Below are positions 1 through 64,000 of a stretch of DNA of 64,000 bases, piece after piece. The position numbers and the translations under genes are program-made. The DNA lies in the NCBI GenBank assembly GCA_963920765.1, contig OY987245.1, forward strand, positions 22,770,727 through 22,834,726, in the 5' to 3' direction. This stretch comes from Ulota crispa (Eukaryota; Streptophyta; Bryopsida; Orthotrichales; Orthotrichaceae). Within the stretch, counting starts at the first letter, position 1. Every line of letters begins with the position of its first letter. The notes beneath the pieces were generated by a model that worked only from the letters and a program-made list of their open reading frames with translations, searched no databases and was not told the DNA's origin.

Positions 1-110
1 TGTTTGTTGCTTATCTTTTACGTAAGGTTGTGTTTTCGCTTGTATGTCATGTGTATTTGTGGCGGTAGTCAAGGATAAACCTGTAATTTGTTTTGGTTTG
101 ATTGGTGCAG

Positions 111-368
111 GTGGGAAACAGGATCATTCAGAAGCGACTTCATGTGCGCATTGAGCATGTGCAGCCTTCACGTTGCCGGGAGGAGTTCCTGGAGCGGCGC
201 AAGAGCAATGACATCAAGAAGGCCGAGGCTAAAGCGAGAGGGGAGACTGTGGACCTCAAGCGCCAACCTGCCGGTCCCAGAGCTGGATTTGTCCTTGATT
301 CCTCCACCCTAGAGACTGTCACTCCCATTCCCTACGATGTCGTCAATGACCTCAAAGGAGGATACTAA
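111..368 (+). CDS. RPL21: 60S ribosomal protein L21 (eL21), last coding exon
   Basis: This is the C-terminal 85 residues of cytosolic ribosomal protein eL21, a large-subunit component. The exon follows a TTGGTGCAG acceptor at 102-110 and opens in phase 0 with [18 protein letters not shown]. It ends with [15 protein letters not shown] and TAA at 366-368, the invariant C-terminus of plant and animal eL21. Known family members have about 160-164 residues, so roughly the first half of the protein lies upstream of the window; bases 1-110 are the end of an intron. All recognisable family blocks ([39 protein letters not shown]) are present without breaks, so the gene looks functional. Confidence 0.97.
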
Positions 369-1261
369 GTTGTGTCTCTTGGGTGGACTGTGCACAAACC
401 TGATTGTATCTTTGCTTCTTGAATGCAAGGTTTGGGACCACATCGAAATTTTCTCCATTTTTTCCATGTGAATTTCTATGGATTGTGGTTGTCAGAAGGA
501 GTGATTGTCTCATCCTTTGCATTATAAATGTGTTGAGGGCGTTTTGACGGTTTGCAGATTTGGTCAGTATAGTCACTTGATTCTTGCACTTCTCAACATG
601 TGTGTTAGCAGTGTTTCAGTGGGTTATCAACTCTACGCTGTTGAGCTTGTAGCGTTGTTTTCCTTTGAAGACAAAAACAAATGAGGTGCCGTACTGGCAT
701 AGCTTGATTCGGATAAATGTGCAGATCATGCCGGTACCTGAAATTGGTTGAGGCCATTGAATCGTTTTTTAGTCCTAGGGAGATCTAAAGATATTGCAGA
801 AGTTGAGAGCCATATGTGGTACGTCGAATGCGTTACTCTCCCAGATGTGAGTTTTCGTGAACCTTTCCTAACAGGAAGGTTAAATTTGAGGCTATGAGAT
901 GCAATGTCTAATTTGAATAGGAAATATGCGCCTTTTCTCAACTCAACTTTCCACCACTGTGTTAGAGAAATCATGTAACTGAATTTATGTGATGGATTGA
1001 TTGATTTCACTCCAGTTGCTAACAGACATCACACACTTTTTCTCCCCTCTGTCCGGCAGCGGTTTTTGGGCCGGAGAGAACTGACCCCCTCGTTCCTTTT
1101 GCCTGATGAACGGGGTCTCGGGACTCTGTCCACTACACACATCCATGTTTTTTGTGCCTGGGTGGGAAAGCTCTGTAATTCTTCGAGTAAAAGTAATAAT
1201 TTGGCTCTTGTTTTGGCGTTGTTCAATTGTATCCTCCTCAGGGGAATTGGACTATGGTGAG
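369..1261. other. RPL21 3' untranslated region and downstream DNA
   Basis: The stretch begins with the presumed 3' UTR of RPL21; a weak ATTATAAATG near 520 could lie near the poly(A) site. The rest is unique-looking sequence with short open frames but no recognisable protein, RNA gene or repeat. Confidence 0.5.
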
Positions 1262-1552
1262 GTAGGAGGCTCATGAATTGATCTTCTAAGGGCTGAAACT
1301 GAATTTTGGGGAGGTGTAACTTCTTGAATTTTCAGTAAATTTTCCTTGAAAGACAAGAACTGACATGTAACCCAAGTTATTCCATATTTTTTTGGAGCTA
1401 TAAGATTTTGAAGCGGAAGTGGCATAGGGCTCTAAAACAGCCCACCTGAAATGTACATAATTTGTAGACCTATGAAAAATAGCATGTACAAGAGGAGTAC
1501 ATTTCAGAGGGTGGACGGTTTTAGAGCCTGGACAGTTTATGAGCCTCCCGCT
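1262..1552. repeat. Degenerate inverted-repeat element (MITE-like)
   Basis: Outer ends GGAGGCTCATGAA (about 1265) and TTATGAGCCTCCC (about 1537) are inverted copies. An inner pair, GGCTCTAAAAC with TGAAATGTAC (about 1428-1462) against GTACATTTCA with GGTTTTAGAGCC (about 1498-1529), also pairs. It has no coding capacity. I see no clear target-site duplication, so the class is unknown. Confidence 0.5.
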
Positions 1553-2241
1553 TAGTCTGCTCAAAAAGCGACCTGTAGTGGTCTTCTTGGAATGGATCTC
1601 TTGAAGTTATAAAGAGAGGGGAATTATCAAAATTAATTGTGACAAACGGCCATATTTCAAGCCCAGTCTTGACATCTTGAAAATATCATAAATAGGTCTA
1701 AGTGAACACTCCAAGAAATATTTGTTCTTAAAAACTTCTTCTCCATGGCATCTCTCCCACCTAAGCAAATCTTCTCTTTATATATTGCAAATTCAGGAAC
1801 GGAAGTTGAATGTAGGTTTTCGTAATCACACTTGGGTCCAAACTCTGAAGGATTCCATTGAACATTTTAACCCATTTCAGTAGTCATTTCAACAAACTGA
1901 AATTTTCAATGTAAAGGATATATAGCTCAACCTTCAAACTGATTTTATGACATACCTCAAAAACAAAACCTGGAAACCCTGTTTCGCAAACCCTTGAAAC
2001 TGCTCACCTCGTAACCCCTTGCTAAATAGCAGTGGCACACATAATATTGTGAAGAATAAGCTTTGATACTATAGAGGTGAAAAAATTGCTTGTATCTACA
2101 AATTGCTTGTCTCTACATGTTTTCAAATTAAATTGGTTTGTGACAACTTTTTCCATAGTGACCAAGACCACTGCATTGACTACAATGTACCGTGCGCTTT
2201 GAAATTTTTTGTTCCTCTATACAAGTGCGTTTCTTCTTGGA
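1553..2241. other. Intergenic DNA, nothing recognised
   Basis: AT-rich sequence with no convincing coding frame, RNA gene or paired repeat that I could identify. Confidence 0.4.
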
Positions 2242-2384
2242 TCAGCATATTCATTAAATTGGGAAAACTAGATTCCCAAGTTGTACTTCACATAAACCTG
2301 GAACTTGGTTTAAGTTGGTCAACTTAAACATAGTTAATGCCCAAAATGTTCACAAATTCCTAATATAATGAATATGGTGTTTTG
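2242..2384. mobile_element. Small MITE with CATATTCATTA termini
   Basis: The left end reads AGCATATTCATTAAATTGGG and the right end TAATGAATATGGTGTTTTGG, which are inverted copies. They match the termini of the 4078-4398 insertion. A 32-bp internal stretch at 2254-2285 recurs in inverted orientation at about 4124-4154, inside that second copy. It is non-coding and about 143 bp long. Confidence 0.5.
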
Positions 2385-2432
2385 GGTTGGCCCGGTGGCC
2401 GATGAGTATTTGGTGGAAATACAATTTCATCA

Positions 2433-3705
2433 TCAATCTCCTCTAGCTCCCAATAAATCCCTATGCAACACAAGATGTACAACCTCTTCATTTGCTTCTT
2501 GACAACACAATGTTGTGAAGCACCTATGCACAAAAGCATGTGGTTCTATTCTTGCATATAAAAGTACATTTGCAGCATGATGACATGGAATATCATTATG
2601 CCACCTTCTGTAACACAAACAAGTTTTGTTGCAAAGATTGATGATGTGGTCTTGTTGGCCTCCAATGCACTCATATTCAACATTGCTAGCTTGCCTTATA
2701 TTGTAGCGGTGTGCACCTACAATTGATGCCTGCAATTTGTTTGTTGTTTTGGGCATGAAGGTGATTGTCCATATGTTTATAGTATCACAACAATCAGCAA
2801 ACAAGATTGTCAACTTGCCATAAATTTGCTCCATCATCTCATAGATAGGAAGATTCCTTGCTTCCTTGAGCCATTGATTGAGAGAGACTACCATATTTGA
2901 TATGAGGTGACCAAATTGAGGTTCTTCAAGAAATGCAGTAGCCCAAGCAGTTGGATGTGATTCGGCAATCCAAGAAGCAGCTTCATTATAGATTGCACAG
3001 ATTTTTGCAATTTCTTCACGGTACAAAATATGTATGAGCGCCCATGCCGCGCTCCACAAAAGGTTGACCATCTCAAGGTTCTTGAACTTCTTGCAATTTT
3101 TTTTAGCAAGACGGCGCATACATATTGCATGGTAAACATTTGAAAAGACTTTGTCAATTGCATCTAAATCCCTTTTTGATGATTAGACAAAAATGTTAGA
3201 GGTGATAGGTGGTCATTTGCAAGAAGGTGAGACAAGAAGAGAAGTTTAAGCTCATTTAGAAACCATTTTCAATTTTCACTATTTTTAGCATCAACAATAG
3301 CAAAACTGATGGAAACAAATGGCCTTCTCTGTCCACTGAAGTTGCACACAAGAGAATTTCCAAGTACTTGTTGCGCAAATGATTGCTGCCATTCAAACCA
3401 ATTAGAAAACAACTTCCATGATAAAATCTTGTAATGGATGCATAAAAGGCAATAAACAATAGATGCAAGTGTTGCTTGCCATGTGCTCCACGTGCAATGA
3501 TGAATGCATGGCTTTCTAGATTTGCTTTCTCCAACTCTCTGCAGTATTGAGGAAGGCATTGATAGCTTGCTTTGTCCATATCAATCAAAAGGCTCATTGT
3601 TTGTTCCTTTGTATGCCAAGCTTGCATGTAAGTTACAATTACACCATGTTGTAGTCGTAGATCCTCCACAATCTCAATAGGCTTGTATGTTGTAATTTGT
3701 TGTAG
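2433..3705 (-). pseudogene. Mutator-like (MULE/MuDR) transposase remnant
   Basis: On the minus strand two blocks match MULE transposases. The upstream block (about 3705-3256) has VEDLRLQHGVIVTYMQAWHT, CRELEKANLESHAF, and FLIGLNGS where the family has a GLDG catalytic aspartate; Asp is replaced by Asn. The downstream block (3175-2433) has DAIDKVFSNVYHAICMRRL, WATAFLEEPQFGHLISNM and WLKEARNLPIYEMMEQI. It ends in a SWIM zinc-finger signature, CLCYRRWHNDIPCHHAANVL. The FAIVDAKNSEN segment lies in another frame from FLIGLNG, so there is a frameshift near 3320. A further break with a stop lies at about 3180-3250. The N-terminal DNA-binding part is not seen. This is a decayed DNA-transposon gene, not a host gene; related FAR1-type host genes are an alternative family, but the breaks argue against function. 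Confidence 0.85.
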
Positions 3706-4077
3706 GGTAGATGATCAAGAATGGGTATGCTTACCTTAATACTTGTTTATAGAAGCCAGAGGGGGAAAAGCTCAAGTCTTTCACATGGCAATAAAACATT
3801 AGATTTTAGTATAACCATGAGGCAATTAACTTTGGGATTCTTGAATTCATATTTGGATACAAGGAACCTTGCATTCATCAAAAAAGTAGATGGGGGTACA
3901 ATTGACCAACTTCAAAATACATTCATGAGTTATTATGTTAACCCAAAAATGTCTAAAAGGCCTTTTGTAACAAGTCCAATAAAAGGTATTTTTCTTGTAT
4001 TTGGAATGGATCCACACCTTTACTACAATTGAAATCACCAAAGAAGTTGAAATATAGATCAGTGCAATTCTAGTGAG

Positions 4078-4398
4078 AACACCATATTCATTAAATTGGG
4101 AATTTTATACGGACCATTACAATACAACTTGGGAATCTAGTTTTCCCAATTTAACCCTTAAACGTTGAGAAGGCATTGTATATACAATGCCGTATAATGG
4201 GCATTTGCTACCAACAAAAGGTTGTAATTTGGGATCTCAAATAGCTCACTATGACCGCATGGATCTATTCTCCAACTTCTTTGTTGATCTCAAATGTAAT
4301 ACAAGTGTGGATGCACTCCAAATACAAGAAAAATACATTGTATTGTACCAGTCGCAAAGGGCTGCCTCATCCTTTAGGGGTTAATGAATATGGTGTTT
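4078..4398. mobile_element. 91-bp palindromic MITE, split by a TTAA element
   Basis: The ends are AACACCATATTCATTAA and its inverse TTAATGAATATGGTGTT. The insertion is flanked by GAG at 4075-4077 and 4399-4401, a 3-bp target-site duplication confirmed by the empty site at about 7850-7860 (TAGTGAGCTATT). The 226-bp element at 4155-4380 plus one TTAA interrupts its right arm. Without these, the MITE is a 91-bp near-perfect palindrome with 24-bp matching ends. Confidence 0.75.
4155..4380. mobile_element. TTAA-flanked piggyBac-like MITE, small type, copy 1
   Basis: It starts CCCTTAAACGTTGAG after TTAA (4151-4154) and ends TCCTTTAGGGG before TTAA (4381-4384). It sits inside the right arm of the 4078-4398 palindrome. 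The left arm has CATTAAATTGGG, and the right arm reads CCCAATTTAA, element, TTAATG, so exactly TTAA was duplicated. It is 226 bp and non-coding. Confidence 0.75.
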
Positions 4399-4480
4399 GA
4401 GCTATTTAAGACCCCAAGTTAAAACTTCCTATTAGTAGCAAATATCAATTATACGGCAACCTATCTACTATGCCCATGGA

Positions 4481-6028
4481 ATGTATAAGTGTTAACCCTT
4501 GTTTAACGTCATATTTGTTAATTTGGGTCAAAACGGTCATTTTGGGACTTCTGAAAAATTTGGGAAAATTGGGGTGATCACCCCAAACCAAGCCCCTTTG
4601 GTACACGTGTCCTCATCTGAGAGGAAGAATTTGTGAGGGAAAAAATCTTAGTGGCTGAGATTGAATTTGATATCTTCAAATCTAATTTGAGATGACTATT
4701 TTGAATTGAGGTGGAGTACAAAATGGTACCTTTATTTTTCCTAAATTAACGAGTATGACGTTATTTGTACATACAATAACTGAGCTTTTGCACTATGACT
4801 CCACAAACACGTATGTGCTTAATATATCTAGCCCGTCTTTGTGGCCCTCAAAAAAATTGATGATGAATCTCCAAAGCAATGATTGGAGATAACTGGCTAT
4901 TATTTTAAATTAGACTAGTTGAAACGACGAAAGAATAGGTTGAAATTTGAACTTATTGGATGTGAATCAACCAATTTTTTCAAGAATGTCAAAGTATAGT
5001 ACATCACAATATAAATATAAGAAGTATTTGATGTATGCTCGTGAAGGAATTGCTGGAATTTAGTTGGTGAAACTAAGTTTTTTTCCTAAATATTGCCTCG
5101 AATTGCCCAATACAAGAAGGAAGAAAATCTAGGCAATTTTTGCTACAATCTTACATTATTTTGACATTGGTTACTTTAACAGCAGAAACAATAAGTGAAT
5201 CAATGAATGAAACTGCCAAATGCTTGTCAAAGAAATATTACATGCACTAAAATTTGGATGAAAATTACTAACATTGGCTATTTCTATACATGAACAAGCA
5301 CCCATGGATGATTCTATCCATAGTTTATTTACTTGTATGCATTCTAGGATGCATGCTGCTTAACCTGGATGCAAAAGAAAAAAAGAATCCCATGGTTTCA
5401 ATGTATGAGTTTTAGCCCTTTCAGGTTTGTGGTTGATTTGGGGGGTGGGCAAGAGGTTTTCATGTTTTAAACTTAATATAGATGAGAAATACTTAGCTGT
5501 GATTTGTGATGAAGATCTGACCATATCATTGGAATGGGATTTGATGCTTGGACCTTCACAATAAATTTGGTGGCAATTGAGGGTTCCTTTGTTGCAAATT
5601 ATAGTAGATCTCTCAATCCATATATGGTGAAGTGAGCCTGCATACAACAAGCTACTTTTGCCACCGTATTTCTTGCTGAAGAATTCTTTTTTGTTCTTAT
5701 AGGGCAAGGTTTCTCATTTTTTACCATCAAGAACCATATGGAACTCCAACTTGGCGTTCCCCAAACTTATGTTTATCAATACAAATGCCATTCTCTTTTG
5801 CATTTAGGGATGTCTTTCTCCAATGATTTGTGTATTTTCAACCTCCATGCACGTAGTTTTTTCAACCCCTGCACCACATGCCGACACGGATCTTCATGGA
5901 ATATGTCCTATTACATTCATTTTTGAATTCCCCGCACCCATCCTCTTTCATCCATAACCAAATTCATTGTCAAACTTTGGCTACCAATGATAATGTTCTA
6001 AATTGACCAAAGAGTGGTCGACCAGACC
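4481..6028. other. Intergenic DNA, nothing recognised
   Basis: AT-rich sequence. A TTAACCCTTG at about 4492 resembles an end of the TTAA family, but no partner end was found. The ORFs at 5360-5707 (-) and 5738-5926 (+) show no known motif and no splice support. Confidence 0.4.
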
Positions 6029-6032
6029 TCAA

Positions 6033-6678
6033 CCCCTAAATGCCCAAGGCCTTTTTGAGCTTCTTGGACTTTTTATGAAACTGAACAATCAACCAACTTT
6101 TTCATAAATTTCATCAAGTTTTTTATAAGTGTAACCGTACAAATTGAAACTAGACATGTTAGAGATCACATGAAAAATGAAAACACAACAATATCACTTA
6201 TAGTTTGAAAGATTATAATGTTTGAACATGGGGATGTTAAAACTCCAAAAGTGACTTGAAGTCTTCCAATCTTCATTTCATATGTCAAATTTAAAAAGTT
6301 GGTCACCAAAAAAAGATGAGATTTAAGGTCACCACATCTCTAACTTTAATCAATTTACAGTTTTCAAAATCTACTCCTACATTTTTTTTCAATGAATTTT
6401 TAATGGAGATTTTCTCTAAGCTCTATTGTATTTGAGGATCATTTTCAAGATTTTCAAACTTACTAGAAAACTCAAGATTGTAGTGAACACCATTGTACAA
6501 AAACTTGAATAGAAAAATCATGAACATTCATTTTCAAAATCAGATTTTTGATGTTGAAAATAGACTTCAAAACAAACTTATATTATAAGAAGATTACTCA
6601 AAATAGTGATTTGATAAGATTTTCTTCATCTTCAAAGTTTTGTAAACACCCACATTGGGTGCCTTGCACATTTAGGGG
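6033..6678 (+). mobile_element. TTAA-flanked piggyBac-like element, subfamily B
   Basis: A 646-bp non-coding element. The left end is CCCCTAAATGCCCAAGGC, preceded by TCAA (one change from TTAA). The right end is GCCTTGCACATTTAGGGG, followed by TTAA (6679-6682). Its interior matches 31884-32515 in the opposite orientation, for example TTTTTGAGCTTCT near the left end and the TTGGTCACC region. Confidence 0.75.
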
Positions 6679-6972
6679 TTAAAGGGTTAAGCTCAATGTA
6701 TAATTTTGACACCTTGTGTGCTGTATTTTGCACTTTAGGGTGTCTCTACACACCTACTTTTGAAAGAGGTGCATCTAATGAAAACCAGTTTTCATTTGCA
6801 GATTTTCACTTTGAAACCAAAACTAACTAAGGTGTTCCATGTACTTCAAATGCATGATCAAATTCTAACTTGGGCTTTTGATTATATTATATCTAAAGTC
6901 CAATATATGTGAATTATTTAGTTATGAAAGATTACATTTTGACTATATTGTCTTTTTTTTTCCTCCTTTTAA

Positions 6973-7320
6973 CCCTTAAAGGACGGATGGATCACTGTGG
7001 CTTGCCCTGCCTGTAGCATTTTACAGTGTTTTGCACATGGGCACCAGTAGTATTGCTTCAAAAAGTTGGAAAAGTCAATAGTGCATGGTGCCCTCATGAA
7101 AATTGCAAGAAGGGCAGCTCGGGAGCTAACACCGTGTACCACAATTTGAGTTAAAAAATAAAATGAATGTATCTCAATAGGTAAATTTTTGCCTTCCATG
7201 ATGCACTACGCTCTTATGATCACTTCTGAAAAAAATCAGATCAAAATCGATCTTTTTCTGGGATACAAAGTTATTTTTTGGAGGCAACGGACGTCTTTCG
7301 TCCATGCCGACGTTTAGGGG
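6973..7320. mobile_element. TTAA-flanked piggyBac-like MITE, 348 bp
   Basis: TTAA at 6969-6972 is followed by CCCTTAAAGGACGGATGGA. The right end is the inverse of CCCCTAAACGTCGGCATGGA and is followed by TTAA at 7321-7324. It is non-coding. Confidence 0.7.
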
Positions 7321-7324
7321 TTAA

Positions 7325-7741
7325 ACGACCAAGTTTTTTTAAAAGTAGTCCTTTCGAAAAACCAAATCTGAGAGGAAAGCGTCTCCTGAATTTTACCAGG
7401 GGGTCAAGTTTTTATCTTGCCTGGGCTTCTGGAGTTCCGATCTCCAAGAACTCAGAAACACGTGAGGTGGCACGTCGGGAATGAATTGCTTTGTCAAACC
7501 TCGATGCTGGCGATGGAGAGCTGTAATCTCGTCGCTTGCTTCTCACCGACAAACGAGAGCCTTCTAAGAACAAAGCAGTGGTACGGGCCCAGCAGGATTC
7601 CGAACTCTCGTCCATGCGGAGATGTCTTTGCATCGGTCGAATGGCAGTGACGGACGGTGATAAGGTAACTTTGAGTTTTCAATTCCGAGGCTGTTCTTTA
7701 GCAAATCCGAAGGAAGAAAATTCTGGTACCCTTTTAGCGTG
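7325..7741. other. GC-richer unique segment, unassigned
   Basis: This stretch is clearly richer in G+C and CpG than its surroundings. It has open frames on both strands (for example 7417-7650 +, 7494-7682 -), but none resembles a family I know and no intron signals support them. It could be an old exon, a regulatory CpG-rich remnant or transposon cargo. Confidence 0.35.
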
Positions 7742-7878
7742 TCTTTGTGACCAGTACAATACAAGGTATTTTTCTTGAACTTGAAATAATTTCATTCCTT
7801 TACTACATTTAAGATCAACAAAAAAGTTGTAATATAGATTAATGCAATTCTAGTGAGCTATTCAAGATTCCGAATTAA

Positions 7879-8791
7879 TCCCTAAAATTCTTTTGTGTTT
7901 AGAGGCCCAAAACTGCTTCAAAATACTAGTCCTCAAACTAGGGTCAAAATTTTCATTTAAACTTACTTTTTAACAAATCCAACCGTAGGATCCTTTGGTT
8001 GACTTGCACAAGTACATTATCCCAAAATTTCAAAATGAATATCCCCACCAATTGCAAGATCAATGTGCCTAAATTTCAAAATGTAAGCTTTTCTAGTCCT
8101 TCCAGAAGGTGAAGTTTTGTTTTTCAAACTTTTTAGAGAAAAACTTGTATGTTGTATTTCTTGTGCAATTTTTGCAACATGTTGGAGAATGGGTTGAAAG
8201 CATATTTTAAAAAAACTAACCAAAAAAAATTTTGGATTCATTTTTACAAAAATTGTAAAGTGAAAGGTATTGATGAATGAAAGATATAACTAATATGCTA
8301 ATAAGTTTTAGAAGAATTTGAAAATTGTTAATTCCAATGGTGAGACTGCTCTAACAAACAACTAGTAACTTTCATTTTCATTTTCATTTGAAAATTTTCA
8401 AAATTGAGAGCAAAAGATAACTTTATATGTTTTTTCTACCCTCTTCCTACCTTCATTGCCTGCAAAATAAAACTCCTTGTAACTTTTACCTCATTATTTG
8501 GAATTGAGTGGTTAAATTTTTTTTGAGTAGGTATTGATCTGTAAATTTCTAAAATTAAAAATAAAAATAAAAATAGAATATATTTTTTGCTACCCAATTT
8601 GACATTGAAATTGAAAAAACCTTATAGCTTTTGCAATACTTATCGGAATGACATGAAATAAAGCTTCTCATGTAGATTATGATGAGTAGCATCCATCCTA
8701 AAAGTTTCATGAAAAATTTCAAATTATGAAATCAATAGAGCCTGCCCAAGTTCTCATAAAGCCCAAAGTGGGCTCCTTGGGCCTTTAGGGG
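7879..8791 (-). mobile_element. TTAA-flanked piggyBac-like element, subfamily A
   Basis: A 913-bp non-coding element. The left end is TCCCTAAAATTC after TTAA (7875-7878); the right end is GGGCCTTTAGGGG before TTAA (8792-8795). The interior is a diverged relative of 8796-9723 in the same orientation (ATCCAACCGTAGGATC, then GCCTGCCCAAG near the right end). It shares its right TTAA with the next element. Confidence 0.7.
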
Positions 8792-8795
8792 TTAA

Positions 8796-9723
8796 CCCCT
8801 ACAAGACTGAGCCATTTTTTCAGTGAAAATCACTCAAAACTGCCACTTTTTGGGGTTAGTAAGAAGGTCATTATTTTTGAAAATTTGGGAAATCCAATCG
8901 TAGGATCTTGCCCTACACTAGATTAGGTACTTGTGGCAAAAAAAACTAGGTCATTTTGGATGGACATGAGTGAGATATTTACATCTAAAGTGAAGAAAAA
9001 AGTATAATTTCATGCTGCCGCAAAATTTCAAAAGCCTTTGACCATTCTTACATGAAAATAATCTCTTTACGCAACTTTGTGCTTTATTTTTCCCATGTAG
9101 GAGATCAAGTTAGCATTGTGTGGGAGAATTTTCAAATCAATTGGAACTACACAACACATAAGAAAAATCAATAAGTAAAAAGTAGAGAATGAGTCAAATC
9201 ACTAAGTTGTTAAGAATTTATTTATTAAAATGAAAAATGCAAATCCCAACGGTCATAATGTTGTGATAAACAATCTACATCCTTTGGTTTTGTTTTTCTT
9301 CCAAAATAACAAAAATTGAGTAAAATAAAGTACTTCAAAGTTTATTTTAGAGTAGAGATTCCATAATTGCCCGCAAACAAAAACTCCTCATAACTTTCAT
9401 GTCATTGATTGAAATTGAATAATTCAAAGCTTCTCACCTATAAAAAATCTAAAGAACCAATTTCAAAATTCTTTGTTTCAAAACAAATTAATTTTTAAAA
9501 AAGTTTTTGGGCTGCCCAGGCGGGCACTCCTCCCTTGCTTTTCAGATTTTCATGCATAACTTCTTCAATAATTGCCGGAATGAGGAAAAAATTAAATGAC
9601 CGCGTAGATCTTTGAATTCCCCACCTTCAATAAAAGTTTCAGAAAATCACACAAAGTAACTTATCCAAAGATACATGCCCAAACTCCCACCTGTCCCCCG
9701 AAGAAACAACAGTCCTTTAGGGG
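8796..9723 (-). mobile_element. TTAA-flanked piggyBac-like element, subfamily A
   Basis: A 928-bp non-coding element directly abutting the previous one; the junction reads GGGG-TTAA-CCCC. The left end is CCCCTACAAGACTGAGCC and the right end is AGTCCTTTAGGGG, followed by TTAA (9724-9727). It is the reverse-orientation relative of 33273-34194 and 53902-54833: its right part has ATGCCCAAACTCCCACCTGT, the inverse of their left part. Confidence 0.75.
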
Positions 9724-9776
9724 TTAATACTTCTTGTTGGTCAATAATTCAACAACTTATATACTATGCCCTATGG

Positions 9777-10974
9777 TGTGGTTTAGGTGTGGCACTGCTT
9801 GAGTGGGCTCAGCAGCTGACCAAACCAGCTCATTTGACCAACCCGTGGCTATTCACCCAGCGTGTACATTCCCAATAATGTATTACACATTTTACACCAG
9901 CAAAAACTATAGTACTTGGCTTGACCAGGGTACATCCCAAGTTCACCGGTTGGTTTTGACAAGTCAAGCATCCAAGCCTTTCAAGCTCTCAATTCTCCCG
10001 AAACGCTGGACGCCGATTGACTTTCTCATTTCAATGATCCGGAAGCTTCCTTTTCCCCACACGCGGTCGATTTCCTAGTTTGGATGAATGGTAACAGGAA
10101 GTCAGGCGTGGTTTATTTATATTTGTTTGAAAGTATGAGTCAGCTGAGGAAGAGTCGCCTTCTCCGTGGTCCCCTTTGATAAGCCTGCGCAAGACCTCGC
10201 CCTCCGATGTAAGCTTAGAGGTCCAACTGGGCTTCTGGGGTTGATGGGGTTTGCCTTGGGATTGATCATGAAGTGCGGCTGAGCAGGACAAGCTCAGATT
10301 TCTGAGACTGTCGGTAGTGCGGGTACAGATCATCCTCGGTGCTTGTTTTTTGTCCCAGTTTCAGCGTTGGTGTATGACTGTATGTCCTGCCGGGCTTCGC
10401 TATGGAAGGTACTTTTAATAGACGGCCAGGAGTTTGGGAGCGTCGTGCGCTTGCCGGTACGTCCAGCAGCGATGGCCACCAGCACCGCAATGTCGAAGGT
10501 AAGCACTTTTCTGTACCGACTACTTTCCTGGCCAATTCTGAGCATAGATCTGATGGGAACTCCATCTCCTGTTGGGTTTTAAGGTTGTGTGCAAGGGTAG
10601 AGAATTGCAACGTGCACTGATCCTTCCTGCGGTTATCGTGCAGAGGAACCCAGGCAAACGTCTCTATCACAAGGTGCTGAGGTCCAATATTGCAGGCTTC
10701 AGCACGATGTTGTCGTGACCTATATTCGGTATGCCTTCCGGTGTTGGACACCCTTGGACGAGGCTCCTCTTTCATACTGGATGAATGGTGTCTTGAGTCC
10801 CTGGACTGGATCCTCGGCGACGATACAGGTCACGCCGGAGTTGCAACGGGTGCTGACGCGCGCGAAGACCCTGACTGTTGCGGGGAATCCCCTCCGCTGA
10901 AGGCAGCTCTTCGGCATGCCGAGCGATCAGAAGCATTCGCGGATGTTTTGGCAGAAATCTAGTGGTGCATATCG
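9777..10974. other. Upstream region of the TKL kinase gene
   Basis: From about 10080 the DNA becomes GC-richer and several frames are open. In the frame of the kinase, 10690-10959 is open but ends at TAG 10960-10962. Its tail, together with the kinase N-terminus, could be DUF1221-like sequence joined by an intron or broken by a stop. No unambiguous exon could be set here. Confidence 0.4.
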
Positions 10975-12123
10975 GTGGTGCACAATGGCAGCATTTGTAA
11001 GAATGTGAAGGACAGGTGGGCGCCGGAGCTCAAAGATTTCCCATGGCAAGCTAAACTTGGGCGCCATGAGCAGCTGTTGCTGCAAAGAGCAGAGCAAGAA
11101 GACTGGCTGGAGATGATGCAAAAGCTCGGGAGATGGAATGCGGGTCACCTGTGCAGTGCTCAAGATTGTGGCAATTCGCATGCTCAGGGAGGTGCAGAGT
11201 ACTGTCTCTCAACCCAGATGTTGGCAAGAATACTTGCGGCGCAGGACTTGAGGGTTGCGCATGGCTACGATTCCTTCCTGTGGAGTTTTGACAAACAAGT
11301 GCTGCAGTATGGCCCGACATTAGGATCGGGTGCTTTTGGCGCTGTTTCGGAGGTGACGTGGCTGGGATGCAAGTACGCGCAGAAAGTCTTTAATCCTGCC
11401 GGACTCCATTCCTTACAGGCTGAGGCGGATGCTTTAGCCAAAATGAATCACCCTCACGTTGTGAAAGTGTTTGCGCACTCTGAAGACTCCCTTCTCATGG
11501 ATTTGATGTGTATGGATCTGCACAAGTTCATGAAGATGCGAAGGAAGAACAGACCCTCTAGGGTTGAGCCTTTCTCGCTTGCTGCGGCGATCGACCTGAT
11601 GCTCCAGATTGCAGATGCCGTGAGCCACATGCACTCTCACAATGTGGCACATCGCGATCTCAAATCATCGAACATTCTTGTGAACCCGTTCAACATGCCA
11701 GGTCTGGATGGGGACGATGATGACGAGGATGGGTTTGTGTTTGCAAAGATTGCGGATTTTGGGATGGCGAAGGTGAAGCGAGAGATAACGCGCAACTCTC
11801 ACCTGACGCACAACGTGAGCACAAGGAAGTGGATGGCCCCGGAGATCTTTGGAGCGAACCTAGACGATGATCCTTTGGAAGAGGCCTATCCGATGAAAGC
11901 TGACGTGTACAGCTTCGGAGTAATTTGTTCTGAAATCTTATCAGGCGAGGAACCTTACAGCGGTGTGCCGCTACGTGAGCTATACGCAAAGTTGACGGCC
12001 CCGTTTCCTTTGAGGCCACGACTACCAGCAAGCTGCCCCACGGGGTTGGCTTCCCTGATTTGCGCATGCTGGGATGGGATCCACGAAAGCGACCGGCATT
12101 TGCAGATGTGTGTCGTGTGTTGA
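10975..12123 (+). CDS. TKL-type protein kinase, DUF1221-kinase family; C-terminus frameshifted
   Basis: A predicted serine/threonine (TKL) kinase of the plant DUF1221-plus-kinase type. Residues 10-55 (KDRWAPELKDFPWQAKLG) resemble the end of DUF1221. The kinase domain has the glycine loop GSGAFGAV (117-124), Lys137 in YAQKVF, alpha-C Glu150, HRDLKSSN (226-233), DFG (261-263), APE (288-290) and DVYSFG (310-315). All catalytic residues are intact, and there is an acidic insert GDDDDED before DFG. The frame ends early as CWDGIHESD. The expected family sequence CWDWDP-RKRPAFADVCRVL continues from 12078 in another frame, to TGA at 12219-12221, so one base is missing at about 12076. Upstream, an in-frame TAG lies at 10960. 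It could be a young pseudogene, a sequencing error, or a gene with an upstream intron. The ATG at 10975 is only the first in frame. Confidence 0.78.
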   Translation: MVHNGSICKNVKDRWAPELKDFPWQAKLGRHEQLLLQRAEQEDWLEMMQKLGRWNAGHLCSAQDCGNSHAQGGAEYCLSTQMLARILAAQDLRVAHGYDSFLWSFDKQVLQYGPTLGSGAFGAVSEVTWLGCKYAQKVFNPAGLHSLQAEADALAKMNHPHVVKVFAHSEDSLLMDLMCMDLHKFMKMRRKNRPSRVEPFSLAAAIDLMLQIADAVSHMHSHNVAHRDLKSSNILVNPFNMPGLDGDDDDEDGFVFAKIADFGMAKVKREITRNSHLTHNVSTRKWMAPEIFGANLDDDPLEEAYPMKADVYSFGVICSEILSGEEPYSGVPLRELYAKLTAPFPLRPRLPASCPTGLASLICACWDGIHESDRHLQMCVVC

Positions 12124-12471
12124 GATATCTGAAAGGCCTACCGACATTGACTGATGGTACAGAGTTTTACTTTGCGTCTGTACTTTCAGCCCAATTTGTT
12201 TCTTCTCTTATCGCGCTCTGATGCTTGATAGTATCTTGTGGATAGTTTGCATTGCAGATTTGGGGGATAAAAGCTCAATAGATGGAGAATGCCCTTTTGG
12301 AAGGTTGACAACCAAGCATAAGGTAACGAATCCTAGAGCAAGCTGAATAGTATCTCATTGATTTTTGTGGTGGCGGGAGCAAGTGTTTTGTGAGAATGGT
12401 ATGCCGTTTGCAGTTTTAAAATCATGTGTCACAAAACTTGCTGATGGAGCCCTTGTTTGAATTACCCCTTG

Positions 12472-13365
12472 CTGTACTGTACAGTACCGTATCAGAAATT
12501 TTCGTCACCCTGTTTTGCCAATCCAACAACCTTGCATCATACTGTGCAAAATCAGAATTTTGTTGATTTGAATCATAGAAACTTGATTCTTATGCAATTC
12601 CAATCAAGCATACTAAATTTTGATTCCTAAAAACCAAAACTCTATTTTTGGTGAATTGTTTTGTTATGAATTCATGGTTTTACAAAAGAATTGATTGAAA
12701 AACATTGGTGATGAATTTCTGAGATTTGATTGCATGGGTATGTGGAAAACATCCATATGCACATCTTCCATGCTGAAAAGGACCCTCTTAATTAACAAAA
12801 AAATTACCTAATTTTTTATCAATGTGACTTGTGATATGCCCAAATTTTGTAGAATAGATATTTCTTTGTTATAATCAAATTTTGTTATTTGATTCACACT
12901 TTGTGACAAAATGTATACTTTTTATTATGATGTTACATGAACTTGGTGAAAAGCTAGCTAAAAAGTAAAAATATTTATTCTACAAAATTTGAGCATATCA
13001 CAAGTCAAATTGAAAAAAAATTAGGTAATTTTTTTGTTACTTAAGAGGTCCCTTTTTAGTATGGAAGATGTGCATATGGATGTTTTCCACATACCCATGC
13101 AATCAAATCTCAGAAATTCATCACCAATGTTTTTCAATCAATTCTTTTGTAAAACCATGAATTCATAACAAAACAATTCACCAAAAATAGAGTTTTGATT
13201 TTTAGGAATCAAAATTTAGTATGCTTGATTGGAATTGCATAAGAATCAAGTTTCTATGATTCAAATCAACAAAATTCTGATTTTGCACAGTATGATGCAA
13301 GGTTGTTGGATTGGCAAAACAGGGTGACGAAAATTTCTGTTACGACATTGTACAGTACTGTACAG
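12472..13365. repeat. Long inverted repeat (foldback element), arms about 397 bp
   Basis: The left arm at 12472-12868 and right arm at 12969-13365 are near-identical inverted copies around a loop of about 100 bp. The outer tips contain CTGTACTGTACAG-type sequence, followed by CAGAAATTTTCGTCACCCTG. The arms carry only a few mismatches and are non-coding. The transcript would fold into a long hairpin. No clear target-site duplication was seen. Confidence 0.85.
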
Positions 13366-14814
13366 AGCTTATGTTGGCCCCATGGTACATGTTAGTGCAC
13401 GTATGAGCTTGTATGACTGCTGAATGTTGGGGTATTGACAATTTATTGAATGTAGTGCATGGGGCATTGGGGGGTTGGATTTCCACAGTCCCAAGGTCGG
13501 TGTTTTCTAGATTTTGTAAACTTTCACGGCTCAAGAACACACATCCCGAATGTAGAGGGTGAGGATCAGATCTTAATTTTTCAGAGTTAATTTTTCAGAT
13601 CGTGAAATGCGCGTCCTTTCAACCTTTGACCTCGCTTCCAATGCTTCCCCGCGTGCAGCTGCTTTGAACTCTGCTAGATGGGTGAGCACTCCCTTCACGG
13701 TGCAAACACATCGTATCTCAGTTTTGTGTCCATGAGTCCACTTTTTACTACAGATTCAAATCTGCTTAGTGCAGTGGAAGTAGGGCACCTTGGGCGAGGG
13801 ACATTTTTTAGAAGGAGTGAACTAATCAAACCAATTGCCTTTAATACATGGTGCTTTGCAATCTGCTCCATAGAGCTTATGATTTGACGAAGGATCAGTG
13901 ATTTTCGTCTACTACCTGCACTAGCTAGTGGGAGATGGACTTAGAGTAGTAGAGTGGAATTACCGTGGTTGAACATTTACTCACGTGTTGCACTGTGCAG
14001 ATTCTTTTTGACATGCCAAGCGAGTTGCTCGTTCAAGTGGAGTTATCATTTCAACTTGATGGTTTCTTTAGCAGAGAAATTTTGAGTAATTTCTTTAGCA
14101 AATCAAGTTTGAGTACAGCGACCTTTATCACCACAACCCAAACTAGTTTGGACCGTTTGGCACAGCGTGCAAATGGGATAAACAGTTTTGTACGAATCTT
14201 GGAAGAGTGGTCATTGCAAACCCAATGCTAGGCATTGATGGGACAGACTGTGGATTTCTTAAGATACCAGAGATTATACAGTACAGTGCTTGCGGTAGTA
14301 ACTGGAGCATGAAGATCCATCTGCTTGACTTAGGAACAAATTGTGTATCCTGGCCTTCGGGTCCTCTGATTTAGCCGAAGTAAAGAGTTCTGTTCAATTC
14401 CTAGTACCTCAAGTTCTGCAAGAAGTGTTGAGTGCAAGTCCATCATTGTTTACATTCCTTGAATGGCCATTCTTTGTATCTAGGTTATGTAAATTGTATG
14501 TGGGCTCTTGGGTGCTGATATTGGTTTGATGGCTGTGCATTGAATGTTATTGGCTTTGAAATGTGTTTCTTTTTCGTTTTCATCAACGTTTTCAATTAAT
14601 GGGACAAGTTTACATGAGCATTACACGCTTTTGATATGATGCTTTATTACCAATATTGAGTTTCACAGCTATTTTAGAGGAACCTTATACTAGAAGCACG
14701 ACCTATGTTTTGAAAATGACATTGTACTTATGTGGAAATTTATTGGAGGCAAATTCTTATGGTCCCAACCCAACAAAGTACTCCCACACCATTTCTCTAA
14801 TCAAATCTTCATCT
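13366..14814. other. Intergenic DNA, no gene recognised
   Basis: Moderately GC-rich at first, then AT-rich. The open frames at 13678-13887 and 13965-14231 (+) have no known domain and no neighbouring exon signals that I could connect. Confidence 0.4.
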
Positions 14815-15074
14815 TGGACATGATATATGTTAATTTGAGAAAAATTCTTTCCCAAAACAAGTTTTAGGAAACTAAATTTTACATTTGTGAGAATATTTTG
14901 GTGATTTGAAGTGAGTTGTTTGATAATTCCTTCAAGATATTTCATCATTGAAGTAAGGGCCTTGAAGAAATCATCATAAATTTCACTCCTAAATGATCAA
15001 AAATCTCTTAAAATCATAAATCCAAAAGTCCCAAAATTGCATATTTTCCCCAAATTCACAAATATCACGTTCTT
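14815..15074 (-). mobile_element. MITE family with AATTTGGGAAAAA ends, copy A
   Basis: A 260-bp non-coding repeat. Its reverse complement matches the copies at 15583-15833 and 20780-21027 over most of its length (shared TGATGATTTCTTCAA and ATCAATGATG-type blocks). Ends such as GAACGTGATATTTGTGAATT and its inverse form terminal inverted repeats. Confidence 0.7.
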
Positions 15075-15582
15075 GGGATCAAGATGAAAGTAAAACATGG
15101 TTGGAACATTCTCGTTGCCAAACCTTGTTCTCTCTTTCCTCTCCCTCCTCCTTACCCTTCCCTCTCTCTGCCGTACCTCTCCCCTCACGTCAGTCCTTCT
15201 CCCTTCCCTCCATTTTCCTTTCTTCCCTTTTTCTCTCTTTTCCTTCTCTTTTTGGTGAATTTTTTTGAGAGCTTTTGTCTTCTTTGATTATAATCCCTTG
15301 CTTCTTGTTGCATTGTTTGAAACTTTCACAATTATCTTGCAACATTCAAACTGGAATTATAATTGATTCCAAGACTTTTAAGTTAAAAGTTGGGGCCAAG
15401 AAACGTGTTATTTTGCCACCTTCTTTAGTCCAATAGTGGGTTCAATATTGAATTTTTAAACCTAGACTTCCATGGTCCCAACGCCTACTGTAAAGTACGC
15501 TTGCCTTCATATCCATTTTTGCATTTTTGAAATATATGTGCCGCACTCTTATTTCCTTCATACCATCATATGTTGTGCATAG

Positions 15583-15833
15583 AATGCAATAATTGTTAAG
15601 TTAGGAAAAAAACACAATTTTGGGATTTTTGGATTCTATATATTTTTTAAAATTTTGATAATCTAATGTGAGTTCATGATGATTTCTTCAAGACCTTACA
15701 TCAATGATGAAATATCATAAAGGAATTATCAAAAATCCCATTTTAAATCGACAAAATCTTTTCACAAATGTAAAATTTAGTATCCAAAAGAAATTTGGTA
15801 AAGAGTTTTTCAAAATTAACGAACATTGTGTTC
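15583..15833 (+). mobile_element. MITE family with AATTTGGGAAAAA ends, copy B
   Basis: About 250 bp. It begins ATGCAATAATTGTTAAGTTA and ends TTAACGAACATTGTGTTC, and is closely related to 20780-21027 in the same orientation. Confidence 0.65.
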
Positions 15834-16039
15834 TTTAATAAAAACTCTTGTTTTTGACTAATGAGTTTGTTACATTGATTATTGTAAACTCAAATTGATT
15901 TCTAGCTTGCTTCGAGAAAATCAGCTTCTTGTTGTACAAGGCGTCATACACTCATACCTAATTCAACAGTGTCAATTGGCATTTCCAAGAAAAACTCATC
16001 TACATATATAACAGAAAACACTAGCGATGCTTTTATTAT

Positions 16040-16290
16040 ATGGGTACAAAACGTTTGGGTAAAAAAAAAAATGTTTCACTTCGAGTGTAAATTGGATTGC
16101 ATGGGTGAAAATAAAAAATGGATCTTTCTATTACATGGGTAAAAAAAAAAATGTTTTGTTGCGTAGGTAAGAAAAAAAAATGTTTTGTTGCGTAGGTAAG
16201 AAAAAAAAATGTTTTGCTTAATTGCACCTAAAATTGGACTGCGTGGGTAAAGAACAATGAATGTTTTATTGCAACACAAAAAATATTTTA
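16040..16290. repeat. Poly(A)-rich minisatellite
   Basis: A unit of about 29 bp (AAAAAAAAATGTTTTGTTGC then GTAGGTAAG) is repeated almost exactly three times at about 16140-16215. Degenerate flanking units share the TGGGTAAAAAAAA and ATGTTT words. Confidence 0.8.
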
Positions 16291-16597
16291 CTACATGGAA
16301 ATTATTTTGTGGAATTGGGCTTGAAATGATTTTACCATTTGTTGGACCTTACGAGTACTTATTACTAGTTGATAGACTATTAAATCAAACATGATGTCTT
16401 TTGCTCTTTTATAATTATTAAACTTAAGAACAATGTTTCCAATTAGTACTAATAGCCTGTAGAAAGAACCTAAAGTAACAAGTGTTGCAAATGGAAAATT
16501 GATTGAACTTGACTGACTTTATTGAGATTTTCTTCAATTCCCATGTTGAACTGGTTTATCAAGGAACTATTTTGATTATTTTTTCTATTTCATACTA

Positions 16598-16827
16598 CCC
16601 TAGAAGAAGAAAAACATGTCATAAACAACTGTCACAAATTGCCACAACTATGTCACAATAACTGCCTTACAACTAAATAAACAATTGCACAACAATTGCA
16701 CAACTAGATTGTAGTTGTGCAAAGGTTGTGCAGTTGTTGTGCAGTTGTTTTTGCAATTGTAAAGCAATTATTGTGACCTAGTTGTAGCAATTTGTGGCAA
16801 TCATTTTTCCTTATTTTTCTTCTAGCG
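16598..16827. mobile_element. CACTA-type MITE with CTA target duplication
   Basis: A 230-bp palindromic element. The left end is CCCTAGAAGAAGAAAAA and the inverse of the right end is CGCTAGAAGAAAAA, each one base from the CACTA signature. CTA flanks both sides (16595-16597 and 16828-16830), the 3-bp duplication typical of CACTA/EnSpm. The arms (CACAAATTGCCACAACTA and partner) pair almost to the centre. Confidence 0.75.
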
Positions 16828-16830
16828 CTA

Positions 16831-18364
16831 TAAATAAAAAATCTAAAGATTTTTAACATGTTCTTAGCCAATGTTTATAAATTACAAACGGTTTTTCTCA
16901 TTTCAACTTGCTAGCTTTCAATTAACGGTTGGTTCTTCCCGGACCTTGCCACGTATTAGTGCTTGGTTGGCAATTGGCTCATGCCAATATCTTTTAGGTG
17001 CAACTTGGAATGAAAAGCACATGTTCCATACTAGTGCATCCCGCAAGTGATATACAATATCATCCAATAGAGTATGTGAAGATTAGAACTTGTGCTAGAA
17101 GATATAACTCTTGGTTAACACTTGAGTTAAATACAAAGAAATTATTAAAAAAAAACCTCGATGTCTACATTTTTGCCGCATGCAAGTTTGTTTTAAGAAA
17201 CAAAGTGAGAGGTTCATCCAAAAGGGATCCAAACATCTGAAAGATACTCAAAATCTCACCCTTTTCCCTTGATTTTCAAATAATCATGAAGAAGGAATCT
17301 TTAATGATGTGGTTGGACATCCTAGATTTTAGGCCCACTTTCAAAGTCTCAATTTTCAATTTTCCAAAGGAATTCAAATCTTGATGCCCCTTAATAACTA
17401 TGAGTGTTGTTGATATGTTCATGTCTCATGTTGATATGTTCATGTTTGAGGCTATCGAGCATTGATAAATTGAGTCTAAAAATTGCTTCTCTTTTTGAGA
17501 ACAATTGAGACCCACTTTTACATGTTTTGCATTCTCCCTTTTCTTGGCTTCTAAAACATGTATGACTAGGAAAGGTGTGATATTTGCAAATCATGATATG
17601 GATTCCATTACCTAGCCTCTTTTTTATATTGCAATGCCCCCTTTGAAATTTTTTGCATTAGTTCATTTTGTGTTAGAAGACATTTGACCATTCTCAAGTA
17701 GTTATTGAAGGCAACAAGTTGGCACTCATGCATGTTGAACATCAAGCAAAGTTGCTTATTGATTACATTCCTTGTGTGTGTAATTGAAACGCAATTCAAC
17801 CTCTTGCTTGTGGATGCTAAGATGTTGAGTAAGAGCATCTCCATTGTTTTGAATCAAAACTAATGTGCCAGCCAAGGTATCTTGGGCTTGCAAAGATTCA
17901 AGTTTGCAAGCAGCAAGAAAGGCTTCCATTGGTAGGATCTAGCAAAGTTGCAACTAATTTTTAGATTTTGGTATGCTCCAGGTGAGATTGTGGGAGAGGT
18001 GATTTGATGGTTTGGTGACGTGGTGTGAGGAAGTGGATCAAGGTTCCCTCTATAGCAGACAAGTTGTTAGTGTATGGCATTACAAGATTATAATTGAATA
18101 TCTTATATACATGTAGAGAGACAATAATGAATACTTCAAAACCTTTAAGTGAATTTTTTAAGGTGAAAGGATCTTTGAAGATGATGCATTGGGGGTTGGA
18201 TTTGAGAAGCTAGCTTAAAAAATTTGGTTGATGCTTCTCCAATGGAGGAAGAAAAATCTTTGACACACTTTAGACCTATTGTGGTTGTATGTGGGGTGAA
18301 ATTGTGGAAATGTTCTAACTACTAAATACCCTAGCCCAAATTGTATGCTCAACACAATCTTATC
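16831..18364. other. Intergenic DNA, mostly unrecognised
   Basis: No gene was recognised. The minus-strand frames at 17391-17594 and 17608-17844 are uninterrupted but match nothing I know. TAAGAGCATCTCCATTG at about 17830 resembles the end of the MITEs at 36668 and 38074, but a partner end was not found. Confidence 0.4.
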
Positions 18365-18520
18365 CTCTAGTAAAAAAAAATTTCCTAAACAATCACTTCA
18401 CAATGATGAAACAATTTCACAAAGATTGTTAAATGATTGTCATATGACAACCACAATTACTATGGACATTTTTAGTCAATCACTATGGACCAGACATTTA
18501 GGACAAATTTTCTATTAGTG
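18365..18520. mobile_element. Short CACTA-type MITE (probable)
   Basis: The left end is CTCTAGTAAAAAAAAATTTC and the right end TTTTCTATTAGTG is the inverse of CACTAATAGAAAA. The ends extend as inverted copies (TTTCCTAAAC against GTCCTAAATG). It is about 156 bp. The flanking trinucleotides differ, so the duplication is decayed or the borders are off. Confidence 0.5.
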
Positions 18521-19307
18521 AAAGTGGCATGCTTTTTGAATAAGGTGTCTACTTGAACTTCCTCAAGGTACCTTCTTTTCATGTAAAGCCTACTTCCATG
18601 TAGTCCAAAGCCAACAAGATGAATAGTAAGAAAGGAGCACCACTAGTGTTAGCAAACTATCAAGAAAACCAACAAAATTGTACTAAAAGTATCAAGTCAA
18701 AATCTCCAAAATTGCATTGAACTTAGCACTACAACCAAGCAAGTCCATTTTTGTAATGAAGAGAAGGGTAAACACTGAGAGAACACCAACAATCAATACA
18801 TCTATGTAAATTTTACTTAGGATTGAGCCAAAATCTTCAAAATTTTGGAGGGGCATTTGGTCAATTTGTCAAAAACCTAATGTGTAATAAATAAATAAAG
18901 AGGTAGAGAGCAGAGTGTCTTCTATGAGCAATAAATCCACTTGGAGGACTTAAGTGTGGTACCCTCTTTAATATATTTATATAAAAGTGGACCTCCTAAT
19001 GGGTTTATTTTGCTATCTAATAAGAAAAGATGGGCATCTATGATCTATCCAAAATATCCATTAAATTGGCTATAGGAATATCAAGCCCCATATACAAACT
19101 TTCTAAAGTACTTGGCCAAATCAACAATAATTTGTAAATCTATATGAAGGTGATGACCAAGTGCAAACATGGAGAAGTTTGGGTTGAAAACATAAAGGAA
19201 TTTGATTGGATACATGTAAGTTACATAACTTTGACTTGAATCAAAATACTAAAATTATTATTTTGGAAAATATAATATAAGCCATATTTGCAACTAATCC
19301 ATGGGAA

Positions 19308-20276
19308 TTGATATATGTACTGCCCCTTTTTTACTATTCTCTCACACAGTCCACACCTACTATATATGGCTAATACTTACAATATTAAAGTAGGTGTGGA
19401 CCATAGACAAAACATCACTAATTTGAAAATATAGCTTGACATAGAAGTTGTAGTCTTAATTATATTTTTTAGCTCTTGATCCCACATATAGTATCAATTA
19501 AAAAATAAATAAACTAAGCATAATTTAGGTTTTTTAAACTTGATACTATGAGCATGATTAGGAGCTCAAAAACAGAAGTAGAATTGCAACTTCTATGTCA
19601 AGTTGTATTTTTGAATTAGTGATGTTTTTCCTGTGATTCACACCTACTCTAATATTGCAAATATTGGCCATATAGAGTCCTGCAAAGAAAGTTGTAGTCC
19701 TTTTAAAAAAAATCTCACACAATCATTATTTTACCAAATCTAAAGTTAATTACATATTTGAAAAGCTTAGAAAAAGGAGCAACTTTTGTTAAAATTTGAC
19801 GTAAGTCTAATTAGGATAAGTGTTAGAAAAAAAAATACTTGAAAAAAAAACCCAATTATGATTTAAATGCTTCTAAAATCACTACAACTTTGTCAACAAT
19901 TTACCACCATCACATTTTCAATCTATTCTCAATGTACAATGTGCTTGCTTGAGTTGAGACAATTTCAAGTTCTAAAAGGCAGTTAAAAGCCACAAAGATC
20001 CTGATGATGTTGGTAAAAGTTGATAATTATGGCATATTTATTTGTGCAAAATTGCGTTTGGCATGATTTAAAAGCATGAAATAAGAATGATCTACTTTTC
20101 AAATTCTAATTCATTTTATCCCCCTTAGTAGGCTTTTCAAATATGTAATCACTTCTAAATTTTGATGAAGAATTGAATGATTGTGTGGGAGGGTTTTAAA
20201 AAGGACTACAACTTTGTGTCCAGATCTCTATAGTACGTGTAGTAGATTAGTCAAAAAGGGGTGGTACATATATCAA
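19308..20276. mobile_element. Inverted-repeat element with a second palindrome inserted in one arm
   Basis: The left end TTGATATATGTACTGCCCC pairs with the inverse of the right end, TTGATATATGTACCACCCC. Further inside, AAAGTTGTAGTCCTTTT (about 19690) pairs with AAAAAGGACTACAACTTT (about 20200). The left arm is interrupted by an extra segment at about 19365-19672. It is non-coding. Confidence 0.7.
19365..19672. mobile_element. Palindromic MITE bordered by TA, nested in a larger element
   Basis: About 308 bp. It begins TATGGCTAATACTTACAATA and ends with the inverse-type AATATTGCAAATATTGGCCA. Inner blocks (AAAACATCACTAATTTGAAA against its inverse, and CTTGACATAGAAGTTG against its inverse) pair. 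TA repeats on both sides suggest a Tc1/mariner (Stowaway-like) insertion, but low-complexity TA runs make the exact borders uncertain. Confidence 0.6.
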
Positions 20277-20779
20277 GTCTCCTAATCTATTTGTCCAAAA
20301 CCATCATTGGTAAAGATCAAATTGTACTTGATACATGTCAATTTCTATAAGGATACTCTATTTTATTAGAGCACATTTGTAAAGTAATGTTTTGATATCT
20401 TTTTATTGCAAGAATGCACCATTATTTCACCAACAAATTGAATTTTTATGGATCTTGGAAAAAACAAATTCAAAATTTTCTCTTACCACTATTCTCTAAT
20501 TTGGAATGTGGATAATCAAAGTTCTAAGGATCCTCAATCAACAAATGAAGAAGAAATAAGGATATAGAAAAAAAAATGCTTCTGTTAATGTGTTCAAGGG
20601 TATATGGCTATATCATTGGAGTTGGTGTAATCATACAAAACTTCCTAATGAAGCCAAGTAACTTTCCTAAATAAGCCAAACATGAAAAGGAACCCAAAGC
20701 AAAATTATCAAGTATGGCATGTTGACTACCTACGTGTTGATTTATTCATTAAAAATTAAACAACAAAAATAACTATAAT

Positions 20780-21027
20780 GCAATATTCATTAGTTTGGGA
20801 AAAAAATACATTTTGAGACTTTCGGATTTTATGATTTTAAGAGATTTTTGATCACTTACAATGAATTTCATGATGATTTCTTCAACATCTTGAATCAATG
20901 ATGGAATATCTCGAAGGAGCTATCAAAAATCTCATAATAAATCATCAAAAGTACTCTCACAAATGCTCAATTCCACATTCTCAAAATACATTTTAGGAGA
21001 GATTTTTCCAAATTAGCGAATATTGTG
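20780..21027 (+). mobile_element. MITE family with AATTTGGGAAAAA ends, copy C
   Basis: About 248 bp. The ends are CAATATTCATTAGTTTGGGA and the inverse of CAATATTCGCTAATTTGG. The interior (ATGATTTCTTCAACATCTTG, CAATGATGGAATATC) matches copies A and B. Confidence 0.7.
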
Positions 21028-22102
21028 TTCTATACACTAAAGTGACATTCGGCAATGTGCACATACACAACCACAAAAAGACATGTTTTAGCATTCACTA
21101 GAAAACAAATACCTTGATAGGATGGAGTTTCTTCACTAATTTTTATTCTTTACCTTAATCTAACTAAATTTAGTCTACCATGGATACAATTGTAACAAAA
21201 TGCAAGTAGAGTAGTGTTGTTTAGGTGACTCCTTTCAACAAATTTTTGACACAGTTGTGTCAAAAATACATTACACAGAATCTCATTTTCAACACTTGGT
21301 CTTCAAAAAGGTCCCACAGGGAGTTGAACTCTATATGTTTGACAAGAGTGTTGTAAAAGAACAAGAAAGATATCGTTATAAATATACGGCAAACACAACA
21401 CTCTTTTTTTATGGTAATGCACCACATATGACAAACTCTTCCAACTAGACCCTAAATACTGGCTTGTATCTGTGAAATACAGTAGGCCTACGACATATAA
21501 TTTCATCTAACAATTATTTGCGAATTTGAAGCAGAAGACAGTAAGTCTATTGTAATATCATAGAGTTTGATGCTGCTGAAAATATCTTCAATACACTTGG
21601 TTTCAATGATCTGCTCAAAATTCACACGGAATTTTTACACGACCGATAAAAAACAGCGGCTTTTACATGGATCCAATGCTAAGTTTCTCTAAGGGGTTCC
21701 TGACAGCCAAGTATTTGTAAGTTAAATTTCTCCCTTCTCACCTTTGCTATACATATCGTGGACAGTGTTGCACAAGTCTGTATGAAGATCCACAATCAAG
21801 TTGAAACAAGTCATTGAACCTGCACTACCGAAGAATATACCCCCTGCTAATCTGTTCACAGAGTGATAAAAACATCGAGAATTTAACTCGAAATAGGTAG
21901 TATCAAACTAAACTGAACAGGATCTAACCTGTTGAGCAAAAAAAGTTGATGAGTGCAAGAATCAGGTCAAATATTGTGGCAGTAAGCTACAATAGTGGTA
22001 AGCAAACAATGGACGGCAGAGTTGAGAGCACACCAGTCAGATGTACTCTGAAACGGAAGAGAACTAATAACTGCAATGGCGACAAGGTGACCGACTGCAG
22101 AA
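21028..22102. other. Intergenic DNA and 3' flank of SnRK1
   Basis: The right part must contain the 3' UTR of the minus-strand SnRK1 gene. The small frames at 21257-21448 (+) and 21303-21506 (-) have no recognisable product. Confidence 0.4.
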
Positions 22103-27382
<5,280 letters not shown>

Positions 27383-29124
27383 TGTTCCTCTTTGCTTGAT
27401 CCTTCCTGGACTGTCAAGAGTTGAGGTTCCCTTTTGTTTCCTTGTTACTAAAATTTCCGGGAACTTGAGACACCAACGCCGCACGAAAACATTCCGAGGC
27501 CAATCGGCAACGCACCAGCGGACATAAATTCACCACAGGTATTCCTGAGAAGATATTTGACGGAATTGTACTACACAAGGTAACGCTCTAGTTTATTCAA
27601 TAGCAGTAGACGGTTCACGGGACCACATGTGGACAAGTGTAGCACCTCGGATCGCCATATGAGATGGGATCCAAGCCTGAAGGTATAGCAGACCTCGCGA
27701 TGATTGACCACCAAATACAAGCGCCATCCCTTTCAAACGACAGTATTTGCAGATAGACGGTGTGGTTGCCATGAAACACTGTAGCATCCACCACAAACTC
27801 CGAATGCGTGCTTCCACTGTAGCCACCTAATTTTGTGTCCAGGTTGCAGATTCATCCATCTCCCGCTTCCAAAGAAACTGAAATTCAAGTTTCTTTCTGA
27901 TGCAACCCTAGCTTCAGGCACTGTTGGACAGGAGTGAGCAAAGTCACAAACGCGACATACTAACAGAGGCTGAAACAACCATCTGATCTTGAAGAATAGG
28001 TACACCTAAGTTTCAACTTCAGAGTCGATTTCCGGCCTCGAAGATTTGCTGCATTATACAGTAGCCGGCGCCCGTCCATCCACTGCTTCACCGCAAAATT
28101 TACAACACTCGAGCGTCTCAGTGAAGGCAATACACCAAGCGTGGTCGTGCATCTAATCAAAAGAACTCACGGCGATCAAACTGTAACAATTCCCATCGAT
28201 CCAGCCACCGTCTGTTGTGTTCTAGAATTTTCTAAAGTTAACCTTCGATCCGCAAGGGTTTGCAACGCATCCACGAAAATAAGCCTGGCATTCCAAAGCT
28301 AATTAAGAGAGCTACATCCTACAAAAAAGTTACAATTAACTTCACTGCGTCTCCCTCTCTCTGTCTCTCCACCTTATTATGAAACTACAAATCTAGAAGT
28401 AACGAAACAAGCAACTACTTAACTCACACCAATGTTTCACGCCATCAGGACATTGACAGTACTGAGCGCCTGCAAGATGTTGCGGCTAGAGATCACCTGC
28501 GGGAAAGGATTCTGCTCCAACAAGGCCTCATAATTCACCACCTAAAACTCGTAAGAACAGAGTCGGCTACATCTAAAGAATGCAAACTAAAATCACCATC
28601 GGTAGTCTCTTGGCTCCTAGACTTTTCGCGGCGTGCCGGCAATCGTCAACAGCACACTCACTGCAGCACCAGACTAGCGAAATTTAGCACGCTAAGGCCG
28701 CCGGCACGCAATTCTTCATCAGAAACATTCAAGCGCTATACTAAAAAAATCCACATTCTTGCAGAACACAGCATCGTCATTGTCGGTCTCGGAACTCCAG
28801 GCGCAGTGAAGAACAGCATCTTCTTGTTCTTCTTCATTTCCGGGAGTCGAAACAGCAGCATTATTCCCCGTTCACGCACAGCCGCTCCTTAAAACCGCTT
28901 CAGGACCGCACGAATGGCAACGGCAGTGCAGCAGCGGCGCTCCATTTGAAAGAATTCCGGCGCTACATGAAGCGTCGTTGTCGTCACCACCTCCTCTCTC
29001 CCCCTTCAGACAGCCAAAAGCGACAAGTGCCTCACACATGACACTGTCCCGCCATCGCCAGCCTGCCTGCAAAGCTCCGTCCCAAAGAGCAACCGAGCCA
29101 ATTAAAATCGTGCAGACGACATAA
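27383..29124 (-). promoter_or_regulatory. Presumed 5' UTR and promoter region of SnRK1
   Basis: A GC-richer block upstream of the SnRK1 start, with a CT/GA-rich tract at about 28350-28372 and several short frames that resemble no protein. Plant SnRK1 genes often have UTR introns, so exons may be hidden here. No TATA box or transcription start can be fixed by eye. The position is the only evidence. Confidence 0.4.
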
Positions 29125-31883
29125 TTAGTATACCAAAGCTGTAGTTACCACGAAATAGTTTATGCACGAAAAAATCGGGCTGGGAATGATAGTTCCACCA
29201 TCGCCAGCTTGCTCGCAAAGCTCCATTGCAGAAACAGAGAGACGAACAATATAGTGTGAGAGAGAGATAATCGAAATAGTGTGATCGTAATGACTAGTAA
29301 CAGCAGAAGCAAAACGAAATAGAGTAGCTGCACTAATTACCATGACTCTTGCACTGAAACAGCGCGTGCTAAAACAATCATCATAAAAACGATTATTCAG
29401 GACACATTTACCTCTAGATTTTACTTGGCAATATTTTTCTACAAATGGCTTCTGTTCAGTGGAACTTATGCTTAATCTAATGTGTTTTATATAAGAAAAA
29501 ACCTTTTGAATCTCAAGAGGCCATTCCTTTAGGCACTTCATTTGATGTTCTGTCCAGGAAGAAAAGGTGCTCCACGTAGCATGGAACATCTTACCGAATT
29601 ACTGTCCATCTTCCATTCTTCTTAAAAATAAATAAATAAAATGCTAAAATGTTCGTGTGGAGGGGGTTTTGAAGTTAGAAATTTTCATCATTAAAGACGT
29701 GTATGGTTTGGCACCAATTTTCATCATGATGAAACAAATTTTGTTGAGGGGAAAATTAGACAATAAAACCAGCTCTTATAAAACTAAGTTACCAAGTTGC
29801 TTTGTCACTTAGTAATATGCAACTTTGGAACCGCGTATCAAGTTTAAAGATTAATAATGATTAGTGTGGAAGGGGGTTGGTCCGCTATCTCTGACCGTGA
29901 GCCCTGAGGGGGCGGGGTTCCTTGAAAAGGTCACTAGGGTCTTTATAGTTTTGAGCCAGCCCTACACTACGACCAATGAACCTGGAGGAAAAGATCTAGA
30001 AAAATGACGAGAAAAAGGGAAAATCAGAAGGTTTGGTGGCGTGGAAATTAGTGACAGAGAATATGGTATGATGAATGTGCAGAGCCCCCCTTCGCACATG
30101 TATGGTGGGAAATGGAGTAGAGAAGCCCTGGCCCCTGGATGCCAGAGTGCAAGTACCTGCGGAGGAGGGTGAGCCACAAAGGACAAGCGTGCACTGATGT
30201 GGGACCCCTGTCCTTTTGCAAAGAACGGCAAGCCAAAGATCTTTGGGCCCCACGGAAACAGTGCCAATTTAACTTACCAATGCCCCCTCGATAAATGATA
30301 ACCCCCCATAGCTACGACAAATCCTCATGAGTTTCCTAGAATTTCATTATAGTCTGACTCGGGCACCACTCTGTGGATGAAAAGTATAGAAAATAGCGCG
30401 TCATTTGGATGTAATGAACCCTACATGGATGTTTCTATAAGTTTGTTTGCTTACGTGTATGCGTTCTAGGGCACGTGTCGATGTGAGAACACTAAATATT
30501 CACGTCTTTTTCTATTGAAACTAAAGGGCGGCACCAGAATCAGTAAATTTTCTTCATAGCGTGGCATAAGCAGGGGGGAGGGGCTGCATGCAGAGGGAGG
30601 AGGAGGGCTCGGTTTGGTGCGCATACGTTGATGTGGGGCCAGGGTGGAAAAGCTCCAGTTTATTTACGTCACGGAAATGCAAGAGCTCAGGAAATTGAAT
30701 TAAGGAACTTTGAATTCACGTTTGGACTTAGAGACGCTCTTCAATCATGCAAGAATGTTGCCTCCTAAAGGGTTGGTTGTATTCATTTGAGGACCATTTA
30801 GCACTTGGAGGAAATGGCTTGAAGATAAGTGTCAAAAAATTTCAGAAAATGTTAGTTGACTATTAGTATGGTTGTAACTTGGTTTGAGATTTACAACTCC
30901 AAGGGGATTCATGTGCTACCCAATTGTCTCATTTGTATACAACATGGGAGATTGTATACAAAACAACAACATCTTTGGAGCATCCGTATTGTTACACACA
31001 AAACACACCTAGAATACCACTTTTGAGTGTGTGCTCTACTTGGCGCACCTCACTACAAATGCACTAACACCATATGCAAGCCAACGCTTGCTCAATTGTA
31101 GCTCAAAAACAAAAGCATCAAAGGTTTGGGTAATCTACTAACATGCCTAAATTTTGGATAGTCAAAGCTTGCTAGTTGGTTAGCAATAGAGACTTGTGAT
31201 TGAAGCTTGTCACTTGTCCTTTGTGATACGCTCTCTATTCTTGTTTCAAGGCAACCATGAGGCATATAAGATTTGAGCAAGCCAGTAATCATGGATGCGC
31301 CCTTGGTACCAGCTCCAAGTTGCGTGCAAGATTGCAAATGCTCTTAAAGGGTTAAGTTTGAAATTATGGAGAGATAACTGAACAACCCAAAACACAAAAC
31401 AAATTTTTACTATTATCCTTGTTTGTAAAAAAACACTTGATCTTTTCTACCCTGACCCATAACAACGTAAGTTATGTGCAGTAAGGTGGAAGCACCAATT
31501 GCCAACAATTCCCCATTCCCAACTAGTAGAGTGTGCTATTTCCACCATGAGCAAGGATAGGTGCTTTGGAATGCATTTTTTGACTTTTTAAGGTTGGGAC
31601 CACTTAAGTCATGCCACATGTCCCAAAGTGAGGTAGGAAGTAATGAGCTAATATTAGTTTGGCTATTATCAGAATTGCATACATCTAGACATTGGCAATG
31701 GGTGTGAAACACTTTTTGACTCCCAAAATTCACGATAATTTCAGTTTTGCAAATAAAATTATGAAAAAATTGCAATCCCAATATTTCTTATCTTCCTACA
31801 TGGGAAAAATATTTTTTGCCTCAAACTCTTTGTAGTTTTTGCAGAATTGCTTAAGTTATTGGGTATGGGTGCATCCACCTTAA
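29125..31883. other. Intergenic DNA, no gene recognised
   Basis: The region contains a 154-residue open frame at 29125-29589 (-), a GC-richer patch at about 29880-30300, and an 81-residue frame at 31092-31337 (-). None has a motif I can name. AAAGGGTTAA at 31347-31355 looks like an isolated end of the TTAA family, without a partner. Confidence 0.4.
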
Positions 31884-32515
31884 CCCCTAAATGCTTGAGG
31901 CACCAAATTTTGGTGTTTGCAATACTTTGAAGTTCAATAAACATAGCTAAGCTGCTATTTTTAGAAATTTATGTTTTGGAATTATTATTTGTGAAGCCTA
32001 GTTTTAGGATCAAAAATCTGTTTTTGAAAATGATTGATTATGAGTTTTTTATTCAAGCTTTTGTGCAAGGGTCTTGACTTTCTCTAGTGCTGAGAACTCT
32101 TAGAAACGAGCCTCATATACACTAGATCTCGGAGAAAAAACCACACTAAATATTCATGTGAAAAAATTGTAGAAGAGATTTTGAAAAGCTATAAAGTGAT
32201 TGGGGTTATGTATGTTGTTTCTTTTAACCTTGTATTTTTTTGGTGACCATTTTTTGAATCCAACAAGTAAAAAGAGAATTCAAAGGCTTCAAGTCATTTT
32301 TGTAATTTTAACACCCTCATGATCAAACATTGTAATCTTCCAATCCATTAGTGACATTGTTGTGCTTTTTTTTCCCATGTGACCTACAACATATCTAGTT
32401 TGAATTTGTACAATTACAATTTAAAAAAACTTTATACAACTTATTGAAATGTCACGTTTTTGTTCAGTTGAAGCAAGTTTCTAGAAGCTCAAAAAAAGCC
32501 TCAGGCATTTAGGGG
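31884..32515 (-). mobile_element. TTAA-flanked piggyBac-like element, subfamily B
   Basis: A 632-bp non-coding element. TTAA (31880-31883) is followed by CCCCTAAATGCTTGAGGC. The right end GCCTCAGGCATTTAGGGG is followed by TTAA (32516-32519). The ends are inverted copies over about 17 bases. The interior matches 6033-6678 in inverse orientation. Confidence 0.8.
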
Positions 32516-32519
32516 TTAA

Positions 32520-33160
32520 ACCGAGCCGAGGAGGAGGACGAAATATATACCCACCAGTGCACCATGATGGATTCCCCGCTTTGCTTTGCCTTGCTTTCCA
32601 TTTCGGGCAGGTGCACGGCATATGCCTTTCACTTTTCGTATGTTGGGAAAAAGGCTTTGGTGGTACAGTACTACAGTAGTACCGCGAAAAGGGCGGGAGG
32701 AATCTGATTGGTGGGCGCCCTGGGCATCCCTTGATTCCCTTCCCACTTCGATTCGCTCTTCGCTCTGGTATTAAGGCTTGATTCATGGCGTGGAAATGGG
32801 AGCAGGGAAAAGGGCACATTCTACTCTGGAAAGTTCCCCTACCTTCGAATGGAATCTCCTCAAGGCCGGGCCACACAGGCAGAACCGCAGAATAGGCCTG
32901 GGGATCCAAAACGACGTATTGTGAAAAACAAGTAGCAGAGTTACTAGTTTGCGTGAAAGTAGACTCTTAAACTTTCCAGGGCTCATTTCTCTGGTCTATT
33001 CAAAATTGTCAATTTCAAGAGTTCATAAATCGGCACCTCAACCCTCCTACCCTAGAATGGTGGAGAGGTTATTTTTAGGTGCACAATAGATGACAATTTG
33101 GAAAAGTGATTGTCTCCCAATTTTCCAAAAAAACAAAGTTACTTCTTCATCCGTTTCAAA
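32520..33160. other. GC-richer unique segment, unassigned
   Basis: This segment starts exactly at the right border of the preceding element. It is G+C-rich for about 450 bp, with overlapping frames on both strands (32481-32909 -, 32586-32774 +) of no known family. It looks like a displaced gene or promoter fragment, but nothing supports a product. Confidence 0.35.
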
Positions 33161-33161
33161 C

Positions 33162-34215
33162 CCTTACAAGGAAACCATGGTCAAATTTACAAAAAGTTGA
33201 CAAAGATTGTGACTTACTCTACAATATATTGTAGAGTAGGTCACAATCTTTGTTAACTTTTTGTAAATTTAACCCCTAAAGGACCAACTGTTTGTTCAAC
33301 GGACAAATGGGATTTTGGGCATGTACCTATGGCCAAACTACTTTGCATGATTTTTTGAAACTTTTATTGAAAATGGGAAATTCAAAGATCTGCGTGGGCA
33401 TTTAATTTTTATTCCAATTGATGCCTGGGAGCAAAAGTTATGCCCAAATAAGCACAAATTTGGGGACTCCGAGTAGCAAAAAAAATTCTTATAAAAACTT
33501 GAAAAAAAAAGTTAATTTTTTTTTTCTCATAGATTATATCTTTTTCTACATCTGAAGCTTTGATTTATTCCATTTGGACTAGTTGTGAGAAAGTTATGGA
33601 CAATCTTGTTTTTTGGGCAATTCAAGCATATTCTTAAAAAAGTAACTTATAAACTTCATTTTTGAATGCAATTTTAACATTTTTTCAAAAAAAATTGTTG
33701 GAGCTAGTGAAGCTTGCTTTCTAGAACAATCTCACCATTGGGATCATTGCATTTCAATTCCATTGCAGGGTTATTAGCAATTGAAGTTTTTGTTCAATCT
33801 CATACCTTCTTCTGCCTAATGTTTTTTTTTAAGAATAAAAATTAATTACTTTTTGTTTTTTTTTCCCAAGATTACCAACTCAACTTCCCACCATGCAAAA
33901 ATAGAATTCCAAACTTTGTGGTGCAAAAATTTTAAGTTAAAAAAGTTCAAAGTTAAATAATCTAAACATGCAAGGTGCAAAAAAAGCTATCTTTTACACT
34001 TTAAATGCAAATATCTTCCAATATGTACGGTCAAAGTTCTTGAGTTTTGTGTGACACATTCTTATAGTAGTCTAGTACAAGATCCTACTGTTAGATATGC
34101 AAAAAGACCAATTTTCAAATTTTTTTACTCTTTGCCATAGAGGTGGCAATTTTGCGTGTCTTTTGACAAAATAAAGGCCATGGTCCTTTAGGGGTTAACC
34201 ATAGTTTCCTTTTAG
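33162..34215. repeat. Palindromic element split by a TTAA element
   Basis: The left half (AAGGAAACCATGGTCAAATT ... CTACAATATATTG) and right half (CAATATATTGTAGAG ... TTTGTAAATTTAA) form a tight hairpin centred near 33227. The right arm resumes after the 33273-34194 insertion as TTAACCATAGTTTCCTTTT, matching the inverse of the left arm (GACCATGGTTTCCTTG). Confidence 0.75.
33273..34194 (+). mobile_element. TTAA-flanked piggyBac-like element, subfamily A
   Basis: A 922-bp non-coding element. TTAA (33269-33272) is followed by CCCCTAAAGGACCAACTG; the right end GGTCCTTTAGGGG is followed by TTAA (34195-34198). The left part carries GGGATTTTGGGCATGTACCT, shared with 38830-39540 and (with small differences) 53902-54833. 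It sits in the right arm of a palindrome whose left arm keeps the uninterrupted site. Confidence 0.8.
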
Positions 34216-34326
34216 TGAACCACCAATTTTGGGCATGTGTGGCCTCAGCATCAATCTCCTTTTACACACCTTGGGTTCCTAGCTCCATAGGTAAAACTAC
34301 TATAATAACTAGGCCAAAATGATTCT

Positions 34327-34653
34327 AGGAAGTTTTTTGTAGATACCCTTGAAGTTTACCATATTTGTATGAATACCCCTGGTTTTTGAGAAGTTGCACA
34401 AATACCCTTGGACCATAATTTTCGGGCATTTGTTTTATTATGCATGTTACTTCCTTCATGACCAACGTTAAAGCAAAGAGTGCAATAGAACAATAAAGAA
34501 GCAGTGTACACATAAGGGAAAAAGAAGTGGCATGCACAATACCTGTAGAAAAATCGGCTAAAATTATAATCCAAAGGTATATGTGCAAATTCTAAAAAAC
34601 CAAGAGTATCTATACAAATATGGCAAACTTCGAGGGTATCCATAAAAAATTGC
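34327..34653. mobile_element. hAT-like MITE with 8-bp target duplication
   Basis: 327 bp with terminal inverted repeats of about 95 bp: GTAGATACCCTTGAAGTTTA at left against the inverse of the right, ATGGATACCCTCGAAGTTTG. ATGATTCT flanks both sides (34319-34326 and 34654-34661). An 8-bp duplication fits hAT elements. It is non-coding. Confidence 0.75.
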
Positions 34654-34769
34654 ATGATTCTCATGCAGTACATTACTTTGTTGGCTTGGTATGTTGCATC
34701 CATGAAGGAGGAGACCCAAAAATTAGAAAGTCATCAAGCAAAATGACGAAAAAAATTAGGTGAACAATG

Positions 34770-35930
34770 GGGATAGTCAAAGCACTTTCTTGGCTAGCTA
34801 TGATGAATGAGAACACAAACATGTTGCTTTGTTGTTGGCCGCCGGAGCTTCCGTATTGGTGAGCTTGCTAAACTTTTTACCGTCCCATTCTTCTCCTTTA
34901 GGGGTGAAGAATGGGGCATTGAGAAGTTTGGTAGAAGTTTCACCTTTTGCAACCCACGCTTCACCTTATTGTGCTTGTTTTTATCGTCAATTGACTACTC
35001 CCATTGGTAGAGAGCGCGCTAATTACTGCATCTTCTAAAAGCAGGTAATCATTCCCCATTTTCATTCTCCAAAACAAACAAGCAAGGCATCACCATAGTT
35101 TTTTTTCCCTTGGAATTTTTTTGCCTAGATCTTACTTGAAATCCACACTAGCTCCTAGTACACTAAGAAATTTCAGGGAAAAGGTGGATGAATTTGCCAA
35201 GTCCCTCCTCTGGCAAACATCAGATTTGCCAGTTTTTGGATGAAAGCAGTTCGTACTAGTAAATGTATTGGATAACCATGCACACCTCATTCATTCTTTC
35301 CAATTATAGATAATTTTTCCTTACTTGCTTGTGATCTTGGGTATGGGTCGCTCAACCTCGACAAGTACAAAAAAAATACCCTAAGTGTGACACCATCTTC
35401 ACAAAGAATGAGCTCCTATTGTCTCCTTTTTTCTCTCCACAACTTCTCAATCTCCATTCTCATTTAATTTTTTGAGAAGCAGTAGGGGTAGTTACGGCAC
35501 TTTCTTGCGCTGGTCTGGAGAATGATAACTCAGTGGTGGCGCATCGCTAGTGGTTGCGGGAGCTTCAGCCAAGATTAGCGTGTGAAACTTCCCAACCTCC
35601 CATTCTTCTCCTCCGGAGGTGAAGAATGGAGTGGAGAATGACTTAGCATGTGAACTTCTTACCATGGTCTACTCGTTTTCCCCGTTGGTGAATCACTTTT
35701 CATGCTAGCTATTTCTGCTCCTCCAATTGTTGACCGTGCTACCTTTCTCTAAGTAAACCATTCTCCATTCTCCATTCTCCATTCTTGTTCTCCAAAACAC
35801 ACAAATAGGGGTGTCACAGCATCTTCATGAAGAACGAGCTTCTCTTGACTCCTCCTTTCTCTTCACAACTTCTCAATCTCCATTCTCTCTCAATTCTCAA
35901 AAGTGCCGTGACTACCTCTATTGAATGTGT
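34770..35930. repeat. Cluster of imperfect direct repeats
   Basis: Segments at about 35380-35490 and 35812-35920 are direct copies (CACAACTTCTCAATCTCCAT in both). CATTCTCCAAAACA-type blocks recur at about 35060 and 35785, and GGCACTTTCTTG-type blocks at about 34785 and 35495. A short array of TCTCCATTC lies at 35759-35790. No gene was recognised. Confidence 0.6.
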
Positions 35931-36667
35931 GGATAAAAATTCAGCCATAGTTACATTAAAACATAAAAAATAAAATAAATAAATAAAATACAGATGTACA
36001 AATAATATCAAAATTGGTTGAAAATGAGAAATGTTGATTTTTTGCTAGTTAATCTCAAAGTGTCTTTTGACATTGTAACTTACCGCTGCACTTACGAGTT
36101 TGTGGGACCAAAGTGTTTTTTATCAGGTAGAAAATGTAAGAGTTTAGAAATTTACTGTTTGGAGATTAAATTTGGGAATTTTGAGTGGAGATTGACTTTG
36201 GGAATCTTGAATTTATATTTATTTTCAGTGACAGTACTTTAGCCTAGTACCGTAGCAGTGAAAGAGATAGAATCGACCAATTACAAACGAGTTGCAGATT
36301 CTTATTTCGTTCCTTGTTTGTAAATGAAGCTAGGCTTTTTCCACGGTAGCCCCACAAACTTGAATGTGGAGTATTATAAGCCTCAAGGCCACTGTGTTGT
36401 CATTGGACCATTTCACAATCAGGACAATAATGACGATGTTTATTGTTAGGGGTGTTTATGATGTTTTCGTGTTTCCATGTTGCAGAATGTCCCACGTCCC
36501 ATCCCTTTGTCTGGAACTAGGAGTTCAAGGTTGGATGCCTGGATCTCAACTTTTGTTGAGTGGAAGAAAGGAAAACAGGAACGACAATAAAAATCTACAT
36601 TTTGTGTGAGATTTGAAGTTCCATAATGTGGAGCAAGGTTGGGGTAGAACTGGAATTTAGTTTATTG

Positions 36668-36991
36668 TTGGGGCATCTGCACCGGTGACTCCAACACATT
36701 CAAAGTGGATGAAAAGTGTTGAGGTTCCTCTCAAAACCCTCTCAAGACACTTTGTCTTACCACGTCCAGCAAGTCAAGGCCCTTCAAGCCATTATTCATC
36801 ATTATTGATCTTAAGTTTAGTGAATGTTATCCTTTGCTTTCCTTGATAAGTAGTCAATTGATTATTTATAGGGCATGTTGGAGTGCAAGGCCACCATTTT
36901 GAAGAGCACAGGTGGAGATCAAGGGGCATGAGGGCTAGCCAAAACGGAATGAAAACTTTGGAAGAGCCTAGACCGGTGGAGATGCTCTTAG
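36668..36991. mobile_element. MITE with GAGCATCTCCACCGGT-type ends
   Basis: The left end GGGGCATCTGCACCGGTG pairs with the inverse of the right end, AAGAGCATCTCCACCGGT. It is about 324 bp, non-coding, with no clear target duplication. The ends resemble those of 38074-38595. Confidence 0.6.
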
Positions 36992-37255
36992 TCTGTTGAA
37001 ATTGCAAAATGGTAGATTGGATTTGAAATTATTGGCTAAAAATCAGCCAAAGTTTTAAAATTTAAATAAAAAATAAAAAATAAAATAAATTTTTTAAAAA
37101 AACTAAATTTTAGTATACTACAACATAAATATAGAAAACATAATATGCAGTTTTATTAGTGAAAAATAATTTGTAACTGAAAATGTTGGATTCTAGCGGG
37201 TGAAGTCAAAAAAATCCCCAAATGTTTATTTTGGAGGCTAGAATTCTAGCTTTGG

Positions 37256-37740
37256 CCAATTTTTAGACTAATGTCCACCACCGCCGCTGAGTTCTATCTC
37301 CCAGAACCAGAATGATTATCCCTGTTCAATGGGTTTACATTCATCCCCGGATATGGGGTACTGTTTCCTTCCCCTGCCACCTTTGTAGCTGTCATCTGTA
37401 ATTCTTGAGGTCTATAAGGGGCATTATGATGTCAATCCAGAGGGCATAAAAAGCATCCCGACCTTGTCGCTGAAAAAAGAATATGTTTGCTATGCCCTAT
37501 CACGTAATATGCAAGTGCCTTTTTTTCTAATAACAGTTGAATGGATAAAACCCTAGCTGCTTAAAAGCGATCGTTAGATTTGCATAAGCGCGAATTACAG
37601 ATGACAGCTACAAGGGTGGCAGGGGAAGGAAACAGTACCCCATATCCGGGAATGAATGTAAACCCATTGAACAGGGATAATCATTCTGGTTCTGGGAGAT
37701 AGAACTCAGCGGCGGTGGTGGACATTAGTCTAAAAATTGG
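37256..37740. repeat. Near-perfect 149-bp inverted repeat with 187-bp spacer
   Basis: The left arm at 37256-37404 (CCAATTTTTAGACTAATGTC ... CATCTGTAATTC) and right arm at 37592-37740 are inverted copies with only about two differences. The spacer is unique and AT-rich at its right end. The arms are much less diverged than other repeats here, so the duplication is recent or maintained. The right arm abuts the rRNA fragment at 37742. Confidence 0.9.
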
Positions 37741-37741
37741 T

Positions 37742-37816
37742 TGATGCTTTGGGCGAAACCAATTCCCATGGTGTGACGGGCGGTGTGTACAGGACCTGAG
37801 TACATATTCACCACGG
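37742..37816 (-). pseudogene. Fragment of mitochondrial small-subunit rRNA (NUMT)
   Basis: Read on the minus strand, this is the universal near-3' segment of bacterial/organellar SSU rRNA: GTACACACCGCCCGTCACAC followed by CATGGGAATTGGTTTCGCCC and AAAGCATC. The GGTTTCGCCC-AAGCATC continuation is what I know from plant mitochondrial rrn18; chloroplast 16S differs here. Only about 75 bp are present. Changes such as AGGTCCTG and ATATGTACTC in conserved positions show it is a decayed nuclear insert. Confidence 0.8.
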
Positions 37817-38073
37817 TTTTTTTCCGCATTTTAGAAAGATGCAAAAATGTTTTGAAGGAATCATGACACACGCACAGAATTGGTCACAGTGATCATTATG
37901 TTTTGACTTGAAAAACTTCTATCTTCAAAAAAATTGTGTTTCAAGCAAGAATCTTGTCAAAACATCATTTTTGGTTTCTAATATTATTTTCTAGCACACT
38001 TTCATGCATGACTTTATAACTAGTTTGTTGTTTCCTCACTTTTTTTTATTCTAAACCACCATGAAAGTAGATC

Positions 38074-38595
38074 CTAAGAGCAGCAATACATTGGGAGTTG
38101 AGGGCATTAAACTTTATGGCCTTTTGTGCCAAATTCTTATCAACATGGTTCCAAAAATGGCTTCAATGTTGATGCGGGTATTTTTTTTCTTGTGTCTAAA
38201 GACTTTAAGTCCAAAAAGGGAATACACTACCTACAAGCATTGAAATTTTGAAAAGAGAGGGAATGAAGAAGGACACTAACTATTTGCCTGCCCCTTGAAG
38301 CGTATTGCAACTTGTGATTCTTAATTCAATATGACAAAAGTTTTAGCTTCTTGTGCTAAAAAAAGGGAAGAAATTTCTTCAAGCAACCAAATTAAAATTA
38401 GAGAATTTGCTCCAACCCTTCAAAAACCAATGCCACTCCTCAAGTAATCTTTGATCACAATCTCAAGTAGGGTTTAGTAAATTGGTTACATATTAGGACA
38501 ATTCAGTCAAAAATAAAAACCAACACTTTGAAAGCCTTATAGAATGGCCCATTGTTTGCCGTTGTTTGCAAGGTATGCATTGGAGATGCTCTTAG
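38074..38595. mobile_element. MITE with CTAAGAGCATCTCC-type ends
   Basis: The left end CTAAGAGCAGCAATACATTG pairs with the inverse of the right end, CTAAGAGCATCTCCAATGCA. It is about 522 bp and non-coding; the class is uncertain (PIF/Harbinger- or hAT-like). Confidence 0.55.
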
Positions 38596-38829
38596 AGGAG
38601 CAAATTCCTACTTCGTATGATGTGTTGTTCTATCTTCAAGCTTGGCACAAAGATGTAGAGGAGTCTTGCATCCATTAGTTCCTATGCTTGAATCATTATG
38701 GCATTTGCTACAAGAGAAGTCAAAAGATATATAACTGATTAAAACCAGTCACCACCCAATCCAAGTACATACGTGAGATTTATAACTAGTCTTTGTATAA
38801 GTTAAAACAATATTTCAGGATTGTATTAA

Positions 38830-39540
38830 CCCCTAAAGGACCAAGCCCCCTTTTGAGGGACAAATGGGATTTTGGGCATGTACCTATGGCTAAACTATTT
38901 TGTGTGATTTTTTAAAAAATTCATGGATGGAGAATTCAAAGATCTATGTGGGCATCCAATTTTTTCTTCATTTGGACATTTATGGAAGAAGTTAAAAATG
39001 AATTTCTGGAAAAAGGTTCAGATTGGGCAACCCAAAAAAAATTTAAATTTTTTATTATAAATAAATAAAAATATGAAATAGGTTCTTTAGACTTATATAT
39101 AGGTGGGGTGCTTTGAATTATTAAATTTTCATTTATGAGATGAAAGTTATGAGAAGTTTTTGTTTGCAGGTAGGTATGATTTTGAGAGAAACCATACCTA
39201 CTTGCAAACTAAAACTTCTCATAACTTTCATCTCATAAATGAAAATTTAATAATTCAAAGCACCCCACCTATATATAAGTCTAAAGAACCTATTTCACAT
39301 TTTTATTTATTTTTAATGCAATTTGTAAGAAATTTTTGCGCTGCCCAATTTAGACCTTTTTCTTGAAATTCATTTTTAACTTCTTCAATAAATGTTAGAA
39401 TGAAAAAAAAAAATGCCCACATAGATTTTTGAATTCCCATCTTCCATAAAAATTTCAGAAAATCATACAAAATAGTTTAGTTACAAGTACATGCCCAAAA
39501 TCCCATTTGTCCCCCGAGGGGACAATTGGTCCTTTACGGG
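38830..39540. mobile_element. TTAA-flanked element made of two left halves (inverted dimer)
   Basis: A 711-bp palindrome. TTAA (38826-38829) is followed by CCCCTAAAGGACCAAG; the right end CCAATTGGTCCTTTACGGG is followed by TTAA (39541-39544). Both ends carry the left-type subterminal sequence (GGGCATGTAC; GGGATTTTGGG), unlike 33273-34194, which has distinct left and right halves. The arms meet near 39180 at CAGGTAGGTATG. Confidence 0.85.
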
Positions 39541-39544
39541 TTAA

Positions 39545-41609
39545 GTCTAAAAACACCAAAAAATTCATTTGATGCACCACACAAAAACCCTCAAAATTAT
39601 ATACTTGATTGGAGGCACTAAGCAAAAATACTTTACGTTTAGATATCACCTGAACCCTTGGCATAATACCACAGAACTTTAAGATCATTCAAGGGCCAAA
39701 TTTTTAACCTACAATATTTAAAGTTTTGGAATAAAGTAAAACTGAAATTTTCTGCAAGCTGTACAAATATTATCCAAAAAGAATCTTGTTATGGTGTTTA
39801 ACAATATAAGGCTAATTCCTTTTTGATTCTAGGATCTCCAAAGGTAGGTAGTGTTTACTGTCCAAGTAAATTCTTTAACCTCAACAATATCAAATAAAAT
39901 GCTAGACTTTTGTAAGGTTATACAAAAGATTTAATTGTGAGTTACTTTAACTGTATGAAAATCACCTCTGGCATGAATCTTTCTATTTTCAAAAAGTCAA
40001 TTTTATTTAAATTTGAAAAAACAATAATATTGGTGAATTACTGTCAAGCATAATACATTCTCAATTTACACCACTCAAACACTACTCCATCTATCCATCA
40101 AAATTATTTAAGATTATTACTTCTATAAAGTTTCAAACTATTTATGAACCTTTGTGCTTTTGTGGAGACTTCATACCACTCCAATCATTTCTTTTTCCTT
40201 ACCTAGCAATGAGGATTGTTTGGGTCGTACTCCAACCAACCTCACAACCACTTGTATTTTGCATAAATCCCATTTATCAAAATACTTTGTAATGCGTCTC
40301 ATCTATAACTTTTTCTGATATATGTTTTAGAGAGATAATGTTAAATTTTATGTCAAATTTTGACTATATGGTAAATAGTTAAGTATAAATGTACAACACT
40401 GTAGTTAATGTGTAAACTGAAAATGGAAAGATTTGTAAAACGTAATTATTCAATATTAGAGTTAATTATAAGTACATATTTGTAGAGAAATTAATTTTTG
40501 AACCAATACATGTATGTAGTATAATTTTTTATTGAAAAGAAAATCATAAAAACAATACAAAGTCTAGAATTTTCTCATTTGTAAATGGTTTTTGACAAAA
40601 TACACTTTGTTTTTGAGTTTCACTAATTTATATGATTGTGTTATTTTGATGGTTTATAGTGAAACTAGGTTTTTTATTGAATCCATAAGTTTGAATAAAT
40701 TCTTTAAATTTTTTGGCTTGGAGTGAATTTCTTCACTATAAATCCAATGCAAAATTCAAAATTAGAAGTCAACTATTTGATTTTCAATATAAAGTTTCTA
40801 CAATTTTGTGATGTATATTTGTGTGGCAACTCCATGCCAAAAGCTTAGGATATCCCAATAAAAGGAAACATATACAAAGATTAAAGGGTAAATTTCTATT
40901 TGATTTTTGAAAACCAAGAGTACATTAAAATATGTTTGCTTTTTTATCTATTTAAAAATCAATATTTGAAGGAAACTTTGAGAGTCAATGAGTGTGAACT
41001 TCAAAGATCATACTTTTGATATGGATATGAAGGAAATTGATAATTGTAATGCACTGAATTGTTTGGGTTACAATGGCAAAGATTGATTGTTGTAAATTTG
41101 ATATTGCAAATTGATCCTTTGAAACAACCATAAAAGCAGTGGGAATTTTTCTTGAACACAATAAAGTTTCATCAATTTGAAAACTCTACTTTATAGACAA
41201 CTTTTTTTTGGTTCTATGCATTTTCATTTAATAATTTCATATAAGATTATACAATTTTATACAATCACAAATTTGACATTATTTCAAACAACTCATGTTG
41301 GCTTTGCAGAAAGAGCTTCAAATTTTGTATTATATGATTTAAGATCATTGAGATCTTTAATTGACAACTTATTATAATTATGTCTCACCAGTATGTTTTT
41401 CTACTCAAGCTCTTAGATCTTTATATATTTTATTGTCAAGTTGAAGATTGATCATTTTAAGTTGACTTCGATGAATAATTGTGAAGTTTTTTGTTATGAT
41501 TTTGTGAAATAGTAGTGATTTTTTTACAATATATTATGATTTAAGAATTAGGGTTTGGATTCTATATTTTGATAAATACATGAAATTAAATGTATAACGT
41601 GGGTTGGTC
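39545..41609. other. AT-rich intergenic DNA upstream of DRC11
   Basis: No gene or repeat pair was recognised. The DRC11 promoter must lie near the right end, but I see no element that fixes it. Confidence 0.4.
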
Positions 41610-44600
41610 ATGCTTAGAACATTTGATTTAGAATGGTGTGAAGCTATGATGGAGCTTGTGGAGCTTTTGAAAATAGAATTTCCACAAAATATTGAACAAT
41701 GGCCAATAGTGAGTTTAAATTTTGAACTCAATTTCTATTATTCATAAATAAAAATTTGTGTCAATTATTTTTGACAAACAACACACACTTGTATATTGTT
41801 TTTTGTAGAAATTGGACCAATTCAAAAGAATTTACGTTTTGTATCTTCAAATATATAGAAAATTGGAAGATGCATTAGACCAGGTGACTTCACAAAGCTA
41901 TTGTTATTTATTTTCGGATCCTACATATTTTGAGCACATGATTAAATTATCTTGAACTTGTAATAACATCAATTGTTAACATAATAAGGTTTACTCAATA
42001 TCTTATTGCTTAAGGTAAAATTTACTTTTACAATTAAATTAATAAGAAAAAATCTTATTAGATTGTGCATCCACAAAAGCGTCGATTTGCAAGGAAAGGG
42101 CTTGACTCTTGCATTGGTCGAATTCTTGAAATAAAAGGGGTATTTACTAGTGAACTTTTACTACAGGAACACCTTTATAATTCTATTTTTTCTAACATAA
42201 ACAACACTATAATACTTTGTACAAACATAAGATTAACTAACGTGCTTTTTGAAAGTATTGTAATTACAAGAAAAAAAAATAGTAGATGACTTAATTAAAT
42301 CTCAGTGGATATATATAATCATTGAAAATTAATCATTTAGTACAAGTATTTATTTTTTAATTTATTATTTCAAAAGCATGATGTTTTTGTGCTAGAAAAA
42401 TAAAATATATCATTGAACATTATGCCTAAATTTGGCTTTCAAAAGACAGATTAAATACCCGCAATTAACTGATTTTGTGGGAGGGGATTGTTTTAGTGGA
42501 TGGTGCAATTAAACGAAAACAAGGAGTATTTCAACTTTGATGACATACTGGCAAGTCATGACTTCACATTGTAAGCCATTGTATTTAACTTGGTCATTTA
42601 AGTAAATTCCTAATTACATTAGAACTTTTTGTAAAATTTACTATATCATGTAATTGCATGTGTAAATATATGAAAATTTAACTCTAAATTAAATTATCTA
42701 ACAAAAAATCTTTAAAATCTTTAAATCCTGAGATTTATGAAATCCCTATTAATGGAGTCTACCTATCCGCAAACTAAAATTTCTCATAACTTTCATCTCA
42801 TTAATGGATATTGAATGATTTAAAACTTCCCACCTAAATATAAATCTAAAGAACCAATTTTTTTTAAAAAAACAAACTTGAAATGTAATTTTTAAAAAAG
42901 TTTTTGAGCTGTCCGGGCTGCCCTAACAAGCAAAGAAGACAACATTTCTTGCAATAACTTTTGAACCATGTAATCCAAAGTTATGAAAATTGTTGGGCCT
43001 TAAAGCTACTCCTTGGGTACTTCATGTGTGAAAATAAAATAATAATAAAATGCAAAATCTATTTGTAGTGACTTGCCCAAAGTCACTACACAGCTCAAAA
43101 AATGCTGCGAACCTTGAGGGGTTAAGCATTTAGGGTTAAGGGCAAACTTCTGTGTACACCTCAAATTTAGAAAACTAAGAAAAAACAAACAGTTTTACAA
43201 ACTTAATTGTTATTCTTGAGTTTTGGGATTTTGGTCCAGCATAGAAGTTGGCTCTATGGCAAAATTAATAAATAATTTATACTATTTGTTATATGAGTAA
43301 TGATATTGAACTAAATTTTAAAATTTTATTATTTGATAGATGGAAATGCGTTTGCCACCAGACAAACTGGATATAATTCCTCCACATTTTCTTACAGATG
43401 ATAACAAAGAAATGTATAAAGAACGCGAAGAATTCTTAGTAAAACACATTACATTCAACTGTTTTAAATTTTCATGATCATTTAACTTGAACAATAGAAC
43501 GCTTTTATAAAGAAAACTTGTTATGAAACAATAATGTATTAAGAATAAATGGAAATTTTAAATTTTTTTGATACCTTCATTCCAGCTTTTTCCAAATGAT
43601 CTAAGTAAACTTTTGGTTTTCCTCTTAATATGTTTACGATTAACGTATTTCTTAGTTAAATGTATGTAGTCAAAAGCTCATATGGAAGCTGAAGATGCCC
43701 GTGCCAAAGTAAAAGCTGCAAAAGAAGCTGAAGCAAAGGCTGCAGCTGATTTTCAAGCTAGGAAACACAGAAGAGAAATTGTGGCTCCATCTCCTCCTTT
43801 GACTGAAGATGAATGCATCATTTTAATTCAAGTAGTTACTAAAAAAACATTTACTATCTCCACACCAAACTTCTCAATGAAAAAACAAGAAAAGAAAAGA
43901 AAACTGAAAAACTTTACTTACATTCACCAAGTTCCACATCAAAAAACTCATGGAAAAATATGATATTTGATTGTATATATATTAACGTTAGAGAGATAGT
44001 CTCATTAGTTTTTACATGAAAACTATTTTTTATTCAATTTTAAATGATATTACATTTAATTGCAGTCAGAAGAAAGGGGAAGACAAAGCCGACTCAAAGT
44101 CAAGGAACTTGCAAAACAGAAGTAATTATTACATGCAAATTTTCTTTAACCACACACTCCCACTATAAAGATTTACACTTCAATTTTGCAGACCCAACTT
44201 CAAATGAGTAAGGTAGGACGTTCATAAATTGACCATTTAAGCCTACTAACTCATCCATGACACTGATAGATATTTGAAAGAGAATGTCACTTTTTCTTGG
44301 ATTGCAAACGCAATTAGAACTTGAGCGATTTTCGAGCCTCCTACCTTATGCTATGCTCATTAACATTTAGTGGTACTTTTATGGATCTGACCACTCTCTA
44401 ACATTCGAAAATACTTTAAATTTCACAAAAAGTACTGTAGTTTTGGAATGGATTAGGTGGTAGACTGGTAGATATGGAATAGATTAGGTGGTAGATATGG
44501 AATAGATTAGGTGGTAGATATGGAATAGATTAGGTGGTAGATATGGAATAGATTAGGTGGTGGATTTTGGAATGGATTAGGTGGTAGATATGGAATAGAT

Positions 44601-47600
44601 TAGGTGGTGGGTTTTGGAATGGATTAGGTGGTAGATTTTAGATAAATTGATGGTCGGTTTGTGGTAGATTGGTGATAAACTTGTAAGGACTAACTTTGAG
44701 AAACTTTTGATCGTGATTTGAACCTATTTTAAAACAATTTTACTACCATATCCCTTTGATCAATACATCTCACTCTCCAATACACGCTATTTTCTTTCTT
44801 CGCATTTAGAATATGCAACTTGCCAAAAGGACATAAGTGGACGTGAATCCTTTTGGCTAGGTTTATATTTTGACATTGAAAATTTTCCGCATGTGTTTCT
44901 TTTTTTCAATAACTAACTGGAGATCTGGATTTAAGTAAATACCCTTCTTATATGCAAGTATCAGTTTTTAATTATACAATTGTGCTTTTGTTTAGCATAT
45001 CAATTTTGTTTCATTAAACTACATCGTTTGAATTGAAAAAACGAATTAGGCGGATGCAAGAAGAAGAATTAGAAAAACAACGAAGTGGTCAAAAGCCTCA
45101 CACAAAAGACACAGCCGTATTTTTCCTTCAAAAAGTGTATCCTTTACTTTTATAATATATTTAAAAGTAAAAACTTCAATGTTTAGGGTAAGGGCCTCTC
45201 AAGGGCATTCTCACGTGTAAGTCACTAGGAACAATGACAATGACAGAGTTCAAGTAATAAGAGACACAAATATGAGATTGCTTATGCATGAGGTCCTTAC
45301 TTTGCATAAACATTGTTTGAACAAAATATTTTCTTGTGTCCTTGTTGCTGACAGGAGTGAAGGCAACATGAACCCACTCTGCAATTTTGATGTTAGTCAC
45401 AAAGTTAAGGGCAACCAAAAATGCAAAGGAACTTATAGCTACATTTATAGTTGTGTTCAAGAACAAAATTAAAATGAAGTTTATGAATGCAATTGTTATG
45501 TAAAAATAATTATACAAAGGGTATTTGATATTAATTGTGACTCTTAATTATCCAATCAATAGAGCTCGAGGCTTTAATGGAAGACTTCAGACCGAGGCTT
45601 CTGTGGTGGATGAATTTACATTAATTCGTAAGTTTATATTTTCCAACATGGTTCAAACATTTACTAATTCCATATAAAATGATTCACCATAGTTCATTCC
45701 TGATGCACTTAATTTTTTTCATTATTATCTTTTGTTTTTATAGACATGAATAATTTTTTACCACCTGACCCGAATGATCCACGGATAAAATTGGATGCAA
45801 CACTCAAGAAGAGGAAAGATTTGCAAATGGTTAATCAATTAGAAGAGACTGGAGCAATGGTTGAAACAAGAGAAAAAATCAAGGAAATGGAAGGGCAAGA
45901 AATGCGAGAAATCATGCAGGTAAATACATTTCTTTGAAATATCTTACCTCTTGCAAATACAAGCGGATATTGCAGAAATGGTGCTTTTAGAGAAAAAAAG
46001 TTCTAAAACAAATTTCAAGAATGTAAATATCAAAACTTTGAATAGTGCAAAATTTTCTTCACTCTAATTTGAATGAATCATGTCTAATTAGTGTGAAGGT
46101 GAGGTAAGCATCTTGTACGTCAATCTCATCCTTGTTCTCTAAGTTGGGTTTTGGGCACAACTTTTCTAGTGCAACCCCCATGACTTGTCATCTTTCACAA
46201 ACTTCCTAATTGGAATATGTGCTTGCAAAACCTTCTCAAAACTTTATCTAGTTGAGTCAAGCTATTTGAGATAGAATTTGTAATTTGGAGCCCATAGTGT
46301 ATTGAATTAAAGCAAACTACTATGAGCTGCCATGTTAGCTTGCTTTGCAAATTCACTTTTTTCTTGAATTAGTGCAAGCTAGTGTTACTAGTGTGGGATG
46401 CAATGTCTAAAAAATTCGCAATGGTACAAACATAAAGCCCTAAAGTAAATTTGGCCCAGAATAGAATATAATTTGAAAAATGGGGTTTGTTGTATACTTG
46501 TTGCTCAAATCTAATTGGGTTGCCAAACAGCTCTATTGGAACTATTACAAGTTCCAAGATGAAAGCCAGGTGTTTTATTTTGACAAGGAAATATGCTTAC
46601 TAAAAAAACCTAGAAAAATTCAAATTAGTACAATCTGATTGCTTTTGTAGAAAGATTAGATGAATACACTATTAGAAAATGGAACATAAATCAAGGCAAT
46701 AGTGTCAATTTAGATGTCTTGATTAAAACATTTTTAATACAATTGTATTGATTAGGACACTTTGTGTTGATTAGAATGTCTTAATTTGGGCCTTGTTTTC
46801 TACTAGCAATAGGATCCATGGATTTGGTTTAATGAAACTTAGTGAAGTTTTGAAATTCATCATTTACGTATTGGATATTAGTTTGTTTAGGGTTATCTGT
46901 TGGGGAATGCTATATTGTGAGCGGGGATCCATGCATGAGCCATGAGTCACAAGCCTAGATTTTTGTCAAATTATCAAATTTCACTTATAATTGTTTACAT
47001 GGGATCTTATAATTGTACATCATAATCTTCAATCTCTTGAAAAACTTGCTATTTTTTGAGTTTCTTCATTGGTATTGAGCTCAAAATTGGTTCCCACTCA
47101 TAGAATCTTGGCTCTTTGCTCATGGACTCACCTTTTTACTCTCACTAAATAGCATCGTCTGTTGTTTTTTAAATTAAACTATTTTGTTTTTGTTTTTTCC
47201 AAATTGCAGGAAAGGATAAATGTTTGGTTGAATGTGAACAGAGACCCAGATTTCAATTCATACCCTGCTTTTCCAAAGCCAAATAAAGGAGGGAGCAAAG
47301 AAATCATTGATCCACCTCCACAACTTTGGAGGCCAGAGGATGAAAAGAAGAAAAAAGGAGAAGGGGATAAAGGGAAGAAGAAAAAGGGAAAGGCTGGAAT
47401 CAGAATGCCTACACATGATGAAGATGAAGAAGCAGTTCCCATGTGCCCAAACTTTTTTGGAAGGCATTTAAAAAGTTCCATTGAATCTTACATAGAAACT
47501 TGGCATGACAAAGATGATTACCAAAATTACCAACAAAAATTCATTCCTGAAATTCTCAAAAACACATTGCGGCCACTTGTCTTTGAAGAGGTACAATATA

Positions 47601-50600
47601 TAGATTTTTTTAAATATATAACTTGAATTTAAAACTTGCATCAATCTCCTACTTTAATAGAATTAGTATGCACTAACTTGCTTTGCGTTGTCTTCCTTTG
47701 AATTTCTAGTGACTTTTCATCTTTCCTCTCCCTCCCTTTCCTTTTGAGAATGCTAAAACGTGAGGGAATCCATGAGCTATGAGGCATGGGCCTAATTTTA
47801 TTGTTAAAATATTAAATTTCACCTATAAATGTGTACATAGGGCCTTACAATTGTGCATTACATTCATCTCTTGAAAAACTTGTTGTTTAAAAAAAAAATC
47901 ATTGATTTTGAGCTCAAAATCAATTGATTCTTGCTCACAAAATCTTGGCTCATTCACCATTCTATGTTCACAATAGCATTGTCCCTTTTTCTCTCCCTCC
48001 CCTCAATATTTTGTGACTTTTCACCCTCCCTTTCCCTTCTTTTTTTTCTCCCTTCTCCTTTGAAGTTCCAAATTTCCCCCAATGCTTGGCATCCAATGCT
48101 TCATAATACATGATTTTCAATTTGTGTTGAAAATAGAGAAAGATGAATTTCCCGCAACCAGGCTTTGTAATGAACATAATTGGGTCTCCTCCCACTTGAT
48201 TTTAATGATTTTATTATGAAAATTGTGTTTGCTAAAAACATGTGGTTGGTCAATTTGACCCCAACCACATACACACTGCACAATTTTGCTCTCTCACGTG
48301 TGAGTAAAATTGTATGGACAGGCAAGTTTTGCAACTTGTCTCCTTATATAATACCAATTTAGTACTTCTACTATTGATTTTGTTCATAAAAAAATGTATA
48401 GGTACGTATTGAAGTTGATGTTGGATCTCGAGATTTACTTGTCCAATTGAAAAAGAAAATTGCGGCTGATACAAAAGAAGCTTACATAATTGCATTAAAA
48501 GCAGCTAAGAAAGAAGGGAAAGATAAAGAATTCAAAGCCAAAGTAAAACAAGAGAAACAGCAGGCACATTTCTACAAAACTTATATAGTTGAACTAAACA
48601 ATATAAACTTTGGTCTCAAACCTTAAAACATACAATCTCATAATAAATTCAATCTTTTATACAATAAATAATCAAGTTCGTTAAGAAATAAAGTATAATC
48701 CAAACGTAAAAAGAAGTACCTATAAATAATTAGTGCTTTTTCAATTTATGTAGGCAAAAAAAGACAAAATTGCAAAGATGAAGGCCAAAAAAGAAGCAGC
48801 AGCAAAAGAACCGGCCCTTCCACCAGCAAAAATAAAAAAGAAACCCAAGAGGAAAAAAGACCCAACGGAAAAGGAATCCATAGAATCTTTAACAAAAGAA
48901 TTGGTTACCGAAGGAATAATGCCCGTTTGTCCCAAAAAATCTTTTGATGAATACATTTGCCAAGATTATTTACGAGGCGTTGAACCGGACCCAATTAAAG
49001 ACTGGTTAATAGACAATAGCATGGCTCATGTATTGAATCTATTCTTATTTGTTATTGTTGTTTTAATCAGTTTTTTAAATGTACACATTAGAAGGAAGAA
49101 TGTGCCCACAATGACTAAAACAGTGTCCACAAAATTTTATTGTAATCATTATTTAGTCATTGTGAACACAATTTTTTCTGGCGACAAGACAAATGATGAT
49201 GCAATTTGACTAATTTACAACTATTCATATAATTTTAGAATATGTAAGAACACTAAGAGGGTTTTTAATGTTTTGCATAACCCTTTCTAAAAAAAGGCAC
49301 TTGCAGCCATGAGCAAGGCGATCCAAAAAACAATAGCAAGTTAGTTAAATGAAATGTCAAAGAAATTGGTTGAAATTTTAATGAATTGGGTAAAAACCAG
49401 CTAATTTTTTGGGAAATATCTAATAGTAATGTAAGTGTGTAGGCAGTATGCCATTGAAAATGAGAAATATAGGATTTTTATTGAAAAAACTGAAAATCTC
49501 CTTAGACACTACTTGCAACCATGGCTTAGTGGTTTTGGCCTAAACTCACTAATGAGACTAATGAGGTGGTCATGAATTTAAACCCAAGCGTCAAGAAGAT
49601 GCTTACCACTATAACATGCCCAATTATGCTGGGGGATAAATGACTTTATCAGTCACTTGGGGACTTGAAAATTTCTTATAAGAAGAAACATGTTGGTTAG
49701 GTTCACCTCAGAACACATGCATCAAAGATAAAATTTGCCACCCAAGTTCATGAGGCTTAGATTGTTGAATGGCATTCCCAACAAATGCTTTGTTCACACT
49801 ATTCTTTCATACCAACGTTAACCTTCTACTTCTTTAGCCCTCCCAACGTTTTGTATATACTCTCCAAATTGTTTCTTTGTAGATTGTTATTTCTAAACTT
49901 AGAAAAAACCCAAAATTAGTTAAATACTTCATAATGACAGCATTTGAGGTTAAGTTTTTTTATTTTTTTTATTTTTTTATTTTTTTAATAATAATAAATG
50001 AAAAGGTCCTAAATGTTTTTTGTACCTTATGATCAAAATTCATGCAGGCAAAAAGGTTAACTATAGAATATGCAGTGTTGCCGCTTGCATCAGAATTGGT
50101 GCATGAGAATGCTCCTTTTGTGCGCACTCTGCTTTTACATGGTGCCAAAAGAACTGGAAAAACTCTTTTAGTATGTCCAAAAAGCTATTTCTATACTTGT
50201 AAATCATTTTCTAATATGAAGAAAAAAAGTCATCATCTAATGTTATTATTATTTTAATTTTAAAAATACCCATTTTATATTGTGTATCAAAGTTAACAAT
50301 CTACTAATACATATTTTTATTACATGTATTATATCCCAAGCATTATTGAATTTTACTAGGCTCATGCTGCATGCACTTCAGCTGGAGCAACTTTTTTTAA
50401 TTTGTCAGCAAAGATTATTGATGGTAAATACCAAGGACCAAAGAATATTGCAAGGATGCTTCAAGTTGTGTTTAAACTGGCAAAGATTATGGCCCCTTCA
50501 ATGGTTTATATTGAAGATGTTGATCAAGTTGGTATTTATCATTAAAAAGGAAAATCAACTTCTAATTATAAATACATGAAAATACATTGATGATAGAAGC

Positions 50601-52007
50601 CAAGTACAAAAATAAACCATATAAATTATGATGTCCTATCAAAAATTTATTATTTTCATTTAATAAAAATTGTAAGATTTCAAACATTATATGAAATTCT
50701 AAAGCAAGGAATTCTTTTATTAACAAAAATTCATACATAATTACTTTGCTTTGTTTTATTTTGTTGAGCTTGTATGCAAGTCACAAAATTGTATAACAGT
50801 TGGAATGAATAGGTATTTGTAACTGACAAAAAAAAAGTTAAAGCATACGGATTGATTGATAAACCCAATCGTATTAAGAAACCTTTCATGAAAGAAATAA
50901 AGGCTTTATTTCCTGGAGAGCGTGTTTTTTTCCTTGGAACAACAAGTAAACCTCAAGTAAGAAGATAACAAAAGCATATATTTTTTTAAAAGTTTGAGAA
51001 TAATTGTGCATATATAAAATTATAAATTTCAGAATTTCCCATTAACCCAATTTTAAATACAATCTACATATATTGGAATCTTAGAAATCAATTGTGGTAA
51101 AAATTTAATGCTTATCTTTGAGAAATGATATGCTAGGATTTGCAAGGAAAAAAAGGCCCTTCTAAAGCAACCGCAAACTTTTGTAAATTCTTTTCAAAAA
51201 GGATTTATACACCGTATCCAGACTATGGAGCTAGAATGTTGATATGGAGAGGATTATTAGAAAGGCATGGAGCCATCCTTACTCACCACTTCAATGTATC
51301 TACACTTGCATATATGTCTTCGGATTATAGTGTTGGTGATATTGAAGACGTTTGTTTGAAAGTATTAACTACACAACGAGTTCGCAAGGTATAAAATCAA
51401 ATTATTCAATTTTAACAAAATCATGTTTAATGTTTGGAATGCATAAATTGGAAAACTGAATATCAATTTATGTTACAAATACGCATTCATAGAAAGAGAT
51501 TTTTGAGCATTCTCAAAGCTTGGTTTCATGTGTCCATTTGGGCACCAAGTTGGTACTTAGAACCAAGCTTTGATGTTATCCTAACTTTTAATAGTGATGA
51601 TTAGACAAATGTTTTATATTTTGTTATTTTTGACAGGCAACAAGGATAAAACTAAAGGTAGAAGAAGTTGTTGACCATTTATATGAGTTTAACCCCATCG
51701 ATCCAAATCTTCTATATATTGCAAAAGTAATTCAAGCCTAAACTCTCTGTACCAAAGTTGGAGAAAGTATAATTTATACGTTTCTAATTTATATGTTCTA
51801 GTTATGTACCACTTTGGATAAAAGTACCAATAATATGATGCTTATTGTAAGGATTTAATCCATAAGTTGAATTTCCATATACATATAATCAAATAATATA
51901 TGCAGCATTTTGGCAAGCCTCCACAATGGGTGCCTGAAGATCCAGATGCAGATAAGAAAAAGAAAGGAAAACCTGATCCCAAAGACGCAAAAAAGAAAAA
52001 GAAATGA
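41610..52007 (+). CDS. DRC11: Dynein regulatory complex subunit 11 (IQ and AAA domain protein, IQCA1)
   Basis: A nexin-dynein regulatory complex component of motile axonemes. Nineteen exons: 41610-41708, 41809-41883, 42062-42139, 42497-42550, 43340-43438, 43670-43831, 44066-44121, 45050-45136, 45563-45627, 45744-45919, 47210-47590, 48402-48542, 48754-49029, 50048-50170, 50360-50527, 50813-50956, 51137-51388, 51637-51726, 51906-52007; about 875 residues (human IQCA1 about 820). The N-terminal part has LYLQIYRKLEDALDQIVHPQ; an IQ motif FLQKVARGFNGR is split by intron 8. A Lys/Glu-rich middle follows, then an AAA domain with Walker A GAKRTGKT (615-622), Walker B MVYIED (672-677) and FFLGTTSKP. 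It ends in KKKKK. Intron 4 uses a GC donor. The exon 13/14 junction is the least certain: 49004 and 49029 are both possible ends. Confidence 0.92.
42765..43121 (-). mobile_element. Truncated TTAA-family element in DRC11 intron 4
   Basis: The right end CCTTGAGGGG is followed by TTAA (43122-43125). The interior (AAACTAAAATTTCTCATAAC, GAGCTGTCCGGGCTGCCC) is related to the right part of 8796-9723 and to the arms of 38830-39540. The other end was not found, so the copy is truncated. Confidence 0.6.
44442..44640. repeat. Minisatellite of about 24 bp in DRC11 intron 7
   Basis: Eight units containing GATTAGGTGGT, mostly as TAGATATGGAATAGATTAGG then TGG, with a TTTTGGAATGG variant in three. Units are nearly identical, so copy number is likely to vary. 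Confidence 0.9.
46667..46808. mobile_element. CACTA-type MITE in DRC11 intron 10
   Basis: 142 bp. It begins CACTATTAGAAAATGG, and the inverse of its right end is TGCTAGTAGAAAAC. ATA flanks both sides (46664-46666 and 46809-46811), a 3-bp duplication as expected for CACTA elements. It is non-coding. Confidence 0.7.
46896..47140. repeat. Direct repeat flanking DRC11 exon 11, left copy
   Basis: This copy shares ATCCATG..GAG, CAAATTTCAC, CTCTTGAAAAACTTG, GAGCTCAAAAT and AATCTTGGCTC blocks, in the same order, with about 47745-47975. The two copies bracket exon 11 (47210-47590). Confidence 0.7.
47745..47975. repeat. Direct repeat flanking DRC11 exon 11, right copy
   Basis: The partner of 46896-47140, in the same orientation, within intron 11. 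Confidence 0.7.
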
Positions 52008-53897
52008 AAACATAAAATCAAATGAGATTTTTTTTTATAATGAAATTGTTAGTATATTAAAAATCCTTCATGTTCTATTTTTCATATCTGGTCCTTTAAC
52101 ATAAATATTAAAAGAAAGAAATCAATTTTGAACATGAAGGATTTGATGACCCCAAGAAGAATTGAAACAAAATAAATAAATTAGTATGAATTGTTGCATT
52201 TACTAAATCTCAAGATATGTTTGAAATTACAACACCAAAAGTCAGAAAACTATTAAAATTTTGTCTCAATTCAAAAAGTCTATGCTTGTAAATGCTTTGT
52301 TAACTTTGCTATTAAGTTCAAAAAGATAGTTCACAATTTATGATTATGCAAATCATAAACACAAAAGTAGTCCAGTGTATCTTTTATACTACTTAAAGTT
52401 ATCTTCTTGTACAATAATAAAAACAAAGTTGCTCACTCATTCATTTTGTAATGGTATGTTCATAGTATGACAAATAGGTTTCTAAATATAGCAAGAGTTT
52501 ACTACATAATGCATGACGATTTGATTTAGGATTTAGAAAAGGAAAAAAAAAAAAAATTATATATTTCAAGAAAAAATAGAGAGCATTGCTTGTTGTGTCT
52601 TAAATACACATGCACATTGTACAATTTTCACATGCCCATTTAAAGCAAAAATATGAGGCAAAAACATAGGAAATATAGCAACAAACAATATATTCAAATT
52701 TTGCACTTGTTACAATGAATACCAATTACAGGGTAACAATTTCTAAGATGATTGACACTAAACCTTGTATTATTGTGAGTCATGAAAACAACACAAATCC
52801 TTAGTGTAATAAATTTGAGATGTCGTATATTTAAATGTTTATGTAGTATAACATGCAGTGACAACTGACAACCTAAAAAATTCACAAAATCAAAGTTATA
52901 TAACTCTAGAGTATAGAGCAATTCAACTTTTAGGAAAATGTTGCACCTCTAGTCACCATTCCCCTTGCAACGCTTGCTAATATATCTTGTTTAGTTCCAC
53001 TATTTACCTTACTATAAACCACAATTGGCTCACATTGCTGTTGTATTATGTACATCCATTGCTAACTACCATTTAGTCTTGGTTGGTTTCAAAGTCATTC
53101 TACAACTCTTAGCATTCTTCATTATACATAAAGATGTTTTGATCTTCCTACAAAAATAAGTGTTTTGGCTCTCACACTCTTGTAGCCATTTGATTCTTCT
53201 ACAATCTTTTTTTATTGTTCTAATAGTCTTACCAAAATCGTAAGCAACTACTTGTAAAATTGACCAACTTAATATTTGGATGTTACTTCCAATTTGAAAA
53301 TAGCTCATACACTATTGAGCAATTAAATTAAATTAAATTAATTTTTTTTAAAATATCATGAATAAGTATAAAACTAAAAGTTGATGAATGTGAGTGTATT
53401 AATTTTTGCAAATTAAAAGACTCTTGTGTATTTGAGGTTTGTATTTTAGATTTCTTGGCGTGTTTCTTGGTAAGGAACAATTTGCAAACTTGTTGTGAGG
53501 AGGTGCAATTACTTTGCATCTTCCATCCAAAAAAATCTGAAAAAAAGTAGGGGATTCTTTGCAGTGAAAGCTGAAATAGAGAACTAATAAATTGCAAAAA
53601 TGGTTGTCATCAATTGGCTCAAGTTCCAAGCTCATGTTGCAAAGCATATTTTATTATTCCAAGAAAGTTAATATGAAAAAGTTGCATCATTTTTGAGCAC
53701 TCATATCATTTCAAATAGTTCTATTGTTGTGTTGATAAAATTAATGTAGAATCTTACTTTACAATTTATTATGTTTATTGTACTTTGCATTAATAATATT
53801 AACTTGCACTAACTCTAAATAAGTAAATTTTTTACTTGCACTAATTAGATAAATCATTGTAATTTGGACAAAATCATTATATTGCAAGTTACAGTAT
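52008..53897. other. Intergenic DNA between DRC11 and IFT80
   Basis: The left end holds the DRC11 3' UTR. The minus-strand frames at 53066-53308 and 53328-53597 show no known domain. A short AAATTAAATT tandem lies at 53323-53342. Confidence 0.4.
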
Positions 53898-53901
53898 TTA
53901 A

Positions 53902-54833
53902 TCCCTAAAGGACCAATTGTCCCCAGAGAGACAAGTGGTACTTTGGGCATGTACCTTTGGATAAGCTGCATTTTGTAGTTTTTTGAAACTTTCATTGAAG
54001 GTGCGGAATTGAAATACCTACTTGGGCATCTATTTGTTTTTTCATTCCAACATTTGACAAAGAAGTTATGCATGAATTTATGAAAATTTTGGGGAGGACT
54101 GCCCATTCAGGCAGCCCAAAAATCTTCTTTAAAGTTTTTTTTTTAAAATATATTTTTTGAAAATAGTTCTTTAGATTTTTTTATACGTGGGAAGCTTTGA
54201 ATCATTCAATTTCAATCAATGGGATGAAAGTTATGAGGATTTTTTGTTTGAGGGTAGTTATGGATTTTCTACTCTAAAATAAACTTTGAAGTCCTTTATT
54301 TTACTCAATTTTCAATCTTTTGGAAAAAAATTAAACCAAATAAAGTAGACTGTTCATCACAACATTATGAATTTATGATTGTTGGGATTTACATTTTTCA
54401 TTTCAACAATTAAATTCTTAACAATTTAGTGTTTTGACTCATTCTCTACTTCTTTTTACTTCCTATTTTTTTCTCATGTGTTGTGTAGTTCCAATTGATT
54501 TGAAAATTCTCCCACATATACCTAACTTGATCTGCTACATGGAATAATATAAGCTCAACTTTGGGTAGAGCAATTTTTTTCATGTAAAGGTGGTCAAAGG
54601 CTTTTGAAATTTACGGAATGTAGGGAAAAAAGCTTTTTTTCTCACTTCAGATGTAAATATCTCCCTCCTCTCCATCTAGAATGACCTAGTTTTTTTCCCC
54701 ACAAGTACCTCTTCTAGTCTAAGGTAAAATTTTGCAATTGGATTTCCAAAAAAAAAAACTATCTTCTTACTTATCCCGAGAAGTGGTAATTTTTACTGCT
54801 TTTGACAGATAAAAGGGCTTGATCCTTTAGGGG
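53902..54833 (+). mobile_element. TTAA-flanked piggyBac-like element, subfamily A
   Basis: A 932-bp non-coding element between DRC11 and IFT80. TTAA (53898-53901) is followed by TCCCTAAAGGACCAATTG; the right end GATCCTTTAGGGG is followed by TTAA (54834-54837). It is the inverse-orientation relative of 8796-9723 along its full length (GGGCATGTACCTTTGG, GGGCTGCCC-type block, then TTCTTACTTATCCCGAGAAG). Confidence 0.8.
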
Positions 54834-54837
54834 TTAA

Positions 54838-55733
54838 ATTTTATCTCTTTCTTAAAATGATTTTGTGAATATGTACCTCAACTAAAAAACGTGTGACAAA
54901 TGCTGCATTACAAAAGCTGATCTGCCAACTTGCAACCTAAAAGGCTACAAGTAGTTGTGCTCAGTATCCTAGTTACAAAATGAGATCACAAAGCCTGCAA
55001 CCCCTTCACACTAACTACTCCTAGCGAATTAGATATTCTCCCTATTAGAGATAAAGGAATCTCACACTAATTCAAAAAAATGAATCAAAATTTAATTCCG
55101 TAATATTGTACAGTGCATTTTTAAATATCCGATTATTTGGTCATAAAGTTTGAAAATTTGACTTAATTAAATTATTGCACCAGATCCTATATCTATACGC
55201 CCTAAAACAGTTCTCGAAATGTTTTAAACCTGGGGCATATCCTTTGAAAAGCACTTGGAATGGATATGTCACTAAATGCACCTGTGCCATTAGAGAGGGA
55301 AGATGTTTGTGTGATTAGAGAGGGCGGAGGTATGTGCCATTAGAGAAAATCAAGGATTGGGCAAAAAGAGTGGAATACTATACAAATTTGTGCAACACCG
55401 CTCAATACAAGTGTATCAATGTTGGCACAGTTTACAAGAGAAATCATGTTTGGCATCAAACGCTATGCTCCTAACTTTGTTTTCAGTTTTGGCGTTGCAT
55501 CTTGCCTTTTCCTTGGCATCAATCACGAACATGTCGTGCCAGGGCTATGTAGTTTTGTAGACTGGCAGTTTTTAATTGCCTTGATCAAATGCAATTATGG
55601 CTCTAATTGCTAGCAATTGCGACAAATTTCTTTGACTAAGCTTACCAATTTCGTGATCTGTATTTTCATCAAGATCGGCAAACCGGACCAAATTTCATAT
55701 TGCTAATTGAGCAATTTGTTGTGAGCTACAAAA
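54838..55733. other. Upstream region of IFT80
   Basis: Presumed IFT80 promoter and 5' UTR. Two short plus frames (55357-55560, 55419-55613) match nothing known. A short direct repeat of GTGCCATTAGAGA occurs at about 55286 and 55333. Confidence 0.4.
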
Positions 55734-58700
55734 ATGAGACTGGCTCTTCACTTGCCTCCTCAATCTCCACGTATCCTTAAGCTTTTTTTTTAAATATTTT
55801 TTTGCTAATAGTAATTTTTAGTGCGCCATTGAACTCAATTTGTGATTTGTATAGCTCAGCTGAAAGTCATTCAATAACTGCCATGATTCTACATTCACAA
55901 GGTTGTTGTTTTCATTGGCTTTTAAAATGTGATGTGATTTCAACGTACAAAATTCCCTAATTACTAAGTTCGTGACAACTGGAATGGTAGATTGATTACT
56001 AACAATTGTTCTTTTATATGTGACGTGTGTCCGCAATTTGAAATGGTAAATGCTTCTTGTGATTTTTTGCATCTTGATTTGGTTTTTTATTGCAAAATCA
56101 TGTGATTGAGAGTTAAGCCTCAACTGTCAAACATTAGACAATGATTTGGTACCTGCGGTAGGATGGAATCTCAGCAATGAGCTCTTCACCTGCAGTTATG
56201 ATTGTACAATTTGGCAATGGAATCGTGGTGGCAAAGCTCTCAATAAGGTATGAGTTGTACAATAATCATTGAAGTTGGATAGCTTGATTTTATTTATTAT
56301 TGCCGTTCAATGGAGACATCCAATGTCATTGGTATTTTCATTAAGTTGACGTAAACGTCATTTGATTCTTATTTGAAGTTGTTTAAAGCACTTTACATAT
56401 TGCCAAGAATAATATTGGTGTTGATATTGAAAAACGTTATTGAGAATAGTGTATAAGACTAGGTCTTCCTCTTTTTTTTGCTTGAGTTCACTAAAGATGT
56501 GATGTTTTCCAATTTTAGGTGTGCACGTTAGGAGATTGTTGCACTGATATTCATTGGTATCCGTCTTTGTCACAACGACAACGGAGTGGAGCAGGCACTG
56601 ATATCTTTGTTGTTGCTTGCTCAGACGGTAGGAATCTCAAAATAAAAGATAAAAATTATGGCAACCCTAAAAAGGATAACTATATGTATTATGGGGTAGC
56701 ACTTTGTAATTAGATCTAAATGGCATTCATTTAAGCTCAACCTAGCCAATTCTAAGACATATTAACTTCAGAAAATTCACTTTAGAGGGGTGCACATATA
56801 AACATAATTCACCTTGCTAGATGTATGAACACCTATTTGATTGGAGTACTAATTTTCTTTGGCCCTTTCAATTTGAGGTTGAAGCACTTAAGGTACCTTC
56901 TTGGATTGTATGTCTTGTCAGGAGCATTCTACATTATGACCAGAGGAGGACGTGAAGAAAAGCGTGTTGAGGCTCACGAGGGAGCAATCATCTCTCTCCG
57001 GTTCAACTTTGAAGGTCCTAGCCTCTCTCAAAACCTAAAGTAACAAGTTCTTGGCTTTTTTGAGGTTTTGAACTTGTGAGCAAAAGCTAGTCATTGAATT
57101 TTTTTGAGCCTAATGCATAATTGTAGAAGTGATTCTACAACATGCCAATTGTCAGAGGGCCTCAATAGTAGTGTGCCAATGTATATTGCACTAAAGAGTG
57201 TTCACATTATTGTACAAGGTTGCCAAGCTCTAGATTTGTAGGTCTAATGGTAATTTGGGCCTTGGATAATGGCAGGTACTGCACTAGCAACTGGAGGTGA
57301 AGATGGCGTTGTTAAGATATGGTCAAGGAGCGGAATGCATCGATCCACTTTGGCACAGAATGGTATGCAGAAAAGACATTAATGTACAAAATAAGAGAAT
57401 GATCTAACCTCAATGTTACTAAAAACTTCCTTGTCCTAGATTTAATAATTACATTTCTCACAAGAAGTTTGTTCAGCTTAATATTTTTGATGCTAATTTA
57501 TTTGTTTGCAGAGCATGCAATATATGGAGTTGCTTGGGGACCAGACTCTGATCAAATAGTTTTTATAAGTGGCCGCAATTTATTTATCAAACCAATCCAG
57601 GTGCTATTAATGTATCTTTCCAATGTTTTGCTCTTTGATGCAATATTATTCATGGAGACGCGTGATTGGGTTTCAACACATGCTTGCAGCAAGGCCTTGT
57701 TGTTGTGTATATGGTTTTATTGCCGTACTTAGAATTCATAGGGTTTCAAGACAATATTGCTAGTTTTATAAATGTATAAGTCAAAGTTAAAGCGTAAACC
57801 ATGGCACAATAAGAACGTTGAGCTAATTATTCAGAAGATGATGGTTGTAATAACATGTCATTATTGCAATTGAGTAATGTATCATTTGGTCCCGTAGTCA
57901 TCTACCAAGCAACTACAATGGGAGGGACATGATGGGCTTGTATTGAAAGTGGATTGGAATTCCGTTAACAATTTCATCATCTCTGGAGGAGAAGATTGCC
58001 GCTACAAGGTATGTTGTGGTGGAAAAGCTTAGCACCAAAAGTCTGAGTGACGCTATAATCAGTTGATGTTCAGTTTTAACTCTATAAGATGTGTTGTATA
58101 TTGTGTATTGTCCTCATGCTTTATAAACAACAACTGTGATTTTGAGTTTCTCATCTATCAATTCTTGGGTGTAAAATGCATGTTGCTAAAGATAACCAAT
58201 GGTGTTAGGTATGGGATTGCTATGGAAAGTTGCTCTTTCAAAGTCCACGAGCAGATTTCAGCATTTCATCCTTGGCATGGTGCCCATCAGGCGATGTCTT
58301 TGCTGTTGGATCATTCAATTCAATTACATTATGTAACAAAACAGGGGTATTGAATTGATCACCATTCATAGATATGTTATCTACATTACAATATTTGCAA
58401 GAAGTACCTTGATCATCCTAGGCATTTGCGCATGGCACCATTATTTTGGCCAAAATTGCTTATAAAGAATAATATTGACGTGTTTGTAACTGTTTTTTTT
58501 TCTTATGTATTCCTCCTAAAATCCATTGTTCTTTCAATCCAACTCCATTTGGATGTTTTTTGTGCTAGCAATCAATGTGTATGATTGCAACCTACTTAAT
58601 TTTTTTTGTCTCTTAGGTTCATAATTAGCTTTTTTTGATCATTTCATAAGTGGCAATGCTTGGGTTTTTGTAGTGGCCTTATGCCAAAGAGAAGCTTGAC

Positions 58701-61700
58701 ATAGGCATCCTTCTCAGTATCGCATGGAGCCTAGATGGGACACAGCTCGCTGGTGCAGGAGGAAGTGGCATAGTGTTTTTTGGGCACCTTGTTAACAAGT
58801 ACTTTCATACCCTATTAGTCATGTGTTATGTCATATTTTCAATGGAGTCATATTATAGTGTTATCTATTTGGTGACACATTTAGAACTCATAGAGCTCAC
58901 ACTCTAGTATTGTGGTCACATGATTACCTTAAACACATGGGAAAATAGATCCCATACCAAGGAGATGGTGACTTGGAACATGCTCAAGAATCCCATTATG
59001 TTCAAAGTCCAAAAAATAATCCATCATTGGGTGGGGTTTATTTGCATGTGAAATGACACTTGTCTTTCTCAAAATGAAGAACAAAATTCTTTGCAATGTT
59101 GTGGTAATCTTGTCATCTCTTGCAAAGAGCTATACATGCATGCTTTATGTGTACATGCTCATTGTAAAGTACTCTTAGTTATGATTTGGAGTAGTATGGT
59201 TAATATGTTAACTATGATAAAAAAGGTGAAGCTCAAAGAACTCTTACATATACATGACTATATGCTGTTTTTATTTGTAGTTAGTCGAGATACCCTTATT
59301 TTGAACCGGTTTTGAAATGTTTGTGAATTTAGGAAAATTGAGTGGAATAGGATAACAGCAATTTTGGAAAAGCCTGATCGCATACTCATCCAGGTCTGGA
59401 ATTTCTTTACGTTGTAGGAGTTGACATCTAGAGTTCTAGATGACAGTTAGATGCACAATTTGAGCGACATTTAATCAAAGATATCTGATTTTCACACTGT
59501 TAAATTAAGTTCACCAACTAACCAAATATTTTGTACCACACAACTCATTCATTTCTTTGATTGTGCCTTAGGAAGCCACTCAAGGGTTAGGATTGATTGG
59601 TAACTAAAGATTTCTTGTATGTAGTATGAGTTGATTTCACATATAGGAATAAATATTTGAATAAAATAAAATAAACTTAACTATAAACTTTAGTTGAAGA
59701 TTGAGATCATGTTGATATATATAAATATAATTATTATTATTAACTAAATTTGTAGGATATACTTAGTGAAACAGCTAAGGAGTTGGATTTTCAGGACCGT
59801 GTCATCAAGATGAGTCTTGGTTTTCAGTATCTCATAGTTGCCACTACCACACAGGTATACCAATTTTTGTTGTTTGAGGATTAGTTTTTGTAATATGTGT
59901 GCTTGTTTGGCAAACAATTTTTGGTAATCTCCATATGTAATCAACATTTTTGCAAAGTGTGTATTGTATGCAGTGCTGTATTTATCCAATCTCAAATTGG
60001 CACACACCACATATACTTGATGTAAAAGACACCATCATCCTAGTGAAGCAGTGTCATCACTACTTTTTGTTGGTTGATTGCTTCACTGGATTACATCTAT
60101 TTACATATGAGGGCCGACATCTCTCTAATCCTAAATTTCAAGGTATGGATCAGGCTTCATTCCATGATATCTATTTAGGTAAGCCTTAATGCTCATTCTC
60201 TTGTAATATTTACTTAACTCAAATGGTAGCTAGTTTAATAAAATCTTTACTCTCTTGAATATGTATTTGTGCCTACTAGGACCAGAGAGCTATCATTTAC
60301 TGTGGCCTAAGTTGCCAATGCATTTTATGTAGGTCTAAGTATGGAATCATTTAATCATCAAAATATTAGCCTCTCAGACAATGTACTAGCAGTAATTGAC
60401 CATAATGATAAAAAGGGTACATTTCTTGGTAATTGGTTTTCACATAATTAAATGTGTTGTATATTATTTGTAGCTCAATTCAATTGATTTTTTTCAAATA
60501 ACGAATTCTCAGCTTGAAGGGATTTCACTCAAGTGAGATAGATAATCTAATCCCTAGTGGTGCAGTTGTACGATTCTTAGATATCAACTCAGGGAAGCTA
60601 GTTGGAGAAATGATGCGCTTTCCTCTAGATGTGGTTGAGATTGCATTGAATCTATTGGGAACCCTTTCAAATCAAAAATTGATGTTTATTGATTCCAACC
60701 GTGACCTTTTCATCACTCCCATCAATGTATGTTGTCAATCAAGCTCATCTACATTCTATGACTTAATTGCACATCTTCAATGGATAAAATTGGACAGCTC
60801 TAATACCTCTAGACAAATGTTTAGTATCCTTGTCATTACTTGTAAGTATCAACGAGTTAATCCTCCTTTTTTTTCTCATGTGATTCTATTTGAGCTTTAC
60901 ATTTATCAACAACTTCTATCTTTTGTTCAACTAATTGGCTAATTGAATGATTCACTTTGCATTTTGCACATTCTTATTAGACTTCAAATTTAGCTTATTA
61001 TTGAGTAACAAAGAGATTGTTGCTTTCTATGCAACTTCTTTTAATCAAAAAACACAAATCAGAGGATTTAATCTATTTCTAGAAGTCTACAAAAGTGCAT
61101 GTAATTAAGAGATGCCATGAAAATTAATTCATGTGCATGCAAATTTGACTTGAGTGCTTTCTTTATGGAATATTTTATGTTGAGCAGAGACTAGCAGCAT
61201 TCAAGTTGGCTTCTATGGTAGAAAGTAGCATGTGGAATGATGTTGCTGACATATTGATAGCCGTGGCTGATTTAAGGTTGGTATTATGGTACTATCCACA
61301 TGCTCCAACTGTTGACAAGGATCTACTTCAACATGTGAAACTTACAAAAGATTGGTAAATATTGCTATTCTAAGAGAACCCCATTAATCTTTTTCAGATG
61401 AAAAGAGTATTTGTGAATCATACGAGGTGATGTTACGTTGCTCAAGTCCTTGTCAATTACAACAGTGTAGAGGCGGCAACGTGGTCAATGGAAGCATGGC
61501 CCTGCAAGAGTCCAAAAGTTTGAACTAAATTGATTACCATTGGAGCAAGTAAAAAAATATTCAAAAATGGTTAAAGATCTCCATCTTGAATCATAAACTG
61601 ACGGAATTTGAAACTTGCTCTTTTTGCAGCCAAGTAGGGAAGAATGCAAAGCTGCAAAGCTTTCTTGGACCCCAATGTATGGTGCGGCGTGCAGATGGTG

Positions 61701-63969
61701 CATCTATATCTATCCATGTGTCTCCTTATCCCTTTCTTTTCTTTGAACATGTTGCTGCCAAACAATGGGATAAAGCTCTAAGATTGTGCCGTCATGTGAA
61801 GGTTAGCAAAAGTTTATATTGTCTTTGTTGGATCTGTGATTTTGAATATCTCTTGTTATTGCTTGTATGCTGTAAACAAATACTAGGTTGATGACTGATG
61901 ACAACTGTTTAATCAAAATGTGATTCATGTGCTAGGTTTGTTGCAGGACAATCTTCTATGGGCATGTCTAGCTGGTACAGCTATGACAGCGAAGGAGCTA
62001 AACATGGCGGAGGTAGCATATGCTGCTCTTGATGAGGTAATTATTCTTTAGCTTAAAATTGGACCATATTTTCTGCTACATATGTACATGTGATAAACAT
62101 TCTTTATTCAACAGCTTCTTTATACCAACAATGGAGAATTGTGTCTGTCTAAGTGCATCAAATGTAAGAATTATTGTAAGAAACCCTCTTACTATTTCTT
62201 GCGTAATGGTGTCATATACTGCATGTCAAAGTTTTGAACTATAACTTTTTGAAGTATTGTGTCAGTGTAGCTGAAAATAGTTTTGTGAAAGTGGATGATA
62301 TTTTTTTAACAAAATTTATAGTATTCAAAAAATTGACTATATAAATTTCTATTTTGTGAAAATTTTACTAACTTTTCACTCTAACGGTGAATCCCAGAAT
62401 TTAGAGTCCAAAGGGGATGGTAAAAGGGTACATGTTTCCTTCTAGGATAAAAGATATAAAAGGTGTTCTAAAAATGGAACACAAAAAACCTCAATGAAAT
62501 TGGAAAAACATTTGGTTTATGGAATGTATCTATGCATTGCAATTGGATACATTCCATGTATCAAGAATTCTTCCAATTTTCATCAAATTTTGTGTTGGGG
62601 CTTTTGAATCTCACTGCATAAATAAAACCTACCAAATTTGAGGTGCAGGTTGATAGAGTTCATTACATAATTTATGTGAAAGGCTTGCCCTTAGAAGAAG
62701 CCAGACAAGCTGAACTAACATTATTTCGAAGGCGAGTAGAGGAAGCTGAATCGATTCTACTCCAAGCTGGTCTCACATATAGAGCCATTAGTTTAAACCT
62801 CCAACTTTTTAATTGGGATAGGTATTTTCTCAACTTCAAAGTATCAACTAGAAAGGATTTTGATAGTTATTAGTCTCGGAGAGATCACTAGCCTATGTTT
62901 TAGGAACCAAGTGAGTTAAAAGATAGGGTCCATTTTATTAAAAGGACAAAAAAATTATATAATATGTAGACCTTCTATAGGGTTCATGAAATACTGTACA
63001 CTAGTATATATAAATTAGGGTATGTAAAAACATTAAGTAGTAGGATTTTTTTATTAATAAACTAGCCTTGACAAATAGGGGTTGTATAAAAATTTAGTGT
63101 TGTTTGCTGCTCTCCATGCAAATCTCCATGTTAAATTGTTTTAAATACATGCCATAGAATTGAGAAATACTAAGAACTTGTTACTAAAAAATTTCACTTA
63201 GACTATAGCCCTCTAATTCATATGCTTGTTATTGGTTTCATGGTGAATACCATGTGTGTATATGCAATAGAAAATAAGATTTTTTTTTGATGAATAATGG
63301 AGGTAGGATAAAATTGGACAAACAAAATTTATACATAAAATAGCACCATTTAAAAACCAAATGAATGAATTTATATAAAAAATAGGGTACTAGAAATATG
63401 ATCCGCGTAGCTTTTTATATAGAAATACGGTCATTTCAATTCCCATATTTTAGATAAATAGCCCTACATCAAATTACCCTCTTAACTCATGTGTATACCA
63501 TAAAATTACAAGGAGTGATCTCCCTGAGTTATTAGCTCACAACATTAATTCTTCAACCATGCTTTTGAGGGGCTTATATAAACAACTATGGCGTTAATAG
63601 TAACACCACGTGTTAAATTGTAATCATTTCCAGGGCCTTGGAGCTTGCACTTTTGTACAAGAAGACACATTTGGATGTTGTGCTTTGGTATAGGCAAAAG
63701 TACCTACAAAGCACCAAGCATGATGAGACAAAACCACAGTTTCTTCATTTTGCTCAAGAGGTGTTTTTTGTTTGTTTTCAATTCAAAAGCTCAAAGTAGA
63801 ATAGATGTTGCCTCTCAAACTAATTCTTTATTTGCAATACACAATAGTGGAGAAGAGGGTCATTGCCAAGTTGCATGTTTTGCAGATAAACATTGAAGGC
63901 GAGTTTATAAAAGAAAAAATAAAGGAGGAAGAAGAAGAACATTTGCATTCAAGTATTGCAAGCGTATGA
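55734..63969 (+). CDS. IFT80: Intraflagellar transport protein 80 (IFT-B complex)
   Basis: A WD40 subunit of the IFT-B complex, moving axonemal cargo along the cilium. Twenty GT-AG exons, all frame-consistent: 55734-55770, 56138-56247, 56519-56627, 56922-57014, 57276-57362, 57512-57600, 57898-58008, 58209-58346, 58674-58798, 59333-59393, 59756-59854, 59974-60178, 60333-60416, 60566-60726, 61188-61354, 61630-61801, 61947-62036, 62649-62821, 63634-63760, 63886-63969; 773 residues (human 777). The N-terminal propeller has [48 protein letters not shown] and [11 protein letters not shown]. The second propeller has [33 protein letters not shown] and [17 protein letters not shown]. The helical C-terminus has [48 protein letters not shown] and ends in an acidic/Lys coiled tail. 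The gene looks fully functional. Confidence 0.97.
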
Positions 63970-64000
63970 CTAATTTTGGTTGATTCTATGCTAGCACCAT

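Follow-up and report, generated by a model that had tools for sequence, protein, structure and literature searches.

The stretch of DNA analysed here (hereafter the window; 64,000 bases, about 64% A+T) contains a family of elements that are flanked by TTAA and end in CCC, and the existence of this family was confirmed. The sequence supports the view that its members are non-autonomous mobile elements. We propose, with a probability of roughly 0.7, that they are non-autonomous cut-and-paste DNA transposons which duplicate TTAA and are moved by a piggyBac-type transposase whose gene lies elsewhere in the genome.

End motif and flanking sequence

All 11 copies of the initial annotation were inspected along with their flanking sequence. 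Ten of them have two ends and one has a single end, which provided 21 ends for comparison. The flank was TTAA at 20 of these and TCAA at one, and nine of the 11 copies had TTAA on both sides. The outer base of the flank was T at all 21 ends. Within the elements, base 1 was C at 19 ends and T at 2, bases 2 and 3 were C,C at every end, base 4 was C at 17 ends, T at 3 and G at 1, base 5 was invariably T, and bases 6, 7 and 8 were each A at 19 ends. Homology between copies ends at TTAA or a few bases from it.

The 21 ends had been picked in the initial annotation in part for their flanks, so more weight is given here to a count in which the motif was not selected by its flank. In the whole window, 15 matches to CCC[C/T]TAAA were counted, which adjoin TTAA in 13 cases, TCAA in one and TTCA in one, while TTAA starts at a fraction of 0.0068 of all window positions. 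The exact TTAACCCCTAAA was found 11 times on the two strands of the window; the mean in 100 dinucleotide shuffles was 0.03 and the largest count was 1. These numbers bear out the initial description of about eleven copies with common ends and TTAA borders, including the one copy (6033-6678) with TCAA on its left and TTAA on its right.

Terminal inverted repeats (TIRs) were measured ungapped at an identity of at least 75% in 12 copies. They were 14–21 bp long in seven of the 12 (C1, B1, E, A1, B2, A2 and A4) and fell outside this range in A3, D, F, C2 and the truncated A5 (Table 1). The intervals of the 11-copy list were confirmed, but the one at 24764-24959 (F) is doubtful, as its TIR is short and the E-values of its ends in the end profile are weak (0.58 and 2.1). 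The left end of D was also weak in the profile (E 0.85).

Further end-like motifs were noted in the window. A CCCCTAAA at 34904 with a TTCA flank was rejected as an element; it sits inside a small local palindrome. Unpaired motifs such as TTAACCCTTTAA are present at 6679-6690, 31344-31355 and 43127-43138. Two of these three directly adjoin element ends, and they are perhaps traces of repeated insertion at the TTAA sites of element ends. The CCCCTAAA end motif of most copies includes CCCTAAA, the unit of which plant telomere repeats usually consist; this is probably a coincidence. One end pattern was compared with viral_contigs and gave 0 matches.

Subfamilies, nesting and empty sites

The copies and the paralogous sites related to them are listed in Table 1. 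A1 and A4 align over their full length (927 positions) with 79% identity, and B1 and B2, which lie in opposite orientation, are 73% identical over 657 columns. These pairs belong to the two large subfamilies that had been proposed, A and B; A is looser than had been stated, with A2 only 59% identical overall to A1 or A4, and there is a third subfamily, C. The part of A2 that is clearly similar to its relatives comprises about 142–151 bp at one end, where it is 82% identical to A1, 80–81% to A3 and 74% to A4. A5 has about 150 bp in common with the A group at 76% identity, and A3, with arms that are 85% identical, seems to have arisen when one A end was duplicated in inverted orientation. Subfamily C consists of three copies, C1 being whole and C2 and C3 interrupted, and their pieces are 74–82% identical. 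No second copy of E was seen within the window. The subfamilies have little in common except for about 12 bases at their extreme ends, and A1, A2 and A4 showed no clear subterminal repeats, with short weak matches only. Since the identities between copies are about 73–82%, we suggest that the activity of the family is old.

Table 1 Elements of the family and their empty paralogous sites in the window (positions in the window; TIR in bp).
Feature	Position	Strand	Length (bp)	Flanks (left/right)	TIR	Remarks
C1	4155-4380		226	TTAA/TTAA	~15	Intact subfamily C element; inside palindromic element P1; empty site E2
C2	3942-4491			TTAA/TTAA	1	Older C copy, degenerate ends; split by P1 (4078-4397), which contains C1
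C3, first piece	7743-7878					Old C copy, split by D and A1
C3, second piece	9728-9770					From alignment
B1	6033-6678		646	TCAA/TTAA	18
E	6973-7320		348	TTAA/TTAA	14
D	7879-8791		913	TTAA/TTAA	8	One TTAA between D and A1; empty site E3 (with A1)
A1	8796-9723	-	928	TTAA/TTAA	14
F	24764-24959				5	Doubtful candidate
B2	31884-32515		632	TTAA/TTAA	18
A2	33273-34194	+	922	TTAA/TTAA	up to 21	Inside palindrome Q; empty site E1
A3	38830-39540		711	TTAA/TTAA	45	Near-palindrome of one A end
A5	42765-43121			TTAA on right	0	Truncated; right end only
A4	53902-54833	+	932	TTAA/TTAA	15
P2, part	2243-2285	-				Uninterrupted paralogue, empty site for C1; 42/43 identical
Q, part	33165-33272					First arm is empty site for A2; joined-flank match

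The nesting of the copies gives an order of events at two places. C2 was followed by the insertion of P1 into C2 and then of C1 into P1; likewise, C3 came first and D and A1 were inserted into it. The sequences that host C1 and A2 are palindromic. P1 (4078-4397) and its second copy P2 (2241-2381) represent a small palindromic element with AACACCATATTCATTAAATTGGGAA ends. Because P1 is bounded on both sides by TGAG and P2 on both sides by TTGG, a 4-bp target duplication without a fixed sequence is suggested for this element. Palindrome Q (33165-33272 with 34199-34214) seems to be bordered on each side by TA or TTA.

Ten joins of element flanks were searched against the window, with the copy at 42765 left out, and empty paralogues were found at three sites. 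At E1, the flanks of A2 joined with one TTAA align without gaps to the other arm of Q (69/74 identical). At E2, the P2 counterpart of the P1 sequence around C1 runs uninterrupted through TTAA. At E3, removal of D and A1 together leaves outer flanks that continue as a copy of C1. Alignments were scored with zero, one or two TTAA kept, and the scores were 108, 123 and 111 for E1, 61, 81 and 69 for E2, and 110, 120 and 110 for E3, the highest being with one TTAA at every site. When each site was given 2000 random right flanks as a control, the observed score was reached by none at E1 or E2 and by two at E3, which makes E3 the weakest of the three. TTAA itself is present in one of the three empty paralogues; the others read TTGA (E1) and TTAC (E3) at the target position. 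The joins at six other copies (6033, 6973, 24764, 31884, 38830 and 53902) had no empty site in the window. Apparent spanning matches were not counted for the joins at 8796, 24764 and 38830, where a flank matched itself, or for that at 7879, which matched the end of another element. In view of the single-TTAA empty paralogues, TTAA is most simply the duplicated target, and the elements have indeed inserted.

Comparison with piggyBac and other transposases

The window was examined for a transposase that could move these elements. It contains 157 ORFs of at least 70 aa, and the 150 longest were scanned with Pfam; 12 families matched at E 0.01 or better and none of these was a transposase. Six-frame translations of A4, B2 and D, with stops read through, gave matches below the Pfam cut-offs only, among which one to TnsE_C (E 0.052) was taken as noise. 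The statement in the initial annotation that no transposase is encoded here thus holds for the 150 ORFs and for these frames. A broken coding remnant at 2436-3714 (minus strand) looks MULE-like; Pfam returned no match for it at E 0.001, nor up to E 1 in a second scan. MULEs duplicate about 9 bp. The remnant was dropped as a transposase partner, for it lies outside every listed TTAA element and the MULE target duplication differs.

The features of the family were compared with those published for piggyBac. TTAA duplication is reflected in 20 of 21 flanks and in the single-TTAA empty paralogues at three sites, of which one is weaker. According to excerpts of two papers, piggyBac TIRs commonly begin with CCC (PMC10813416; PMC12732532), and the first of these names TCAA among the variant target sites. 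A TIR length of 12–19 bp and a CC[C/T]T motif are given in parts of PMC2872659; the 14–21 bp TIRs of the majority of our copies are near this length, whereas the narrow motif was found at only three of 21 ends. The same source credits to piggyBac one family with a CCCC start, namely the coral TTAA family III, which begins with CCCCTCAG, so the C at the fourth base has a precedent. The claim that the family is piggyBac-like is thus favored by its target and its CCC ends, while the C at base 4 in 17 of 21 ends and the failure to find a transposase weigh against it.

Published descriptions of piggyBac elements give the same TTAA duplication, CCC ends and short TIRs. The family hence works like piggyBac and was probably moved by a transposase of that type, but its membership is unproven because no transposase was found. 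In the mechanism we propose, elements of about 0.2–0.9 kb with CCCCTAAA at both ends in inverted orientation would insert at TTAA and duplicate it. The transposase, of piggyBac type and supplied from elsewhere in the genome, would recognize the outer 12–20 bp, cut the element out at TTAA and join it to a new TTAA. Given that the likeness between subfamilies hardly extends past about the outermost 12 bases, all of them could be mobilized by a single transposase or by a small number of related ones. Seamless excision that restores TTAA is a piggyBac trait according to passages of PMC8086355 and PMC7351741; the empty paralogues described here are paralogous sites rather than excision sites.

Among known systems, the piggyBac-type MITEs of corals (CMITEs) are similar in their TTAA duplication, CCC ends, short TIRs and lack of coding sequence, and one of their families has the start noted above (excerpts of PMC2872659). 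They differ in that they are about 100 bp long, conserved inside and accompanied by piggyBac-like transposons, while the present elements are 0.2–0.9 kb, form several unlike subfamilies in what is probably a plant and have no transposase in view.

We considered it unlikely that an undescribed plant transposase which has converged on TTAA moves the elements. Such an enzyme would be consistent with the lack of a transposase in the window, with the deviation of the fourth base from the narrow piggyBac motif, and with plant MITE surveys, in which the passages of PMC12550479 contain no TTAA class. The published piggyBac target and first three bases fit nevertheless, and there is no positive pointer to a new enzyme.

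Movement by another TTAA-targeting superfamily, Kolobok or Sola3, is less probable still. Sola3 also duplicates TTAA. So do Kolobok and its T2-MITEs in Xenopus (parts of PMC6004289), and Sola elements appear in a fern repeat table (PMC6890710). In the same passages of PMC6004289, however, Kolobok has AG or AGGRR termini next to TTAA, in contrast to the CCCCTAAA ends of the present family, in which a pyrimidine is followed by CC at all 21 ends. A passage of PMC7351741 names piggyBac as the sole eukaryotic DNA transposon with a known specificity for integration at TTAA; this statement is too strong because Kolobok, with its AG ends, also uses TTAA.

We regard as very improbable an origin from PIF/Harbinger-type elements with a 3-bp TTA/TAA target, or from Tc1/mariner-type elements with a TA target, that have a local preference for TTAA. 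TTA, TAA and TA all lie within TTAA, and both types are common in plants according to the five-superfamily scheme in passages of PMC12550479. A shorter duplication would leave the outer bases free unless the enzyme demands them, but every one of the 21 ends had the outer T and 20 of them had the full TTAA, so a 3-bp TWA or 2-bp TA duplication does not describe the data. Finally, F and single end-like motifs (31344, 34904 and 43127) are weak enough for chance in sequence that is rich in A+T and in which the CCCCTAAA motif is frequent, but chance as the origin of the whole family is refuted by the excess of TTAACCCCTAAA, by homology that stops at or near TTAA and by the empty sites.

Host and neighboring sequence

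ORFs in the window matched IFT80 models and solved IFT80 chains, and the ORF at 48754-49206 matched 8glv_Ea, which is labelled an AAA-type core-domain protein and which we take to be the axonemal protein DRC11. Genes of a flagellum would not be expected in a flowering plant. The exon at 26236-26685 (minus strand) encodes an SNF1/AMPK-type kinase, and a neighboring exon reads, in our judgment, like plant SnRK1. The host is accordingly likely to be a green plant that has swimming sperm, and probably a land plant. The window gave 0 Rfam matches at gathering thresholds and contained 0 tRNAs.

Among the matches listed from the open-licence literature, no title or beginning of an abstract described a piggyBac family native to a land plant. 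The view that such elements are rarely reported from land plants agrees with this literature, except that a fern table contains 1230 copies labelled 'PiggyBac' (PMC6890710). That table, for Ceratopteris, assigns 122,417 bp to these elements, and in its passages the label stands without ends, targets or a transposase. In excerpts, plants are named among piggyBac hosts (PMC8086355; PMC10813416), an occasional occurrence is noted, for example in red algae (PMC12732532), a plant review names PiggyBac among the superfamilies (PMC10794571), and the word piggyBac is present in several plant genome papers. With such statements on record, the host is an unusual one for a piggyBac-like family, yet not a first.

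If a TTAA family were firmly established in a land plant, plant annotation would gain a superfamily, and it could be asked whether the family descended vertically or was transferred horizontally. It would also hint at a transposase native to plants that may work seamlessly. Tentatively, we suggest that a native, long-lived piggyBac lineage with a putative autonomous transposase may have given rise, in a land plant whose sperm swim, to several amplified families of TTAA mini-transposons. If this is true, annotation restricted to the five usual plant TIR superfamilies would miss or misfile the lineage. One such scheme sorted the MITEs of 207 plant genomes, likewise short non-autonomous TIR elements, into five superfamilies and Micron, and its main text mentions neither TTAA nor piggyBac (PMC12550479).

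Other repeats are present in the window. A large inverted repeat at 12474-13358 has 390-nt arms that are 96% complementary and separated by 105 nt. Another at 37256-37740 has 149-nt arms that are 99% complementary, with 187 nt between them, and is recent. A further dispersed repeat occurs in three copies (14823-15065, 15580-15837 and 20774-21034) that are about 74–78% identical.
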